Positions 1-64,000 of a stretch of DNA of 64,000 bases are shown piece after piece. The notes beneath the pieces were generated by a model that saw nothing but the letters and a program-made list of their open reading frames with translations, had not been told where the DNA came from and made no database searches. How positions within the stretch are numbered: the first letter of the stretch is position 1; each line of letters opens with the position of its first letter. The DNA comes from Thermodesulfobacteriota bacterium (GTDB lineage: Bacteria; Desulfobacterota; Desulfobulbia; Desulfobulbales; JBFMBH01), in NCBI GenBank assembly GCA_040755095.1, contig JBFMBH010000001.1, forward strand, positions 95,176-159,175, written 5' to 3'. A program made the translations under genes and the position numbers.

Positions 1-394
1 CCAGCCGGCGGGGACCACTGTGGACGAGATGCTGCACCTGGAGCGAGACTACGCCGGGGTGGACCACGAGACCGCCGGCCGCTGGCTGGGGGACTGCCTG
101 GGCCTGCCCCAGGCCTATGTGGATGTCATGACCTTCCACCACCGGCCGGATGGCCTGAAGGACAACGTCCTCCTGGTGGCCCTGGTGCATCTGGGCAAGG
201 CCTTTGCCATGGCCCGGGGAATGACGGTGGGCAGCGGCCTGCCCCGGATGCCCCTGGTGGAGTCGCCGGCCTGGGCCTTGTTGCGGGAGGAGCATCGCCC
301 CTTTGCCGACGTGGTGGCCGACGATTTCATCCAGGCCGTCCACGAAGAGCTCTCCAAGATGTGGCCGGAGATCACCGCCCTGGTGCCGATGTAA
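1..394 (+). CDS. HDOD/HD-domain protein, C-terminal fragment (5' truncated by window edge)
   Basis: The reading frame is already open at the first bases, so the true start lies upstream of the window and only the last ~131 residues are seen. The fragment has the run ERDYAGVDHETAGRWLGDCL followed shortly by a V-x-x-x-T-F-H-H motif, which is typical of the distal half of HDOD domains (HD-related output domains of signalling proteins, usually lacking a complete catalytic metal site). Known HDOD proteins act in stress, motility or c-di-GMP-linked regulation. The specific role here cannot be told. The next gene starts three bases after this stop codon, so the two are probably co-transcribed. A GTG at 20 could be mistaken for a start, but the homology-like sequence suggests a longer protein. 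Confidence 0.7.
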   Translation, partial: QPAGTTVDEMLHLERDYAGVDHETAGRWLGDCLGLPQAYVDVMTFHHRPDGLKDNVLLVALVHLGKAFAMARGMTVGSGLPRMPLVESPAWALLREEHRPFADVVADDFIQAVHEELSKMWPEITALVPM

Positions 395-397
395 CGG

Positions 398-2425
398 ATG
401 GCGTCTCTTCCCGCGCCGGGCAGCTCCCCTCTGGGCCGGTGGGCCCCCGGCCTCCTGCTGGCGGTGGCCGTGGTGGCCGTCTACGGCAACAGCCTGGATG
501 CCGGCTGGCATCTGGACGACCGCGCCAACATCCTCGACAACCCCAACCTGCGCCTCACCGACTGGCGCTGGGCCAGCCTGGCCCGCGCCATGGCCGGCCC
601 GCCCGCCAGCGGCCTGCTGCGTCCCTTTTCTTTCCTGACTCTGGCGGTGAGCTGGTCCTGGGGTGGGACGGCGGTGGCCGGCTACCATCTGGTCAATCTG
701 GGCCTGCACCTTGTGGCGGCTTGCGGTCTGTTTCTCTTCCTGGCCCAGGCCCTGGACGAGCCCCGGGTGGGCGGCCGGCTGGCAGGACAGGGCCGGGCGA
801 TCGCCCTGGCGGCGGCGCTGTGGTGGGCGATCCATCCGGTGCACGTGCCGGCAGTCACCTACATCGTGCAGAGGATGGCCGTGCAGGCCGGGGCCTTCCA
901 GATCCTGGCCCTGGCCGCTTTCCTGGCCGGCCGCCGGGCCCGCCAGGGCCGCGGCTGGCCCTGGTATGCCCTGACTGGCCTCTTCGGCCTCGTGTCCATG
1001 GGCAGCAAGGAGAACGGTCTCCTGCTGCCGGTGAATATCCTCTTGACCGAATGGCTGCTGGGGCCGCGGCCGGCGGGCCGGATCTGGCCGGCGCTTCTGG
1101 CCGGGCTGGGCCTCGCGACCATGGGGGCGGCCCTGGCCTGGCACGGGCCGGAGCGACTCCTGGCCGCCTTTGACCTGCGGCCCTTCACCCTGGAGCAAAG
1201 GCTGATCACCGAGCCGCGGGTCCTGGGCCGCTACCTGTCGCTCCTGGCCTGGCCGGCGCCCTCCCGGCTGATGCTCCTCCACGACCTGCCGGTCTCCACC
1301 GGTCTCTTCACACCCTGGACCACCGCCGCCGCCCTTCTGGCCCTGACCGCCGTGCTCGTGCTGTCGCTGGCCGGGCACCGCCGCGCGCCCCTGCCGGCCT
1401 TTGCCGGCCTCTTCTTCCTGGCCAACCACGCCATCGAGGGCAGCGTCCTGCCCCTGGAGCTGGCCTTCGAGCACCGCAACTACCTGCCGGCCATGCCGCT
1501 TTTTGCCCTGCCGGCCATGGGCATCGCCTGGCTGGGAAGCCGGCTGGGCCAACGGGCCGGGCCGGCGGTGCTGGCAGCCCTGGCCGCGGCTGGTCTCGTG
1601 GCCTGGGAGGCGGCGGTCACCCGGGGCCGCAACCAGGTCTTTGCCAGCGAGATCAGCCTGTGGGAGGACAATGTGGCCAAGGCACCGGGCCTGCGCCGGC
1701 CCCGGCAGAATCTGGGCCTGGCCTATCTGGAGGCCGGCCGGCCCCAGGAGGCCCGGGTCATGATCGAAAGTGCCCTGGCGGCGCGCGAAGACGTGGCCCG
1801 CCGCCAGGAGCACCGGATCCTCCTCGCCCTGGCTGCGACCCAGGACCGGCTCGGCGATTGGCCAGCCGCCAGGATCTCCCTGGAGAAAGCCCTGGCAGCG
1901 CAGCCCGGCTTCCTGCCCGCGGCCCTGGCCCTGGCCCGCCGCCTCTGGCAGGAAGGGGAGCTGGCGGCAGCCGAGGCCCGGGCCCGCCAGGCCCGGGACC
2001 TGGACCCCAGCCCGGAGAGCACCCGGCTGCTGGCCCAGATCCTGGTGACCCAGGGCCGTGCCCTGGAGGCGGTCCGGGAGCTGGAGGCCGCTGTGGCCCG
2101 CTGGCCCCAGGAGCCGGCTCTGGGCTATCTCCTCGGCGAGGTCCAGGGGCTGGCCGGTCTCCTGCCGGCCGCCCGGACCAGCCTGCAGGCGGTGCTGGCC
2201 GCCGATCCCGATGCCCTGCCCGCCCGCCTGGCCCTCATCGACCTGGCGCTTCTGGCCGGGGATCAGCCGCAGGCCCAGGCCCTGCTGGCGGATCTTGCCG
2301 CCCGTCTGCCCCGAACGGAGATCCTGGCCGCCAGCCGGGAGATCGAGACCGCCAACGCCCCTCTGGCCGCCGGCCGCAGCGACCGTTTGGCGGCGGCCCT
2401 CGCCGGCTCATCCCCCCAGCCCTGA
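398..2425 (+). CDS. Multi-pass membrane protein with C-terminal TPR repeats (PMT/TMTC-like glycosyltransferase family)
   Basis: 675 residues. The first ~400 residues hold many hydrophobic helices. After the first helix comes G-W-H-L-D-D-R-A-N-I-L-D-N-P, with an Asp pair at residues 40-41. An acidic pair in the first extracytoplasmic loop is the hallmark of GT-C fold transferases (PMT/ArnT/TMTC group) that use lipid-linked sugars. The last ~250 residues are tetratricopeptide repeats (recurring A-x-x-x-L-G-x-A-Y/L-x-x patterns). I see no signal for a soluble domain other than the TPRs. It starts three bases after the HDOD gene and lies just upstream of two pilin-like genes, so a role in glycosylating exported or pilin proteins is possible; this is inference from position. 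It could also be a TPR membrane protein with no catalytic activity. Confidence 0.7.
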   Translation: MASLPAPGSSPLGRWAPGLLLAVAVVAVYGNSLDAGWHLDDRANILDNPNLRLTDWRWASLARAMAGPPASGLLRPFSFLTLAVSWSWGGTAVAGYHLVNLGLHLVAACGLFLFLAQALDEPRVGGRLAGQGRAIALAAALWWAIHPVHVPAVTYIVQRMAVQAGAFQILALAAFLAGRRARQGRGWPWYALTGLFGLVSMGSKENGLLLPVNILLTEWLLGPRPAGRIWPALLAGLGLATMGAALAWHGPERLLAAFDLRPFTLEQRLITEPRVLGRYLSLLAWPAPSRLMLLHDLPVSTGLFTPWTTAAALLALTAVLVLSLAGHRRAPLPAFAGLFFLANHAIEGSVLPLELAFEHRNYLPAMPLFALPAMGIAWLGSRLGQRAGPAVLAALAAAGLVAWEAAVTRGRNQVFASEISLWEDNVAKAPGLRRPRQNLGLAYLEAGRPQEARVMIESALAAREDVARRQEHRILLALAATQDRLGDWPAARISLEKALAAQPGFLPAALALARRLWQEGELAAAEARARQARDLDPSPESTRLLAQILVTQGRALEAVRELEAAVARWPQEPALGYLLGEVQGLAGLLPAARTSLQAVLAADPDALPARLALIDLALLAGDQPQAQALLADLAARLPRTEILAASREIETANAPLAAGRSDRLAAALAGSSPQP

Positions 2426-2432
2426 CCAGGGG

Positions 2433-2447
2433 ACCCGTGAAACGGGT
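2433..2447. other. Small inverted repeat (ACCCGT-gaa-ACGGGT)
   Basis: A perfect 6-bp dyad with a 3-nt loop lies eight bases after the stop codon of the TPR membrane protein. Flanking GGA/TTCC bases extend it with a bulge. It could be the end of the transcript of the upstream operon or an upstream binding site for the pilin promoter. There is no T-run behind it, so it is not a classical terminator. Confidence 0.3.
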
Positions 2448-2497
2448 TCCCATAATTGTCCACTTCCACCCCTCACCCTTCACGCCCTGAAGCCCGT

Positions 2498-2514
2498 TCT
2501 CCAAATTTTGGAGA
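2498..2514. promoter_or_regulatory. Candidate activator-binding palindrome upstream of the sigma-54 promoter
   Basis: The sequence TCTCCAAATTTTGGAGA is a perfect 17-bp palindrome around a single central T. It lies about 100 bp upstream of the -24/-12 element at 2612-2627, which is the usual distance for an upstream activating sequence bound by an NtrC-family activator. It is A/T-rich inside a very G+C-rich region, which makes chance less likely. The obvious candidate binder is the sigma-54 activator encoded convergently at 3626-4948. That link is inferred. Confidence 0.45.
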
Positions 2515-2540
2515 CCAGAGAAGTCGTTTCACAGCGCCCT

Positions 2541-2574
2541 CCATCCGGCCGGCGCCGCGCCGCCGGCCGGATGG
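2541..2574. other. Perfect 14-bp inverted repeat, GC-rich hairpin
   Basis: The arms 2541-2554 and 2561-2574 are exactly complementary (CCATCCGGCCGGCG against its reverse complement) around a 6-nt loop. There is no T-tract, so intrinsic termination is unlikely. It sits between the candidate activator palindrome and the sigma-54 promoter and could affect DNA looping or be a REP-like unit. Confidence 0.4.
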
Positions 2575-2611
2575 CTCCCCTCGGGCCTCTGGGCGCCTGG
2601 TTGCCTGGCTC

Positions 2612-2627
2612 TGGCACATCTGTTGCT
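2612..2627 (+). promoter_or_regulatory. Sigma-54 (RpoN) promoter of the pilin-like genes
   Basis: TGGCAC-ATCTG-TTGCT matches the -24/-12 consensus TGGCACnnnnnTTGCW. The invariant GG (2613-2614) and GC (2625-2626) are separated by exactly 10 bases. Transcription would begin near 2638, leaving a ~50-base leader before the ATG at 2689. A sigma-54 activator gene lies convergently just downstream of the two pilin-like genes. Sigma-54 control of pilin genes is well known (PilS/PilR and relatives). Confidence 0.85.
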
Positions 2628-2688
2628 TAAGGATCCAGGCACAGGCCGTTGTGCAGCACCGAACCTCTAGCACGCAGGAGACCCGATC

Positions 2689-3087
2689 ATGCCAAAGGAC
2701 AAAGCCGCCCGCACCACCCCCATCCTGGTGAGCCAACAGGGCTTCACCCTCATCGAGATCATCGCCGTGCTCATCCTTCTGGGCATCCTGGCTGCCGTGG
2801 CCGTGCCCAAGTACATCGACATGTCCAACGAGGCCAAGGTCAAGGCCCTGGACGCCGGGATCTCGGAGCTGAACTCCCGGGAAAACCTGGCCTGGGGCCG
2901 GTACAAGCTGACCTCGCCGGCGACCTGGGCCGACGCCACCCTCCTGGGCACGTACATGGACACCGACCTGGGATCGGAATACGCCTGGTCCGGGAACAAT
3001 GTCTCCTTCCAGAGCGGCACCGCCAAGGCCTTCACCCGCACCGCCTCCACCGAGACCACGCCGGGCAACTGGACCCGCGCCCAGTGA
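2689..3087 (+). CDS. Type IV pilin-like / pseudopilin protein 1
   Basis: 132 residues. It has a short basic leader ending in QQG, then FTLIEIIAVLILLGILAAVAVPKY. This is the class III signal for prepilin peptidase (PilD) cleavage after Gly18, giving mature F1 and the conserved Glu5. The hydrophobic alpha-1 helix is followed by a short globular domain rich in aromatic and Thr residues. The length is at the short end for pilins and fits minor pilins, pseudopilins or short deltaproteobacterial pilins. No Cys pair closes a D-loop. It is preceded by a sigma-54 promoter and followed by a paralogue, separated by a strong hairpin. Whether it builds a fibre or acts in secretion cannot be decided from sequence. 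Confidence 0.88.
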   Translation: MPKDKAARTTPILVSQQGFTLIEIIAVLILLGILAAVAVPKYIDMSNEAKVKALDAGISELNSRENLAWGRYKLTSPATWADATLLGTYMDTDLGSEYAWSGNNVSFQSGTAKAFTRTASTETTPGNWTRAQ

Positions 3088-3109
3088 CGTGACGGCATCC
3101 AACCCCCTG

Positions 3110-3159
3110 CCCCTGGCAGCGACGTCCGCCGGCGGTGCCGGCAGGACGGCTGCCAGGGG
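3110..3159. other. Long nearly perfect hairpin between the two pilin-like genes
   Basis: Three nested stems are seen: an outer 11-bp stem (3110-3120 with 3149-3159), a middle 5-bp stem (3123-3127 with 3144-3148) and an inner 6-bp stem (3128-3133 with 3137-3142) around a GGT loop. The only interruptions are two unpaired bases on the left and one on the right. No T-run follows. It may stop or slow a fraction of transcripts, or protect the 3' end of the first pilin mRNA, so that pilin 1 is made in excess over pilin 2. Confidence 0.6.
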
Positions 3160-3184
3160 GGCCTGGCCGAGGCGACCGGCAGCC

Positions 3185-3604
3185 ATGCGGCAGCGGTGTG
3201 CGAGGCAGGAGGATCGCGCTCGGAGCAGCCCCGGGGGCCGGCCGGCCACCGGCGCCGCCGGCTTCACCCTGCTGGAGATCGTCGCCGTGCTCGTCCTCCT
3301 GGCCCTCCTGGCCGCGGTGGCGGTGCCCAAGTACCTGGACCTCACCGAGGAGGCCAAGCTCCGGGCCCTGGACGAGGCGGTGGCCCAGCTCAACTCCCGG
3401 GAGAACCTGACCTGGAGCAGCTACAAGCTGACCGACACCGCGACCTGGGACGATTCGGTGCTGCAGGCGCGCATGACCACGGCGCTGGGCGACCATTACA
3501 CCTGGACCGGCAACGACGTCTCCTTCGAGGGCGGCCCAGCCAGGACCTTCAACCGCCAGGCCTCCACCGCCCAGGCCCCCGCCCGCTGGACCCGCTCCCC
3601 GTAG
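3185..3604 (+). CDS. Type IV pilin-like / pseudopilin protein 2 (paralogue of protein 1)
   Basis: 139 residues from ATG 3185; the frame is open further upstream, but that would overlap the first pilin gene. A 26-residue basic leader ending in GAAG precedes FTLLEIVAVLVLLALLAAVAVPKY, a prepilin peptidase site with Glu5. The mature part aligns closely with protein 1: both carry NSRENL-x-W, YKLT, ATW, a Y-x-W-x-G-N-[ND]-VSF segment and end in W-T-R. It therefore looks like a tandem duplication. The leader is longer than in protein 1. It is probably transcribed from the same sigma-54 promoter, past the hairpin at 3110-3159. No promoter of its own is evident. No clear ribosome-binding site was found, so the exact start is uncertain. 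Confidence 0.82.
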   Translation: MRQRCARQEDRARSSPGGRPATGAAGFTLLEIVAVLVLLALLAAVAVPKYLDLTEEAKLRALDEAVAQLNSRENLTWSSYKLTDTATWDDSVLQARMTTALGDHYTWTGNDVSFEGGPARTFNRQASTAQAPARWTRSP

Positions 3605-3625
3605 CTCGCCGGCTGGCGGTGCCCG

Positions 3626-4948
3626 CTATTTCAGGGCCGCCACGTCGATGCCGTACTTCTTCACCCGGTGCCACAGGCTGCGCTGGTTGATACCCAGGAG
3701 CGCCGCGGCCCGCACCTGCACCCCGCCGGTCCGCTTCAGGGCCTCGATGATCATCCCCTTCTCCAGCGCCCCCAGGCGGGCATCCAGGGAGGCCCCCGGA
3801 TCGGCCTCGCCGGCCGCCGCCGGCGCCGGCGCTGCCTGCACCATGGCCGGCGGCAGGTGGGCCAACGTGATGAGCCCCTCCTCGCAGATCAGGGACGCCC
3901 GCTCGACGGTGTTCTTAAGCTCCCGCACATTGCCCGGCCAGCTGTAGTTGACCAGGGCCTGCAAGGCCCCATCGTCGAGGCGGGCCGGCCGGGGCGCCTG
4001 GGCCAGGAAATGCTCCACCAGGATCGGGATGTCATCCCGGCGCCGTTCCCGCAACGGCGGCACCTGGAGCACGAAGACGTTCAGCCGGTGATAGAGGTCC
4101 TCCCGGAAGCGGCCCTTTTCGACCATCTGCAGGAGATTCTTGTTGGTGGCGGCAATGAAGCGCACATCAAGCCGGATCGGACGGGTCCCCCCCACCCTTT
4201 CCAGCTCCCGCTCCTGCAGGACCCGCAGGAGCTTGGCCTGCAGGGACAAAGGCATGTCGCCGATCTCGTCGAGAAAGATGGTGCCGCCGTTGGCCGCCTC
4301 GAACTTGCCGATCTTGCGGCTGGTGGCGCCGGTGAACGCCCCCTTCTCATGGCCGAACAGCTCGCTCTCCAGAAGCTCCTCGGGAATGGCCACGCAGTTG
4401 ATCGTGACAAAGGGCTTGCCCAGGCGGCGGCTGTGCTGGTAGATGCTGGCCGCCACCAGCTCCTTGCCGGTGCCGCTCTCCCCCAGGATGAGCACGGTGG
4501 AATCGGTGGGCGCCACCTTCATGACATGGGAGAGCAGGCCCCGCATGGCTCGGCTTTCCACGATCACCTCCGGGAAGAGGCTCTTGGCCTCCACCGTGGA
4601 CAGCACGTCGGTGACCTGTTCGAAAAAGCGCGTCAGATGCTGGATCTCGTCCCCGGGCTCCGGCCGGCTGACGGGCGGCGCTGCGGCGGCCAGAACGGGC
4701 AGGCTCTTGGCGGTCGCCATGAAGCGCTCCATCGGCCGCAGGAGGAGACGGGCCACCACCAGGCCACAGCCGCTGCTGGCCAGGGCCATGCACCCGGCCC
4801 ACAGGGAGATGGCCAGGCCCGCTGCTCCACCCTGGCGCAGGGTATAGCCGGTGAGATGATACGCACCGATGACCGACAGGAGCGACAGACCGGCAAAGAT
4901 CAGGGGGATGATGACATGGAGGCTGACGGAGAAGCGGGGCAGGCTCAT
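3626..4948 (-). CDS. Membrane-anchored sigma-54-dependent transcriptional activator (AAA+, Fis-type HTH)
   Basis: 440 residues from ATG 4948. Two hydrophobic helices occupy about residues 8-70, followed by a short linker. The AAA+ domain shows Walker A GESGTGKE near residue 155, the sigma-54 contact loop GAFTGA near residue 202, a Walker B FLDEIGD and the arginine-rich L-R-E-R-R-R-D-D-I-P segment. A C-terminal Fis-type helix-turn-helix (A-A-L-L-G-I-N-Q-R-S-L-W) ends the protein. There is no phospho-receiver domain. A membrane-bound activator of this class is unusual and suggests direct sensing at the membrane or by its HAMP-like linker. It converges on the two pilin-like genes, whose promoter is sigma-54 type, so they are its likely targets. 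Alternative starts upstream exist in the open frame but would add a long sequence without recognisable features. Confidence 0.85.
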   Translation of the reverse strand: MSLPRFSVSLHVIIPLIFAGLSLLSVIGAYHLTGYTLRQGGAAGLAISLWAGCMALASSGCGLVVARLLLRPMERFMATAKSLPVLAAAAPPVSRPEPGDEIQHLTRFFEQVTDVLSTVEAKSLFPEVIVESRAMRGLLSHVMKVAPTDSTVLILGESGTGKELVAASIYQHSRRLGKPFVTINCVAIPEELLESELFGHEKGAFTGATSRKIGKFEAANGGTIFLDEIGDMPLSLQAKLLRVLQERELERVGGTRPIRLDVRFIAATNKNLLQMVEKGRFREDLYHRLNVFVLQVPPLRERRRDDIPILVEHFLAQAPRPARLDDGALQALVNYSWPGNVRELKNTVERASLICEEGLITLAHLPPAMVQAAPAPAAAGEADPGASLDARLGALEKGMIIEALKRTGGVQVRAAALLGINQRSLWHRVKKYGIDVAALK

Positions 4949-4999
4949 GAAGATCTCGGCGTGGACAAAAACGGCGGCAGCGTTTCCCAACTCCTGGAG

Positions 5000-5029
5000 A
5001 TCATAGACAGGACCGAGGTTGCCTGTCAA
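5000..5029 (-). promoter_or_regulatory. Sigma-70 promoter of the membrane-anchored activator gene
   Basis: Read on the minus strand, a consensus -35 TTGACA (5029-5024) and a -10 TATGAT (5005-5000) are separated by 18 bp. Transcription would begin near 4992, about 45 bases before the ATG at 4948. This is the best match to a vegetative promoter in the window and implies constitutive expression of the regulator. Confidence 0.7.
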
Positions 5030-5167
5030 AAGCAAAGGACTGGCCAACCGCGCCCCCGGCAGCCGATCCCCCTTGACGAAGGGGTGGCAGCCTCGTAGTG
5101 TAGGGGGCCAGTCCCGGGCCGCCTCCTGTCTTGCAGCCTGCCCGACCAATGCCCTCTCTCTGTGTGC

Positions 5168-5803
5168 ATGCCAGCCGGAGCCTCGCCATTGCCTTCGCGC
5201 CCTGCCGGCTTTACCCTCCCTGGCCGCTCGCCGGTGCCCTGGCGCTCCCTGGCGCTGGTGCTGGCCGCCCTTTTCGCCGGGCTGCTGCCTGCCCAGCCGG
5301 CGCCGGCTGCCGAGCCGCCGGCCATCACCGAGGTCATCGTCACCAACTCCCAGACCGAGCTTCTGGTGTATCTCTCCGTGGCGGACGGCTTTCCGCCGGA
5401 GGTCGTGGAATGCCTCCACAGCGGCATGCCGCTGACCTTCACCTTCTTCCTGGAGCTTTCGGAGGTACGGCCGGCCTGGCCTGACCGCACCCTGGTGGAG
5501 CATTCCCTGGAGCGCATCCTGACCTACGACTCCCTCCGGGACGAATACCGGATCACCGAGGAGGAGGGCGACCGGGCGGTGGTGACCATCAAGGCCTGGC
5601 GGGACGCCAAGGCCCGGATGGCCGCGCTGGCCGGCTTCCGGATGGCCCCCCTTTCCGTCCTGGTGCCGGAGGGCCGCTACCGGCTGGCGGCCAAGGTGAA
5701 GCTGACCAGAAAGGGCCCGGCCGTGAAGCTCCTGGATCTCGTGCCCTTCCTGTCCTTCTGGGACCAGGAGAGCGACTGGCACGCGGTGGAATTCCGGTAC
5801 TGA
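5168..5803 (+). CDS. DUF4390 domain protein
   Basis: 211 residues from ATG 5168 (a GTG two codons upstream is possible, and a GTG at 5233 would give a more usual signal peptide). A hydrophobic stretch ending in ...PAPAAE looks like a Sec signal, so the protein is probably periplasmic or membrane-tethered. The remainder has the charged beta-rich make-up of DUF4390 (W-R-D-A-K-A-R-M pattern, followed by a V-K-L segment near the end). DUF4390 genes are commonly found directly upstream of ntrY-ntrX in Proteobacteria, as here, where the stop codon is 21 bases before the ntrY start. The function is unknown; a link to the kinase's sensing is an inference from this conserved neighbourhood. Confidence 0.75.
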   Translation: MPAGASPLPSRPAGFTLPGRSPVPWRSLALVLAALFAGLLPAQPAPAAEPPAITEVIVTNSQTELLVYLSVADGFPPEVVECLHSGMPLTFTFFLELSEVRPAWPDRTLVEHSLERILTYDSLRDEYRITEEEGDRAVVTIKAWRDAKARMAALAGFRMAPLSVLVPEGRYRLAAKVKLTRKGPAVKLLDLVPFLSFWDQESDWHAVEFRY

Positions 5804-5824
5804 CCGCCCCAGGAGCCACCCCCC

Positions 5825-8056
5825 ATGACCTCCGGCCCGCCGCCGTCAACCCTGCCAGCCCCCGCCTCCGGACCGGATCGACCAGCTGCCGACCCGACCA
5901 GGAAGCGCCGGCGGCTGTGGCTGGTCATCGCCGGCTGCCTGGCCCTGGTCAGTCTCTTCACCTTTCTGGAGACGCGGCTCATCTCCTTGGGGCCAGTGCC
6001 TCTGCCGGTGAGCGGCAATGTCCTGGTCTTCACCCTCATCAACCTCAACGTCATCCTGCTCCTGCTCATGGTGTTCCTGGTTCTGCGGAACCTGGTGCAC
6101 CTGGCCTTCGAGCGGCGGCAGCGGCTCCTGGGCTCGTCGCTGCGCACCAAGCTGGTCATTTCCTTCGTCTCCTTGTCCCTCATCCCCACCGGCCTCCTGT
6201 TCGCGGTCGCCCTGCAGTTCGTTTCCACCAGCATGGATTACTGGTTCAACAGCCGTGTCGAGGAATCCCTGGAGGAGTCCCTGGCCTTGAGCCGCAGCCT
6301 GTACCAGGAGGTGCGCCAGGACAGCCTGCGGGCCAGCCAGATCGTGGCGGCTCGTTTGGCGGCGGCAGGCCTGGCTGCCGATGCCGCCGGCGCCCAGCAG
6401 CAGCTGGCCGGCCTGGCCGCCGAGCTGGGCCTGGCCGGGCTGGAGCTCGTCACCCCGGCCGGCAGCATCCGGGCCGGCAGCAGCGCCCTGGCGGCCGCCG
6501 CCCTGCCCGAGCTGCCGGCGCCCCTGGTCCGCCGCGCCCTGGCCGGGGAAGCCGGTCTCAGCATTGTCCAGTCCCTGCCGGCCGGCGATGTCGTCCGGGG
6601 CCTGACCATGACGCCAGGGGGCCTGCTGGCCAGCGCCAAGCTCATCCCGGCCCAGCGGCTGCGGCAGATGGAGGCCGTTTCCCAGGGCCTGGGGGGCTAC
6701 CGCCAGCTCATACTGCTCAAGGGGCCTCTCAAGACCAGCCTCTTGGTCCTCCTGCTCATTGTCACCCTGCTCATCGTCTTTTCCGCCATCTGGTTCGGCT
6801 TCTACGTGGCCCGAGGCCTCACCGGCCCCATCAAAGGGCTGGCCTTTGCCACCCGCCGGGTGGCGGAGGGGGATCTGGACTTCGTCCTGGCGCCGGAGTC
6901 CAGCGATGAGATGGGGGTTCTGGTGGAGTCCTTCAACCGCATGACCCAGGACCTCAAGGCCAGTCACCGGCAGTTGGCGGAAAGCAACCAGGCCCTCTTG
7001 GCCAAGAACATCGAGCTGGACAACCGCCGCCGCCACACCGAGATCATCCTCCAGAACGTGGCTGCCGGCGTGGTCTCTTTTGACGCGAGCGGCATCATCA
7101 CCTCCTTCAACCGTTTTGCCGAGGAGCTGTTCCGGATCCCGGCCGCCAGCGTCGTGGCCCAGCCGTACCAGGCCATTCTCCCTGCCGCCTACCGGACCGT
7201 GCTGGAGGATCTCATGGCCGAGCTGGCCGGAAGCGACCGGCCCACCATCCAGCGCCCGTTGCGCCTGGCCATCCGCCGCCAGCCCCACTCGCTCGTGGCC
7301 AGCCTCACCCGCCTGGAGGATGAGGCCGGCAATCGCCAGGGCCATGTGCTGGTCTTTGAGAACCTGACCGAGCTGGAGAAGGCACAGCGGGTCGCCGCCT
7401 GGCGGGAGGTGGCCCGGCGCATCGCCCACGAGGTGAAAAACCCCCTCACTCCCATCGGCCTGTCGGCACAGCGGCTGCGCAAGCGCTACCTCCATGTCCT
7501 GGGCGAGAACGCCGAGGTCTTTGATCTGTGCACCCGTACCATCATCAGCCAAGTGGAGGAGCTTAGGCGCCTGGTGGGCGAGTTTTCGAGCTTTGCCCGC
7601 CTGCCGGCGGTGCAGCTGGCCCCGGGCCGCATCCAGGACATGGTGCGGGAGACCATGGCCCTCTATCAGGAGGCCCACCGGGAGATGGTGTTCGTCTTCG
7701 AGGAGGAGGACGTCATCCCGGAATTCTCCTTCGACCGCAAACAGCTCCAGCAGGTGGTGGTCAACCTCCTGGACAACGGTGTGGCGGCGCTGGCCGCCGG
7801 CGGCCGCCTCAAGGTGTCCCTCGCCCTGGACAGAGACCACAAACGGGTTATCTTGGAGGTGGCGGACAACGGCCCCGGGGTTCCGGACGAGGACAAGCCG
7901 CGGGTCTTCGAGCCGTACTTTTCCACCAAGAAGGGCGGCACCGGCCTGGGCCTGGCCATCGCCAGCTCGGTGGTGGCGGGCCACGGCGGCTACATGCGGG
8001 TGCGGGACAACCCCGGGGGGGGAGCCGTGTTCGTGGTGGACCTGCCCCTGGCATGA
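5825..8056 (+). CDS. ntrY: NtrY-like PAS sensor histidine kinase
   Basis: 743 residues. Three N-terminal hydrophobic helices (about residues 30-140) and a fourth near 300-325 enclose an extracytoplasmic region of ~150 residues. A HAMP linker follows (V-A-R-G-L-T-G-P-I-K-G-L), then a PAS domain, a HisKA box A-R-R-I-A-H-E-V-K-N-P-L-T-P-I with the phosphoacceptor His near residue 535, and a HATPase domain with N-x-L-D-N-G, D-N-G-P-G-V-P and G-T-G-L-G-L-A. This is the architecture of the nitrogen/redox-linked NtrY family. The partner regulator gene starts 55 bases later. In the family the signal is nitrogen state or respiration; here it is unknown. It ends shortly before a 9-bp repeat array. Confidence 0.9.
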   Translation: MTSGPPPSTLPAPASGPDRPAADPTRKRRRLWLVIAGCLALVSLFTFLETRLISLGPVPLPVSGNVLVFTLINLNVILLLLMVFLVLRNLVHLAFERRQRLLGSSLRTKLVISFVSLSLIPTGLLFAVALQFVSTSMDYWFNSRVEESLEESLALSRSLYQEVRQDSLRASQIVAARLAAAGLAADAAGAQQQLAGLAAELGLAGLELVTPAGSIRAGSSALAAAALPELPAPLVRRALAGEAGLSIVQSLPAGDVVRGLTMTPGGLLASAKLIPAQRLRQMEAVSQGLGGYRQLILLKGPLKTSLLVLLLIVTLLIVFSAIWFGFYVARGLTGPIKGLAFATRRVAEGDLDFVLAPESSDEMGVLVESFNRMTQDLKASHRQLAESNQALLAKNIELDNRRRHTEIILQNVAAGVVSFDASGIITSFNRFAEELFRIPAASVVAQPYQAILPAAYRTVLEDLMAELAGSDRPTIQRPLRLAIRRQPHSLVASLTRLEDEAGNRQGHVLVFENLTELEKAQRVAAWREVARRIAHEVKNPLTPIGLSAQRLRKRYLHVLGENAEVFDLCTRTIISQVEELRRLVGEFSSFARLPAVQLAPGRIQDMVRETMALYQEAHREMVFVFEEEDVIPEFSFDRKQLQQVVVNLLDNGVAALAAGGRLKVSLALDRDHKRVILEVADNGPGVPDEDKPRVFEPYFSTKKGGTGLGLAIASSVVAGHGGYMRVRDNPGGGAVFVVDLPLA

Positions 8057-8080
8057 AGATGCTTCGCCAGAGAGCCCTTT

Positions 8081-8125
8081 TCCCATCCGTCCCATCCGTC
8101 CCATTGGTCCCATGAATCCCCTTGG
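8081..8125. repeat. 9-bp periodic repeat array, TCCCATnnn x5
   Basis: Five consecutive 9-mers begin TCCCAT, TCCCAT, TCCCAT, TCCCAT and TCCCCT. The array spans the ntrY-ntrX junction and contains the start codon of ntrX (8112). It resembles the GTCCATnnn arrays at 27.8, 39.2 and 61.3 kb. Confidence 0.7.
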
Positions 8126-9512
8126 CCCCACGGACAAGCCGCGCATCCTGATCGTCGACGACGAGGCCCGCATCCGGGAGTCCATCGCCGGTATCCTGGC
8201 GGACGAGGGCTTCCTGGCTCTGGAGGCCACGGATGGCCAGGAGTGCCTGAGCCGCCTCGAGGAGAGCCGGCCGGATCTGGTGCTCCTGGACATCTGGATG
8301 CCGGGCCTTGACGGCCTGGCGGTGCTCAAGACCATCAAGGAGAGCGATCCGACCCTGCCGGTGATCATGATCTCGGGCCACGGCACCATCGAGACCGCGG
8401 TCAAGGCCACCCGGATGGGGGCCTACGACTTCATCGAAAAGCCGCCTTCCTATGACAAGATCGTGGTCGCCATCAGCAATGCCTTGCGCCTGGCCCGGCT
8501 GGAGGCGGACAACACCATCTACCGCCAGCGGGAGGAGCATCGTCCCCGGCTGACCGGCGACAGCCCGGCCATGATCCGGCTGCGGGCCGAGATCGAGCGG
8601 GTGGCGCCCACCGACGCCTGGGTGCTCATCCGGGGCGAGCATGGCACCGGCAAGGAACTGGTGGCCCAGGCCATCCACCGCCAGAGCCGCCGCCGGGACC
8701 GGTTGATGGTGGAGGTGAACTGCGCCGCCATCCCGGAAGAGCTCATCGAGTCCGAGCTCTTCGGCCATGAGCGCGGCGCCTTCACCGGCGCCACCGCGAC
8801 CAAGGAAGGCCGCTTCGACCAGGCGGATGGCGGCAGCCTGTTTCTGGACGAGATCGGCGACATGAGCCTCAAGACCCAGGCCAAGATCCTGCGTATCCTC
8901 CAGGAGCAGAAGTTCGAGCGGGTGGGCGGCAACCGCACCCGGCGGGTGGATGTGCGGGTTCTGGCGGCCACCAACAAGAACCTGGAAGAGGAGATCGCTG
9001 CCGGCACCTTCCGGGAGGATCTCTTCTGGCGCCTCAACGTGGTGCCGATCTTTGTGCCGCCGCTCAGGGAGCGCGCCAGCGATCTGCCAGTGCTGGCGGC
9101 CCTGTTCCTGGACGACTGCGCCACCAAAGGGCTGGGCAAAAAGACGCTGACCCCGGCTGCCCTGGAGGTGCTGCGGGCCCACAGCTGGCCAGGGAACGTC
9201 CGGGAGCTGCGCAATCTTGTTGAGCGGCTGGCCATCATGTGCCCGGAGCCGCTCATCAGGGACGATCTGGTGCAGGCCTTCCTGCGGCCGGCGGGCCAGC
9301 AGGGCGGAGCCGGTGCGACCAGCCCCGAGCCGGCGCCGGCCTGGCCCCTGGAATTCCGGGAGGCCCGCCGCCAGTTCGAGCGACACTTCCTGCGCCAGCG
9401 CCTGCTGGCCAATGGCGGCAACATCTCCCAGACCGCCGACCAGATCGGTCTTGAGCGCAGCCATCTGCACAAGAAGCTCAAGGCCCTCGCCCTGGCCCCG
9501 GAGGGCGACTGA
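8112..9512 (+). CDS. ntrX: NtrX/NtrC-family sigma-54-dependent response regulator
   Basis: 466 residues from ATG 8112. The receiver domain starts R-I-L-I-V-D-D-E and has the phosphoacceptor Asp60 (L-L-D-I-W-M-P-G) and a K in F-I-E-K-P-P. The AAA+ domain has an altered Walker A, R-G-E-H-G-T-G-K-E, the GAFTGA sigma-54 loop, Walker B L-F-L-D-E-I-G-D, and the C-terminal Fis-type HTH (N-G-G-N-I-S-Q-T-A-D-Q-I-G-L-E-R-S). It forms a two-component pair with the NtrY-like kinase directly upstream. The start lies inside a 9-bp repeat array, and the frame is open upstream into ntrY. The Met at 8112 precedes the receiver by ten residues and is the most sensible start, though no good ribosome-binding site is seen. 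Confidence 0.9.
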   Translation: MNPLGPTDKPRILIVDDEARIRESIAGILADEGFLALEATDGQECLSRLEESRPDLVLLDIWMPGLDGLAVLKTIKESDPTLPVIMISGHGTIETAVKATRMGAYDFIEKPPSYDKIVVAISNALRLARLEADNTIYRQREEHRPRLTGDSPAMIRLRAEIERVAPTDAWVLIRGEHGTGKELVAQAIHRQSRRRDRLMVEVNCAAIPEELIESELFGHERGAFTGATATKEGRFDQADGGSLFLDEIGDMSLKTQAKILRILQEQKFERVGGNRTRRVDVRVLAATNKNLEEEIAAGTFREDLFWRLNVVPIFVPPLRERASDLPVLAALFLDDCATKGLGKKTLTPAALEVLRAHSWPGNVRELRNLVERLAIMCPEPLIRDDLVQAFLRPAGQQGGAGATSPEPAPAWPLEFREARRQFERHFLRQRLLANGGNISQTADQIGLERSHLHKKLKALALAPEGD

Positions 9513-9517
9513 GCCGT

Positions 9518-11344
9518 ATGGATTCCGTCATGCCCAAGCCTGCCGCCCAGCCCCGGCACGATCTTCGCCAGCAGCCCCACGCCACCGACCCTCCCGGCCA
9601 TGGCCTGCCCTCTCCCAAGGAGATCGAGCGGGACCTGGAGCAATACCTGTCCAAAAAGTATGGGGAGCGGGTCAAGGTGATGTCCCAGATCCTGACCCCG
9701 CAGCCCCAGCGGCCCGACGAGCCGGAAGCAGGACCGGCCACCGGGCCCGGCCTGCTGCGGGACTTCGCCCTCAAGCCCGAGGAGCTGGTGGCCTATCTCG
9801 ACGAATATGTGGTCCGCCAGGACGAGGCCAAGGCGATCCTGGCCACCAAGATCTGCACCCATTTCAACCGCCTCCGCCGGGCGCTCGCCGACCCGAAGCG
9901 GGCCGGCCGGGAGCGGGGCCGCATCAAGAGCAATGTGCTGCTCATCGGCCCTACCGGCGTCGGCAAGACCTTTCTCATCAAGCTCATCGCCGACAAGCTG
10001 GGGGTGCCCTTCGTCAAGGGCGACGCCACCAAATTCAGCGAGACCGGCTACGTGGGCGGGGATGTGGAGGATCTGGTCCGGGAGCTGGTGGAGCGGGCGG
10101 GCGGTGACCTGGAGGCGGCCCAGCACGGCATCATCTACATCGACGAGATCGACAAGATCGCGGCCAGCCGCAACCTCATCGGCCCGGATGTCTCCCGCAC
10201 CGGGGTCCAGCGCGCCCTGCTGAAGCCCATGGAGGAGACCGAGGTGGACTTGCGGGTGCCCCATGATCCCATCGCCCAGCTGGAGGCCCTGGAGCGGTAC
10301 CGGGCCACCGGCAAGCGGGAAAGGCGCACCGTCAACACCCGGGACATCCTCTTCATCATGAGCGGCGCCTTCGCCGACCTGGACGACATCATCCGCAAGC
10401 GGCTGGGCAGCCAAGCCATCGGCTTTGCCAGCCCCATGCGAGCCCGGCGGGAGCAGCCGGACCTCTGCCGGGAGGTCCGGGCGGAGGATCTCCACGCCTA
10501 TGGCTTTGAAAGCGAGTTCATCGGCCGCCTGCCGGTGATCGCCGTCTTTGATCCCTTGAGCGAAGGCGATCTGTTCGTTATTCTCAAGAATCCCAACAGC
10601 TCGGTGGTGGCCAGCAAGAAGCAGGATTTCCTGGCCTACGGGATCCGGCTGCTGTTCGAGGACGAGGCCCTCCAGGAACTGGCCCGGCGGGCCCAGGCGG
10701 AGGGCACCGGCGCCCGGGGGCTGGTGCGGGTGGTGGAATCGGTGCTGCTGCCCTTCGAAAAGCGCCTGCCGTCCACCGACATCCGCTTTCTGGTGGCGAG
10801 CGCCGCCCTGGTGTACGCCCCCCAGGCTCAGCTGCAGGCGCTGCTTGGGGATCCGGCGGTCCGCACCGGCCACGAGCGCCGCTACCAGGAGCTTCTGGCC
10901 AGCCAGCGCCAGGAGCTGGTCGCCTTTCTCCGGGAGCGCTCCGGCCCCTATCTGGAATCCCAGGGCCTGCCGCTTTCGGCGCCGCGGCTGGAGCTGATGG
11001 CCGCCCGCTGCCAGGAGGACCTGCTGGACACCCGGGCGGTCTGCGACCGGTGGCTGGAGCTGGCCCGGGCGGTCCACGACTGCGAGCCGGCCATCACCGA
11101 GCGCTGCGGCATGCAGGTCGTCTTTGGCGAGGATGCCGTGGACGCCATCCTCGCCACCTGGCCCCAGGGGCCGGAGGAGATCCAGGCCCTGGTTACCCGG
11201 CTGGGCCAGGCCTACGAATACGGCCTGCGGCTCATCAGCCACAAGAAGGGCTGGCCCCGGATCGTCATCCCGGCGGCCGGGGTCACCGAGCCGGCGGCCT
11301 TCATCAACGAGCTGGTGGATCGGACCTTCCACACCCAGGACTGA
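9518..11344 (+). CDS. ClpX-like AAA+ ATPase lacking the N-terminal zinc domain
   Basis: 608 residues (E. coli ClpX is ~424). The core is unmistakably ClpX-like: Walker A GPTGVGKT near residue 144, pore loop G-Y-V-G-G, Walker B I-I-Y-I-D-E-I-D-K-I-A, a V-S-R-T-G-V-Q-R-A-L-L segment, an I-G-F tripeptide in the position that docks ClpP, and F-I-G-R-L-P-V-I. The four-Cys zinc-binding domain of true ClpX is absent. In its place is a ~75-residue polar N-terminus (E-R-D-L-E-Q-Y-L-S-K-K-Y-G). About 170 extra residues follow the core. It starts six bases after ntrX, so it is probably in that operon. It may unfold a dedicated substrate set for ClpP or act alone as a remodeller. It is not the housekeeping clpX. 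Confidence 0.85.
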   Translation: MDSVMPKPAAQPRHDLRQQPHATDPPGHGLPSPKEIERDLEQYLSKKYGERVKVMSQILTPQPQRPDEPEAGPATGPGLLRDFALKPEELVAYLDEYVVRQDEAKAILATKICTHFNRLRRALADPKRAGRERGRIKSNVLLIGPTGVGKTFLIKLIADKLGVPFVKGDATKFSETGYVGGDVEDLVRELVERAGGDLEAAQHGIIYIDEIDKIAASRNLIGPDVSRTGVQRALLKPMEETEVDLRVPHDPIAQLEALERYRATGKRERRTVNTRDILFIMSGAFADLDDIIRKRLGSQAIGFASPMRARREQPDLCREVRAEDLHAYGFESEFIGRLPVIAVFDPLSEGDLFVILKNPNSSVVASKKQDFLAYGIRLLFEDEALQELARRAQAEGTGARGLVRVVESVLLPFEKRLPSTDIRFLVASAALVYAPQAQLQALLGDPAVRTGHERRYQELLASQRQELVAFLRERSGPYLESQGLPLSAPRLELMAARCQEDLLDTRAVCDRWLELARAVHDCEPAITERCGMQVVFGEDAVDAILATWPQGPEEIQALVTRLGQAYEYGLRLISHKKGWPRIVIPAAGVTEPAAFINELVDRTFHTQD

Positions 11345-11412
11345 TCCGGGAGACCGGCCCCACTGGCCGCCAGGCGGATGGTGGCCGGCCGGGCCCGGGC
11401 GAAGACGTTCAT

Positions 11413-11464
11413 AAACGAATAAGCGTTTGCAGTATGGAGCTCCTGTCCGAGGCCGTGCTATACT
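11413..11464 (+). promoter_or_regulatory. Putative activator-dependent promoter of the first small cytochrome gene
   Basis: An extended -10, TGCTATACT (11456-11464), has no recognisable -35. About 38 bp upstream of the hexamer lies the perfect dyad AAACG-N6-CGTTT (11413-11428). Similar layouts are seen at 13101-13150 and 31187-31239. The start of transcription would be near 11471. Confidence 0.45.
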
Positions 11465-11516
11465 GACCCCAGGCCGGTCTGTGTATGCGGCAAGGCCTTC
11501 AGACAGCGAAGCCACG

Positions 11517-12653
11517 GTGAATGACGTGCTGATCCGAAGAAGCGTATTGTTGGCAGGTCTTTTGGCTCTCGGCATCGCGGCTCCGACCAGCGCCCGGGTC
11601 ACGGGCTTTCTGTGCAGCAACTGCCATACCATGCACAACAGCCAGGACGGCGGGCCAGTGGTCCGGACCGGGCTGGGCGCCGGCTGGGACAGCGGCACCC
11701 TGGACGGCGGCCTGCCGGGCGACCCCCAGGCGTCTCTGCTCCGGACCGATTGCGTCGGCTGCCACACCAGCGCCGGCACCGACACCATCGTCACGGTGGG
11801 CGGCTCCCGCATCCCCATCGTCTACAACCTGATGGCGCCGGTGGACCCGCTGGCCGGCGGCAATTTCTACTGGGTGGCCCACGATGGGGACAGCCGCGGC
11901 CATAACGTCCGCGGCATCTCCAACGCGGACGGGACCCTGGCCGTGGCGCCGGGCGCCATCGGCTGCTCCAGCAGCTGCCACACCTCCCTGGCCCTCACCG
12001 ATGCCCAGACCTATGGCCAGCGCCGCAACGGCTGCCAGGGCTGCCACAACAGCGTCAGACACCATGGCCAGGACGACGCCGGGGTGCCGGTCACGGCAGA
12101 CGGTGGCTGGTACCGCTTCCTGAGCGCCCCCTCCGGCCACGACATGCTGGGCGGCGCCGGGGTCAACGGCATCGAGGACCCGGACTGGGAGCAGCAGCCC
12201 ACCGCCAACGCCCACAACCATTATTACAGCGGCACCGGTGCCGACAACGACACCCCCCAGTCCATCGGCAAGTTCTGCGCCGGCTGCCACTACAACTTCC
12301 ACTCCCCGGGCTTCTCCACCACCTTCATGGGCACCGACAACGGCGGCGGCAGCAACCCCTGGCTGCGGCATCCGTCGGATGTGGTCATCCCCAACGAATA
12401 CGAGTTCCAGGCCTTCACCGTCTACGATCCCCAGGTGCCGGTGGCTCGGCCCGAGGCCAGCCTGACCGGTTTCGATCCTGCCACCGTCCGTCCCGGCACC
12501 GACCGGGTCACCTGCATCTCGTGCCACCGCGCCCACGGCAGCCCGTACAACGACATGCTGCGCTGGGACCGCACCACCATCACCACCGGCGCCACCGGCG
12601 CGGCGGCCGGCACCGGCTGCTTCCGCTGCCACACCAGCAAGGACGGCCAGTAG
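11517..12653 (+). CDS. Small secreted multihaem cytochrome c (6 CxxCH + 1 CxxxCH)
   Basis: 378 residues from GTG 11517; GTG 11526 or an upstream GTG are alternatives. A signal peptide (R-R-S-V-L-L-A-G-L-L-A-L-G-I-A) is followed by haem motifs CSNCH, CVGCH, CQGCH, CAGCH, CISCH and CFRCH. The irregular CSSSCH may hold a seventh haem. The segment C-H-R-A-H-G-S-P-Y-N-D-M-L-R-W is repeated nearly exactly in the paralogue at 31445-32560, which aligns over its whole length. In known systems such proteins carry electrons in the periplasm or outside the cell. It lies behind a putative activator-dependent promoter and is the first gene of cytochrome cluster 1. The gap to the next gene is 638 bp, so that gene probably has its own promoter. 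Confidence 0.88.
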   Translation: MNDVLIRRSVLLAGLLALGIAAPTSARVTGFLCSNCHTMHNSQDGGPVVRTGLGAGWDSGTLDGGLPGDPQASLLRTDCVGCHTSAGTDTIVTVGGSRIPIVYNLMAPVDPLAGGNFYWVAHDGDSRGHNVRGISNADGTLAVAPGAIGCSSSCHTSLALTDAQTYGQRRNGCQGCHNSVRHHGQDDAGVPVTADGGWYRFLSAPSGHDMLGGAGVNGIEDPDWEQQPTANAHNHYYSGTGADNDTPQSIGKFCAGCHYNFHSPGFSTTFMGTDNGGGSNPWLRHPSDVVIPNEYEFQAFTVYDPQVPVARPEASLTGFDPATVRPGTDRVTCISCHRAHGSPYNDMLRWDRTTITTGATGAAAGTGCFRCHTSKDGQ

Positions 12654-13291
12654 GCGGCAAGGCCCCGGAGGGCCCCGCGCGACCCGGCAGGGGTCCGACC
12701 CGCCGGCGGCCCTCCCGCACCGGCCAGACCTCCCCCCCGGAGGCCGTGGCCGGCCGCTTTCGTACCGCCCCCCCGACCGCAGACCTCTCCTGACGCTGCT
12801 GAGCCTCTTCCCCGCCCTCTCTTTCCGGCCCTGACCTGGCGCCGCCGCTCCCGAGGCCGGCCGTCTGCTACCGCGCCGCCTGGATGTGAAGCTGGTCCAC
12901 ATTACCCCCTTCTTCGCCATAGACCTGCGACTGGCCTTATCCTGCCATTTTTCCTACCATAATTGATCGCCAACGGACGCCTTTCCCAGCCGCGCCCCCG
13001 GCCGTCCCCGGTGGCCGACGCCCCGCGTCGTTACGGTGAAGCGGGATTCAGCCATCAAGCCGGCGGCCTGCTGCCCCCGGTGCTTATCCTCTGTTTAGCT
13101 GTGAATAAACCTTCACCATATAGAGACCGGCTTTGCCGTCATGTTAGACTGATCGTGGGATCGCTTGCCGGTCAGCGAGGCGGCCCCGCGCCCTGCCCGG
13201 TCCCGGCCGGCCGGCTGCCGCTCGGCTCGGGCACCTCGGTCCACGACGGCCGGATGCTGAGCCGGGGCACGGCCCGCCCATGGAGTCAGTC
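12654..13291. other. Intergenic region between small cytochrome and NHL gene
   Basis: This 638-bp stretch shows no convincing gene on either strand. Its first ~250 bp are very C-rich with small imperfect hairpins (for example CCTCC-N5-GGAGG) that may end the cytochrome transcript. The middle is less G+C-rich. The right part holds the putative promoter at 13101-13150 and a ~135-base leader to the NHL gene in which I recognise no riboswitch. Confidence 0.5.
13101..13150 (+). promoter_or_regulatory. Putative activator-dependent promoter of the NHL / giant cytochrome operon
   Basis: A perfect dyad GTGAA-N6-TTCAC (13101-13116) lies ~37 bp upstream of an extended -10, TGTTAGACT (13142-13150), with no good -35. 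The GAATAA core starts exactly 42 bp before the -10 hexamer, as it does at the first cytochrome promoter. Transcription would begin near 13157. Confidence 0.45.
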
Positions 13292-15688
13292 ATGAGAACC
13301 TTCCCCATCCGCATGCTCCCCCTGGCCGCTGTCCTGCTTCTGGGCTTGGCGGCATCGTCCCAGGCCGGCACCCTGGCCGGCGACTATCCTCGCCTGGCCT
13401 CGATCCGTACCGGCAAGATCACGGCCATGGCCCTGGACGGCGCGGAGCAGCTCTGCCTGCTGGAGGCGGGGGGAAGCCGTCTTCTGGTCACAAGCCGGCA
13501 GGGCCGGGTGCAGGCCAGCCTGGCCGGACTGGCCGACCCGATCAGCCTGGCGGCCGACCGCCAGGGCCGCTGGTACGTAGGCAGCGCCGAGACCGGCTCG
13601 GTGGAGGTGCTCGGCCCCACCCTGCGGCAACCCTTTGCCCTGGGTCAAGGCGCCGGGGAATTCGGGCGGCCGAGCGCCATTGCCGTGAGCCGGGCCGGCA
13701 CCGTGTACGTGGCCGACAGCAAGGAGCAGCAGATCAAGGTCTTCGACCCCGCCGGCCGGCGGCTGTTCGCCTTCGGCTCCCCGGGCAGCGGCAACGGCTC
13801 CTTCCACTTCCCCACAGCCCTGGCCATCGACGAGGCAGCCGGCGAGGTGGTGGTGACCGACCTGCCCATCATCACCTCGCCCCGGGGCCCCCACGAGGGC
13901 GCCCGGGTGCAGTTCTTCACCCTGGACGGCGGCTATCGGCGCAGCTTCGGCACTTACGGCACCGGCGCCGGCCTGCTCATGAAGCCCCTGGGCGTGGCGG
14001 TGGATGCCGCCGGCCGGGTGCTGGTCAGCGATGCCCAGCAGGGGGTGGTGCAGGTGTTCGACCGTCAAGGCGCCTTCATCGGCACCCTGTACGACCCCGA
14101 GCATCCCTTGCGCACCCCCCTGGCAGTGGCGGTTGGCCCGGCCAGCGGCCAGCTCTTCGTCGCCTCCCTGAACAGCGGCACCGTGGAGGTCTACGGCCCG
14201 TCGCCGGAGCCGATCGTCCATGTCCTGGCCTCGGCCGGCGGCCGTGTCACCCCCTCCGGCGACATCCCGGTGCCCTTCGGCCAGGATCTCTCCCTGACCC
14301 TGGCCCCGGACCCGGGCCATCACGTGACCCAGCTGCTGGTGGACGGGAGCGACGCCGGCGCCCGGACCGCCTACACCCTGGCTGCGGTCACCGCGGACCA
14401 TACCGTCGAGGCGCGCTTCGGCCGGGACAGCTTTGCCATCGCGGCTTCAGCCGCGGCGGGCGGCCGGATCGCGCCGGCGGGGCAGGTGCCGGCGCTTTTT
14501 GGCGACAGCCCCGTCTTTGCCATCACCGCCGATCCGGGCTTCGAGATCGCCGACCTCCTGGTGGATGGCATCTCGGTGGGTGCCACCGGCACCTATACCT
14601 TCACCCGGGTGACGGCCAGCCATACCATCCGCGCCCTGTTCCGGCCGGTGGCAGTGACCCGGACCTTCGAGGTGGCGGTGGCGGTGGCCGGCGCCGGCGT
14701 CGTCGAGGCCAGCGGCATCCGCTGCCCGGGCGACTGCACCGAGACCTGTGCCGGCGGCACCGAGCTGGTGCTGGTGGCCGCTGCCGCGCCGGAGCAGGTG
14801 TTTGCCGGCTGGGGGGGGGATTGCGCCGGCACCGGCCTGGAATGCCGCCTCACGGCGGACAGCCCCAAGACCGTCACCGCCCGCTTCGTGCCGGCCGCCG
14901 ACCTGGACACCTTCGAGGCCGAGGGCCCGTCCAGCCTGCCGTGGCTTACCGGCGGCGACAGCCCCTGGACGCGGCAGGCCGTGGCGAGCCATTCCGGCAC
15001 CATGGCCATGGCGGCCCCGACCCTGGCTCCGGGCCAGATGAGCTTCCTCGAGGTGCCACTTGCGACCACGACGGCCGGCGAGGTGACCTTCTGGTCCAGG
15101 ATCGTGGCCGAGCCAGGGATGAGCGCCCTGCGCTTCCTGGTGGACAACGTCGAGCTGGGCCGCTGGTCCGCCGGCCAGGATTGGACCGACGCCGGCTTCA
15201 ACATCCCCGCCGGCAGGCACGTCTTCCGCTGGGAGTATCTGCAGGCAGAAGGCCAGGGCTTCGACGGCCTGTGGCTGGACGATGTCATCTTCCCGGCCCA
15301 CCTGCCGCCGGCGTGGCCGCTCCCCGACCTCAAGGTCAACCATGGCGATGGCCCTCTGCTCCTGGGGGCGGGCGGCCAAGCCCTGGTGAGCGTGGCGGTG
15401 GCGGCAGGCCCGCAGGCCGGCAGCCCCAGCACCGGGTACCTGGCCCTCAAGGGTGGCAAGAGGCTGTTCTTCCTCGATGGCGCCACCGGCCTCTGGCAAC
15501 TGCGACCCGCAGCGCTGGCGGCAGCGCCTCTGGCCGAAGACAGCTTCACCCACACCCGGGTGGCAGACCTGGGCGGCTTGCCCGCCGGGCTCTACACCCT
15601 CTATTACGTCACCGATGTGGCGCCGCCCGGGGCGGCGAGCCACCTGATCGCCGCCGATCAGGCAGTGATCCAGGTACGCCGGCGCTGA
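13292..15688 (+). CDS. Secreted NHL-repeat propeller protein with bacterial-repeat domains and a C-terminal beta domain
   Basis: 798 residues from ATG 13292 (GGAG lies 6 bases upstream; ATG 13280 is in frame too). A signal peptide ends ...ASSQAG. Residues ~30-305 form about six NHL blades (recurring V-Y-V-A-D-S / V-L-V-S-D-A and V-x-V-F-D patterns). Three 'bacterial repeat' modules follow, with G-G-R-V-T-P-S-G, V-D-G and H-T-V-E-A-R-F patterns. A beta-sandwich-like segment then gives the sequence up to a final ~110 residues starting D-L-K-V-N-H-G-D-G-P-L. This end resembles the ends of the proteins at 32584 and 51334. There are no haem motifs. The next gene, a giant cytochrome, starts 56 bases later, so the two are likely co-transcribed. 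NHL propellers commonly bind proteins or carbohydrates and accompany cytochromes in other deltaproteobacteria; the role here is inferred. Confidence 0.85.
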   Translation: MRTFPIRMLPLAAVLLLGLAASSQAGTLAGDYPRLASIRTGKITAMALDGAEQLCLLEAGGSRLLVTSRQGRVQASLAGLADPISLAADRQGRWYVGSAETGSVEVLGPTLRQPFALGQGAGEFGRPSAIAVSRAGTVYVADSKEQQIKVFDPAGRRLFAFGSPGSGNGSFHFPTALAIDEAAGEVVVTDLPIITSPRGPHEGARVQFFTLDGGYRRSFGTYGTGAGLLMKPLGVAVDAAGRVLVSDAQQGVVQVFDRQGAFIGTLYDPEHPLRTPLAVAVGPASGQLFVASLNSGTVEVYGPSPEPIVHVLASAGGRVTPSGDIPVPFGQDLSLTLAPDPGHHVTQLLVDGSDAGARTAYTLAAVTADHTVEARFGRDSFAIAASAAAGGRIAPAGQVPALFGDSPVFAITADPGFEIADLLVDGISVGATGTYTFTRVTASHTIRALFRPVAVTRTFEVAVAVAGAGVVEASGIRCPGDCTETCAGGTELVLVAAAAPEQVFAGWGGDCAGTGLECRLTADSPKTVTARFVPAADLDTFEAEGPSSLPWLTGGDSPWTRQAVASHSGTMAMAAPTLAPGQMSFLEVPLATTTAGEVTFWSRIVAEPGMSALRFLVDNVELGRWSAGQDWTDAGFNIPAGRHVFRWEYLQAEGQGFDGLWLDDVIFPAHLPPAWPLPDLKVNHGDGPLLLGAGGQALVSVAVAAGPQAGSPSTGYLALKGGKRLFFLDGATGLWQLRPAALAAAPLAEDSFTHTRVADLGGLPAGLYTLYYVTDVAPPGAASHLIAADQAVIQVRRR

Positions 15689-15744
15689 TGGCCTGGCACC
15701 GGGCGGGTGCCGGATCGCGCCATGAAGGGAGCGAGGGTCCGAGG

Positions 15745-18700
15745 ATGGGCACGAAGGCAGGCATGAAGACGACCATGCGCACAAAGGCGGCCCTGGCGGC
15801 CCTTTTCTTCGGGCTGGTCCTGGCTGCGCCGGCGGCGCTGGCGGACCAGCTCGGTATCGACTACCCCCATTACCAGCCGTCGGGGGTGGGCTGCGACTCC
15901 TGCCACTACATCGCGGAGGAGCCGCCGGCCTGGGTCTCCCACGTGGCCCAGGACATCGACGACACGCCGTCCAACAACCTGTGCTGGAGCTGCCACAACG
16001 ACGTGCGCGCCCAGTTTGTGGAGCCCCATTCGGCGCTGACCACCAGCACCCGCTATGGCACCACCTGGTCGGTGGAATGCCGGACCTGCCACTGGCCGCA
16101 CCACCAGCTGCAGCCGCGGACATACGGCGCGGCCAGCCACGTGGCTGCCGGCAGCTCCACCGCCCTCACCGCCAATAGCCTGAGCCTTGCCGGCGCCGGC
16201 TGGATCCCGAACAGCTTTGCCGGCTATCTCCTCATCCCCAACACCAGTCAGCTCAGCTACAGCTACCGGATCACCACGAGCACCAGCGACACGGTCTGGG
16301 TCGAGCCGGCCATGGACCTGAGCAAGGCCGCGGTGGGCAACCCCTTTGCCATCGTCTACGGCAAGCTGGTGAAGAACAGCCTTGCCACGCCCAACAGCGG
16401 CACGAAGACCGTGCGGCTCTTCCGGCGGGAAGGGCCCAACTCCTTTGCCGACGGCGATGCCACCTACGACGGCGTCTGCGAGGTCTGCCACACCCAGCCC
16501 AGCCACTTCCGCAACAACGGCGCCGCCCCGGACCAGCTGCACAACAACCTCAACGGCTGGCAGGGGGGCAACTGCATCCTGTGCCACACCCATGCCAACG
16601 GCTTCGGTCATGGCCCGGATGGCGGCGGCACCGCCTGTGCCGACTGCCACGGCAAGGACCAGGACCAGGGCGGCAAGGGCTCCTTTCAGAGCCACTCCAC
16701 CCACACCGAGACCGACGCCGACGACCTCAAGGGCGCTGGCGGTCTCCTTTGCAACGCCTGCCACGACACCACCGACTATCCCTTCTTCAAATCCGGCACC
16801 GACATAAGCGGCGACGGCCGCCTCAGCCTGGCGGAAACGGACGTCTGCGACACCTGCCACAGCCCGGGCGGCGCCTACGATGGCGTGAACGCCCCGGCCT
16901 CCGGCGCCAAGGCCAACTGGAAGAACGGGATCTATGCCGGCCTGGGCCTGCGGCCGGGCAAGGAGACGTGGTGTCTGGGCTGCCACGATGACCTGCCAGC
17001 CAACAGCCGGCAGGACGGCTCCGGCATCGTTGCGCCCAACAAGGCGGGGGATGGCCTCACCTACGGCTATTTCCTGACCGGCCATGGCCGCACGACCCCC
17101 TTCAACGCCACCCTGCATGGCCAGAACGGGCCGGGCTATGCCTGCGCCGTCTGCCATGAGACGACCGCAAGCCATCTCAACCACACCGCCGGTGACCGGC
17201 GGCTGATGGCGGTGCCCGGCGACGGCCTTGCCTCCACCTCGGCGGCCACCGAAGTCTGCCAGGACTGCCACCAGGTCGGCCAGAGCGCCAACGGCGCCCT
17301 GGGCTTTGACGCCAGCGCCGAGGCGACGATCCATTCCGGCGCCATCACCGGCAAGTACAACACCAACGCTGCCGCCGCCTTCCCGGCCTACGGCAACAGC
17401 GCCGACTACGCCACCAGCCCCGGCTACCAGTGCGAGGACTGCCACGATGTCCACGGCACCGGCAAGCTGGCCATGCTGCTGCCGGTCATCGACGGCCGCC
17501 TGGCCGGCGCCAGCAATCCGGTGGCGATCACCGGCCTCGGCTCCGCGGACAGCGATCTTCTTGATCTCGACCCCGCGGCAGGGCCGGACAACGGCGTCTG
17601 CGACGCCTGCCACCAGGCGGGCAACGATCCCCATCCGGACACCAGCCATGCCGGCAACCACTACCAGGGCGAAACCGGCAACGCCTGCATGGCCTGCCAC
17701 ACCCACACCCGCTCCTTTGCCCATGGCGGCGGCGCCGGCATGAGCTGCGGCACCGCCAACTCCTGCCACGGCACCTTCGACTCGCACCCCACCCACGTCA
17801 AGGACAGCGCCATGGTGCTGGTGGACTGCGATGCCTGCCACAACACCGGCAGCTTCCCGACCTTCGCCGACGGCCAGACCCTGGCCGGCACCTCGGTCTG
17901 CGCCGGCTGCCACGGCGGTGGCTCGGCCCTGGCCAAGACCTACTGGCAAAGCCCCGGCTCCGAGGCCATGGCTGCCGGCAGCTGGCTGGCGGTGGAGGGG
18001 GATGCCAACTACTGCGGCACCTGCCACGGCGGCAACGAGAGCGCCGACCACAACAACCTCAATGCCTCGGCGGGCTGCAGCAGCTGCCACCAACCCCTGG
18101 GCACCAAGGTCGAGATGCTGGCTCTCCACAATGGCGCCGCCTGCTCCACCTGCCACCTCTCGGCGGACGTGGCGGTCACCGCCACCATCAGCACCGGCAA
18201 GTCCGGCGGCGGCAACACAGCGGTCCAGTGCACCTCCTGCCACACCGGGCCGGGGGGCAATGCCATGCATGGCCTGGCCACCATCGATGCCGAGCTGCAG
18301 GCGCGGCACAACATGCTGTCCGTGTCCGCCAATGCCGGCAGCGATCCGGCCGACTGCGCCATCTGCCACACCATGGGCTCGGCCCAGGCGAGGCTGGACC
18401 TTCATCCCGGCTGTCTGGCCTGCCACACCAGCGCCGATCCGGATGTGGTGGCGGCGATCAGCGGCGGCATCGCTGGCAGCACGATCAACTGCGAGACCTG
18501 CCACGACGCCCAGGGTGAAAACCGACTCCACGGCCTGACCATTGCCGCGGTGGCCGGCGACCACACCGGCTTCGGCACCAGCCATACCGGCGAGAGCGCC
18601 TGCGGCAACTGCCATCTCATGGCCACGGCCAGCGACAGCCTGGATCTGCACCCCGCCTGCTCCAGCTGCCACACCACCCATGCCACGGATGCCACGCTCC

Positions 18701-21700
18701 GGACCGCGGTGGTGAACGACGGCCGGGAGCCGGGACATCAGGTGGGCGGCGGCAACGGCAATGCCCAGGACTGCGAGTCCTGCCACAGCACCCTCGGCCA
18801 GTACCGGCTGCACGGTCTGACCGTGGCCGACGTGGCCGGCGACCACACCGCCTTCACCACCAGCCACAGCGCGGAGAAGGCCTGCAGCAACTGCCACACC
18901 ATGGCCTCGTCCAGCCAGAGCCTGGATCTGCACCCCAGCTGCACCACCTGCCACACCACCCATGCCACCGACGGCTCGGGCCGCACCACGGCCATCAACA
19001 ACGGCCGCGAGGCCGGCCACCACGTGGGCGGCGGCAACAACGTCACCCAGAGCTGCGAATCCTGCCACAGCGCCAAGGGCACCTATTCCCTGCACGGCCT
19101 CACGGACGACAACGGTGCCGACGGCGTGGCCGATGCCCACGACCAGCTGGTCACCTCCCAGGGCGCCTGGGTGTCCACCGGCAACCAGGTGCCGGCCTAC
19201 CGCAAGGCCGACTACAGCGGCAAGATCAAGTACGGCGTCTACGGCGGCCTGCTCGCTCCGGACTACAACTGCGCCGACTGCCATGCCGCGGACCGCGCCA
19301 CCATCACCACCCTGGAAGCGGTGCAGCTCCACACCAGAGCCAACGGCACCGGCTTCGGTGACTGCCGGACCTGCCACACCGCAAGCGGCATCAGAAACGA
19401 GGTGGACAACGGCCGCGAGCCCGGCCACCACATCGGTGGCGGCGGCAACCAGGCCGTCAGCTGCGAGACCTGCCACCAGGCGGCCTACGACGCTGCCAGC
19501 CCCAGCGGCCAGAAGATGTACCAGTACGACGGCGTGCGGCACCACACCACCGCCTACGCGCAGGCCGGCGACTGCACCTATTGCCATGCCGACCCGCGGC
19601 CGGCCACCCCCACCCAGGCCACCGGCTATGCCGCCACCGCCGACACGGTGGGCACCTCCAGCACCGGCTGGAATACCGACTACGCCCTGGGCTATGCCGA
19701 CGCCAACGTCCCGAAACAGCCTGCCTGCCGTCTGTGCCATACCAATGCCATGACGTATTCCGTGAACGTGGACGGTGGCAATGGCAACCATGGATTCAAC
19801 ATCGGTGGGCCGACCAATGGTCTCACCGTGTATGCCAATGACTTCAACGCCACCACAACAAGCTTCATCAACACGTCCACCCGACCCGTAAACGCCACGA
19901 AGATGACCCAGACCGGGTTGGCCTCGCACCGCATCGCGGCCAACGACGGCGCAACGCTGATCCAGGTTGAGAACATGGGTGCCTGTTTCACGTGCCATTC
20001 GGTGCAGATCATGCACGCAGCCCCAAAACCAGGCGCCGACTACCCTGCCCCTGGCTGTGGGCAATATGCGCCCCTGGACAGTCTGCGCTACGCGCCTGGC
20101 CGGTCGGTTTTCAACCTCCTCAAAGGAAGCGCCACCGGCAACACCACGTCGTGGGACGATCATCGCTATTCCAGCAACAGCCTGCAGCCCTATGACCCGT
20201 GCTCGGACACCAACAGCACACGAACGCGGGCCAAGAATTACCTGAAGAACAACAACGGAAATGACTGGCAATGGGGCGATGTCGCGGGTGATTCACTGCT
20301 GGGCGTCCCTGCCTCCAGCTCCTTCTCCAATTTCGAAGGGCTGAGTGGCATGCCGACCAATGGCGCGACGTACAACGTTCCGGTGTTCGCCAACATCGCG
20401 GCACCGGCCATCCCCGACAACATCCACATCACCAGGGCCTACTACCAAGCCGGCGCCCTGACCGTAGAGGCCTACAGTGAGAAGGGGGCGGGCCAGACGC
20501 TCTCCTTCACCTACACCGGCGGCGGCTGCAACGGCACGGCCATGACCTGGAACGGCAGCTTCTACGCCGGCACCTGCAACAGCCCCAGCGGCTGGACCGA
20601 AGGGGTGGATACCGTAACGGCCAGCAACACCGCCACCGCCAGCCCGCTGGACGTGGAGACCCGCCTGGTGACCGGCTTCAAGGCCGCGGCAGCGGTAGCT
20701 GACAGCCTCACCGCCTGGTCGGGCCTCACCACCAGCCTGGCTCCCCTGGCCAACGATACCGGCACCGGCATCTACCTCTTGGCCATCGATGCCGCCGGCC
20801 TCAACGCCAACTGCACGGCGGAGATGAGCGGCAACCAGGTGGCCCTCACCTGCGGCGCCGCCACCGGCGCCATGGGCAGCTTCGGCTACACCATCAAGGA
20901 CGCCGGCGGCGGCCAGTCCTCGGCCACGATCACCGTCACCGCGGCGGTGAACTCCGCCCCGACACTGGCCATCGCCGAGCCGGACGGGGTCAACGACCAG
21001 GTGTTCGCCGGCGACCTTTATCCCATTACGTACACCCTGGACGATCCCGACGAGACGGTGACCGTGGCCTTCTACCGGGACAACGACCATGCCGGGGAGA
21101 ACGGCACTGCCCTCCCCGGTGCCTGCGCCGCGGCAGCCGAGGGCAGCGGGGTCACCTGCGCCTGGGACACCACCGGCCTGGCACCCGGCACCTACTATGT
21201 CTACGGCCAGGTGAGCGACGGCTACCACCCGGCGGTGAGCGCTTACTCGGCCGGGGCACTTACGGTGGTGGCGCCGGTGAGCGTGGCCGGTCCGGCCTCG
21301 GCCCTGGCCACCGCCGGCGGCGGCACCAACACCGCCACGGCCAGCTATGCGGCGGCAGCGGGCAGCAACCGGATCGTGCTCATCGCTGTGGCCTGGGAGG
21401 ACACCACCTCCAGCTACGACACCAACGAGACAGTGACCAGCGGCACTTACGGCGGCCAGGCCATCAGCCAGGTGGCCGTGACCCGCTCCAGCGACGGCAG
21501 GCAGGGGGTGTGGGTGGGCTATGTCACTGCCGCCAAGCTGGCGGCCAAGAGCGGGGATGCCATCAGCCTCAGCTTCGACGGCGACGGCAACAACCCCAAC
21601 GTGGCTGCCATCACCGCCATGACCCTGGCCAACGCCAGTCAGGCAGCGCCGGCGGCGGTGACTGCCAACGGCACCAGCGGCACCGCCCTGGCCTGGTCGG

Positions 21701-22926
21701 GCCTGGCGGTGAATGCCGGCGGCTACGCGGTCTACCTGGCCAACGCCGACGGTGCGGTCACCTTCGACCCGCCTCCGCCCGGTGGCAGCAACGACTTCAC
21801 CGAGCGCTTCGACACCCAGATCGGCAGCCAGTTCCAGCTCACCGCCGGCGACAAGGCGATCACGTCCACCGGCACCTCCGCGGAGACGGTCACCAGCTCT
21901 TTGTCCGGCCGCTGGGCCCTTACAGCGGTGGCGGTGCAGTCCAACGCCAACTTCGCGCCCAGCCTGGCCATAAGCCAGCCGGACGGGGCCGGCGATGCCG
22001 TTTATCCGGGCAGCTCCTACAACATCACCTACTCCCTGGAGGACGGCGAGGATGTGGTGACCGCCGCCTTCTCTTACGACGTGGACAACACCGGCCTCGA
22101 TGGGGTCGCCATCACCGGTGCCTGCGCCACCGCCGCCGAGGGCACCGATGCCACCTGCGCCTGGGACACCACCGGCCTGGCACCCGGGACGTACTATGTC
22201 TACGGCGCCAGCGACGACGGCATCAATCCGGCGGTGAGCGCGTACTCCCCCGGTCCCATCACCATCAACCCCTGCCCGGCGGTGGCGGTGCTGGACACCT
22301 GGACCTCGGTCTACGGCGGCACCGCCAGCTCGCCCTCCGGCACCAAGACCGTCTCCGCCGGCAGCGACTCCAACCGGCTGCTGCTGGTGGCGGTGTTGAA
22401 CGAATACACGGGCAATGTCACGAACTCCTGGACCGTCACCTACGGCGGCCAGACACTGACCCAGGTGGCCACGGTCAACAACGGCTACAGCAACATGTGG
22501 CTGGGCTATCTCAAGGAGAGCGGCCTCGACGCTGCCACCAGCACCACGGTCAGCGTGACCATGACCGGCAACAAATCGTACAGCCGGGTCTACGCCATGG
22601 TGCTGGACGGGGTGAGCCAGACCACCCCGGTGGCTTCTCCCAGCGGCGTTTACAACTCCAACTCCTCCGGCACCCAGGTGGCCACCGGCAACATCACCTG
22701 GACCGCCAACGACCGGGTGGTCTATGCCGCCAACTCCACCAGCACCAGCGCCGGCCACGGCCAGCCCGGCACTTACACCGAGGCAGTGGAGAATCTGTCC
22801 ACCCTGGGCGGCTCCGCCGGCTACCGGACCGCGGTCACCGGCGGCGGCACCGAGGCCGTCACCGTCACCCACGCCAGCGGCCGCTCCGCCATCATCGGCG
22901 TGGCGGTGAAGGGGGCGTGCAACTGA
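15745..22926 (+). CDS. Giant multihaem cytochrome c with adhesin-like C-terminal half (35 CxxCH)
   Basis: 2393 residues from ATG 15745 (G-A-G-G just upstream; ATG 15763 is a good alternative). A signal peptide ends ...APAALA. I count 35 CxxCH motifs between residues ~50 and ~1415, plus one CX5CH (CGTANSCH, about 17747-17770). A non-haem block of ~130 residues sits between haems 3 and 4. Three tandem 94-residue units (first Cys at 18490, 18772, 19054; exact 282-bp spacing) contain the pattern CE[TS]CH...LHGLT...CxNCH...CxxCHTTHATD. The last ~970 residues lack haem motifs and contain two related modules (A-P-S/T-L-A-I-S/A-x-P-D-G ... C-A-W-D-T-T-G-L-A-P-G-T-Y-Y-V-Y-G). They are Thr/Ser/Gly-rich, as in surface adhesins. 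The likely location is outside the outer membrane. A terminator-like hairpin follows. Confidence 0.88.
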   Translation: MGTKAGMKTTMRTKAALAALFFGLVLAAPAALADQLGIDYPHYQPSGVGCDSCHYIAEEPPAWVSHVAQDIDDTPSNNLCWSCHNDVRAQFVEPHSALTTSTRYGTTWSVECRTCHWPHHQLQPRTYGAASHVAAGSSTALTANSLSLAGAGWIPNSFAGYLLIPNTSQLSYSYRITTSTSDTVWVEPAMDLSKAAVGNPFAIVYGKLVKNSLATPNSGTKTVRLFRREGPNSFADGDATYDGVCEVCHTQPSHFRNNGAAPDQLHNNLNGWQGGNCILCHTHANGFGHGPDGGGTACADCHGKDQDQGGKGSFQSHSTHTETDADDLKGAGGLLCNACHDTTDYPFFKSGTDISGDGRLSLAETDVCDTCHSPGGAYDGVNAPASGAKANWKNGIYAGLGLRPGKETWCLGCHDDLPANSRQDGSGIVAPNKAGDGLTYGYFLTGHGRTTPFNATLHGQNGPGYACAVCHETTASHLNHTAGDRRLMAVPGDGLASTSAATEVCQDCHQVGQSANGALGFDASAEATIHSGAITGKYNTNAAAAFPAYGNSADYATSPGYQCEDCHDVHGTGKLAMLLPVIDGRLAGASNPVAITGLGSADSDLLDLDPAAGPDNGVCDACHQAGNDPHPDTSHAGNHYQGETGNACMACHTHTRSFAHGGGAGMSCGTANSCHGTFDSHPTHVKDSAMVLVDCDACHNTGSFPTFADGQTLAGTSVCAGCHGGGSALAKTYWQSPGSEAMAAGSWLAVEGDANYCGTCHGGNESADHNNLNASAGCSSCHQPLGTKVEMLALHNGAACSTCHLSADVAVTATISTGKSGGGNTAVQCTSCHTGPGGNAMHGLATIDAELQARHNMLSVSANAGSDPADCAICHTMGSAQARLDLHPGCLACHTSADPDVVAAISGGIAGSTINCETCHDAQGENRLHGLTIAAVAGDHTGFGTSHTGESACGNCHLMATASDSLDLHPACSSCHTTHATDATLRTAVVNDGREPGHQVGGGNGNAQDCESCHSTLGQYRLHGLTVADVAGDHTAFTTSHSAEKACSNCHTMASSSQSLDLHPSCTTCHTTHATDGSGRTTAINNGREAGHHVGGGNNVTQSCESCHSAKGTYSLHGLTDDNGADGVADAHDQLVTSQGAWVSTGNQVPAYRKADYSGKIKYGVYGGLLAPDYNCADCHAADRATITTLEAVQLHTRANGTGFGDCRTCHTASGIRNEVDNGREPGHHIGGGGNQAVSCETCHQAAYDAASPSGQKMYQYDGVRHHTTAYAQAGDCTYCHADPRPATPTQATGYAATADTVGTSSTGWNTDYALGYADANVPKQPACRLCHTNAMTYSVNVDGGNGNHGFNIGGPTNGLTVYANDFNATTTSFINTSTRPVNATKMTQTGLASHRIAANDGATLIQVENMGACFTCHSVQIMHAAPKPGADYPAPGCGQYAPLDSLRYAPGRSVFNLLKGSATGNTTSWDDHRYSSNSLQPYDPCSDTNSTRTRAKNYLKNNNGNDWQWGDVAGDSLLGVPASSSFSNFEGLSGMPTNGATYNVPVFANIAAPAIPDNIHITRAYYQAGALTVEAYSEKGAGQTLSFTYTGGGCNGTAMTWNGSFYAGTCNSPSGWTEGVDTVTASNTATASPLDVETRLVTGFKAAAAVADSLTAWSGLTTSLAPLANDTGTGIYLLAIDAAGLNANCTAEMSGNQVALTCGAATGAMGSFGYTIKDAGGGQSSATITVTAAVNSAPTLAIAEPDGVNDQVFAGDLYPITYTLDDPDETVTVAFYRDNDHAGENGTALPGACAAAAEGSGVTCAWDTTGLAPGTYYVYGQVSDGYHPAVSAYSAGALTVVAPVSVAGPASALATAGGGTNTATASYAAAAGSNRIVLIAVAWEDTTSSYDTNETVTSGTYGGQAISQVAVTRSSDGRQGVWVGYVTAAKLAAKSGDAISLSFDGDGNNPNVAAITAMTLANASQAAPAAVTANGTSGTALAWSGLAVNAGGYAVYLANADGAVTFDPPPPGGSNDFTERFDTQIGSQFQLTAGDKAITSTGTSAETVTSSLSGRWALTAVAVQSNANFAPSLAISQPDGAGDAVYPGSSYNITYSLEDGEDVVTAAFSYDVDNTGLDGVAITGACATAAEGTDATCAWDTTGLAPGTYYVYGASDDGINPAVSAYSPGPITINPCPAVAVLDTWTSVYGGTASSPSGTKTVSAGSDSNRLLLVAVLNEYTGNVTNSWTVTYGGQTLTQVATVNNGYSNMWLGYLKESGLDAATSTTVSVTMTGNKSYSRVYAMVLDGVSQTTPVASPSGVYNSNSSGTQVATGNITWTANDRVVYAANSTSTSAGHGQPGTYTEAVENLSTLGGSAGYRTAVTGGGTEAVTVTHASGRSAIIGVAVKGACN

Positions 22927-22966
22927 CCCCATCCGCCGTCGCCCCACCGGTCTTCCCCCGCCCACG

Positions 22967-23009
22967 CCACAACCAAGGCCCCGCCATCCCGGTGGGGCCT
23001 TGGTCGTGG
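22967..23009 (+). terminator. Hairpin after the giant cytochrome gene
   Basis: The arms CCACAACCAAGGCCCC (22967-22982) and its near-complement (22994-23009) pair over 16 bp with one mismatch around an 11-nt loop. It begins 41 bases after the stop codon. A T-run is lacking, so it may be a processing or 3'-stabilising structure rather than a strong intrinsic terminator. Confidence 0.6.
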
Positions 23010-23377
23010 TGGCGACAGCCCCTTGCCAAAGGCCGTGAAGGAAGCCAAGATCAGAAGAACGCCGCCGGGGCTGCCACCTGGGTGCTCCGGCGAGATCCCC
23101 GGCCCAGGTGGCGGCTCGATGCCGCCGGCAGGTGCCGCTGCTGTCAGGGCTGGCGCCGGCATCGCCGGGGGATGAATCCCCCGGCTACCGTTTCTGCTCT
23201 CGCTTCGCGAGGCTTGGGTGCCGCTGCTGTCAGGGCTGGCGCCGGCATCGCCGGGGGATGAATCCCCCGGCTACCGTTTCTGCTCTCGCTTCGCGAGGCT
23301 TGCAGGAAGGGAGCTTCTTGGAGAGCCCCGCCAGAGCGGACAACCGGCCGGGGAGACGCCCAGGCGCAGGTGACCGT
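23010..23377. other. Intergenic region with tandem REP-like units
   Basis: This region between the giant cytochrome terminator and the OmpA-domain gene contains two 86-bp direct repeats (23131-23302) and no supportable gene. The short open frames across the repeats are the translated repeat itself. No clear -35/-10 pair was found for the OmpA gene. Confidence 0.55.
23131..23302. repeat. Two tandem copies of an 86-bp palindromic REP-like unit
   Basis: Copy 1 is 23131-23216 and copy 2 is 23217-23302; they appear identical apart from the last base or so. Each contains a perfect 9-bp stem, GCCGGGGGA-tgaa-TCCCCCGGC (23164-23185 in copy 1), and a second small stem, CTCGC-ttc-GCGAG. A partial copy of the central hairpin occurs at 31310-31325. 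Such units are typical of dispersed non-coding REP elements mobilised by RAYT transposases; no transposase is present in the window. Confidence 0.85.
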
Positions 23378-24589
23378 ATGCTCCGTTTTCTTCTGTGCTC
23401 CATCCTGGCGCTGGTGCCGGTGATCGCCCATGGCGCGGCGCCGGGCTTCTTGTTGAAGAAGGCAGGCACCCTGTCCGGCCAGGTCTTCGTGGACAACGCG
23501 CCGCTGGCCAACGCTGTCGTCGCCTTCTTCCTGGAGGCCAAAGGGCTGCCGCCGGTCCATCCCGGCATGACCCGGGTGCCGGAGGCCCTGGGTCGCCTGG
23601 ACGGGGACGGCCGCTTTGCCGTCCGGCTGGCCCCGGGCAGCTATTACCTGGGCATGCTGCAGCGGGATCCGGCGGCAGGACCGGGGCCGCCCCGGCCGGG
23701 AGAGGCGTTCTATTTCGCAGCCGATCCGGAAAGGGCGACGCTGCGGGTCTTCACCCTGGCCCGGCAGGAGACCCTGGACCTGGGCCGGATCGACGGCCTG
23801 CCGCCGGAGCGCCTTGCCGGTGTCCCGGCGCCGGCGGTCTTCACCGCCCGCGGCCGGCTGCTGGATGGCCAGGGCCAGCCGGTGGCAGGGGCGGTGGTGC
23901 TGGCCAAGCGGCATCTCGATGTACCCCGGCCGGATGTGGCCTCGGCCCGCACCGGCGCGGACGGCGCCTTCACCCTGGCCCTGCCGGCGGAGACGCCCTT
24001 CTTCCTGGTGGCCCGGGAGACCATGGCTGGCGGCCGGCCGCAGCCGGGGCAGCTGGTCGGCACCTATGGCATCCGTTCCGAGACCGGGTTCTTCCCGGCG
24101 ATGTTTGGCGGGGAGGCCGGCGACGGCCAGGGGCTGAGCGCCGGCACCCGGCCGCAGACCGTGGCCGGCGCGGCCGGCGAGACGCGGCCGGATCTGGAGA
24201 TCGTCATGTACCCGGTACCGGATCCGGCGGCCATCAAGGCCTCCCTGCAGGGCGCCTTCACCGGCCCCGCCAGCGAGGCGGCACCGGATCTGGGGCCCAT
24301 CCCCTTCGCTGTTGGCGGGGACCGTTTGGACGAGGGAGGGGCGGCGATCCTCGACCGCTGGGCCGGTCTTCTGAGTGCCCGGGCGACGACGCAGGTGGAG
24401 GTCCGGGGCTATGCTGACGACGCCGGGGCGGCGGTCGCCAATGAGGAGCTGGCCAGGCAGCGCGCCCGGCAGGTGGCCGACTATCTGGCGGGCAAAGGGA
24501 TTGCCCGGGAACGGCTCACCGTCCTGGGCGTGGCGGGCGGCGGCCGGCGGGTGGAGATCCGGGCCAAGGCCCGGGAGGAGGAGCGATGA
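23378..24589 (+). CDS. OmpA-domain protein with carboxypeptidase-regulatory-like beta domains
   Basis: 403 residues from ATG 23378. The signal peptide is followed by two beta-sandwich modules of the carboxypeptidase regulatory type (L-S-G-Q-V-F-V-D-N-A-P-L-A-N-A-V-V and A-R-G-R-L-L-D-G-Q-G-Q-P-V-A-G-A-V-V). The last ~110 residues are an OmpA/MotB domain with R-G-Y-A-D-D and N-E-E-L-A-R-Q-R-A, which in this family binds peptidoglycan. It is therefore likely periplasmic, holding the outer layers to the cell wall. The stop codon overlaps the next start by four bases (ATGA), so translation is coupled. A link to the cytochrome system is suggested only by position. Confidence 0.82.
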   Translation: MLRFLLCSILALVPVIAHGAAPGFLLKKAGTLSGQVFVDNAPLANAVVAFFLEAKGLPPVHPGMTRVPEALGRLDGDGRFAVRLAPGSYYLGMLQRDPAAGPGPPRPGEAFYFAADPERATLRVFTLARQETLDLGRIDGLPPERLAGVPAPAVFTARGRLLDGQGQPVAGAVVLAKRHLDVPRPDVASARTGADGAFTLALPAETPFFLVARETMAGGRPQPGQLVGTYGIRSETGFFPAMFGGEAGDGQGLSAGTRPQTVAGAAGETRPDLEIVMYPVPDPAAIKASLQGAFTGPASEAAPDLGPIPFAVGGDRLDEGGAAILDRWAGLLSARATTQVEVRGYADDAGAAVANEELARQRARQVADYLAGKGIARERLTVLGVAGGGRRVEIRAKAREEER

Positions 24590-25200
24590 GACAGATGGTG
24601 GTGGCGGTTGTCGGAGCTCTGTTCTTGGCCAGCGGGGCCTGGGCCCAGGAGCCGGCGGTGGCGCTCGAGGCCCAGCAGGAGGAGGCCGTCTCCCTGTTCG
24701 GCGAGGCCTTTCGCCTCGCCACCTCGCCGGAACGCGACGCCAACATCGAGCGCCTGGCGTCCATCTACCGCCGGATCATCCACGACTGCCCGGACGTGCC
24801 CCTGGCCCAGGAGAGCTCCTGGCGACTCATCGTCCTTCTGATCCGCGACCACGAGCCGCCGCGGATCAGCGACGCCCTGGGCGTCTACGGAGAGCTTCTG
24901 ACCAGGCACCCGGACACGCCGGTGCGTCATGCCCTGGACAACGAGCTGGGCCGCTTCCTCTTCGAGAAGGCCCGGTGGACTGACCTGGCCACCATGCAGA
25001 GGCTGTCCGGGGCCGGCGAGGATCTTGGCCGCGCCCAGAAGCTGTCGCCGGTGATGCTCTTCTATTACAGCGAGGCCAAGTGGCAGCTCGGGGATCGGGC
25101 CGGCGCCCGCCCGGGCTTCCAGCGCATCCTGGAGGACCACCCGCAGACGGTCATGGCGGCCACCGCCCAGGAGCGGCTCCGGCCAGCGGCCCACGAGTAG
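24586..25200 (+). CDS. Periplasmic TPR-like protein
   Basis: 204 residues. A signal peptide ([20 protein letters not shown]) is followed by helical repeats of TPR type. The segment L-F-G-E-A-F-R-L ... [21 protein letters not shown] is clearly related to the lipoprotein at 29668-30183 (Y-R-T-I-I-R-D-Y-P-E-M-A-L-A-Q-E-A-S-W-R-L). The start overlaps the OmpA gene stop, so the two products may act together. No lipobox Cys is seen. The function is unknown; such repeats usually mediate protein contacts in envelope complexes. Confidence 0.75.
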
Positions 25201-25203
25201 ACC

Positions 25204-25232
25204 TTGCCAAGGATCGGCCGGGGGAGTAGATT
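25204..25232 (+). promoter_or_regulatory. Candidate sigma-70 promoter of hemB
   Basis: TTGCCA (25204-25209) and TAGATT (25227-25232) are separated by 17 bp, matching the -35 at 5/6 and the -10 at 4/6 positions. Transcription would begin ~105 bases before the hemB ATG. It begins three bases after the preceding stop codon. Confidence 0.4.
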
Positions 25233-25345
25233 GGGCGGCTACCCCGGTGGCCGAACCCGGCCCCTCGACGTCTCGCCTGTCCCCATTCTGCCCGATCGCC
25301 TCATCCCTGCCCCCAGGGGCGGCACCAACCCACGGAGGTCATCCC

Positions 25346-26332
25346 ATGCTGTTTCCCGAAAGCCGGCCGCGGCGGCTGCGGCGCAACGAGGCCTTCCGTG
25401 CCCTGGTCCGGGAGACCCAGCTCTCACCAGCCCAGTTCATCTATCCCCTCTTCGTGGTGCCAGGCAAGGGGGTGAAGAAAGAGGTGGGCTCCATGCCCGG
25501 GGTCTTCCAGCTGTCGGTGGATCAGCTGGGCCGGGAGGCCAAGGAGTGCGTGTCGCTGGGTGTGGGCGGGGTCATCCTGTTCGGCCTGCCGGACAGGAAG
25601 GACCCCATGGGCTCTGGCGCCCATGTCAAGGACGGCCCGGTGCAGCGGGCCATCCGGGAGCTCAAGAACAAGGCCCCGGATCTCCTGGTGGTCACCGACG
25701 TCTGCCTGTGCGAGTACACCGACCACGGCCACTGCGGGGTCATCATCGAGGGCCAGGTGGACAACGACGCCACCTGCGAGATCCTGGCCGAGACCGCGGT
25801 GTCCCACGCCAAGGCCGGGGCCGACATGGTGGCACCCTCGGACATGATGGACGGCCGGGTGGGCGAGATCCGCACCGCCCTCGACGACAATGCCTTCGAG
25901 ATGACGCCCATCATGTCCTATGCGGTGAAATACGCCTCCGCCTTCTACGGGCCGTTCCGGGAGGCCGCCGACTGCGCCCCCCAGTTCGGCGACCGCCGGG
26001 CCTACCAGATGGACCCGGCCAATGCCCTGGAGGCGTTGCGGGAGGCCACCCTGGACGTGGAGGAAGGGGCGGACATCCTGATGGTGAAGCCGGCGCTGCC
26101 GTATCTGGACATCATCCGCCGGCTGCGGGACGAATTCGATTTGCCTGTTGCCGCCTACCAGGTGAGCGGCGAGTACGCCATGATCAAGGCCGCCGCGGCC
26201 AACGGCTGGCTCGACGAGGCCCGGGTCATGCACGAGTCGCTCTTGGCCATCCGCCGGGCCGGTGCCGAGATCGTCCTCACCTATTTTGCCAAGGACATGG
26301 CCCGCCTGCTCCAGGCCGGCGGCCGGCGCTGA
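25346..26332 (+). CDS. hemB: Porphobilinogen synthase (delta-aminolevulinic acid dehydratase)
   Basis: 328 residues from ATG 25346, with GGAGG seven bases upstream. The enzyme condenses two 5-aminolevulinate molecules to porphobilinogen, an early cytosolic step of haem synthesis. The Schiff-base lysines are visible as Lys195 ([11 protein letters not shown]) and Lys248 ([10 protein letters not shown]). The segment [14 protein letters not shown] carries the three cysteines of the zinc-dependent type. The length is normal. Its place between two very haem-rich cytochrome clusters is fitting, but hemB is also simply a housekeeping gene. Confidence 0.96.
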
Positions 26333-26373
26333 CCGCCAACCCCATCCCTGATCCGAGCCGAGGAGGAGACAAC

Positions 26374-27702
26374 GTGCTGACCAAGAAGGAGATCCTGGCC
26401 ACCATCGAGCGGGAGCATATCCATTTCTTCCGCCTGCAGTTCTGCGACATCCTCGGCCAGGTCAAGAACGTGGCCCTGCCCATCAGCCAGGCGGAGAAGG
26501 CCCTGGACGGCCAGATGATGTTCGACGGCTCCTCCATCGACGGCTTTGTGCGCATCGAGGAGTCGGACATGTACCTCAAGCCCGACTTCGACACCTTCAC
26601 CATCCTGCCCTGGCGAACCCGGGATGGCGTCAAGGCGGCGCGCATCATCTGCGACGTCTACAAGCCCGACGGTGAGCCCTTCGAGGGCTGCCCTCGCAAC
26701 AACCTCAAGAGGGTGCTGGCCGAGGCGAAAGCAGCCGGCTATGCCATGAATGTCGGCCCGGAGGCGGAGTTCTTCCTCTTCGAATTCGACGAGAACGGCA
26801 ACCCCACCACCTGCTCCAAGGACTCGGCCGGCTACTTCAGCGTCGACCCCATCGATCTGGGCATCGACTGCCGCCGGGCCATCATCCATACCCTGGAGGA
26901 GATGGGCTTCGAGATCGAGGCCTCCCACCACGAGGTGGCGGAGGGCCAGCACGAGATCGACTTCAAGTACGCCGACGCCCTGACCACCGCCGACAACACC
27001 ATCACCTTCAAATGGGTGGTGAAGACCATTGCCAAGCAGTTCGGCCTGTACGCCACCTTCATGCCCAAGCCGGTCTTCGGCATCAACGGCTCGGGCATGC
27101 ACTGCAACCAGTCCCTGTTCAAGGACGGCGACAACGCCTTCTTTGACCCCAACGGCGACCTGCAGCTCAGCGACGACGCCCGCCAATACATCGCCGGCCT
27201 CATGAAGTACGCCCGGGGCTTCGCCGCGGTCACCAACCCGCTGGTCAACTCCTACAAGCGGCTGGTGCCTGGCTACGAGGCGCCGGTCTACGTGGCCTGG
27301 TCGGCCGCCAACCGCTCCTCCCTGATCCGCATCCCGGCCGCCCGGGGCAAATCGACCCGGGTGGAATTCCGCTCCCCGGATCCCTCCTGCAACCCGTACC
27401 TGGCCTTCGCCTGCATGCTCACCGCCGGCATGGAGGGCATCCGCACCAGGCTCGATCCGCCTCAGCCCACCAACCGGAACATCTACAGGATGAGCCCGGA
27501 GGAGATGGCCACCGCCGGCATCCACAGCCTGCCCGGCTCCCTGGCCGAGGCCCTGGAAGCCCTGAAGAGCAATCCCCTGGCGGAAAAGGCCCTGGGCAGC
27601 CACATCCTGGAAAAATTCATCCAGGCCAAGTCCATCGAATGGGACGAGTACCGCACCCATGTCACGGACTGGGAGCTGGCCAACTACATGAAAATCTACT
27701 AG
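26374..27702 (+). CDS. glnA: Glutamine synthetase type I (short GSI-alpha-like form)
   Basis: 442 residues from GTG 26374, with AGGAGGAG upstream. The enzyme makes glutamine from glutamate, ammonia and ATP. Signature segments are [19 protein letters not shown], the G-S-G-M-H-C-N-Q-S catalytic loop and N-R-S-S-L-I-R-I-P. The length (~440) and the [11 protein letters not shown] region match the shorter GSI-alpha class. The usual adenylylation tyrosine loop of the ~470-residue GSI-beta enzymes is not seen, so control by GlnE is unlikely. The gene follows hemB by 41 bases and may be read from the same promoter. Confidence 0.96.
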
Positions 27703-27755
27703 GCTGGCAGCGAGCCAGGGGGATGGCGTGCTGACCCGCGTCACCCTGGCTGACG

Positions 27756-27844
27756 ATGGACGGCATGGACCCACTGGACAGGATGGACCGCCTGGACGAT
27801 CCGGCCCTGTCCATACTGTCCATAATGTCCATAATGTCCATCCC
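27756..27844. repeat. Inverted pair of 9-bp periodic repeat arrays (ATGGACnnn x5, then GTCCATnnn x4)
   Basis: 27756-27800 consists of five 9-mers beginning ATGGAC or CTGGAC. After an 8-base spacer, 27809-27844 consists of four 9-mers beginning GTCCAT. The two halves are complementary in their repeat cores, so a transcript can fold back into a stem with a 9-nt period. It separates glnA from the membrane protein gene and translates to a low-complexity Met-Asp/Ser-Ile run that I do not believe is real protein. Confidence 0.75.
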
Positions 27845-27860
27845 GTCAGAACAAAGGCCC

Positions 27861-28499
27861 ATGGATCTGCAACGACACCTCGACCGGGCCGTCGCCCTGA
27901 TCAAGGCGGCACCCGCCGTGCTCATCGGCGGCGGCCTGGTGGCCTTTGTCCTGGCAGGGGCCAGCTTCGGCATCCTGGCCGGGCCGAGCCTGGGGGCCTA
28001 TTGCGGCGCCATCGTCCGGGCCCTGCGGGCAGAACGACCGCCCGGCTGGGCAGATCTTCTGCCCCCCGGGCGCCACGTCCTGGCCCTCCTGCCCTTCTCG
28101 GCCCTGCCCCTGGGCATTTCCCTGGTTTTCAGCCTGACCGTCGTCTTCCAGTCCCTGCTCTTCCTGGTCCCGGGGGTGATCCTGGTGGTGTGGTGGCTCT
28201 ACACCCTGCCCCTGATGGCGGACCAGGGGCTGGGCCTCTTGCCGGCCATGGGTGCCAGCCGGCAGAAGGTGGCCGAGCAGGGCTTCTTCCCCCACCTGAG
28301 CTATCTCTTTGTGGTCTTCGTGGTGCCGGAGCTGATCCTCACCGCCTTCCGGGCCGTGTTTGGCGACGCACCCATCATCCCGCCTCTGATCAGCCTGCTG
28401 CACATCCTCCTCATCCCGCTCCAGACCGGCTGCCTGGCCGGTCTCTACCTGGACGCCTTCCCGCCGCCGGCCGCGCCGCCGTCTCTCCTGGACCAGTAG
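27861..28499 (+). CDS. Small multi-pass membrane protein of unknown function
   Basis: 212 residues from ATG 27861 (AAAGG just upstream). The frame is open further 5' but only through the 9-bp repeats, so I chose the later start. Four to five hydrophobic helices are visible (around residues 20-45, 75-110, 115-130, 150-200), with Gly-rich turns and a P-P-G-W-A-D-L motif between the first and second. The general shape recalls small uncharacterised integral membrane families (DUF975/DUF4013-like). I do not recognise a specific family. It overlaps the convergent VanZ-like gene by 55 bases at the 3' ends. Confidence 0.65.
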   Translation: MDLQRHLDRAVALIKAAPAVLIGGGLVAFVLAGASFGILAGPSLGAYCGAIVRALRAERPPGWADLLPPGRHVLALLPFSALPLGISLVFSLTVVFQSLLFLVPGVILVVWWLYTLPLMADQGLGLLPAMGASRQKVAEQGFFPHLSYLFVVFVVPELILTAFRAVFGDAPIIPPLISLLHILLIPLQTGCLAGLYLDAFPPPAAPPSLLDQ

Positions 28500-28834
28500 C
28501 GCCAGCCGGCCACGGCCAGCAGCACCCCGGCCAGGTCGGCCGCCAAGTCGGCCAGCTCCGGGCTGCGGTACGGCACCCAGGCCTGGTGCAGCTCGTCGGA
28601 CAGGCCATAGAGGCCGCAGACCACCACCACCGCCAGCACCGGCACCCGGCGCCAGCCCCAGCGACCGACCACGGCAAAGAGGGTGGCCCAGGCCAGGACC
28701 CCATAGGCACCGGCATGGGCCAGCTTGTCCGCGGCGAAGAAGCCCGGCAGCTCCAGGCTGTCCCCCGGTTGATCGGACAGAAAGAAGATGGTCCCCATGA
28801 CCAGAAGCATGGGCAGGAAACGGCACAGGGACAT
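28445..28834 (-). CDS. VanZ-like family membrane protein
   Basis: 129 residues from ATG 28834. Four hydrophobic helices carry the VanZ-type signatures: F-F-L-S-D-Q-P after helix 1, D-K-L-A-H-A-G-A-Y-G at the start of helix 2, S-D-E-L-H-Q-A-W-V-P-Y-R-S-P-E-L-A-D-L-A-A-D before helix 4. VanZ proteins are small membrane proteins; the founder gives low-level teicoplanin resistance, but most have no known function. It lies 37 bases after the SEC-C gene on the same strand, so the two are probably co-transcribed. Confidence 0.85.
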   Translation of the reverse strand: MSLCRFLPMLLVMGTIFFLSDQPGDSLELPGFFAADKLAHAGAYGVLAWATLFAVVGRWGWRRVPVLAVVVVCGLYGLSDELHQAWVPYRSPELADLAADLAGVLLAVAGWRYWSRRDGGAAGGGKASR

Positions 28835-28871
28835 GGGGAAGGGGGGCGGCAGCCCCGGCAGGAAGGGGCGC

Positions 28872-29435
28872 TCAGGCGCCGGCGGCCGGCTCCACAGCGG
28901 CAGAGGCTTCGGCAGCGGCCGGCGCCTCCGGCATGGTCTCGGAATGGAGCACATGGTGCACCCCGGCCATCCGCTTGCCGATGCCCTTCAAGGCGGCGCG
29001 GATGCGGGCCACCGGGTAATCGGCATGGCGGCTCTGCCGGAGGTCGGCGGCATAGGGGGTGGCCAGGAACCCGTCCTGATCGAGGACGAAATGGTGCGAC
29101 CAGACGATCTCGATGGTGCCCGGCTTCTCCTCCACCGACACCTCGAGGATCCGTCCCTGGTCGGCAATCCTGAGGGCGTCCCGCTCCAGACCTTCCAGGA
29201 GCCAGGCGTCGCCGCCCGCGGTGGCGAAGAGGACGAAGACCCCCAGCTGGCGGACCACCGCCTGCCGCTGGGCCACCGACCGTCGCAGCTCATCCAGGGC
29301 GGCCCCCAGAGGCCGGCCGGAGGGAGGGGCCGGAGCCGCGGCCGCGCCGGCGGCCTGCACCCTGGCAAGACAGCACTTCTTGTATTTGTTGCCGCTGCCG
29401 CAGGGGCAGGGCTCGTTTCTGCCGATCCTGGCCAT
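28872..29435 (-). CDS. SEC-C motif protein
   Basis: 187 residues from ATG 29435, with a strong AAAGGAG upstream. The N-terminus reads R-N-E-P-C-P-C-G-S-G-N-K-Y-K-K-C-C, the zinc-binding SEC-C motif (Cys10, Cys12, Cys21, Cys22) known from the tail of SecA, where it binds SecB and ribosomes. The rest is a mixed alpha/beta region (V-S-V-E-E-K-P-G-T-I-E-I-V-W) and an Ala-rich tail, not a known enzyme domain. The function is unknown; chaperone or ribosome-associated roles are typical guesses for the family. Confidence 0.82.
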   Translation of the reverse strand: MARIGRNEPCPCGSGNKYKKCCLARVQAAGAAAAPAPPSGRPLGAALDELRRSVAQRQAVVRQLGVFVLFATAGGDAWLLEGLERDALRIADQGRILEVSVEEKPGTIEIVWSHHFVLDQDGFLATPYAADLRQSRHADYPVARIRAALKGIGKRMAGVHHVLHSETMPEAPAAAEASAAVEPAAGA

Positions 29436-29513
29436 GACGAGCTCCTTTCGTTCGCAGGGATGAGAAGGACGGTTTTCGGACGCCCGCCGGCCGCTCGGCA
29501 CAACGGAGCGCAG

Positions 29514-29542
29514 AGTATAGGCCAAAGGCGTCTGGTAGCGCA
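29514..29542 (-). promoter_or_regulatory. Possible promoter of the SEC-C / VanZ genes
   Basis: On the minus strand a -10 TATACT (29519-29514) is preceded after about 18 bp by a weak -35 TTGCGC. It lies ~80 bases upstream of the SEC-C start codon. Confidence 0.35.
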
Positions 29543-29598
29543 AACACAAAAAGACCCGGCCCACTCCCCGGCTGCTCGCGTCACAGCCAAGGTCGCCA

Positions 29599-29628
29599 TT
29601 GCGGGAAAACAGCAAGACCGGGCACAAT
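29599..29628 (+). promoter_or_regulatory. Possible promoter of the TPR lipoprotein gene
   Basis: TTGCGG (29599-29604) and CACAAT (29623-29628) are separated by 18 bp. The -10 matches 5/6 and the -35 only half. It lies ~40 bases before the ATG at 29668. Confidence 0.3.
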
Positions 29629-29667
29629 GGATGGATCCGATTTCCTTCACCCCCGGAGCGAACAGAC

Positions 29668-30183
29668 ATGCCACGAGCCCCACGCGCCCTTGGCTGGATT
29701 GCCCTGGCCTTGCTGATCCTTGCTGCCTGCGAGAAAGAACCCGCCCAGCCGCCGCCAGCGGCCGCCCCGGCCGCGCCGCCACCCAGGGTGGTCACCGCCG
29801 AGGAGAAGGCCTACGCCCTCTTCGGCGACATCCTGGCCCTGGGACAATCTGCCGACCGGGCGGCGGTCCGGCCGCAGATGGAGGAGCTCTACCGGACCAT
29901 CATCCGGGACTATCCGGAGATGGCGCTGGCCCAGGAGGCCTCCTGGCGGCTCCTCAACCTGCTCCTGGAGGATGGCACGCCGGAAGGCAGGACGAGGGCG
30001 GAGGAGCTGTATGCCCAGTTCAAGGATCGCTACCCGGGGTCCCGCTTCCAGGGCCTGCTGGAAAAAAGCCTGGCCGCCGCCGGGGCGGGCGCGCCCGGGT
30101 CAGCGGCGACCGCCCCACCAGCGGCCGAGACGGGACACCCCGCCCAGGGCCAGGAGGGCGAAGCCGGCGTAGACCACCGGTAG
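29668..30183 (+). CDS. TPR-like lipoprotein
   Basis: 171 residues from ATG 29668, with GGAG upstream. A type II signal peptide ends L-I-L-A-A-C, so the mature protein should start at a lipidated Cys22. A Pro/Ala linker and a TPR-like region follow, closely related to the protein at 24586-25200. The last ~30 residues are low-complexity and overlap the 3' end of the convergent ResB-like gene by 84 bases. It is probably anchored in the outer membrane. The two paralogues may be parts of one kind of envelope complex; this is inference. Confidence 0.72.
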   Translation: MPRAPRALGWIALALLILAACEKEPAQPPPAAAPAAPPPRVVTAEEKAYALFGDILALGQSADRAAVRPQMEELYRTIIRDYPEMALAQEASWRLLNLLLEDGTPEGRTRAEELYAQFKDRYPGSRFQGLLEKSLAAAGAGAPGSAATAPPAAETGHPAQGQEGEAGVDHR

Positions 30184-31095
30184 GCCGGGATCGCGGACGA
30201 TCTGGATGCCGGCGTAGGGCCGACCCGCCTCGTCCACGGCGGTCTGGGTGTGGAAGAAGCGCAGCCCCTCCCACACCAGGGGCTCGTTGACCCCGGCCCG
30301 ACCGCTGGCCACCACCCGCTCGCCCGCCAGAAGCTCCAGCTCCACCCAAAGCGTCTTGACCACCGGCGTCCGGAAGGCCACCAGCTGCGGCCGCCAGGGC
30401 TCCTCGCCGGACAGGCCGCCGGTGCCGTCGCTGGCCACCATCCCCAGGGACCGGCCGTCCCGCACCACCTGCAGCCGCACCATCTTCTGCTCCAGGTCCA
30501 CATCCAGAACCTGGAACTCGAGGCCCTGGGCGCGGAAGCTCCCGCCGCTGGCCACCTCGAAAAGCCCCACCTTCTCCTCGCCCTTCCAAAGACCCACCCG
30601 GAGCAGCACCGGGTAATAGCTCCTTCCGATCCGGCGCACCGCCACCCGCACCCCCAGATCCGTCTCCTGGCCGAGGTCCCAGCGGAAGACCCGGCTGGCG
30701 GCCCTGCCCTCGTGGATGTTCACCGTGGCCACGAAGCCGGCCCGGCCCAGGAGGGCGCCGGCCAGCACCGCCAGCACGCCCAGGTGGAGGGCCAGAATGC
30801 CCCAGGGCAGATGATGCCAGTGCTGGACGGTGCAGATGGCAAGATTGAGGGCCAGAGCGGCGCCCAGGACCAGGAGTGCGCTGGCCAATGCCTCGCCCCA
30901 GGCGGGCACCAGCCCCAGCGGCAGCAGCACCGCGATCATCCCGGCCAGGATGGCCAGGGCCAGGGGCCGGGAGCCCAGCTGCCGGATCAGGTCCGGGCCA
31001 GGCTTCCGGCCAGTGGCGGGTGGGCCGGCATCATTGGGACAGGGCACGACAGGAGGCTCCCGGGGAGGTTGGGCGTCAGGACCAGATCCCCCCAT
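30100..31095 (-). CDS. ResB-like cytochrome c biogenesis protein
   Basis: 331 residues from ATG 31095. A hydrophobic pair near residues 45-110 is followed by a helix with H-L-G-V-L-A-V-L-A-G-A-L-L-G-R-A-G-F-V-A. An extracytoplasmic beta-rich domain then begins V-N-I-H-E-G. A last helix (D-P-G-L-P-V-V-Y-A-G-F-A-L-L-A-L-G-G) ends the protein. This is the ResB/CcsB layout of system II cytochrome c maturation, in which ResB with CcsA moves haem outside the membrane and attaches it to CxxCH. No ccsA is seen nearby, so its partner must be elsewhere. It is shorter than typical ResB (>400), as is common in deltaproteobacteria. Its placement directly before cytochrome cluster 2 is meaningful. Confidence 0.78.
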   Translation of the reverse strand: MGGSGPDAQPPREPPVVPCPNDAGPPATGRKPGPDLIRQLGSRPLALAILAGMIAVLLPLGLVPAWGEALASALLVLGAALALNLAICTVQHWHHLPWGILALHLGVLAVLAGALLGRAGFVATVNIHEGRAASRVFRWDLGQETDLGVRVAVRRIGRSYYPVLLRVGLWKGEEKVGLFEVASGGSFRAQGLEFQVLDVDLEQKMVRLQVVRDGRSLGMVASDGTGGLSGEEPWRPQLVAFRTPVVKTLWVELELLAGERVVASGRAGVNEPLVWEGLRFFHTQTAVDEAGRPYAGIQIVRDPGLPVVYAGFALLALGGVSRLGRWWGGRR

Positions 31096-31186
31096 GATAG
31101 ATGATAGCTCGGCCGGAAGCCACCGGCTGCCCCGCCGGCGTCGCCCCCGCGCCTGTGTGCTTAGCCACCGCCTGAACAGAGCTTAT

Positions 31187-31239
31187 GTGAAATTAGTTCT
31201 CAAGCCCCATTCCACCAGCTGGAGGCCGAATGCTACACT
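31187..31239 (+). promoter_or_regulatory. Putative activator-dependent promoter of cytochrome cluster 2
   Basis: GTGAAATTAGTTCTCA (31187-31202), an imperfect form of the dyad in front of cluster 1 genes, lies ~39 bp upstream of an extended -10, TGCTACACT (31231-31239). No -35 is evident. The start of transcription would be near 31246. Confidence 0.42.
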
Positions 31240-31309
31240 AGGGATGTCAGATTATCCTGGCCGAGCCATGGGCCGTGCAGGTCTGTTGCCGCTGGCCGCT
31301 GTCCCTGGA

Positions 31310-31325
31310 GGGGGATGAATCCCCC
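31310..31325. repeat. REP-like hairpin, partial copy of the 86-bp unit
   Basis: GGGGGA-tgaa-TCCCCC is the same stem and loop as in the tandem units at 23131-23302, with some matching flank (GCTGTC before, GGC after). It lies in the leader of the small cytochrome gene. Confidence 0.65.
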
Positions 31326-31444
31326 GGCATGGACCGGCGGCGGCCTGATCCCGGGCGCAAACAACTGGACAAGGGAGAAAGGCATGGCACGGAAGAAAGG
31401 AAAGGACAGGCTGTTCAAGTCCAAAACGGTGATGGGGGCTCTGC

Positions 31445-32560
31445 ATGCGCACGATCCTGATCTCCATGGGGGCATTGCTCTTCCTCCTTGCCCCGCCCCT
31501 GCCTGCCTCAGCGCGGATAGCCGGCGTCTGCAGCGACTGCCACACCATCCACAACAGCCAGGATGGGATGGACATGCGGCTGGACCTGACGCCCATCACC
31601 GGGGCTGGCGAGGGAGCCTGCCTGGACTGCCACTCCCGCACCCGCGCCTCCCTCTTACGCATGGACTGCCTGGGCTGCCATGCCCAGGATCCCACCGGCA
31701 GCGCCAACATCGTTGCCGGCATGCCCCAGGTGGCCCACAACGCTGCTGCAGACCTGGCGGGCGGCAACTACCGCAACGTCTTCTTCGATGACCGCCGGGG
31801 CCACAACGTCCACGGCTTCGGCAACGCCCTGATCGGCCCCGACTCCTTCATCGGCAACACCCCGCCCGGCTACAACACCGACTTCGATCCGGCCAGCGGC
31901 AAGTACCAGACCAGCACCTTCACCTTCCAGCTCATGTGCTCGGGCCAGAACGGCTGCCACGGCAACCGGGAGGAGGTCAGCCAGACCCGGGCCATGAAGG
32001 GCACCCACCACGCCGACGACTCGGCCCTCAAGTACGGTCCGGCCTTCAACGAGAGCGGCCAGGGATCCACCCCGGGTGTCAGCTACCGGTTCCTGTACCG
32101 GGTGCACGGGGCCGAGGACAGCGACTGGCAGGCGACCAGCAGCGCCACCGACCACAACGAGTACAAGGGCGCCACCGGCAACCGGTCCGGCCAGGTCTGG
32201 GCCGATATCGCCTCCATGAGCCAGTTCTGCGCCGAGTGCCACGGCAACTTCCACTCCTCGGCCGGTATCGGCTCCCCGGGCACCTGGCTCAGGCATCCCA
32301 CTGATGTCGCCCTCTCCGGCGACATCAACGGCGGCCTGACCGGCGCCTACAACCCGGTGACGCCGGTGGGCCGCCAGTCCATCGCCGCGGCCAGCGCCCA
32401 GGGCGGGGGCACCTTCACCCCCGGCAGCAGCGACGTGGTCATGTGCCTGTCGTGCCACCGGGCCCACGGCTCGCCGTACCAGGACCTGCTCCGCTGGGAC
32501 CTCGCCTCGCCCGTGGCCGGTACCGGCTGTCTCTTGTGCCACGACGATACGGCACCGTGA
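31445..32560 (+). CDS. Small secreted multihaem cytochrome c (6 CxxCH + 1 CX5CH), paralogue of the 11517 gene
   Basis: 371 residues from ATG 31445, the first possible start after an in-frame stop at 31430. A signal peptide ends ...PLPASA. The haem motifs are CSDCH, CLDCH, CLGCH, CAECH, CLSCH and CLLCH, with an irregular CSGQNGCHG in the position of CSSSCH in the paralogue. The first haem is C-S-D-C-H-T-I-H-N-S-Q-D-G, against C-S-N-C-H-T-M-H-N-S-Q-D-G. Near the end both carry S-C-H-R-A-H-G-S-P-Y-x-D-[ML]-L-R-W-D. It starts cluster 2 and is followed after 23 bases by the NHL gene, so the cluster is tightly linked. Confidence 0.88.
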   Translation: MRTILISMGALLFLLAPPLPASARIAGVCSDCHTIHNSQDGMDMRLDLTPITGAGEGACLDCHSRTRASLLRMDCLGCHAQDPTGSANIVAGMPQVAHNAAADLAGGNYRNVFFDDRRGHNVHGFGNALIGPDSFIGNTPPGYNTDFDPASGKYQTSTFTFQLMCSGQNGCHGNREEVSQTRAMKGTHHADDSALKYGPAFNESGQGSTPGVSYRFLYRVHGAEDSDWQATSSATDHNEYKGATGNRSGQVWADIASMSQFCAECHGNFHSSAGIGSPGTWLRHPTDVALSGDINGGLTGAYNPVTPVGRQSIAAASAQGGGTFTPGSSDVVMCLSCHRAHGSPYQDLLRWDLASPVAGTGCLLCHDDTAP

Positions 32561-32583
32561 ACCTTCAACCGGTGGTGATCGGT

Positions 32584-33870
32584 ATGTCTGGAAAAGCATG
32601 GAGGAAGGGATCGAGCCTCGGTGCTCTGATCCTGCTGTGGACCGGGCTTGCGCCACTTCCGGTGCTGGCCGCCGTCGACTACCAGCCTCTGGCGCCTCTG
32701 ACCCACGGCATGACCGTGCCCAGCGACGTGGCGGCCACGGCCAGCGGCGGCCTTCTCATCGCTGACGAGGACCGGGATCAGGTCCTGGTCATGAGCCGCC
32801 AGGGCGAAACCCTCACCACCATCCCGGTGCGGCGGCCCAGCGCCGTGGCGGCCAGCGTTACCGGCCGGCTCTTCGTGGGCAGCAAGGAGGACCTGTCGGT
32901 CCGGATCCTGGACAGCGCCTTCCAGCCCGTCGGCCAGCTGGGACGGGGCAGCGGTGAATTCCGTTATCCCCGCAACATCTGCCTGGACGAGGCCGCCGGC
33001 CTGGTCCAGGTCGTCGATCCCCTGGACAGCAGCGTTCGGGTCTACAACCTGCAAGGCGGCTTCGTGCGCCGCATCGCCGACAGCGGCGGCCTGCCCCAGG
33101 ATTGCACCGTGGTGGGCGACCGGCTCTATCTCCTGGACCAGCCCCTTTTGACCGACGCCTACGGCACTTACCGGGGCGCCCGCATCCGGGTCTTCGACCG
33201 CCAGGGCGCCTCCCTGGGCAGCCTGGCCAGCACCGGCAGCGGCGCCGGCCAGCTGCGCGGGCCCCGGGGCATTGCCAGCGGCAGCGGCAACACCCTGTAT
33301 GTCTCGGACGCCTTCCATGGTGTGGTCCAGGCCTTCCGCACGGACGGCACCTATCTGGGCGCCATCCAGAATGCCAGCCAGCCCATGAACACCCCCCTGG
33401 GCCTGGATCTCACCACCGACGGCCGCCTGCTGGTGGCCACCGGTCAGAACGCCCAGGTGCAGGCCTTCTCGGTGCCCGCCGAGCGGCAGCCGGTGCCGCC
33501 GGTGCCGGATATCGATGCCAACGGCAGCGACGGTCCCCTGACCGTGGCCGCCGGCAGCGAGGTGGCCATCACCATCAGCCTGGCGCCCGGGGACGCTCAA
33601 GCCCAGGCCGCGGACTGGTGGCTCTCCTTCGAGACCGGAGGCCTCCAGTTCTGGTTTGCCCCCAAGGGCGGCTGGCGCCGGGCGAAGAAGCCCGTCCGCC
33701 TGTACGGCGGGCCGCTCTTCGACCTGGCGCCGGTCACCGTTCTCAGCACCACCGGGCTGCCGGCCGGCACCTACATCTTCCGCTTCGGGGTGGATCTGGC
33801 GGCCAACGGCGCCGAGGACCCGGCCCAGTATGCCGGCGATGCGGTCACGGTGACGGTGACCGGCAATTGA
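32584..33870 (+). CDS. Secreted NHL-repeat propeller protein, second copy
   Basis: 428 residues from ATG 32584. A signal peptide ends ...LPVLAA. About six NHL blades fill residues ~30-300 (L-L-I-A-D-E-D-R-D-Q-V-L-V, L-Y-V-S-D-A-F-H-G-V-V-Q-A-F), and the blade motifs match the protein at 13292. The bacterial-repeat modules of that protein are missing. The final ~115 residues (D-I-D-A-N-G-S-D-G-P-L-T-V ... D-W-W-L-S-F ... P-K-G-G-W-R ... P-L-F-D-L ... L-P-A-G-T-Y-I-F-R-F-G-V-D) form the C-terminal domain also seen at 51334-54342. It sits between the small and the giant cytochrome exactly as in cluster 1. No haem motif is present. Confidence 0.86.
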   Translation: MSGKAWRKGSSLGALILLWTGLAPLPVLAAVDYQPLAPLTHGMTVPSDVAATASGGLLIADEDRDQVLVMSRQGETLTTIPVRRPSAVAASVTGRLFVGSKEDLSVRILDSAFQPVGQLGRGSGEFRYPRNICLDEAAGLVQVVDPLDSSVRVYNLQGGFVRRIADSGGLPQDCTVVGDRLYLLDQPLLTDAYGTYRGARIRVFDRQGASLGSLASTGSGAGQLRGPRGIASGSGNTLYVSDAFHGVVQAFRTDGTYLGAIQNASQPMNTPLGLDLTTDGRLLVATGQNAQVQAFSVPAERQPVPPVPDIDANGSDGPLTVAAGSEVAITISLAPGDAQAQAADWWLSFETGGLQFWFAPKGGWRRAKKPVRLYGGPLFDLAPVTVLSTTGLPAGTYIFRFGVDLAANGAEDPAQYAGDAVTVTVTGN

Positions 33871-33977
33871 TCGCCTGAAGCCCCATGGCCTATGATCATA
33901 CAATCACCAGGAACGGTGCCATGCTTCCTCTCCCTGTGCCGCTCGTCCAGCAACCGTTGCCAAGGAGTGTCGTGTCC

Positions 33978-36900
33978 ATGATCCGCCTCGCCACCTGTCT
34001 GGTCCTGGCTTTCGTGGCGCTGACCCTGCCCGGCAAGGCCGCAGCCAGCATCGACGCCCCCCACAGCGAGGGCAGCCACGTCTCCTGCGCAAGCTGCCAT
34101 GGCGAGAACCTGGAAGAGCTGGCCGTTTCCCCGTTCTGGAACAACGAATTCACGCCAGCGGACATCGACGACACCCTGTACAACCGCCTGTGCCTCTATT
34201 GCCACACCTCCGCCTCCGCCCCGTACACCGACACCGAGGCGCCCCGGGCCAAGACCCATTCCAGCCTCACCGTGGATGCCGGCTACGGCGACTGGACCAC
34301 CCAGTGCATCGACTGTCACGACCCCCACAACCAGGCCCAGAAGATCGTGCGCACCGCCGACCGGGCCAAGACCCTCTTGGCCTCCGGCCAGGTCACCGGC
34401 TGCTCCTACGACGCGCTCTCCGAGACCAGCACGCTGGCCGTTTCCGCCATCAACTACAAGGCGGGCTGGAATGCGGTAAGCCTTGCCGCCAAGACCCTGG
34501 CCGGCCGGCGGGCCATCCTGGTTCCCAACCTGGGCAAGGTGGGCGCCACCTTCCCGGTGGATGCCATAAACGACGCCGGGCTCACCATCACTGCCAGCGG
34601 TGACGCCTGCGCCAACCTCACCGGCAACCCCTACGTCACCCTGCCGGTGGACTACGGCATCATCTACGGCCAGCTCATCCGACAAAACGTCACCCACAGC
34701 GCCAAGGGCATCAACGCGCCGGTGAAGTTCGTGGACAAGACCGGCGCCAACTCCTTTGTGGACGGGGATACCACCTACGACGGCGTCTGCCAGGTCTGCC
34801 ATACCCTCACCCGGCACTTCCGCCGCACCGGCGAGGTGGATGTGGAGCCGGCCCAGGGCATGGATCACGATCCCGAGGTGGGCGGCAACTGCATGGACTG
34901 CCACCGCCACGAGAACGGCTTCAAGCACGGCGGCACCGGCACGGTGGGCTGCGTGGACTGCCACGGCACCACCGGCAAGCATGCGCCCCATCTGGCCCTG
35001 GAGATGGGCTGCGCGGTCTGCCACGACATCGCTGCCATCCCCCTGTTCAAGGACGGCCAGAGCCTGGCGAGCACCACCGCCTGTGCCGCCTGCCACCAGG
35101 ACGGCAAGGGCGGTGCCCCCAACAAGACCGACTACAAGGCCAACTGGGACAACGCCCTCTATGACCTGGACTGCAACGGCTGCCACAACGGCCGGCCGGA
35201 CAACGACTTCTCGGCGAGCTGCGACACCCTGCAGCCCTGCACCAACTGCCACAACGGCAGCCAAGGCTCGCCGCAGCCGCCGGTGGGCATGCAGACCGGG
35301 GCCCATGCCCAGCTGGTGAGCACCAGATGGGTGCGCCAGTACCACTGCCGGTACTGCCACAGCGCCACTGTCGATGCGGCCTGGAATCTTTCCGCCAGCC
35401 ACACCAATGGCGCGGTGGACGTGGCCATCAATGCCCAGTGGGCCATTGTCGGCAAGCCTGCGCCCAGCTACGAGCCGGGCACCGAGGTCTGCGCCAACGT
35501 CTACTGCCACAGCGACGGCACCACCGTGGATCCGGAGGTGCGGCCCTACCCCTGGACCAGCACCGGCGCCGGCTGCAACGCCTGCCACGGTGAGACCCAG
35601 GCCTGCTCCACCTGCCATGCCGACGGCCGCTCCTGGACCCCGGAGCAGCAGTGGCTGAAGGCCATGCCCATGTACGCCAACACCGGCCCGGGCACCGAGA
35701 AGGCCAACTCCCACTTCCGGCACCTGTTCACCGACTTCACCTGCGACGAATGCCACGCCCTGACCGTGGTGGGCGCCTGCGCCACCTGCCACTGCGACCC
35801 GCCGGACCCGGGCGATCCCAACTGCGTCGACGTGGGGAATCCGGGCTCGGCCATGAACGAGACCGCGCACATCGACCCGGCCTACCACGTCAACAAGGCC
35901 AAGAACGTCTCCTTCTCCCACGACGGCACCTACAACCCGTTGACCAAGACCTGTTCGGGCCTCGGCTCCCAGTGCCACTCCGGCGGCACCGACCCGGTGT
36001 GGGGCGGCTCGGTCAACAGCACCGTCACCTGCGTCGAATGCCACGGCGCCGCCACCCCGGATGTGGACGACTTCAACGCCTGGAACGGCACCCGGGCCAA
36101 GATCAATCTCAGCCAGTGGGCTAGCTCCGGCCACGGCCGGCCAGCGGCGGCCGGCAACTACCCGCAGTCCAACAACCCGCCGGCCAACTTCCCGGACAAC
36201 GGCTGCTGGTACTGCCACGACAACACGGTCTACCACCAGACCGAGGACAACCCGTACCGGCTGCGGCAGCACCAGAACTTCAACGACCACTTCGACAAGC
36301 AGTGCGTCTTCTGCCACATGACCGCCAACGGCACCGGCTCGTCGGCCGAGTGCCTGACCTGCCACAACCAGGACCACTCCCTGGCCCCCTATCTCGGCAA
36401 TCTCGGCGTCCAGACCGGCGGTCCCTTCCAGGACAACGAGGTCCTGTCGGGCATCAAGGATGGGCTGGCGGTGGTGAACGGCACCCTTGCCGGCAACATC
36501 CTGGCCTATGACGGCCAGACCGGCGAGTTCGCGGTGGGCGAGCTCCTGGAGGGACTCACCTCCGGCGCCCATGCCCGGGTGGTGGCGATCACCGATCACG
36601 GTGACTGGGGCAGCCTGCAGCTGGTGGAGATCGCCGACGGCGGCGTGCGAATGGACCATGCCGCCTTCATCGACGGCCAGACCTCGTGTCTCACCGCCGG
36701 CTGCCATCCGAACGACGCCACCCAGCACAAAACCGGCGCCGGCACCTGGACCCAGGCGGAAAAGGACGAGATCAAGAGCCAGTACGTGTTCATGGGGGTC
36801 TGCCTGCGCTGCCACGACGACGACTCCACCGGCGAATGCCAGACCTGCCACCAGGGCGCCCAGTACACCGCCGGCTTTGACCCGGACGGCGCCGGCACCG

Positions 36901-39179
36901 ATTTCGCAAAAATCACCCCGGAGCTGGCCCGGGCCTCCTCCTTCCATTTCGGCCACAAGCACTATGCCGACCACGAGGCCAGCCCGGACCCCAACGTCTG
37001 GAAGGGCGGCAAGTTCTGCTGGGACTGCCACGACCCCCACGGCGACGCGAACATCTACATGGTCCACGACAAGGTGGCGGTGGAGACCTACGGTGCCCAC
37101 GGCGAGCCCTCTGCCCGCCGGGACGTGGTCTTCACCCGCAAGCAGAGCGGCACCGACTATGCCAAGAGCGTGGCGCCGTACAACGGCATCTGCAACGTCT
37201 GCCACACCACCGGCGCGCTGCCGCAAAACGTCAAGCACTACTCCTACCAGTCCGGGGACAACCACAACGCCGGCCGGGTCTGCACCACCTGCCACGAGCA
37301 CCGCTTCACCAACAGCCACGCCTCGGGCGAGGCGTGCGGCACCTGCCACGGCGACCGGCCGGTGCCCCGCCACACCGCCTTCGGCCAGCCCCGGGACTGC
37401 ACCAAGTGCCACGACGGCACCATCAACAAGCGCATGAACATCATGGGCCAGTTCCGGGCCCCGTCCCACCACGTCCAGCGGGATGACGGCACGGTGAAGA
37501 ACCAGGACTGCTTCCAGTGCCACTGGGAGGCCACGGTCCTGGGCCTCATCGATGTCGACCATCACGAGGGCTACAACTACAAGACCTACGCCTCGGTTCC
37601 CGACGCCCCCGTTGACCTGGTCATCTGGGGCGAGGGCGCCCGGCCCATCACCTACGACGCCGACGGCCTCAATGACAACGACACCGCCATCCAGTTCACG
37701 CCCCAGAGCATGCTGGCCAGTGTCCCCGCCCAGCGGGCCGAGGTGGTGAAGACCACCCCCCATTGCCTGGGCTGCCATTCCGACCAGAACAACGACACCG
37801 AGCCGTTCGACGACTGCAAGACCCCCCGCCAGTACGCTTGGGACGGCACGAGCATCGGCGCCCGCTACGTGGACACCCGCACCACCAGCTGGGGCAAATA
37901 CACGAGCTATGCCAAGGCGGCGCCCAAGAACCTGACCAAGGCCCTGTCGGCCCACGGCAATGCCGAGGCCAACCAGGGAGGCTTCGATCCCACCAACGGT
38001 ATCGACGGCTCTCTGGCCAGCTTCAACACCCGGCCCAGCTTTGCCAGCGCCAGCGGTCTGTACAACGTCCACTGCTTCGACTGCCATTCCTCCCACGGCT
38101 CCTATGCCAGCGGCGTCACCTCCAGCTACGCCACCTTCAACGGCACGAAGAATGGCGCCAATCTCAAGGAGACCCAGGCCGGCAAGGGCGGCTACACCAT
38201 GAGCTACAAGGCCCAGGCCACCACCGGTCCCACGGACGTCAACTTCCACAATGCCGGCGCCGACCAGTGCTTCGACTGCCACGAAACGGCAAGCCCCGGC
38301 GCCACGCCCTGGGGCTACGCCACCACCTTTGGCGCCACGGCGCCCATTGTCGGCTACAAGGACAACCCCCGCTTCCTGGGCTCCTATCCCGGCAAGCCCA
38401 TCGCCATCCGCAGCAGCAAGACCACCCTGGGCGGCCACCTCCACGCCTCCTCCACCCTGACCAACCCGGGCCTGGTTATGGGCACCATCGACGGCCTGTG
38501 CAGCCCCTGCCATGACCCCCATGGCATCTCGCCCACCTTAAGCGCCAGCGACGCCAACTACGCGGTGCCGCTCCTCAAAGGCACCTGGCTCACCTCGCCG
38601 TACCAGGAAGACCAGGCCATGCTCAGCACCAGCACCTATTACGGCTGGAGCTACGCCAGAAGCTCCAAGGTCACGGCGCCGGTAACCTGGCGCACCGACC
38701 GCAACACCTTTGTGAGCGGCGATCTCAACACCTTCACCACCCGGGACACCATCGTCGAGACCGACAGCCAGTTCGCTGGCCTGTGCCTGCGCTGCCATCC
38801 CAAGAGCAGCCTGACCGATGGCACCAACAAGAACACCGCCTTCAAGAGCCTGGACCGGGTGCATGAGGCGGTGAAGGGCTGGGGCTCCAACGCCGAGCAC
38901 TCCTTCCCCTGCTCCAAGTGCCACGAGGCCCATGCCTCGGGCCTCCCCCGGCTCATGACCACCAACTGCCTGGACTGGAAGCACCGGGGGAACGTCATCT
39001 CCGGCGGCGCCATGGGCAACGTCGCCAACAAGCCGGCGCCCCGGGTGGCCTCCACCCACGGTCCTGAGGGCATCAAGCCGGCCAACCAGACCACCGCCAC
39101 CTTCGCCTGCCACGACGCCGCCACCGCGGCCGGCGGCGCCTGGAACGTCCAGCAATGGAACAACATCACCCAATGGTAG
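33978..39179 (+). CDS. Giant multihaem cytochrome c (33 CxxCH plus CX4CH/CX6CH motifs)
   Basis: 1733 residues from ATG 33978; GTG 33972 is equally placed relative to AAGGAG at 33962. A signal peptide ends ...LPGKAAA. I count 33 CxxCH motifs, two CX4CH (CANVYCH, CLTAGCH) and one CX6CH (CSGLGSQCH). The CANVYCH...CNACHGE stretch matches the Geobacter CxxxxCH/CxxCH paired domain. A ~150-residue haem-free block separates haems 3 and 4, as in the giant cytochrome of cluster 1, and a second block (36400-36690) resembles a beta-rich carrier domain (S-G-A-H-A-R-V-V-A-I). Unlike the cluster 1 protein it has no large adhesin half. It is probably extracellular or outer-membrane associated. A giant beta-rich protein gene follows after a 9-bp repeat array. 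Confidence 0.88.
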   Translation: MIRLATCLVLAFVALTLPGKAAASIDAPHSEGSHVSCASCHGENLEELAVSPFWNNEFTPADIDDTLYNRLCLYCHTSASAPYTDTEAPRAKTHSSLTVDAGYGDWTTQCIDCHDPHNQAQKIVRTADRAKTLLASGQVTGCSYDALSETSTLAVSAINYKAGWNAVSLAAKTLAGRRAILVPNLGKVGATFPVDAINDAGLTITASGDACANLTGNPYVTLPVDYGIIYGQLIRQNVTHSAKGINAPVKFVDKTGANSFVDGDTTYDGVCQVCHTLTRHFRRTGEVDVEPAQGMDHDPEVGGNCMDCHRHENGFKHGGTGTVGCVDCHGTTGKHAPHLALEMGCAVCHDIAAIPLFKDGQSLASTTACAACHQDGKGGAPNKTDYKANWDNALYDLDCNGCHNGRPDNDFSASCDTLQPCTNCHNGSQGSPQPPVGMQTGAHAQLVSTRWVRQYHCRYCHSATVDAAWNLSASHTNGAVDVAINAQWAIVGKPAPSYEPGTEVCANVYCHSDGTTVDPEVRPYPWTSTGAGCNACHGETQACSTCHADGRSWTPEQQWLKAMPMYANTGPGTEKANSHFRHLFTDFTCDECHALTVVGACATCHCDPPDPGDPNCVDVGNPGSAMNETAHIDPAYHVNKAKNVSFSHDGTYNPLTKTCSGLGSQCHSGGTDPVWGGSVNSTVTCVECHGAATPDVDDFNAWNGTRAKINLSQWASSGHGRPAAAGNYPQSNNPPANFPDNGCWYCHDNTVYHQTEDNPYRLRQHQNFNDHFDKQCVFCHMTANGTGSSAECLTCHNQDHSLAPYLGNLGVQTGGPFQDNEVLSGIKDGLAVVNGTLAGNILAYDGQTGEFAVGELLEGLTSGAHARVVAITDHGDWGSLQLVEIADGGVRMDHAAFIDGQTSCLTAGCHPNDATQHKTGAGTWTQAEKDEIKSQYVFMGVCLRCHDDDSTGECQTCHQGAQYTAGFDPDGAGTDFAKITPELARASSFHFGHKHYADHEASPDPNVWKGGKFCWDCHDPHGDANIYMVHDKVAVETYGAHGEPSARRDVVFTRKQSGTDYAKSVAPYNGICNVCHTTGALPQNVKHYSYQSGDNHNAGRVCTTCHEHRFTNSHASGEACGTCHGDRPVPRHTAFGQPRDCTKCHDGTINKRMNIMGQFRAPSHHVQRDDGTVKNQDCFQCHWEATVLGLIDVDHHEGYNYKTYASVPDAPVDLVIWGEGARPITYDADGLNDNDTAIQFTPQSMLASVPAQRAEVVKTTPHCLGCHSDQNNDTEPFDDCKTPRQYAWDGTSIGARYVDTRTTSWGKYTSYAKAAPKNLTKALSAHGNAEANQGGFDPTNGIDGSLASFNTRPSFASASGLYNVHCFDCHSSHGSYASGVTSSYATFNGTKNGANLKETQAGKGGYTMSYKAQATTGPTDVNFHNAGADQCFDCHETASPGATPWGYATTFGATAPIVGYKDNPRFLGSYPGKPIAIRSSKTTLGGHLHASSTLTNPGLVMGTIDGLCSPCHDPHGISPTLSASDANYAVPLLKGTWLTSPYQEDQAMLSTSTYYGWSYARSSKVTAPVTWRTDRNTFVSGDLNTFTTRDTIVETDSQFAGLCLRCHPKSSLTDGTNKNTAFKSLDRVHEAVKGWGSNAEHSFPCSKCHEAHASGLPRLMTTNCLDWKHRGNVISGGAMGNVANKPAPRVASTHGPEGIKPANQTTATFACHDAATAAGGAWNVQQWNNITQW

Positions 39180-39181
39180 CC

Positions 39182-39235
39182 GTCCCTGGCGTCCATGACG
39201 TCCATGACGTCCATCCAGTCCATCCAGTCCAGTCA
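39182..39235. repeat. 9-bp periodic repeat array, GTCCATnnn x6
   Basis: Six consecutive 9-mers begin GTCC (GTCCCTGGC, GTCCATGAC twice, GTCCATCCA twice, GTCCAGTCA). The array begins two bases after the stop codon of the giant cytochrome gene and lies in its 3' flank. Confidence 0.8.
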
Positions 39236-39313
39236 GAGCCGGCCGGACCGCGAGGACGAAGGCGAGAAGATACGCCCCCAGGCCTGGCCCCCGGGGATCG
39301 AGAGGAGCAGACG

Positions 39314-42300
39314 ATGCGCCTGAGCCAATCGCAACAGCACGGGAAGAGGCCTCGGCCTTCCGGGACTGGTCATGCAGCATGGAGGGCCTGCGCCCTCCTC
39401 GGCCTGGCCATTCTGCTCGCCTGGCCGGCCGCAGCTCTGGCAGCCGGCGGCACCGAGCTCTGGCGGTTCGTGGATACCCGGGCCAATGGCCAGGAGGCGG
39501 TGGCGGGCGCCGTGGATCACGACGGCAACGTGGTGGTGACCGGCTTCTCCCAGAGCGAGCCCAACGATTTCTTCACCGCCAAATTCAAGTACGACGGCAC
39601 AGGCCTCCTGTGGACAGCGGCCGGCGGCTACACGGATGCCCGGGCCACCGCGGTGGCCATCGACAGCGCCGGCAACGTCATTGTCACCGGCTATGCCTCG
39701 AACGGTGTCAACCTGGACCTTGTGACCGTCAAGTACGACGGCGCCACCGGTGCGGTGGTCTGGCAGAACCGCTACAACGCGCCTGCCAACGGCACCGATT
39801 ACGCCACCGCCGTGACCCTGGACCCTCTGGGCAACGTCTACGTGGCTGGCTACGGCCAGGGCAGCGGTGGTGCCGACGACGGCCTCCTCATCAAGTACGG
39901 CCCGGACGGCCCCAACGTCGACGGCACCCCCATCTGGGCCATCACCGGCATCAGTGCTGGCAGCGGTCACGACCGCCTGGTGGCGGTGGCCGCCTCCAGC
40001 GATGGCATCGCTGTGGCCGGTCACACCTGGAACGGCGCGGATTTCGACTTTTTGACCATGAAGTACAACCCGGATGGCACCGCGGCCTGGCCGGCGGAGG
40101 TCACCTGGGGCAGCGGCTTCGGCAGCGACCAGCTGGAAAAGGTCGGCCTGGACGGGAGCGGCAACGTCATCGTCACCGGCTTTGCCCGCAACGCCTCGGC
40201 CAACGACGACATCCGCACCGTGAAATTCAGCAGCGCCAACGGCACCCAGCTCTGGCAGCGCACCTACGCCACCACCGCCGGCTCCTATCCCGACGTGCCC
40301 AAGGCCCTGGCGGTGGACGCCGCCGGCGACGTCTATGTGGCCGGCTCCACCTTCACCGCCACCGGTCTGGTGGACTTCTACGTGGCCCGCTACCAGGCGG
40401 CCGACGGCATTCCGGTCTGGGAGGTGCCCTACCACTCCGGCGGCAACAACACCGACATCCCCAGCGCCCTGTTCGTGGATCCGGACGGGGATGTCTACGT
40501 CACCGGCTCCACCCACGAGGATGCCGCCAACCAGGACGACTGGCGCACCGTGAAGCTCCAGCGGGACAACGGCAACCTGCTGTGGACGAAGGAGCTGAAC
40601 GGTGCGGCGGGCAAGAACGACAAGGCGGTGGGCCTGGGCCTGGCCACCACCCCTGCCGGCGACGTGCGTCTTTTCGCCGGCGGCTGGAGCGACCGCTGGA
40701 CGGCCGGCGCCACCGACTACGAATTCGCCGCCGCCGCCTACGATCCCGGTCTTCTCAACGCCCCCACCGGTCTTGCCGCCACCACCGTCACCAGCACCCG
40801 CATCGACCTGGCCTGGACGGACAACAGCTCCAACGAGACCGGCTTCCGGATCTACCGGACCACCGAGCCCAGCCACACCTATGAGGCCGGCGACCTGCTG
40901 CAGACCCTGGGCGCCGGCGCTCAAAGCTACCAGGACACGACGGTGGTCACCGGCACCCGGTACTACTACATCGTCAAGGCTTACGAGAGCGCTGGCGGCA
41001 CCGAGTCCCATCCCAGCAACGAGGCCACCGCCCGGGCCCTGATCATCACCTACGACGCCCCTTCCTGGACCTATGTCTATGCCGGCGCCGGTGGCAGCGA
41101 CGACAAGGCCATGAACATCAATGTCGGTGCCGATCTCGAGCCGGTGGTCACCGGCTCCTCCTGCGCCGCCGCCGGCAACCCGGACTACTACACGGTGAAG
41201 CTGGACAACGCCAACGCCAGCGTGCTCTGGAGCCATCGCTACGACGATCCGGACGGCGAGGTGGACGAGGCCTGCTGTCTGGCGGTGGACGGCAGCAACG
41301 ACTACGTGGTCTCCGGCACCAGCTCCCTGTACTCCTCGACCAGCGGCATCAACACCAACGACATTTACTCCTTCAAGCTGGATGTGAACGGCCCGCCCCA
41401 GTTCGGCTCGCCCACCCTCTGGCAGGGCAAGTACGACGGCCCTTCCGGCGGCGACGACCGCTCGGTGTCCATCGCCTCGGCCGTGGACGGCAGCAACAGC
41501 GTGGTCCTGGCCGGCTACGGCCACCAGCCGGCCACCGGCGACGACATCTACGTGGTGAAGTACGCCGAGAATCCGCCTCTGGACGGCTTCGACATGGCAA
41601 TCCCGGCCTGGAGCGCCGTGTATGCCGGAGCGGGCAACGACTATCCGTCGGCGGTCGCCTTCGATGGCAACGGCGATGTCATTGTGGCCGGCGAGACCCA
41701 CAACGGCACCGACTACGACATCTTCATCCGCAAGCATGCCGGTACCGACGGCCAGATCCTGTGGACCGTGATCGGGAACAGCCACAGCGCCGGTGGCGAC
41801 GATGAGCTCAACGCCCTGGCCGTGGACCGGGCCGGCAACGTCTACGTGGCCGGCTACGTGACCAACGGCGCCCAGGGCGAGGATTTCTTTGTCTCCAAGC
41901 ACAGCGCCACGGACGGTGCCGAGCTGTGGAGCGGCGGCAAGACCCTCCAGGGCAGCCTGGCCGGCGGCGCCGATGTGGCGGTGGCGGTGGCGGTGGATGG
42001 CACCCAGGACGCCGAGGAGATCATGGTGGCCGGCAGCCTGCAAAACGGCGCCGGCAACCGGGACTTCGTCCTGGTGCGCTACGCCACCGACGGCACCGCC
42101 CTCTGGGCCTCCCCCAAGGTACTGGACCGGCCAGCCAACGATGACCAGGCCTTTGCCATGAGCCTGGACAACACCGGCACGGTCTGCCTGGTGGGCACCA
42201 CCTCCAACGGCGCCTCCACCGACGCCCTGGCCATGAAGTACGACTTCGAGGGCACGCTGCTGGGCGCCACCCTGTACAACGATGCGGCCAACGACCTGGA

Positions 42301-45300
42301 CGCCGTGACCCGGGTTGCCGCCAACCGCTATGGCGAGGCGTACGCCGCCGGCTTTCGCACCAACGCCGCCGGCAACTACGACTACCTGGTGCTGCGCTGC
42401 CTGGGCAGCGTGGTCCAGGCGCCGGCCCCCTTCGGGGCCACCGCCTACTACAACCACGTGGACTTCACCTGGGCAGACAACTCCCCGAATGAAACCGGCT
42501 TCCGCCTGGAGCGCCAGGTGGGGGCCTGCGGCCCGGCCAACCCCAATCCCTGGGAGCTGAGGCACCAGCCCACCAACCCGGCCGCCCCGGACTACCTGGC
42601 CTATACCGAGAGCAACCTCACCATCGGCGACCAGTTCTGCTACCGGATCCGGACCGAGAAAGGGGTGGAGATCTCCCGCTGGGTGGAGCACCAGGTGGCC
42701 ACCGTCGAGCCGCCCGCCCCCACCGGCGTGACCGCCACCGCCAAGAGCACCACCCGCGTCAATCTCAGCTGGCAGGACGAGACCCTGGGGGAGGATTCCT
42801 TTGTCATTGAGCGCTGCAGCGGTGCCGGCTGCAGCGACTTCGCCCTGCTCGCCGAGGTACCGGCCGAAACCGAGGCCTCCATCGACACCAGTGCCTGCCC
42901 CGGCACCCTCTACCGCTACCGGGTCTTTGCCAAGAAGACCAACCTGTGGACCTCTGCCTACAGCGCCATCGCCGAGGCGACCACCGCCAGTGTCACCGCC
43001 CCCACCGGCCTTGCCGGCTCGGTGGTGAGCGAGGGCCGGGTGGATCTGTCCTTCAGCGACACCAACGGCAACGAGACCGGCTTCCACCTCTACCGCTGCC
43101 AGGGCGCCGGCTGTACCCCCAGTGTGCCGGCGGATCTGGCCGGCACCATCACCCTGGAGACCGCGCCCGCCGGCAGCAGCCTTTTCCTGCACATGGACGA
43201 GGCCGCATGGAACGGCACCACCAACGAGGTGGCCGACAGCTCGGGCGGCAACCGCCACGGCACCGCCAGCGGGGCCAGCACCGCGGCCGGGCTCTATGAC
43301 CGGGCCGGCTCCTTCAACGGCTCCACCGCCGCGGTGAGCATCCCGGACAACGCTGGCCTCGATTTCGGCGCCAGCACCGACTTCACCATCGAGGCCTGGA
43401 TCAGGGCCTCGGCCAACGCCAGCCAGCAGCGCCTGGCCGGCAAGGGTGGCGATGTCAACGGCACCAGGGTGCCCGGCTATGCCCTGGGCACCCTCAACAA
43501 CGCCCTCTATCTGGAGATCGCGGCCACCAACCTCGGTGTCACCAGCCTGCAGACCGTGACCGGCCTGGCAGTGGTCCGGGACGATGCCTGGCATCATGTC
43601 GCCGCGGTGGTGGACCGGGACGGCAACGCCAGCCTCTATGTGGACGGGGTGCTGGACAGAAGCGAGCCCATCACTGTGCCCGGCACGGTGGACAATGCCG
43701 CTGCCTTCTACGTGGGCAAGAAGTCCGACGACGCGGACACCAACAACCTGCAGTACTTCGCCGGCCTGGCCGACGAGCTGGTGGTCTACAACCAGGCCCT
43801 GACCGTGGCCCAGGTGGAGGCCCGCTTCCACCGGGAGGTCGCCATCCGCACCACCCAGACCGACACGCCGCTCATGCCCGGCACCGTCTACCGCTACGGG
43901 GTGACCGCCTTCCGGACCGACGGCTGCGGCGGCAGCGGCTGGGAGAGCAGCCTCAGTGCCATCTTCCAGGCCACCACCGACGACGTGGTCACCACCCGCA
44001 ACCCCGGCATCCTGGTGGCCAGCCGGGACACCGTGGAGGTGACCACGGATATCGACCTGGGCTGGCAGGACCGGAGCGGCACCGAGGAGGGCTTTGCCAT
44101 CGAGCGCTGCACCGGCACCTGCGGGACGGGCGATCCCTACAGCCAGATCGGCACCGCGGACGCCAATGCGGTCACCTACACAGACAGCACCGCCTGCCAG
44201 GGCACCTACACCTACCGGGTGCGGGCCTTCCACAGCAGTGCCCCGGTCTGGACCTCGGAGCCTTCCACCTTGTCCACGGCCAGCACCCTGAGCCAGGCGG
44301 CGCCCAGCGGGCTCACTGCCACAAGGCTCACCGAGCAGCAGGTGCGCCTGGACTGGACCCGCAACACCAGCGACGAGACCGGCTTTGTCATCGAGCGCTG
44401 CGCCGGCGCCGGCTGCGCCGATTTTGCTCCCATCACCCCGTACGGTACCACCGGCCGGGGGGTGGTCACCTTCACCGACAGCCGGCTCCTGCCGGACACC
44501 ATCTACCGCTACCAGGTGCGGGCCTACAAGACCGGCCCCTGCGCCTGGACCTCCGATCCCTCCAGCGCCGCCCAGGCGGACCTGGCCATCAACACCGCCG
44601 GCTTCGGCCTGAGCGCTCAGGCCCTCAACACCACCGCGGTGGATCTCTTCTGGACCGATGTCACCAGCGACGAGACCGGCTACCGCATCGAGCGCTGCAA
44701 CGGCACCTGCGGCGCCGGTGACACCTGGACCGCCCTTGCGGGTGCCGGCGCCGCCGCCAATGCCACCACCTACAGCGACCAGACGGTATGCGAGAACAGC
44801 ACCTACAGCTACCGGCTCCGGGCCCTGGACCAGGACTTCGCCAAGGGCTTCGACGGCTGCTGGACCGCCCGCAAGCCCGTAAGCTTCTCCAGCCATCAGG
44901 CCGGCCGGGTGGCGGAATTCACCGTTACCTGGGCCGACGGCATGCAGGCCGACTTCGACGATCTGCGCTTCTACCACTTCTTCTCGCCCGCCCAGACCGA
45001 CGGCGAGATCATCCCCCACTGGATCCGGACCAGAAGCAACGGGGTCAGCGCCGTGGTCTGGGTGAAGCTGCCGGCGGACAACGACAACATCTTCCTGTAC
45101 TACGGCAACGCCGCGGCCACCGACGGCTCGGCGCCGGAGGAGGTCTTCTTCTTCTACGACGGCTTTGCCGGCACCACCATCGACACCGCCAAGTGGAAGG
45201 AGCTGGACACCTACAACACCATGAGCCAGAACAACGGCCTGCAGATCCGGCAGGTGGGCGCAGTGCGCAACGCCGCCCTTATCGCCAAGTCCGGCTACAA

Positions 45301-48300
45301 GGTGGACCGCAGCGCTGGGGAGTGGACCGTCTACGCCCAGGGCACCGGCCTGACCACGAGCAGCTACTTCTACTGGGCGCCGGGCTGGGGCCTGGACCAG
45401 GAGGCCAGCAACGCGTACAGCCAGCTGGCCCATGGCCTGCAGCGCTACACGAGCTACTTCCAGGCCTACGAGCTGGGGGTGAACCGGGGCTACACCACCC
45501 CGGCCCGGTACTGGAGCCCCAACTACCCGTACGAGAACAAGGTGGTGCTGCTGCCGACCGGCGGCGCCCGCTACTACATCCGCGGCGGCACCGGTGGCGC
45601 TTACGTCTACAACACCTGGACCCTGGTGCGGGACACCGTGACGCCGGTCATCACCAACAGCCCCTTGCGGCCGGCGATCTTTGCCGACTACTGCGAGGCA
45701 GACGTCCACATGTTCGCCGCCTTTGCCGGCGACATCCTGGAGCTGACCGGCAACACGGGCGGCGCCGAGGCCTCCGCCTGCTTCGCCCTGCCCCGCCAGT
45801 GGCAAAGCCAGCCCTCGGCCATCGTCTCGGTGAGCACCCCGGCCAAGGCCGCGCCCGGGCCGGTGACCGTCACCGCCCTCTCCGAGTCCGAGCTGCTCCT
45901 GGATCTGGCCGTCAACACCACTGACGAGACCGGCATCGAAATCCTGCGCTGTGCGGACACCGGCTGCACCCCCAACCCGGTCACCGACCAGATCGCCGAT
46001 TTGTCCGGCAGCCTGGCCATGCTCCTGTCCATGGAGGAGAACGCCTGGACCGGGGCGGCCGCCGAGGTCCGGGACTCGTCCGGCAACGGCAACCACGCCA
46101 CGGCGGTGAACGGCGCCACCACGGCGGCCGGCGGCCACCGGGGCCGGGCCGGCACCTTCAACGGGGTCAACCAGTACCTGGTCGTGCCCCACAGCGCCAG
46201 CATGAATCCCACAAGCGGCCTCACCATCGAGGCCTGGATCAGGAGCGGCCTGGCCACCTGGAGCGCCAACGCCAGCCTGGTGGCCAAGCGGAACGCCTAC
46301 ATCCTCAACCCGCTGTCGGACGCCACCAAGGCGATGCGCCTCTCTCTCTACGTGGGCGGCAGTTGGACCACCGTCTCCTACGTACCCCCGGCCGAATTCG
46401 ACATCCAGCAGTGGCACCATTACGCGGCCAGCTTCGACGGCAGCATGGTGCGCATCTATGTGGACGGGGAGCTGGCCACCTCCCAGACCCTGGTGGGCAC
46501 CATCAACGCCGACACCGGGCCGGTCTACATCGGCTCCGACGATCAGGCCGACTACACCGATCGCTACTTCAACGGCCAGCTGGACCAGGTGGCCATCCAC
46601 TCCCGGGCCCTGTCCGATGCCGAGGTCCGGTACCGCTACGGGACCTTCAAGGACAACAACCTGGCCCGGGGCGCCACCTACGGCTACCAGGTCCGGGCCT
46701 ACAAGGACGCCTCCTGCCCCTGGACCAGCAGCTACAGCGCCACGGCCGAGGGCACCACCAACGGCCCCCAGCCGCCCGCCGACATCATTGCCAACCCGGT
46801 GAATACCACCCGCGTCGACCTGGGCTGGACCGACACCAACGGCTCGAATACCGCCTATGTCATCGAGCGCTGCGCGGGCCTGGGCTGCGTCGACTTTGCC
46901 GAGATCAAGCGCACCAGCGGCGACGATGTGGCCTACGCCGACCAGGAGGTCTGCAAGGGGACCTCGTATGCGTACCGCTTCAAGGCCATCTCCGAGGTGT
47001 ACAACCCGGTCTTTGCCAGCCCGCCGGGCAAGACCAACTTCTCCAACGACAACACCGGCAAGTGGTCCAAGCGCCAGTCGGTGACCATCGCGAACTGGGT
47101 AGCCAGCTATGTCATGCGGATCACCGTCCCCTTCCAGGAGGGGATGAGCGCCGATTTCGCGGACCTGCGCTTCTACGACGCCACCGCCCAGGTGGAGCTG
47201 CCTTACTGGATCGAGTCCAAGACCGATGGCGTCTCGGCGGAGGTCTGGATCAAGACCGGTGCCAACGATGCCACCTACCTGTACTTCGGCAACAACCGCG
47301 CCACCTCCAGCAGCGATGGCGATGCGGTCTTCGACTTCTTCGACGACTTCCGGGGTCCGGTCATTGACAGCAGCAAGTGGGTGGAGATCGATACCGCCTC
47401 CAATGCCATCACCCAGAACGACGACCTCATCCTCAATGACGTGGCGGATGCCTGGAGCTTCGCCCTGTTGTCCAAGAACCGTTTCGCCCGCACGGCCGGC
47501 AAGCAGCTCTGGGCCGCGGTGGGCATCCCGGCGGACACCGCCGGTAACAACTACTTCTATGTCGGCTGGGGCCTCAAGCAGCCGGTGGAGCCAGGGAGCC
47601 CGCCCAACAGCCCGGCCACCAGCTACTGGATGCACGGCATCTACTTCACCAACTATTACTTCTATTCCGGCGACCGGGCCGGCTCGACCTACAACTCCGG
47701 GCTCACCTACGCCCAGAGCACCGAATACGAGGTGACCGTGCAGCTCAAGGCCGCGGGGGCCACCTGGAAGAGGCGGCCGGTGGGCGGCGCCTTCACCACC
47801 CTCCGGGATTCCACCTCGTACTCGGACACCGACATCCGGGTGGCGGTCCACCAGCACTCCCACTCGGCCCGGATCCACTGGCTGGGCATCCGGCCCTATG
47901 TGGCGGCCACCGAGCCGACGGTGAGCGCCTATGGCGGGGTGGAGACAGCTCCTCTGGACTGGGAGAGCGTCTGGAGCGATCCGCCGGTGACCGCCAGCAC
48001 CCCGGACGTCATCGCGCCGGTGCTGGACAGCGCGACCCGTTACTCGGAGGCCAGGATCGATCTGGCCTGGACCTGGAGCGACGCCACCTCCGACGAAACC
48101 GGCTTCGAGATCGAGCGCTGCGATGGCGGCAGCTGCTCGACCTTCACCGTGCCCAGCGATATCACCGGCTGGGAGGATGCCGGCATCTTCGAAGGCATCA
48201 ACTGGTGCTACCGGCTGCGGGCGGTGAAGACCGCCAGCTGCGCCTGGTCCGGCCCGTGGAGCAACCAGGTCTGCGCCGCCAGCACCGTGCTGGCGCCCAC

Positions 48301-51300
48301 CGTGCTCCAGGCCTCCACCCAGGCCGCCAACACCACCCAGGTGGATCTGACCTGGACCGACAACACCAACTCCGAGGGCGGCTTCCGCATCGTCCGCTGC
48401 CCCGGCACCTGCAGCGACACCGACACCTTCACCGAGGTGGGCACCGCCGGCGCCAACCAGCGGGCCTTCAGCGACACCACCGTCTGCCAGGGCAGTACCT
48501 ATTCCTACCGGGTGGAGGCCTACACCGCCGGACCGGTGACCGGCCTGTCCGCGGGGGGTGGCGGCACCTGGACCCGGCGCAAGAACGTCACCGCCTTTGC
48601 GCCCGCCTTCCAGGCCAGCTCCCAGTTCCAGGTCGCGGTGGCCTACGACGCCGACATGCAGGCCGACTTCGACGACCTGCGCTTCGTGGACGAGACCGCG
48701 GGCACGGAGCTGCCGTACTACATCCTGGAAAAGACCAACGGGGTGAGCGCCCTCATCTGGGTCAAGACCGGTGCCAACAGCGTCATCAACCTCTATTACG
48801 GCAACCCCCTGGCCACCGGCGCCAGCAGTGCCAGCACCACGTTGATCGACTTCAGCACCAGCAGCTTCGGCTCCTTTGCCACGGACCATCAGAACAGCAC
48901 CGGCTTCGTGATCGAGGCCAAGGCGACCCGGTCTACCTACACGCCACAGATCGAATTTGACAAGACCGGCAACGGCTCCGAGCGCAGCCGCATCGATTAC
49001 AACACCTCCACCATCTACCGCTACGACTTCAATGCCGCCAACGGCACGATCTATTCCGCCTCGATCGGCCTGGCCGGGGCGGCCGAGCCGCTGCACATGA
49101 AGGTCGCGGTGAAAGACCAGAGCCTGTGGGTCTACGCCGACAACGTGCAGAAGATGACCGCCGCCAACCTGTCCTATACCCGCGGCACAGTGGCCTGGAC
49201 CCGGAACAACTCCGCAGTGGTCTACAGCTACATCCTGGTCCGCCGCTACGTAACCTCGGAGCCGGCGACCGGCCCGGCCTTCACCCTGGGCAGCGAGGAG
49301 GTGGCGCCGGTCCGGGCCTGGACCTCCGGCCGCAGCAACGTCGCCACCGCCACCACCGCCACGCCCACCGCGCCCGGCATCCTCACCGCCACCGCCGACA
49401 ACGAGTCCCAGGTCACTCTCACCTGGTCGGACGCCAACCCGGACGAGTCGTCTTTTGTGGTGGAGCGGGGCGACGCATCCTGCAGCAACTGGGCCGATGC
49501 CGGCACCACCGCCGGCCCCAACATCTTCACCTTCACCGACACCAACGCCGGTGCCGGCCTGGCCCACAACACCACCTACTGCTTCCGGGTACGGGCCCAC
49601 AAGTCGTCGTCCTGTCCCTGGGACGGTCCGGCGAGCGGCACCCTGACCGCCTACACCGCCATCCCGGCGCCCACCGGGCTCACCGCCACCACCAAAGAGA
49701 CGGCCCGGATCGATCTGGCCTGGAACGACACCGCCGGCCTGGAGACCGGCTACGAGATCAGCCGCTGCACCGGGGATGAGGCCTATTGCATGGCCGATCC
49801 GGACAACCGCTTCGACCCGGCACCGGTGGCCACTACCGGCCCGCAGGCCACCAGCTTCAGCGACACCACCGCCTGCCCCGGCAACACCTACACCTACCGG
49901 GTGCGGGCGGTGAAAAGCGGGGTGTGGCAGTCCAACTACAGCCTGCCGGCCAGCGCCAGCACCGGCAGCCCGGTGCCCCCTGCCGGCCTCACCCTCACCG
50001 AGGTGCTGAACGAGGGGGCGGATCAGCGCCGCATCGACCTGGCCTGGACCGACAGCAACCTCGATGAATACGGCTTTGTCATCGAGCGCTGCGACAACAC
50101 CCTGACCGATTGCGACCTGGACGTGAGCTTCGTCCTGCAGGGCAGCGTCACCAGCCGCGACCTCTTCACCGCCGGCATCGACGCCGGGCTCTGGAGCCAG
50201 ACCGGCATCGTCAGCACCCAGACCGCTACCACCCCGCCGATCCTGGCCAGCGACTCCTCGGGCACTGCCCGCATCGATGCCGTGGCCGGCGCCGTTGAGC
50301 TGGCGGTCAGCTCCGCCGGCACCGGGGCCAACGATACCTACAACGAATCCCGCCTGACCTGGCTCCATCCCGAGCATCTGGGCCAAGGCGACGCCGAGAT
50401 CCGTCTCGACTACCAGCTCAAGAACGGCGAGCTGACCACCACCGCCCAGTACCATGTCCATGGCCGGGTCTACCTGACCTTCCCGACCCGGACCGACTGC
50501 ACCTACGGCTTCATGACCGTCAACTGCCAGCAGCCCGACATGGCCTACGTGGAGCGGATCTACACCACCGGTGGCGGCTCGAAGTACAACGCCGTGGTGC
50601 GGGTCAAGGATGTCACCACCACCAACGCGGTGGTCACCACCGACACCGCCGGCACCCTGCGCCTCACCCGCACCGCCGGTGTGCTGGCGGCCTCCTTCTG
50701 GAACGGCGCCGGTTGGACCACGCTGGTCACCCATGCCAACACCCTGCAGGCGGGTACGACGCCCAATGGGCTTTCGGTCTCCGCCTTTGCCGAGCGCAAC
50801 GAGAACGTTTCTCTGCGCACCGCGGTGGACAACCTGCAGCTCATCGCCGCCGCCCCGTGGTACAGTGACACCACCGAGGTGGCAGCCTCCACCGACTACT
50901 GCTACCGGGTGCGGGCCGATCACCCCAGCCTGTGCGCCGAGTGGGATGACCTTTTCACCGCCACGGTCTGCGATCTGTCCAACCCGGCGGCCCCCACTGG
51001 CCTCGCCGCCACCACCCTGGGCTCCCGCCGCATCGGCCTCACCTGGGTCGACACCTCCAGCGACGAGAGCGGCTTTGTCATTGAGCGCAAGGTCTTCAAC
51101 AGCACCTTCGCGCCGGTGGGCACGGCGGCTGCGGGTGCCCAGGCCTTCGAAGACAACCAGGCCCTGGATCCCGGCAAGACCTACATCTACCGGGTGCGGG
51201 CCTACCGGGGCGACCCGGCCAGCTACTCCGCCTACTCCAACCAGGCCTCGGCCGCCACCGACCCGTACGGTGAGCCGGGTGGTGATGATTCCACCTGCCG

Positions 51301-51313
51301 GACAGTGCCGTAG
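39314..51313 (+). CDS. Giant secreted fn3 / LamG / DUF2341 / propeller protein (3999 residues)
   Basis: 3999 residues from ATG 39314 (GAGGAG upstream). A long signal peptide ends near residue 44. Two propeller-like regions (residues ~45-478 and ~583-1032) repeat V-Y-V-A-G and N-V-I-V-T-G. About 15 fn3-type modules follow or intervene, each with a W-x-D-x-x-x-[DN]-E-T-G-[FY] core, and many have an E-R-C-x-G-x-x-C pair that could form a disulphide. Two LamG-like domains occur near 1290-1515 and 2230-2440, and three DUF2341 domains near 1850, 2580 and 3090 (A-D-F-D-D-L-R-F pattern). No haem motif, transmembrane anchor or sorting tail is seen at the C-terminus, which ends ...DDSTCRTVP. The protein is probably a secreted surface or matrix adhesin that binds carbohydrates or cells. 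The module mix is typical of large deltaproteobacterial surface proteins. Confidence 0.88.
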   Translation: MRLSQSQQHGKRPRPSGTGHAAWRACALLGLAILLAWPAAALAAGGTELWRFVDTRANGQEAVAGAVDHDGNVVVTGFSQSEPNDFFTAKFKYDGTGLLWTAAGGYTDARATAVAIDSAGNVIVTGYASNGVNLDLVTVKYDGATGAVVWQNRYNAPANGTDYATAVTLDPLGNVYVAGYGQGSGGADDGLLIKYGPDGPNVDGTPIWAITGISAGSGHDRLVAVAASSDGIAVAGHTWNGADFDFLTMKYNPDGTAAWPAEVTWGSGFGSDQLEKVGLDGSGNVIVTGFARNASANDDIRTVKFSSANGTQLWQRTYATTAGSYPDVPKALAVDAAGDVYVAGSTFTATGLVDFYVARYQAADGIPVWEVPYHSGGNNTDIPSALFVDPDGDVYVTGSTHEDAANQDDWRTVKLQRDNGNLLWTKELNGAAGKNDKAVGLGLATTPAGDVRLFAGGWSDRWTAGATDYEFAAAAYDPGLLNAPTGLAATTVTSTRIDLAWTDNSSNETGFRIYRTTEPSHTYEAGDLLQTLGAGAQSYQDTTVVTGTRYYYIVKAYESAGGTESHPSNEATARALIITYDAPSWTYVYAGAGGSDDKAMNINVGADLEPVVTGSSCAAAGNPDYYTVKLDNANASVLWSHRYDDPDGEVDEACCLAVDGSNDYVVSGTSSLYSSTSGINTNDIYSFKLDVNGPPQFGSPTLWQGKYDGPSGGDDRSVSIASAVDGSNSVVLAGYGHQPATGDDIYVVKYAENPPLDGFDMAIPAWSAVYAGAGNDYPSAVAFDGNGDVIVAGETHNGTDYDIFIRKHAGTDGQILWTVIGNSHSAGGDDELNALAVDRAGNVYVAGYVTNGAQGEDFFVSKHSATDGAELWSGGKTLQGSLAGGADVAVAVAVDGTQDAEEIMVAGSLQNGAGNRDFVLVRYATDGTALWASPKVLDRPANDDQAFAMSLDNTGTVCLVGTTSNGASTDALAMKYDFEGTLLGATLYNDAANDLDAVTRVAANRYGEAYAAGFRTNAAGNYDYLVLRCLGSVVQAPAPFGATAYYNHVDFTWADNSPNETGFRLERQVGACGPANPNPWELRHQPTNPAAPDYLAYTESNLTIGDQFCYRIRTEKGVEISRWVEHQVATVEPPAPTGVTATAKSTTRVNLSWQDETLGEDSFVIERCSGAGCSDFALLAEVPAETEASIDTSACPGTLYRYRVFAKKTNLWTSAYSAIAEATTASVTAPTGLAGSVVSEGRVDLSFSDTNGNETGFHLYRCQGAGCTPSVPADLAGTITLETAPAGSSLFLHMDEAAWNGTTNEVADSSGGNRHGTASGASTAAGLYDRAGSFNGSTAAVSIPDNAGLDFGASTDFTIEAWIRASANASQQRLAGKGGDVNGTRVPGYALGTLNNALYLEIAATNLGVTSLQTVTGLAVVRDDAWHHVAAVVDRDGNASLYVDGVLDRSEPITVPGTVDNAAAFYVGKKSDDADTNNLQYFAGLADELVVYNQALTVAQVEARFHREVAIRTTQTDTPLMPGTVYRYGVTAFRTDGCGGSGWESSLSAIFQATTDDVVTTRNPGILVASRDTVEVTTDIDLGWQDRSGTEEGFAIERCTGTCGTGDPYSQIGTADANAVTYTDSTACQGTYTYRVRAFHSSAPVWTSEPSTLSTASTLSQAAPSGLTATRLTEQQVRLDWTRNTSDETGFVIERCAGAGCADFAPITPYGTTGRGVVTFTDSRLLPDTIYRYQVRAYKTGPCAWTSDPSSAAQADLAINTAGFGLSAQALNTTAVDLFWTDVTSDETGYRIERCNGTCGAGDTWTALAGAGAAANATTYSDQTVCENSTYSYRLRALDQDFAKGFDGCWTARKPVSFSSHQAGRVAEFTVTWADGMQADFDDLRFYHFFSPAQTDGEIIPHWIRTRSNGVSAVVWVKLPADNDNIFLYYGNAAATDGSAPEEVFFFYDGFAGTTIDTAKWKELDTYNTMSQNNGLQIRQVGAVRNAALIAKSGYKVDRSAGEWTVYAQGTGLTTSSYFYWAPGWGLDQEASNAYSQLAHGLQRYTSYFQAYELGVNRGYTTPARYWSPNYPYENKVVLLPTGGARYYIRGGTGGAYVYNTWTLVRDTVTPVITNSPLRPAIFADYCEADVHMFAAFAGDILELTGNTGGAEASACFALPRQWQSQPSAIVSVSTPAKAAPGPVTVTALSESELLLDLAVNTTDETGIEILRCADTGCTPNPVTDQIADLSGSLAMLLSMEENAWTGAAAEVRDSSGNGNHATAVNGATTAAGGHRGRAGTFNGVNQYLVVPHSASMNPTSGLTIEAWIRSGLATWSANASLVAKRNAYILNPLSDATKAMRLSLYVGGSWTTVSYVPPAEFDIQQWHHYAASFDGSMVRIYVDGELATSQTLVGTINADTGPVYIGSDDQADYTDRYFNGQLDQVAIHSRALSDAEVRYRYGTFKDNNLARGATYGYQVRAYKDASCPWTSSYSATAEGTTNGPQPPADIIANPVNTTRVDLGWTDTNGSNTAYVIERCAGLGCVDFAEIKRTSGDDVAYADQEVCKGTSYAYRFKAISEVYNPVFASPPGKTNFSNDNTGKWSKRQSVTIANWVASYVMRITVPFQEGMSADFADLRFYDATAQVELPYWIESKTDGVSAEVWIKTGANDATYLYFGNNRATSSSDGDAVFDFFDDFRGPVIDSSKWVEIDTASNAITQNDDLILNDVADAWSFALLSKNRFARTAGKQLWAAVGIPADTAGNNYFYVGWGLKQPVEPGSPPNSPATSYWMHGIYFTNYYFYSGDRAGSTYNSGLTYAQSTEYEVTVQLKAAGATWKRRPVGGAFTTLRDSTSYSDTDIRVAVHQHSHSARIHWLGIRPYVAATEPTVSAYGGVETAPLDWESVWSDPPVTASTPDVIAPVLDSATRYSEARIDLAWTWSDATSDETGFEIERCDGGSCSTFTVPSDITGWEDAGIFEGINWCYRLRAVKTASCAWSGPWSNQVCAASTVLAPTVLQASTQAANTTQVDLTWTDNTNSEGGFRIVRCPGTCSDTDTFTEVGTAGANQRAFSDTTVCQGSTYSYRVEAYTAGPVTGLSAGGGGTWTRRKNVTAFAPAFQASSQFQVAVAYDADMQADFDDLRFVDETAGTELPYYILEKTNGVSALIWVKTGANSVINLYYGNPLATGASSASTTLIDFSTSSFGSFATDHQNSTGFVIEAKATRSTYTPQIEFDKTGNGSERSRIDYNTSTIYRYDFNAANGTIYSASIGLAGAAEPLHMKVAVKDQSLWVYADNVQKMTAANLSYTRGTVAWTRNNSAVVYSYILVRRYVTSEPATGPAFTLGSEEVAPVRAWTSGRSNVATATTATPTAPGILTATADNESQVTLTWSDANPDESSFVVERGDASCSNWADAGTTAGPNIFTFTDTNAGAGLAHNTTYCFRVRAHKSSSCPWDGPASGTLTAYTAIPAPTGLTATTKETARIDLAWNDTAGLETGYEISRCTGDEAYCMADPDNRFDPAPVATTGPQATSFSDTTACPGNTYTYRVRAVKSGVWQSNYSLPASASTGSPVPPAGLTLTEVLNEGADQRRIDLAWTDSNLDEYGFVIERCDNTLTDCDLDVSFVLQGSVTSRDLFTAGIDAGLWSQTGIVSTQTATTPPILASDSSGTARIDAVAGAVELAVSSAGTGANDTYNESRLTWLHPEHLGQGDAEIRLDYQLKNGELTTTAQYHVHGRVYLTFPTRTDCTYGFMTVNCQQPDMAYVERIYTTGGGSKYNAVVRVKDVTTTNAVVTTDTAGTLRLTRTAGVLAASFWNGAGWTTLVTHANTLQAGTTPNGLSVSAFAERNENVSLRTAVDNLQLIAAAPWYSDTTEVAASTDYCYRVRADHPSLCAEWDDLFTATVCDLSNPAAPTGLAATTLGSRRIGLTWVDTSSDESGFVIERKVFNSTFAPVGTAAAGAQAFEDNQALDPGKTYIYRVRAYRGDPASYSAYSNQASAATDPYGEPGGDDSTCRTVP

Positions 51314-51333
51314 GCTGACGTGAGGTGACCGCC

Positions 51334-54300
51334 ATGTTTTGGCCGCCAGCCAGAATCGCCATCCTCATCCTGGTCGCCCTGGGCCTGCCGCTGCCAGGGA
51401 CCGGTCAAGCTGCGGCCCTGGGCCGGCCAGCCGCGACTGGCCTGCCGCTCTGGCTGCCCTTTGTGGAGACCGGGGGCCGGCCGGCCGATCCGGCCATCCG
51501 CGTAGCCAGCCTGAGCCCTGCCGGCAGCGTTGGGGTCACCGCCAGCGGCGAGGTGGTGAGCATCCTGCCGGGCCCGGCCGGCACCCCCCCCTGGGTGCTG
51601 CGGGAGCGCCTGGCCGGCGGCCGGCCGCAGCTGGTCATGGACGACCCTGCTGTTGCCGGCCGCGCCGCCCTGTTCCGGGGCCGCGACCCCGGCGGCTGGC
51701 AGGGCGGCCTGCCCACCAGGAGCACGGTGTCGATCCGGGATGCCGGCCAAGGGGCTTGGCTGGAGCTGGTGGTGGGGCCGAGCGGTGTGGAGCGGTTGTT
51801 TCACGTGGCGCCGGGAACAGACCCGGCCACGGTCCGGATGGCGGTGGCCGGCGTCGAGGCCATGGCGGTAGCCGCCGATGGCAGCCTGACCCTGAACAGC
51901 GGCCGCGGCCAGTACCGCCTCAGCCCGCCCCGGGCCTTCCAGGAGGACGCCAGCGGCCGGCAGCCGGTGGCGGTGGCCTTCCGGGTCGAGCCCGGCGGCT
52001 ACGGCTTTGCGGTCGGGGACTACGACCCCAGCCGGGAGCTTGTTATCGACCCGATCCTGGCCGGCACCTTTGTCGCCGCCACCGCGCCCCCCGAGCCGGA
52101 TCTCCCGTTTACCCCGCTGGCGGTGGATGGGGAGGGCAACATCATCGTCGCGGCAGCAATCCCGGCCCTGGCCTTGCCGGCCGAGGACGGCGGTTGGGCG
52201 ACCGGGCCCGCCGGTGGCCTGGACATCCTGGTGGCCAAGCTCGATCCCGGGCTTTCCCGGCTCCTGGCCTGGACCCTGATCGGGGGCGCCGGGGACGACT
52301 GGCCACGGGATCTGGCCATCGCCGCCAACGGCTCCGTCCGCCTGGCCGGGGTGACCAGCTCGCCGGATTTTCCCGCCACCTCCGGGTCGCAGCCGTTTGC
52401 CGCCGGCTTTCGCAACGCCTTCGTCCTGTCTTTGGACCGTGAGCTCCAGGTGCTGGAGGCCTCCCTGCTGCTCGGCGGCGGCGATGCGGTCGCCCTGGCT
52501 CACACCCCCATGGGGGAGCTGGTGGTGACGGGGCGGACGCCGGCGCCCGATTTTTCTGCCACGCCAGGCAGTCTGGACACCTCCCTGGACGGCGCCATCG
52601 ACGCCTTTGTCACTGTGTGCGACACCCGGCTGCAGACGATTCTGGCCAGCACCTTCCTGGGCGGCAGCGGCGGGGACATGGGCATGGCGGTGGCGGTGGA
52701 GGACGACGGCAGCATCCTGGTGCTGGGCGTCACCGACTCGCCGGACTTCCCGGCCCCGGCCGGCATTCAGCCCCTGGCCAGCCGGGGGGAGCTCGATCTC
52801 TTTCTGGCCCGCCTGGACCCCGGCCTCTCCCGGATCCTGGACGCCACCCTCCTGGGCGGCTCCGGCAACGATCTTGGCCAGGGCCTGGTGGTGGCGGCCA
52901 ACGGCTCGGTGTTCGTGACCGGTGCCACCAGCTCGCCGGACTTCCCCGTCACCGGCGGCTCCAGCCATCGGGGCGGAGAGGAGGACCTTTTTGTGGCCTG
53001 GCTGGACCCCAGCCTGCGTCATGTCACCGCAACCCTGGCCGGCGGCAGCGGCCCGGACCGGGGCCTGGACCTGGCCCTGGACAGCCAGGATCGCCTGCTG
53101 GTGGTCGGCCAGACCGGCTCGGCTGACCTGCCGGTCTCGGCCAATGCCCTGGACCCGAGCCTGTCCGGGGGGAGCGACCTCGTGGTGGCGGCCTTTGACC
53201 GGGCCAGTCTGGGCTTGCTGCAGATGACCTATCTGGGAGGCAGCGGCGGCGAGCAGATGCCGCGGCTGGCCGTGGAGGCCGGCGGCCGGCTGCTCCTGGC
53301 GGGCTTGAGCGACTCGCCGGACCTGGGCCTGCCGCCGGCGGCCTGGCAGCCCACTCCGGCTCCGGGGCCCAACGCCCTGCTCCTGGCCCTGGAGCCGGGC
53401 CTGACCGGCGACCTGGCGCCGGTGGTGGCGCTGGGCCCGGCGGCACCGGCTTGGCCGGCGGTGCTGGTGGGGTCCACCGCGAGCCTGCCTCTTACCATCC
53501 GCAACTCCGGCAACACCGTCCTGGCCCTGGAGCAGCTGACCGTGGCCGGCAGCCAGGCGGCGGAATTCCGCCTCCAGGAGGACACCTGCAGTGGCCGCCT
53601 GCTGCCGCCGGACGGCGTCTGCTCCCTGCAGCTCGCCTTCACCCCGGCTGCGGCGGGCGAGCGCCAGGCGGTGCTGGCGATCCCCTCCAACGCCTTGCCC
53701 CGGCTCCTGGAGGTCTCGCTCACGGGCACCGGCCAGCTACCGGCCAGCCACCATACCCTGGTCATCTTTCGGGATGGCTCCGGCCGGGGCACGGTACGCG
53801 CAACCGACCGGACCATCGACTGCGGCAGCCTGTGCAGCGCCGCCTTTGCCCACGGCACCCGCCTGACCCTGGAGGCGGTGCCGGATCCCGGCTCGGTCTT
53901 CGAGGGCTGGGTGGGGGGGGGCTGCGCCGGCACCGGCGCCTGTTCGGTGAGCGTGGATGAGGATCTGGCGGTGAAGGCCACCTTCCGCAGCACCGGGCCG
54001 CAAAGCGACGCCCGGGCCAATGGCGGCGACGATCCCCTGACCGTGAGCCGGCAGGAGACGGTGGCCTTTTCCATCCGTCTTACGGCCAACGAGGCCCTGG
54101 ACCTCGCCGCCGACTGGTGGATCGTCCTGGCCACCCCGGCCGGCGCCTACTCCTGGGTCTATCCCAAGGGCTGGCGGCTCGGGGTCAGCCGGGCCTTCCG
54201 GGCCCCCCTCTTCGACCTTGACGAGACCACCCTCTTGGCCTCCCGTCTGCCCGCCGGCTCCTACGGCTTCTTCTTCGGGGTTTCCGGCTATGCCGGCAGC

Positions 54301-54342
54301 CAGACCGCCAACGTCGATGACGTGCAGGTGGTGGTGCGCTGA
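51334..54342 (+). CDS. Secreted SBBP-type propeller protein with Hydin-like and C-terminal beta domains
   Basis: 1002 residues from ATG 51334 (GAGG eight bases upstream; GTG 51325 is also in frame). A signal peptide ends near ...GTGQAAA. An N-terminal beta domain ends in V-I-D-P-I-L. Residues ~240-690 hold SBBP repeats (G-G-S-G-x-D-x-G and V-T-G-x-T-S-S-P-D-F-P). An immunoglobulin-like Hydin/ASPM-type module (L-T-I-R-N-S-G-N-T-V-L), a bacterial-repeat module and the shared C-terminal domain (N-G-G-D-D-P-L-T-V ... A-A-D-W-W-I ... P-K-G-W-R ... P-L-F-D-L ... L-P-A-G-S-Y) follow. The start is 20 bases after the fn3 gene stop codon, so the two are likely co-transcribed. It is probably a surface protein. 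Confidence 0.86.
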   Translation: MFWPPARIAILILVALGLPLPGTGQAAALGRPAATGLPLWLPFVETGGRPADPAIRVASLSPAGSVGVTASGEVVSILPGPAGTPPWVLRERLAGGRPQLVMDDPAVAGRAALFRGRDPGGWQGGLPTRSTVSIRDAGQGAWLELVVGPSGVERLFHVAPGTDPATVRMAVAGVEAMAVAADGSLTLNSGRGQYRLSPPRAFQEDASGRQPVAVAFRVEPGGYGFAVGDYDPSRELVIDPILAGTFVAATAPPEPDLPFTPLAVDGEGNIIVAAAIPALALPAEDGGWATGPAGGLDILVAKLDPGLSRLLAWTLIGGAGDDWPRDLAIAANGSVRLAGVTSSPDFPATSGSQPFAAGFRNAFVLSLDRELQVLEASLLLGGGDAVALAHTPMGELVVTGRTPAPDFSATPGSLDTSLDGAIDAFVTVCDTRLQTILASTFLGGSGGDMGMAVAVEDDGSILVLGVTDSPDFPAPAGIQPLASRGELDLFLARLDPGLSRILDATLLGGSGNDLGQGLVVAANGSVFVTGATSSPDFPVTGGSSHRGGEEDLFVAWLDPSLRHVTATLAGGSGPDRGLDLALDSQDRLLVVGQTGSADLPVSANALDPSLSGGSDLVVAAFDRASLGLLQMTYLGGSGGEQMPRLAVEAGGRLLLAGLSDSPDLGLPPAAWQPTPAPGPNALLLALEPGLTGDLAPVVALGPAAPAWPAVLVGSTASLPLTIRNSGNTVLALEQLTVAGSQAAEFRLQEDTCSGRLLPPDGVCSLQLAFTPAAAGERQAVLAIPSNALPRLLEVSLTGTGQLPASHHTLVIFRDGSGRGTVRATDRTIDCGSLCSAAFAHGTRLTLEAVPDPGSVFEGWVGGGCAGTGACSVSVDEDLAVKATFRSTGPQSDARANGGDDPLTVSRQETVAFSIRLTANEALDLAADWWIVLATPAGAYSWVYPKGWRLGVSRAFRAPLFDLDETTLLASRLPAGSYGFFFGVSGYAGSQTANVDDVQVVVR

Positions 54343-54360
54343 GGCTTCAGAGCTTGCCTC

Positions 54361-54822
54361 CTATCTGAGGTGGCTGGCAATCCGGACCGCCAGACCGAAG
54401 CACAGGCCAGCCATGAGGACCACCAGTCCCCAGGCCACGAGACCCGACAACGGCCAGCCGGCCTCCACCTGTGCGCACCCGCTGGGCAATCGCGGCTGAA
54501 GGCTCCTCCTCGGGATGGCCCGGCAGCGGGGGATGGGGCAGGGCCACCGCCGCCTCTGCTCTGCCCGGGGCCAACGGCGGCCGAAGGGCCGTCGGCACGG
54601 CCTCACCCAGGGCATTGAAGACCTGGACATCCCGCAGGTCCGGCTGCACTGACCCCAGGTAGACGGCGACCGGCACCGGGACCTCGAAAAGAGGCCCCTC
54701 CCCAGGGCCTCCAGGCGCAGGCCGCCGGCGAAATCCTCGGGCACCAGGGCGCCGACCGGGCCGGAGCTGCCGAGGAGCCAGGCGGCCAGCAGCAGGGGAA
54801 GCAGTGCCCGGAATCTCTTCAT
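54361..54822 (-). pseudogene. Decayed DUF3999 protein gene
   Basis: From ATG 54822 (GGAGA upstream) a signal peptide (M-K-R-F-R-A-L-L-P-L-L-L-A-A-W) and E-D-F-A-G-G-L-R-L appear in one frame. The expected continuation (G-P-L-F-E-V-P-V-P-V-A-V-Y-L-G, Q-V-F-N-A-L-G-E-A-V-P) is in a second frame from about 54700. A C-terminal membrane helix (L-V-A-W-G-L-V-V-L-M-A-G-L-C-F-G-L-A-V-R) is again in the first frame near 54361-54470. The whole is ~150 codons, whereas DUF3999 proteins have about 450. This indicates two frameshifts and a large internal deletion. A sequencing error could explain a shift but not the missing middle. Confidence 0.62.
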
Positions 54823-55210
54823 GGGCGTCTCCTGCCGGCGGCAGGCCAAGAGAGACGGCAGCACCGCGGCCATGCCCCCGCGGCATGGCCGGTGCCCGGC
54901 CGCCTTCCCGGCCTCTGCCTACTCTCTCCTTCGCCGGCCTCCGGCGTCAACCCCCATTGTTGCCGCGGGGCAAGCGCCCACCGGCATCCGCCGGGACCCT
55001 CGACCGCGACGGGATTGACCCACTAGCCTCCCCGCTGCCCGCCGGCTCCGGCCCCCTTCTTTGGCCGTGCCGCCAGCCAGGGCACCAGCGGCTGTCCGGT
55101 CCAGAGCTGGTGCCCTGGGCGAAAGAAAGCGGTTGCCAGGAAGGGGCTGTCCTCCCTACACTGATCCCATCTCCGCCTTGTGCGGAGCTGCCCCCCTCAG
55201 GGATGACGCC
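54823..55210. other. Intergenic region between decayed DUF3999 gene and histidine kinase
   Basis: Divergent upstream regions of the pseudogene and the kinase gene. It holds the candidate kinase promoter at 55133-55162. Otherwise it is C-rich sequence with no gene, hairpin array or repeat that I can support. Confidence 0.5.
55133..55162 (+). promoter_or_regulatory. Candidate sigma-70 promoter of the histidine kinase gene
   Basis: TTGCCA (55133-55138) and TACACT (55157-55162) are separated by 18 bp. The -35 matches 5/6 and the -10 4/6 positions. The start of transcription would be near 55169, ~40 bases before the ATG. Confidence 0.45.
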
Positions 55211-56380
55211 ATGGACACCTGCTTTGCTCCCCCCGAACGGGCCACTGACCAGCAGCTCGCAGCGGATATCGCCTTCATTTCCGGCAGTCCGCTCATGACG
55301 ACCCTCCTGGGCTGTGCCAGCGGTCTTCTGGCGGTGCTCAACCAGGAACGGCAGATCCTGGCGGTCAACGACGCCCTCCTGGCCACCCTGGGCCTGCCGG
55401 ATGCCTCCCAGGCCCTGGGCTTGCGGCCCGGGGAGGCGGTGCCCTGCATCCATGCCTACGAGCCACCGGCCGGCTGTGGCACTACGCCGTTCTGCCCTTC
55501 CTGTGGCGCGGTGATCGCCATAATGGCCGCCCTGGAGACGAGCTGTCCCCAGGAGCGGCTTTGCGCCATGACCGCCCGCCGCAACCGGCAGGAGATCGAG
55601 CTGTGCTTCCGGGTCCGGGCCGCACCGGTGGAGGTGGACGGCCGCCGCTTCCTGCTCTTCTTCCTCCAGGACGTCACCGACGAGCAGTGGCGGGCGGCCC
55701 TGGAGCGGAGCTTCTTCCACGACCTGGGCAACACCCTGAACGCCCTGTTCGCCGGCGCCCAGCTCTTGCAGGTGGCGGCTGCCAACCCCAGCGGCGATCG
55801 CCAGCAGCTCCTGGGCCTGGTGAGCCAGATCGACCGTCTGGCCACCCGCCTGTCCCAGGAGGTGGCGGTGCAGCGTGCCCTGAGCCGGACCAGCGCCACC
55901 GAGCCCCCGGTCCGCCCCGCGCCGGCGGAGGTGCCCCTGGCTGAGCTGCTCCTGGAGCTGGCGGCCGACTTCCGGAAGCACCCGGCGGCCGCCGGCAAGC
56001 AGCTGCTGGCCTCCCTGCCGCCGGCGGTGACCATCCGCACCGACCCCACCCTCCTGCGGCGGATCCTGGCCAACATGATCGTCAACGCCCTGGAGGCCTC
56101 CTTCCCGGGCCAGGAGGTGCGGCTGTCCTGCCTGGTGGCGGACGGGGAGGCGGAGCTCTCGGTCTGGAGCCAGGAGCCGATCCCGGAGCCCATCCAGCGG
56201 CGGATCTTCCAGCGCCATTTCAGCACCAAGCCGGGAGCAGGCCGGGGCCTGGGCACCTATGCCATGAAGCTCCTGGGCGAACGGGTCCTGGGCGGCCGGG
56301 TCTGGTTCGTCTCCAGCCCCGAGACCGGCACCCGCTTTGCCATCGCCCTGCCCGCCGGACACCAGTCGCCGGCGCCGTAG
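55211..56380 (+). CDS. PAS-domain sensor histidine kinase, cytoplasmic
   Basis: 389 residues from ATG 55211. No transmembrane segment is visible, so the kinase is probably soluble. A PAS-like domain occupies residues ~30-150 and contains several Cys (C-I-H, C-P-S-C, C-P-Q-E-R-L-C) that might sense metal or redox state. The phosphoacceptor region is F-F-H-D-L-G-N-T-L-N-A with His170, a variant of the usual H-E-x-x-x-P box. The ATPase domain has N-M-I-V-N-A-L-E-A-S, a poorly conserved D-x-G-x-G segment (S-Q-E-P-I-P) and G-R-G-L-G-T-Y-A-M-K. No response regulator gene is adjacent, so it is an orphan here. Confidence 0.8.
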   Translation: MDTCFAPPERATDQQLAADIAFISGSPLMTTLLGCASGLLAVLNQERQILAVNDALLATLGLPDASQALGLRPGEAVPCIHAYEPPAGCGTTPFCPSCGAVIAIMAALETSCPQERLCAMTARRNRQEIELCFRVRAAPVEVDGRRFLLFFLQDVTDEQWRAALERSFFHDLGNTLNALFAGAQLLQVAAANPSGDRQQLLGLVSQIDRLATRLSQEVAVQRALSRTSATEPPVRPAPAEVPLAELLLELAADFRKHPAAAGKQLLASLPPAVTIRTDPTLLRRILANMIVNALEASFPGQEVRLSCLVADGEAELSVWSQEPIPEPIQRRIFQRHFSTKPGAGRGLGTYAMKLLGERVLGGRVWFVSSPETGTRFAIALPAGHQSPAP

Positions 56381-56737
56381 CCGAGAGAGGCCGGCCGGCC
56401 AGCCGCGCCCCCCACCGCATTCGAGAACCCACCCGATAGGGGTAGCCCCCGGTGGCCGCCCGTTGCCCGCACCGGGGCAGCCACGGGGGGCTGCCCCTCC
56501 AATGGGCTGCGGCCCCAGGCCATCGGCCGACCTGCGGCGCCCGTCACCGGACGCCCGCCATCTGCTTCTTAACGACAAGCATATCCGTTCTTAGCCGTTC
56601 CTGAACAATTCGCCGCTAGCTTGTGGGGGCAAGATCTGAGCACCCTGCGGCACGGCCGGTTGCCTCTTTCTCCGCTCCCCAACCAGGCCCCGGGCCGGTG
56701 CGCCGCAGGTTCCTCCACCTCGCCCGCGGAGGCCCCC
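56381..56737. other. Intergenic region with a long REP-like stem
   Basis: No gene is seen in this 357-bp stretch. It holds the imperfect inverted repeat at 56438-56498. The right end, less G+C-rich (around 56565-56625), probably contains the promoter for the lipid operon, but I could not find a convincing -35/-10 pair. Confidence 0.45.
56438..56498. repeat. Imperfect inverted repeat, REP-like
   Basis: The left arm AGGGGTAGCCCCCGGTGG (56438-56455) pairs with CCACGGGGGGCTGCCCCT (56481-56498) with few mismatches. A G+C-rich apex of 25 bases separates them. It lies downstream of the kinase gene and may double as its terminator. Confidence 0.5.
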
Positions 56738-57631
56738 ATGCGCACCACTGTCTATCGCTCCATCTGGATCTCGGATACCCATCTCGGCTCCAGGAACGCG
56801 CACGGTCCGGCCCTGTTCGAATTCCTGCGCCGCACCGACTCGGAATACCTCTATCTCGTGGGGGATATCATCGACCTCTACCGGATCAGGCGAGGCTGGC
56901 ACTGGCCAGAGATCAATACCCGCATCCTGCACCTCATCATCGCCAAGGCTGCCGCGGGCACCAAGGTTCTCTACATCCCCGGCAATCACGACCACCTGCT
57001 GCGTGCCTGGGATGGCGCTGCCATGGGCAATATCCGGTTCCAGCGGCAGGCGATCCACGTCACGGCCCGGGGGGAAAGCTTCCTGGTCCTGCATGGGGAC
57101 GAGCTGGACCGGGTGGTGACCGCCAGCGAGTGGCTGGCCCGGGTGGGGGCCGAGGCCTACGAGGCGCTCCTGGTCATGAACCGCTACCTCAATCGGGCCC
57201 GCCGTCTCCTGGGGCGGGAATACTGGTCCCTGGCCGGCTGGCTCAAGCATCAGGTGAAGGCGGCGGTCAACTACATGGGCAGCTTCGAGAAGACGGTGGT
57301 CCGGGAGGCGGAGCGCCGGCAGGTGGACGGCCTCATCTGCGGCCATATCCACCGGGCCGCCCTGACGCGGCTGGGCGCCATCCAGTACTCCAACATGGGC
57401 GACTGGGTGGAAAGCTGTACCGCCCTGACCGAGCATGCCGACGGCTCCCTGGCCATTGTCCGCTGGCCGGTGGATCCGCTGCCGGAGCAGCCGCTGGCAG
57501 CGGCCGCTATCATGAGCCAGCAGCCGCCGCCAGCCCCGCCCGGCAAGCGTCTGCTGGCGCCCGCCCCTTCCGGCCTTTTCTCCAGGCTCTTCTTGTTGCT
57601 CCCCTGCCTGGGGATCGCAACCGGGCTGTGA
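56738..57631 (+). CDS. Calcineurin-like phosphoesterase, UDP-2,3-diacylglucosamine hydrolase (LpxH)-like
   Basis: 297 residues from ATG 56738, with GGAGG upstream. The metal-binding motifs of metallophosphoesterases are complete: S-D-T-H-L-G (D-x-H), G-D-I-I-D (G-D-x-x-D), G-N-H-D and G-H-I-H. The loop I-W-I-S-D-T-H-L-G-S-R resembles LpxH and related lipid hydrolases. A hydrophobic C-terminal tail (S-R-L-F-L-L-L-P) is unusual for LpxH (~240 residues) and may tie it to the membrane. The stop codon overlaps the start of a glycosyltransferase gene by one base (TGATG), so the two are translationally coupled. The pair suggests glycolipid rather than lipid A synthesis, so I leave the gene symbol empty. 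Confidence 0.82.
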   Translation: MRTTVYRSIWISDTHLGSRNAHGPALFEFLRRTDSEYLYLVGDIIDLYRIRRGWHWPEINTRILHLIIAKAAAGTKVLYIPGNHDHLLRAWDGAAMGNIRFQRQAIHVTARGESFLVLHGDELDRVVTASEWLARVGAEAYEALLVMNRYLNRARRLLGREYWSLAGWLKHQVKAAVNYMGSFEKTVVREAERRQVDGLICGHIHRAALTRLGAIQYSNMGDWVESCTALTEHADGSLAIVRWPVDPLPEQPLAAAAIMSQQPPPAPPGKRLLAPAPSGLFSRLFLLLPCLGIATGL

Positions 57632-58653
57632 TGCGAATCGCCGTTGTCACCGACGCCTGGCATCCCCAGGTGAACGGGGTCGTCACCACCCTGTACCGGA
57701 CCGCCGCCACCCTGGAGGAGATGGGCCACGAGGTGCTGGTGGTGACGCCGGAACGGTTCCGCACCGTGGGCTGCCCCACCTATCCTGAAATCCGGCTGGC
57801 GCTGGCGCCCCGGCGGGGCATCCACCGGCTCTTCGACGCCTTCCGTCCCCAGGCGGTGCACATCGCCACCGAGGGCCCCCTGGGCTGGACAGCCCGGGCG
57901 TGCTGCCGACAGCGGGGCCTGGGCTTCACCACCTCCTACCACACCCGCTTCCCCGAGTATGTGCGGCTGCGCTTTCCCATCCCCTTGCCCGTTTCCTATG
58001 CGGTGGTCCGGCGCTTCCACACCGCCGCCCGCCGGACCATGGTCGCGACCGCGCCGTTACGCGAGGAACTGGCCGCACGGGGCTTCCGCAACCTCGTCCT
58101 CTGGGGCCGGGGGGTGGACACCAGCCTGTTCCGGCCGCGGCCGAAGATCCATCTCGACGGGCCGCGCCCCATCTTCATCTATGTCGGACGGGTCGCGGTG
58201 GAAAAGGGCCTCGAGGCGTTTTGCCGGCTGGGCCTGCCGGGCAGCAAGTACATCGTCGGCGACGGACCGGCCATGGACGATCTCAGGGCCAGGTACCCGG
58301 CGGTGCGCTTCACCGGCTACCGCCGGGGCGAAGAGCTCGCCCAGACCATGGCCAGTGCCGATGTCTTCGTCTTTCCCAGCCGCACCGACACCTTTGGCCT
58401 GGTGCTCCTGGAGGCCATGGCCTGCGGGGTGCCGGTAGCGGCCTATCCGGTGACCGGTCCTCTCCAGCTGGTCAAGAACGGCGAGAATGGTGTGCTCGAT
58501 GCCGATCTGCGGCAGGCGGCCCTGGCCGCCCTGGCGGTGGACAGCAGCCGCTGCCGCGCCTTCGCCAACACCTTCTCCTGGCAGGCCTGCACCAGCCAGT
58601 TCCTCGACAACCTCCACGACAACGATCCCCATGCCCAACCCCGCACCCCATGA
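57631..58653 (+). CDS. GT4-family glycosyltransferase
   Basis: 340 residues from ATG 57631. The N-terminal domain shows D-A-W-H-P-Q-V-N-G-V-V and T-S-Y-H-T-R-F-P-E-Y, typical of GT4 enzymes that glycosylate lipids. The C-terminal Rossmann domain has V-G-R-V-A-V-E-K-G, G-D-G-P and the E-x7-E type loop F-P-S-R-T-D-T-F-G-L-V-L-L-E-A-M. In this subgroup the known acceptor is often diacylglycerol or phosphatidylinositol, and the donor a nucleotide sugar. The gene overlaps the phosphoesterase gene and is followed after 22 bases by an OlsF-like acyltransferase gene, which supports membrane lipid synthesis. The donor and acceptor cannot be told from sequence. Confidence 0.85.
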   Translation: MRIAVVTDAWHPQVNGVVTTLYRTAATLEEMGHEVLVVTPERFRTVGCPTYPEIRLALAPRRGIHRLFDAFRPQAVHIATEGPLGWTARACCRQRGLGFTTSYHTRFPEYVRLRFPIPLPVSYAVVRRFHTAARRTMVATAPLREELAARGFRNLVLWGRGVDTSLFRPRPKIHLDGPRPIFIYVGRVAVEKGLEAFCRLGLPGSKYIVGDGPAMDDLRARYPAVRFTGYRRGEELAQTMASADVFVFPSRTDTFGLVLLEAMACGVPVAAYPVTGPLQLVKNGENGVLDADLRQAALAALAVDSSRCRAFANTFSWQACTSQFLDNLHDNDPHAQPRTP

Positions 58654-58675
58654 GCCCCAGCGACCAGGAGTCATG

Positions 58676-60529
58676 ATGGACCCAGCCATCCGGCACGCCA
58701 TTTTCGCCCTGCCCAACCCCTGCCAGCACGATCCGGCCCACCGGCTGTTCGGCGCTCTTGCCACTTCCGTGGAGGGAATCCTGGCGCTCCGGCGCTGCCA
58801 GCGGATCTATGACGAGCTGGTCACCGCTGCCGACCCCCGGCCCTTTGCCGACCGGGTGCTGGCACGGCTGGGCATCCGGGTCTGTCTTGCCGAGTCAGCC
58901 CTGGAAAGGCTCCCTGCCACCGGACCCGTAGTGGTGGTGGCCAACCATCCCTTCGGCTGCGTGGAGGGTCTGGTCCTGGCTGCCAGCCTCCGGCAGGTAC
59001 GCCGGGATGTCAAGATCATGGCCAATCATCTTCTGACCCGGATTCCGGATCTGCGGGAGGACCTCATCGCTGTCGACCCGTTTGCCGGACCCGGCGCGGC
59101 CCAGCGCAATATCGCCGGCCTCAGGGCCTGTCTCGCCTGGCTGCAGGGCGGCGGTGCGCTGGTGGTCTTTCCTGCCGGTACGGTGGCCCACTTCCGGCTT
59201 CGGGAGCGCCGGGTGGTGGAGCCGGAATGGGAGCCCGGCCTGGGCCGGCTCATACGCAAGGCCGAGGCTACGGTGCTGCCCGTCTTCTTTCCCCAGGCCA
59301 ACAGCCCCCTCTTCCACCTGGCCGGCCTGGTCCGGTCACGCCTGCGCACCGCCCTCCTGGCCCGGGAGCTGCTGAACAAGAGCGGCCGGCAGATCCGGCT
59401 CGCCATCGGCCATCCCGTGCCCCCTGCCAAGCTCCGGAACCTGGCCACAGACTCTGACCTCATGACCTACCTGCGCTTCCGCACCCTGTTTCTGCGCCAT
59501 ACCCTGGCCCGCGGCTCCCAGGGCAGGACGGCAGCGGACCGCTGGTGGCGGCCAGCCGCCCGCCGCCAACCAGTGCCGGCAGCCCAGGATCCGGCCACCC
59601 TGGCCGGGGAGGTCGCACGCCTGCCCGCCGCCTCCCTCCTGGCCGCGAGTGGCGCCCTGTCCGTGCACATGGCTATCGCCGGCCAGATCCCCGCCATCCT
59701 CCAGGAGATCGGCCGGCTCCGGGAGCTGACCTTCCGGGCCAACGGGGAGGGCACCGGCCGGGCCCTCGATCTGGATCGCTTCGATGACTGTTACCGGCAT
59801 CTGTTCCTCTGGAACAGCAGCCGGCAGGAGATCGCCGGCGCCTATCGCATGGGCCTGGTGGACGAGATCCTGCCGGCCCGCGGCGTCGACGGGCTGTACA
59901 CGAGCACCCTCTTCCGTTTCCGCCCCGGTCTCTTTGACCGGCTGGGGCCAGCCCTGGAGATGGGCCGCAGCTTCGTGCGGCCGGAGTACCAGCGGAGCTT
60001 CGGACCGCTCCTGCTCCTGTGGAAGGGCATCGGCCAGTTCATCGTCCGCCATCCCCGGTACCGGATCCTGTTCGGGCCGGTAAGCATCACCCGCCGGTAC
60101 CAGGATCTGTCCCGGCAGCTCATCGCCCACACCCTGCAGGTGCGCTACAGTCTGCCAGATCTGGGCCGGATGGTGCAGTCCCGGACGCCGCTGCGGCTGC
60201 GGGCCGTGCAGGTCAGGGGCTGCCAGCCGGATACCGTTCGGGCAGCCCTGGCAGACATGGCGGAGGTGGCGAGCCTGGTGGCGGAGTTGGAGCCGGAGGA
60301 GAAAGACATCCCGGTGCTTCTGAAGTTCTATCTCCAGTTGGGCGGCCGGGTCCTGGCCTTCAACCTGGACCGGGACTTTGGCGACGCGCTCGATGGCCTG
60401 ATCCTGGTGGACCTTCTGCACACAGAGCCGAAGACCCTGGAGCGCTACTTGGGCCGGGAGGGGGCGGCACAGTTTCTCGGCTGGCACCGGGACGGCCGGA
60501 AGGAGGTCATGGACCGCCGCTGCGCCTGA
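58676..60529 (+). CDS. OlsF-like bifunctional acyltransferase (PlsC-type plus GNAT/hemolysin-type domains)
   Basis: 617 residues from ATG 58676 (AGGAG five bases upstream; ATG 58673 is in frame). The first ~300 residues are an acyltransferase of the PlsC/LPLAT type (A-N-H-P-F-G-C-V-E-G, F-P-A-G-T-V-A-H-F). The last ~280 are an OlsB/hemolysin-like N-acyltransferase domain (F-R-A-N-G-E-G-T-G-R-A-L-D-L-D, Y-R-M-G-L-V-D). This order matches OlsF, which makes ornithine lipid from ornithine and acyl donors in phosphate-limited bacteria. Ornithine or another amino acid may be the substrate. It overlaps the convergent DUF3431 gene by 23 bases at the 3' end. Confidence 0.78.
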   Translation: MDPAIRHAIFALPNPCQHDPAHRLFGALATSVEGILALRRCQRIYDELVTAADPRPFADRVLARLGIRVCLAESALERLPATGPVVVVANHPFGCVEGLVLAASLRQVRRDVKIMANHLLTRIPDLREDLIAVDPFAGPGAAQRNIAGLRACLAWLQGGGALVVFPAGTVAHFRLRERRVVEPEWEPGLGRLIRKAEATVLPVFFPQANSPLFHLAGLVRSRLRTALLARELLNKSGRQIRLAIGHPVPPAKLRNLATDSDLMTYLRFRTLFLRHTLARGSQGRTAADRWWRPAARRQPVPAAQDPATLAGEVARLPAASLLAASGALSVHMAIAGQIPAILQEIGRLRELTFRANGEGTGRALDLDRFDDCYRHLFLWNSSRQEIAGAYRMGLVDEILPARGVDGLYTSTLFRFRPGLFDRLGPALEMGRSFVRPEYQRSFGPLLLLWKGIGQFIVRHPRYRILFGPVSITRRYQDLSRQLIAHTLQVRYSLPDLGRMVQSRTPLRLRAVQVRGCQPDTVRAALADMAEVASLVAELEPEEKDIPVLLKFYLQLGGRVLAFNLDRDFGDALDGLILVDLLHTEPKTLERYLGREGAAQFLGWHRDGRKEVMDRRCA

Positions 60530-61226
60530 GCCGTGGCAGGGGATGGGCCGCCGCTGGCGCCTCCCGGAGGCGGCGGATCGGCTTTTTGAACAGGGGCAGA
60601 TCGCTGATCGCGATCCCGGCAGGCGCCCCGGCCACACCGAAGAGATGGTCCCAGCAGCGCTCGAAACAGTGAGCCGCATCCGGCAGCTCGGCGCTGAGGG
60701 TGAGGGCCCGCTCGTAGAGGTGCCGGGGCCTGGCCAGGGCCTGCTGCCTGGTCACGGCAAAGTGCGCGCCGGGATAGAAGACGAAGACCTCGGGCCGGGG
60801 CCCCTCCCCGAGCCGCTCCCAGAACAACGCCATGGGCAGCGGCCGTCTCTCGGGGTTCTTGCTCCAGCCCTGGAACAGCCTCTCCCCGCGGCTGTCGTCC
60901 CAATCCAGGACAAACCCCAGCCACCGGAAGTCCTCGACCTCTTCCTCGCCTGCTGCCAGCCGCCGCAGGAACGGATGGAAATCGTGGACATGGTCAAAGG
61001 GATGCCCCTGGGCAAAAACGGTGACCTCGGCCAGGGAGTCGTAGCGGCTGACGATGTGGTGGAGGTAGGTATGGGCCTCCCGCCCGACGTTGGGCAGCAC
61101 AACGGCGCCAGGCAGCGCCCGGCCGCCCTTGTGGTAGACCGAGATGGCCAGGCCCTTGGGAACCCGCCGCAGCCAGCGGAGATCCTCCTGGAAATGCGCC
61201 ACCACCAATTCAAGACTGGCTGTCAT
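60507..61226 (-). CDS. DUF3431 domain protein
   Basis: 239 residues from ATG 61226 (ATG 61244 is also in frame). The signature P-N-V-G-R-E-A-H-T-Y-L-H-H-I-V-S-R-Y-D-S-L is followed by V-T-V-F-A-Q-G-H-P-F-D-H, matching the DUF3431 family, known in fungi and bacteria and sometimes fused to or near glycosyltransferases. Mixed alpha/beta composition with no signal peptide. The function is unknown; the fold and motifs suggest a carbohydrate-active enzyme, which is my inference. It is convergent with the OlsF-like gene. Confidence 0.78.
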   Translation of the reverse strand: MTASLELVVAHFQEDLRWLRRVPKGLAISVYHKGGRALPGAVVLPNVGREAHTYLHHIVSRYDSLAEVTVFAQGHPFDHVHDFHPFLRRLAAGEEEVEDFRWLGFVLDWDDSRGERLFQGWSKNPERRPLPMALFWERLGEGPRPEVFVFYPGAHFAVTRQQALARPRHLYERALTLSAELPDAAHCFERCWDHLFGVAGAPAGIAISDLPLFKKPIRRLREAPAAAHPLPRLRRSGGP

Positions 61227-61291
61227 CGTCTGATCTCGGAACATGGTATGCTGCCGTCGGTAGGCCACCGGGGCTGACCGTGCCCCCCTCC

Positions 61292-61440
61292 GGGCGCGGG
61301 GTATTGGCGTCCATGCCGTCCATGCCGTCCATGTCGTCCATCCAGTCCATGGTCGGCCACGGGCGCGGGGTATTGCCGCCGGCCCCCGTACCCAGGGCGT
61401 TGCCCTGGGCTGGTATGGTACGGCCCCTGCAGGGCCTGAC
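61292..61440. repeat. Composite intergenic repeat: 9-bp GTCCATnnn array (x5) flanked by direct repeats and two palindromes
   Basis: 61309-61353 consists of five 9-mers beginning GTCCAT. A 15-bp direct repeat, GGGCGCGGGGTATTG, flanks it (61292-61306 and 61361-61375). To the right lie the perfect stem CCCAGGGC-gtt-GCCCTGGG (61391-61409) and GGCCC-N5-GGGCC (61422-61436). Only noncoding sequence is here. Confidence 0.78.
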
Positions 61441-61517
61441 TGCAAACCGCACCATCATAGCCGATCCGAAGGTGCCACCTTGGGTGATCGGCTAGCCCCC
61501 CCTGGGAGGTTTCCATC

Positions 61518-61928
61518 ATGGCCAGCCGTGTCCTTTTCGTCTGCCGGGAAAACGCCAACCGCAGCCAGATGGCCGAGGCCTTCTGCCGCCGGCATGGGGC
61601 CGGCCGGGTGGAGGCCGCCAGCGCCGGCTCGCAGCCGGCGGCAGCCATCAACCCCCGGGCGAAGGCCGCCATGGCCGAGAAGGGCTACGACCTCGCCGGC
61701 CATTTCCCCAAGCCGCTGTCCGCTGTCGCGGATGACCCCTACGACGCGGTGGTGACCATGGGCTGCGGCGACAGCTGCCCTTTTGTCCGGGCCTTCATCC
61801 GGGAGGACTGGGACCTGCCTGACCCCCGGGATCTGGAGCCAGCTGCCTATGCCCAGGTGCGGGACGTCATCGAGGCCCGGGTGCTGGACCTCCTGCAGCG
61901 GCTCGCCGGGTCGGGGACGGCGCCATGA
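61518..61928 (+). CDS. Arsenate reductase / low-molecular-weight phosphatase family protein
   Basis: 136 residues from ATG 61518, with GGGAGG upstream. The catalytic loop C-R-E-N-A-N-R-S has Cys9 and Arg15 (CX5R). The later M-G-C-G-D-S-C-P segment holds Cys73 and Cys77, and D-L-P-D-P follows (Asp92). Three such Cys residues are typical of the thioredoxin-coupled ArsC reductases rather than tyrosine phosphatases, which lack the second pair. Arsenate reduction in the cytoplasm is therefore the likely role. No arsR, arsB or acr3 is nearby. The gene overlaps the next one by four bases (ATGA). Confidence 0.82.
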   Translation: MASRVLFVCRENANRSQMAEAFCRRHGAGRVEAASAGSQPAAAINPRAKAAMAEKGYDLAGHFPKPLSAVADDPYDAVVTMGCGDSCPFVRAFIREDWDLPDPRDLEPAAYAQVRDVIEARVLDLLQRLAGSGTAP

Positions 61929-63742
61929 GCCAGGTGCGGCTGCTGCGCCGGCTGCTGCTGGTGCAGCTTCTGGCGGCCCTGCTCTTTCTGACCTTGCTGC
62001 TGGGCTTTCTGAGCCGAACCTGGTCGGCGGCCCAGGGACGGCTGGTCCAGGAGGACCTGGAGGTCCGGGCCCGGCTGGTAGTCGACACCATCCGCAGTAT
62101 GCTGCCCGAAGCGGCCGGCCGGCTGCAAGCCTTTGTCCGGGACACCGGCCAGGCCGCCGATACCCGTCTGACCGTGGTTGCTCCGGACGGCACCGTGCTG
62201 GCGGACACCTGGGAGGCGCCCGAGCGGATGGAAAGCCATGCCGACCGGGAGGAGGTGGCCCGGGCCCTGGCCGGACAGGTGGCCTTCGCCCGGCGCTACA
62301 GCTTCACCCTGCACACCGAGGTGGTGTACCTGGCCATGCCCCTGACCAGGGACGGCCAGGTGCTGGCCGTCCTGCGGGCTGCCCGGCCAGCCCTCCCTCT
62401 GGATCACGATCTGACCGCCGTCCGGCTCGTCTTCCTGATCGCCGGCCTGGCCTTCATGCTCCTGGTGGCAGCCGCCACCCTGCTGGCGACCCGCCGCCTG
62501 CGCCGGTCTTTGCGCACCCTGGAGGAGGGGGCAGCCCGCTTTGCCGCCGGCGATCTGGCCCTCCCCCTGTCGGTGGTGGAAGAGGAGCTGCAGGGCCTGG
62601 CCGCGGCCATGAACCGGATGGCCCAGGAGCTGGCCGGCCGCATCCGCGCCGCCCTCCGGGAAAAAAACGAGCTGGAGGCCCTGTTCGCCAGCATGCTGGA
62701 AGGGGTGATCGTCCTGGACCAGGAAGGCCGCATCCAGCGGGTCAACGACGCGGCGATCCGGCTGCTGGGCCTGGACAGCCGGCGGTCCCTGGTGGGCCGG
62801 CAGGTGCTGGAGGTGATCCGTCACCGGCAGCTGGAGCGGCTGGCCGGGGAAACCCTGACCCGGGACAGTCCGGTCGCCGGGGAGGTGACCTTGCCGGGTG
62901 GCCCCGGCGGCGACCGCTTCCTGGCGGTGCACGGCGTCCATCTCCTGGATGAAGACGGTCTGCCCCGGGGGGGCCTGGTGGTCCTGCACGACGTCAGCCA
63001 CATCCGCCGCCTGGAGACGGTGCGGCGCGACTTCGTGGCCAACGTCTCCCACGAGCTCAAGACGCCGATCACCTCCATCAAAGGCTTTGTGGAGACCCTC
63101 TTGGCCGGCGCCATGGAAGAGCCGGAGAACGGCCGCCGCTTCCTGGAGATCGTCGGCCGGCAGGCGGATCGGCTGAGCGACATCGTCGACGACCTGCTGG
63201 TGCTGGCCCGACTGGAAGCGGACGCCGAGGCCGGCGGCTTTACCCTGGCGCCGCATCCCCTGGCACCGGTCCTGGAGGCGGCCCAGGCGGCGGTCAGCCT
63301 CCGGACCGCGGAAAAAGGCATCACCGTGGAGACGGATTGCCCGCCGGATCTGGCCGCCCGTATCAACCCGCCGCTTCTGGAGCAGGTGGTGGTCAATCTT
63401 CTGGACAACGCCGTGAAGTACAGCGGCAACGACACGACCATCTGGATGGAAGCGTACGCCAGCGGGGAGGAGGTGGTGATCGCGGTCATCGACCAGGGAC
63501 CGGGCATCGCCGCCGAGCACCTGCCGCGGCTCTTCGAGCGCTTCTACCGGGCGGAGAAGGCGCGCAGCCGCAAGAAGGGGGGCACCGGCCTGGGGCTCGC
63601 CATCGTCCGCCACATCGTCACCGCCCACGGCGGCCAGGTCAAGGTCCAGTCCGCCCCGGGCCGGGGCTCGGTCTTCTCGGTGCACCTGCCCCGGGTCGCC
63701 GGCATCGAGGCGGCCCCGGCCGGGCCGGCGACCGGGGCCTGA
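61925..63742 (+). CDS. PhoR-like membrane sensor histidine kinase
   Basis: 605 residues from ATG 61925, overlapping the ArsC-like gene by four bases. Two transmembrane helices (about residues 6-35 and 160-185) flank a ~125-residue extracytoplasmic sensor domain. HAMP and PAS domains follow, then the HisKA box F-V-A-N-V-S-H-E-L-K-T-P-I-T-S-I with His376, and a HATPase domain with N-L-L-D-N-A-V-K-Y, D-Q-G-P-G-I and G-T-G-L-G-L-A-I-V-R-H-I. The arrangement and sequence are those of PhoR-type kinases, which react to phosphate limitation. If so, it would fit the nearby phosphate-saving lipid genes, but no phoB is in view. The start codon is fixed by the overlap. Confidence 0.85.
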   Translation: MSQVRLLRRLLLVQLLAALLFLTLLLGFLSRTWSAAQGRLVQEDLEVRARLVVDTIRSMLPEAAGRLQAFVRDTGQAADTRLTVVAPDGTVLADTWEAPERMESHADREEVARALAGQVAFARRYSFTLHTEVVYLAMPLTRDGQVLAVLRAARPALPLDHDLTAVRLVFLIAGLAFMLLVAAATLLATRRLRRSLRTLEEGAARFAAGDLALPLSVVEEELQGLAAAMNRMAQELAGRIRAALREKNELEALFASMLEGVIVLDQEGRIQRVNDAAIRLLGLDSRRSLVGRQVLEVIRHRQLERLAGETLTRDSPVAGEVTLPGGPGGDRFLAVHGVHLLDEDGLPRGGLVVLHDVSHIRRLETVRRDFVANVSHELKTPITSIKGFVETLLAGAMEEPENGRRFLEIVGRQADRLSDIVDDLLVLARLEADAEAGGFTLAPHPLAPVLEAAQAAVSLRTAEKGITVETDCPPDLAARINPPLLEQVVVNLLDNAVKYSGNDTTIWMEAYASGEEVVIAVIDQGPGIAAEHLPRLFERFYRAEKARSRKKGGTGLGLAIVRHIVTAHGGQVKVQSAPGRGSVFSVHLPRVAGIEAAPAGPATGA

Positions 63743-63817
63743 AGGTGCCGCCGGGGCCCGGTCTTGCCGGTGCACCTGCCCGGGCAGCCGGTTTCCGGGA
63801 CGGGGGGTGGTCCGGGC
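63743..63817. other. Short intergenic with a decayed copy of the kinase 3' end
   Basis: 63757-63800 (CCGGTCTTGCCGGTGCACCT...) closely resembles 63666-63700 in the kinase gene. It is probably a small imperfect duplication. Confidence 0.35.
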
Positions 63818-64000
63818 CTACTTGCAGGGCACGGCGCGGCGGAGGGTGTCCTTGGTCCAGACCACCTGGCCATCCGGGGTCTTGCCGTCCTGCTTCCACT
63901 TCTCCGCCACCTCAAGACAGTAGGTGCCCATGTTCACTGCCTCCGGACCCCGGTCCGCCGGCCGCTCGCTGCCGATCCGCATCAGGTCCGGATTGGTGGT
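63818..64000 (-). CDS. Hypothetical protein, C-terminal fragment (cut by window edge)
   Basis: The minus-strand frame is open from the window edge to a stop at 63818-63820, giving the last 60 residues. It contains E-A-V-N-M-G-T-Y-C-L-E-V-A-E-K-W-K-Q-D-G-K and ends L-R-R-A-V-P-C-K. Two Cys are present. I recognise no family. An internal Met could start a very short protein, but a longer gene entering from the right is more likely. It converges with the PhoR-like gene. Confidence 0.5.
   Translation of the reverse strand, partial: TTNPDLMRIGSERPADRGPEAVNMGTYCLEVAEKWKQDGKTPDGQVVWTKDTLRRAVPCK

What the first reader, a model, noticed from the sequence alone, without database searches (positions are those of the whole stretch)
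11517..54342. Duplicated three-gene cytochrome module: small cytochrome - NHL propeller - giant multihaem cytochrome
The order small 6-7 haem cytochrome / secreted NHL propeller / giant cytochrome occurs twice (11517-22926 and 31445-39179). All three members are paralogous between copies. Each giant has about 33-35 CxxCH motifs. Copy 2 continues into a 3999-residue adhesin and an SBBP propeller protein. The repeated fixed partnership suggests a working unit, possibly a surface electron conduit with a beta-propeller partner. Known NHL-cytochrome neighbours exist in deltaproteobacteria (for example near omcS, from memory), but this triad with 33-35 haem partners is not one I recognise.
Basis: partly seen in the sequence, partly recalled or inferred. 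Interest (0 to 1): 0.85.

Follow-up and report, generated by a model that had tools for sequence, protein, structure and literature searches.

The report
Nanowire, propeller and giant-cytochrome surface module
This bacterium carries two anciently separate copies of a gene trio, an OmcS-like cytochrome predicted to build an electrical wire outside the cell, a secreted beta-propeller and a giant 33-35-haem cytochrome, and because the propeller-giant pair recurs eight times in its genome and also in relatives, the trio is likely a working unit that couples such wires to the cell surface or its surroundings.

The parts
11517..12653 (+). cyt1: OmcS-like cytochrome with signal peptide (by reading), 6 CxxCH + 1 CxxxCH (copy 1; GTG start, uncertain)
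13292..15688 (+). NHL1: NHL beta-propeller protein with InlB-like repeats and further C-terminal regions; signal peptide by reading
15745..22926 (+). giant1: 35-CxxCH cytochrome with C-terminal Ig-like domain; shared N-terminal haem domain about residues 27-520
31445..32560 (+). cyt2: OmcS-like cytochrome with signal peptide (by reading), 6 CxxCH + 1 CX5CH (copy 2)
32584..33870 (+). NHL2: NHL beta-propeller protein; signal peptide by reading
33978..39179 (+). giant2: 33-CxxCH cytochrome of the CxxxxCH/CxxCH type, ends in WNNITQW, close to the C-terminal signature of related giants
39314..51313 (+). 3999-aa secreted protein: SBBP propeller repeats, FN3, DUF2341 and laminin-G-like domains (copy 2 run)
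51325..54342 (+). SBBP-type secreted protein sharing a C-terminal domain with NHL2 (42% over 112 aa)
23378..24589 (+). OmpA-domain protein with carboxypeptidase-regulatory-like domain, downstream of copy 1 (membership in the module uncertain)

Best explanation
Each cluster encodes a cytochrome of predicted OmcS fold that is predicted to polymerise into an extracellular haem wire, next to an NHL beta-propeller protein and a giant multihaem cytochrome which likely work together as the wire's surface base or contact pad. Proposed mechanism: (1) all three proteins would be exported (signal peptides by reading). (2) The small cytochromes would stack head to tail, a spare N-terminal histidine completing a haem of the next subunit, as one histidine does in OmcS (inferred from conserved residues). 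(3) The giant's shared N-terminal haem domain holds a dense haem array that would collect or pass electrons; its variable C-terminus (more haems, Ig-like, beta-helix or laminin-G-like regions) would hold it to the cell, a partner cell, a mineral or matrix. (4) The NHL propeller, the giant's most constant gene neighbour, would be its docking or assembly partner and, where an OmcS-like gene is present, the adaptor to the wire. (5) Trans-outer-membrane transfer would be supplied elsewhere, for example by the locus on contig C5 with two OmcS-like genes, an NHL gene, a 12-haem cytochrome and a putative outer-membrane barrel. Shown: gene order, homology, predicted OmcS fold of cyt1, conserved histidines, ancient and repeated association. 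Inferred: export, polymerisation, complex formation, electron flow, role of each partner.
Against: Only OmcS itself among the G. sulfurreducens homologues is known to form a wire (PMC12977616, passages), and its physiological role is disputed (PMC11077965, abstract start in the listing). The OmcS-like gene is absent from 4 of the 8 NHL-giant units here, and 7 of the 13 OmcS-like genes here have no NHL or giant neighbour in the stretches fetched (three of the seven lie at or near contig ends). Of the 19 NHL-giant pairs elsewhere only 5 have an OmcS-like frame in the fetched region. 11 of 32 giant frames elsewhere have no NHL within 2.5 kb, and the Geobacter-like giants in L218-L223 have none. 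One of the six triads (L188) has an 8-haem frame between NHL and giant, and in L186 the cytochrome is cut by the contig end. Within this genome the tree agreement falls to r 0.44 (p 0.023) without copy 2. The giant N-terminal model is poor (pTM 0.46) and has no PDB match at E<=0.001. No contact between the three proteins was tested, and Pfam types none of the module genes as a porin.
Confidence: 0.5

Rival explanations
1. The NHL-giant pair is a self-standing surface redox or adhesion unit (haem-studded adhesin plus propeller), and the OmcS-like gene is a frequent neighbour because surface cytochrome genes cluster, not because it is a partner.
For: 4 of 8 units in this genome, and 14 of the 19 NHL-giant pairs fetched elsewhere, show no OmcS-like frame beside them (some regions are cut by contig ends). 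In G106, G108, G185, G190 and G193 giants and NHL genes occur with no OmcS-like match at E<=1e-20 in the genome. giant1 has an Ig-like domain and the C21 giant a beta-helix region by Pfam; laminin-G-like tails in others are by reading.
Against: Two anciently separate lineages keep the order cyt-NHL-giant, the second known here from copy 2 and from L188, where an extra frame is inserted. NHL genes also sit beside OmcS-like genes without a giant: 20 of 79 named loci have NHL within 4 kb, 13 of 32 with full flanks, against 378 of 4448 positions at least 5 kb from the cytochrome.
Confidence: 0.3
2. The clusters encode electron-storage cytochromes: the giants act as haem capacitors at the surface and the small cytochromes as soluble shuttles, without filaments.
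For: Only OmcS among the G. sulfurreducens OmcS-like proteins is known to form wires (PMC12977616, passages); haem numbers are high (33-35 CxxCH).
Against: Conservation of the N-terminal HTMH histidine in 41 of 41 rows, whose role in OmcS is recalled to lie between subunits (that one ligand comes from the neighbour is in PMC6584659, passages), and the predicted OmcS fold.
Confidence: 0.15
3. A recent segmental duplication specific to this genome, with no functional partnership.
For: Both copies lie within 28 kb, and the genome holds eight NHL-giant pairs, several of which do look like duplications within the lineage (w1 with C5, C33a with C1_35k).
Against: Protein identity of the window copies is only 28-43%; a clade of w1+w2 is rejected for giants (p-AU 3e-46) and NHL (5e-8); cyt2 groups with the triad cytochrome of G253 (SH-aLRT 99, quick tree).
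Confidence: 0.02

Closest known systems
OmcS cytochrome nanowire of Geobacter sulfurreducens (PDB 6ef8, 6nef)
   Same: Six haem sites in the same order, near full-length profile match, same predicted fold, same kinds of extra histidines.
   Different: 21-26% identical in the structural alignments of cyt1; a seventh motif in cyt1 (CxxxCH); in cyt2 a CX5CH at site 3 and one further CxxCH; polymerisation unknown; no giant partner of OmcS is described in the passages read.
OmcS-like cytochromes of Desulfurivibrionaceae, e.g. DA_402 of Desulfurivibrio alkaliphilus (PMC12545173, passages)
   Same: OmcS-like with CX2-5CH motifs, seven predicted motifs of which six align with OmcS; predicted to be extracellular.
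   Different: The main text of that paper has no occurrence of NHL or propeller; not compared directly by sequence here.
Oet/OmcS-like clusters of syntrophic sulfate reducers (PMC10553843, passages)
   Same: OmcS-like genes in a multi-cytochrome cluster; this genome has a possible relative on C5 (L009).
   Different: The window modules show no outer-membrane conduit of the OetABI kind (periplasmic cytochrome, porin, surface lipoprotein cytochrome).
Large CxxxxCH/CxxCH cytochromes of Geobacter relatives (e.g. Geotalea daltonii '37 heme-binding sites')
   Same: giant2 is homologous to them (54% over 49% of the query for the Geotalea protein) and has a similar C-terminal end.
   Different: The C-terminal-half relatives examined in L218-L223 have no NHL neighbour; giant1 has an Ig-like region instead of that C-terminus.
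NHL genes in Desulfovibrio ferrophilus outer-membrane cytochrome clusters (PMC9769857, figure legend)
   Same: NHL propeller genes listed inside cytochrome clusters (DFE_0451, DFE_0463).
   Different: No giant partner or OmcS-type subunit is described in the passage seen.

Membership tests
OmcS-type nanowire cytochromes | Sequence homology to OmcS over most of the length | tested here: met
   Profile of 11 own-genome paralogues: 6ef8 E 7.2e-22, profile 25-346 to chain 8-354. Single-sequence phmmer did not find OmcS.
OmcS-type nanowire cytochromes | OmcS fold | tested here: met
OmcS-type nanowire cytochromes | Six haems with six further histidines, one for the neighbouring subunit | tested here: met
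   Six colinear haem sites; six further histidine positions kept in 41-42 of the 41-42 rows with a letter. Which one bridges subunits is recalled, not tested.
OmcS-type nanowire cytochromes | Polymerises into a filament | not testable with these tools
OetABI/omcS-like cluster | Porin, periplasmic and surface cytochromes of the Oet conduit beside the omcS-like gene | tested here: not met
   Window modules only: Pfam types none of the module genes as a porin, and the CxxCH scan shows no further multihaem gene. No beta-barrel predictor was run.
MtrC/OmcA-type surface cytochromes | MtrC/MtrF domain II/IV | tested here: inconclusive
   PF22113 above cut-off in both giants (E 6e-25 and 3e-12), but the giant1 N-terminal model has no PDB match at E<=0.001; haem composition may inflate the score.
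CxxxxCH/CxxCH giant cytochromes of Geobacter type | GSu_C4xC__C2xCH domain and long homology | tested here: met
   giant2 only: TIGR01904 and PF09698 above cut-off, homologues in Geobacter and Geotalea. giant1 has no such hit at the thresholds used.

The most novel reading that the evidence does not exclude
The NHL propeller and giant cytochrome are the long-missing base-and-tip hardware of OmcS-type wires: an interchangeable set of eight propeller-plus-giant heads in one genome, each with its own haem count and tail, that plug a common cytochrome wire into different minerals, cells or matrix surfaces.
Probability: 0.2. Interest if true: 0.88.

Novelty: new variant of a known kind. Interest (0 to 1): 0.62.

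Why it matters
How cytochrome nanowires start at the cell, and what they touch at the far end, is open as far as I know; so is whether OmcS-like proteins outside Geobacter form wires. A propeller gene that is the constant neighbour of the giant cytochromes in this genome, and a frequent neighbour of OmcS-like genes in several phyla, gives a concrete candidate for a base, cap or docking factor. It can be tested by deletion and pull-down in cultivated relatives such as Pelovirga terrestris or Thermodesulfatator autotrophicus, which carry NHL beside an OmcS-like gene (loci L074, L079).

Tried and rejected
Recent duplication of the two window copies: rejected by protein identities and AU tests. 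DNA-level similarity of the copies is limited to short blocks, the best 84% over 87 bases.

Single-sequence search of the PDB did not find OmcS; only the profile did.

Fold of the giant N-terminal domain: low-confidence model; the best PDB matches have E 0.025 and above and are to unrelated proteins; not used. A beta domain at about model residues 106-196 is predicted confidently but unassigned.

Promoter/terminator scan of 11300-13400: one promoter-like site on the - strand and one terminator-like site inside cyt1, none in the gap 12654-13291, so it does not settle whether copy 1 is one operon.

NCBIfam: the NHL proteins score below cut-off for ScyF; not assigned. No Pfam or NCBIfam hit names the cytochromes OmcS.

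The putative outer-membrane barrel on C5 (L009) has no Pfam or NCBIfam match; its assignment is inference from the look of the sequence and its place. No second copy in this genome at E<=0.001.

The Pfam hit Toxin_R_bind_N in the 3999-aa protein (E 5.5e-6) is read as a lectin-like fold, not as a toxin.

Literature: nine library searches gave no listing that pointed to an NHL-giant-OmcS-like unit; only passages of ten papers were looked at. The library lacks most subscription papers, and the 2019 Cell OmcS paper was not held. That an NHL gene lies next to omcS in G. sulfurreducens is recalled; the paper seen lists GSU2505 only as hypothetical.

Full report
WHAT IS THERE. Two clusters on the + strand each hold a small cytochrome, an NHL propeller protein and a giant cytochrome, with 35 and 33 CxxCH motifs in the giants. 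The three pairs are paralogous at 43%, 28% and 29% identity. Copy 2 continues directly into a 3999-residue secreted protein with SBBP, FN3, DUF2341 and laminin-G domains and then into an SBBP-type protein that shares its last domain with NHL2.

THE STABLE PARTNERSHIP IS NHL PLUS GIANT. This genome (4.5 Mb, 255 contigs) has 13 OmcS-like places at E<=1e-10 (C25 and C98 are cut by contig ends). Three start a cyt-NHL-giant run (both window copies and C5), one follows an NHL-giant pair (C25), two sit with an NHL and a 12-haem gene on C5, and seven have no such neighbour in the stretches fetched, three of these at or near contig ends. All eight giants that carry the shared N-terminal domain lie directly downstream of an NHL gene on the same strand. 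A weaker match on C4 (E 1e-29) and a 59-CxxCH frame on C17 (E 1e-7) do not. CxxCH counts of the eight are 35, 33, 26, 25, 15 or 16 (by start), 13, 13 and 12, and the C-termini differ: more haems, a beta-helix region, an Ig-like domain.

CONSERVATION OUTSIDE. Of 257 genomes of the class, 23 (own included) have a giant at E<=1e-60; of 395 of the phylum, 10 (own included); only the two best candidates per genome were scored. In 40 fetched regions, 32 giant frames were recognised: 19 have a same-strand NHL gene within 2.5 kb (14 upstream, 5 downstream), 11 have none, 2 are cut by a contig end. One of the 11 (L188) does have an NHL gene upstream, behind an 8-haem frame. Outside the order, L214 and L215 have the pair, and L217 has NHL followed by a cut, uncounted giant; L216 has a giant without NHL. 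The order cyt-NHL-giant occurs in six triads of five other genomes: L182 (same contig as L049), L184 and L185 (L055, L057), L186 (cytochrome cut by the contig end), L187 (L051) and L188 (8-haem frame inserted). Contig lengths tie G235, G013 and G248 to records labelled Desulfobulbaceae and Desulfurivibrionaceae, so the window's order is inferred to be Desulfobulbales.

AGE. In the giant tree copy 2 groups with G009 and G019 (100/100); in the NHL tree with G009 (90/83; a long branch) and, weakly, G036; its cytochrome groups with the triad cytochrome of G253 (SH-aLRT 99, quick tree). Forcing copies 1 and 2 into one clade is rejected for giants (p-AU 3e-46) and NHL (5e-8). So the two triad lineages are older than the split of these families; other own copies (w1 with C5, C33a with C1_35k) look like later duplications of whole pairs. 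Distances of NHL and giant correlate at 0.65 over 28 pairs (p 0.0001) and 0.96 over the 8 own pairs (p 0.0025); the latter leans on copy 2 and is 0.44 (p 0.023) without it. Part of the 28-pair correlation must reflect species history.

NHL BESIDE OMCS-LIKE GENES GENERALLY. Of 79 named loci with an OmcS-like gene, 20 have an NHL gene within 4 kb; of 32 with full flanks, 13, against 378 of 4448 positions at least 5 kb away from the cytochrome in the same loci. By database label the 20 are Thermodesulfobacteriota (13), Nitrospirota (3), Myxococcota (1), Pseudomonadota (1) and 2 unlabelled. Several show a second pattern, 26-haem, 16-haem, NHL, OmcS-like (L074, L088, L102, L108, L110, L112), which may be the published Oet type of cluster (PMC10553843, passages); the main text of that paper has no occurrence of NHL or propeller.

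MECHANISM. Shown: gene order, homology, predicted fold, conserved histidines, old repeated association. Inferred: the small cytochromes form a wire; the giant is a surface haem array whose tail binds cell, partner or mineral; the propeller docks giant and wire. No trans-membrane conduit was recognised in the modules; a C5 locus (L009) with two OmcS-like genes, NHL, a 12-haem cytochrome and a putative barrel protein is a candidate. Against: only OmcS among its G. sulfurreducens homologues is known to form a wire (PMC12977616, passages), OmcS physiology is disputed (PMC11077965, listing only), half of the eight units lack an OmcS-like gene, and elsewhere only 5 of the 19 NHL-giant pairs show one in the fetched region.

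VERDICT. A real, conserved unit built on a known nanowire protein type with a partner pair not described in the papers searched: a new variant of a known kind.

Noticed in passing
L150:560-6265 (-), contig C17 of the same genome: A 1901-residue reading frame with 59 CxxCH motifs and MtrC/MtrF-like domain hits.
   Followed up: partly
window 39159-39179 (giant2 C-terminus); L146, L147, L197, L198, L201, L218, L222, L223, L224: Haem-rich giants end in a shared signature, WNxV(S/T)xW at the very C-terminus (WNNITQW in giant2); it may be a sorting or outer-membrane signal.
   Followed up: partly
25346-26332: HemB (delta-aminolevulinic acid dehydratase), a haem-synthesis gene, lies between the two cytochrome modules.
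   Followed up: yes
30100-31047 (-): A protein with a short ResB-like match (cytochrome c biogenesis, E 7e-8) is divergent from, and just upstream of, copy 2.
   Followed up: partly
24595-25200; L010:10321-10872: A small TPR-type protein downstream of copy 1 has a paralogue just upstream of the third triad on C5.
   Followed up: partly
L009:5199-15733 (contig C5): A second electron-transfer-like locus: two OmcS-like genes, NHL, 12-haem cytochrome, 5-haem cytochrome and a divergent 747-aa putative outer-membrane barrel.
   Followed up: partly
L064:1-11077 (Desulfuromonadales MAG): A variant outside the order: NHL, a 20-haem cytochrome and a giant-type 17-haem frame in one run, with a divergent OmcS-like gene.
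   Followed up: no
9518-11344: AAA+ ATPase gene directly upstream of cyt1, after an NtrY/NtrX-like pair (named from reading).
   Followed up: no
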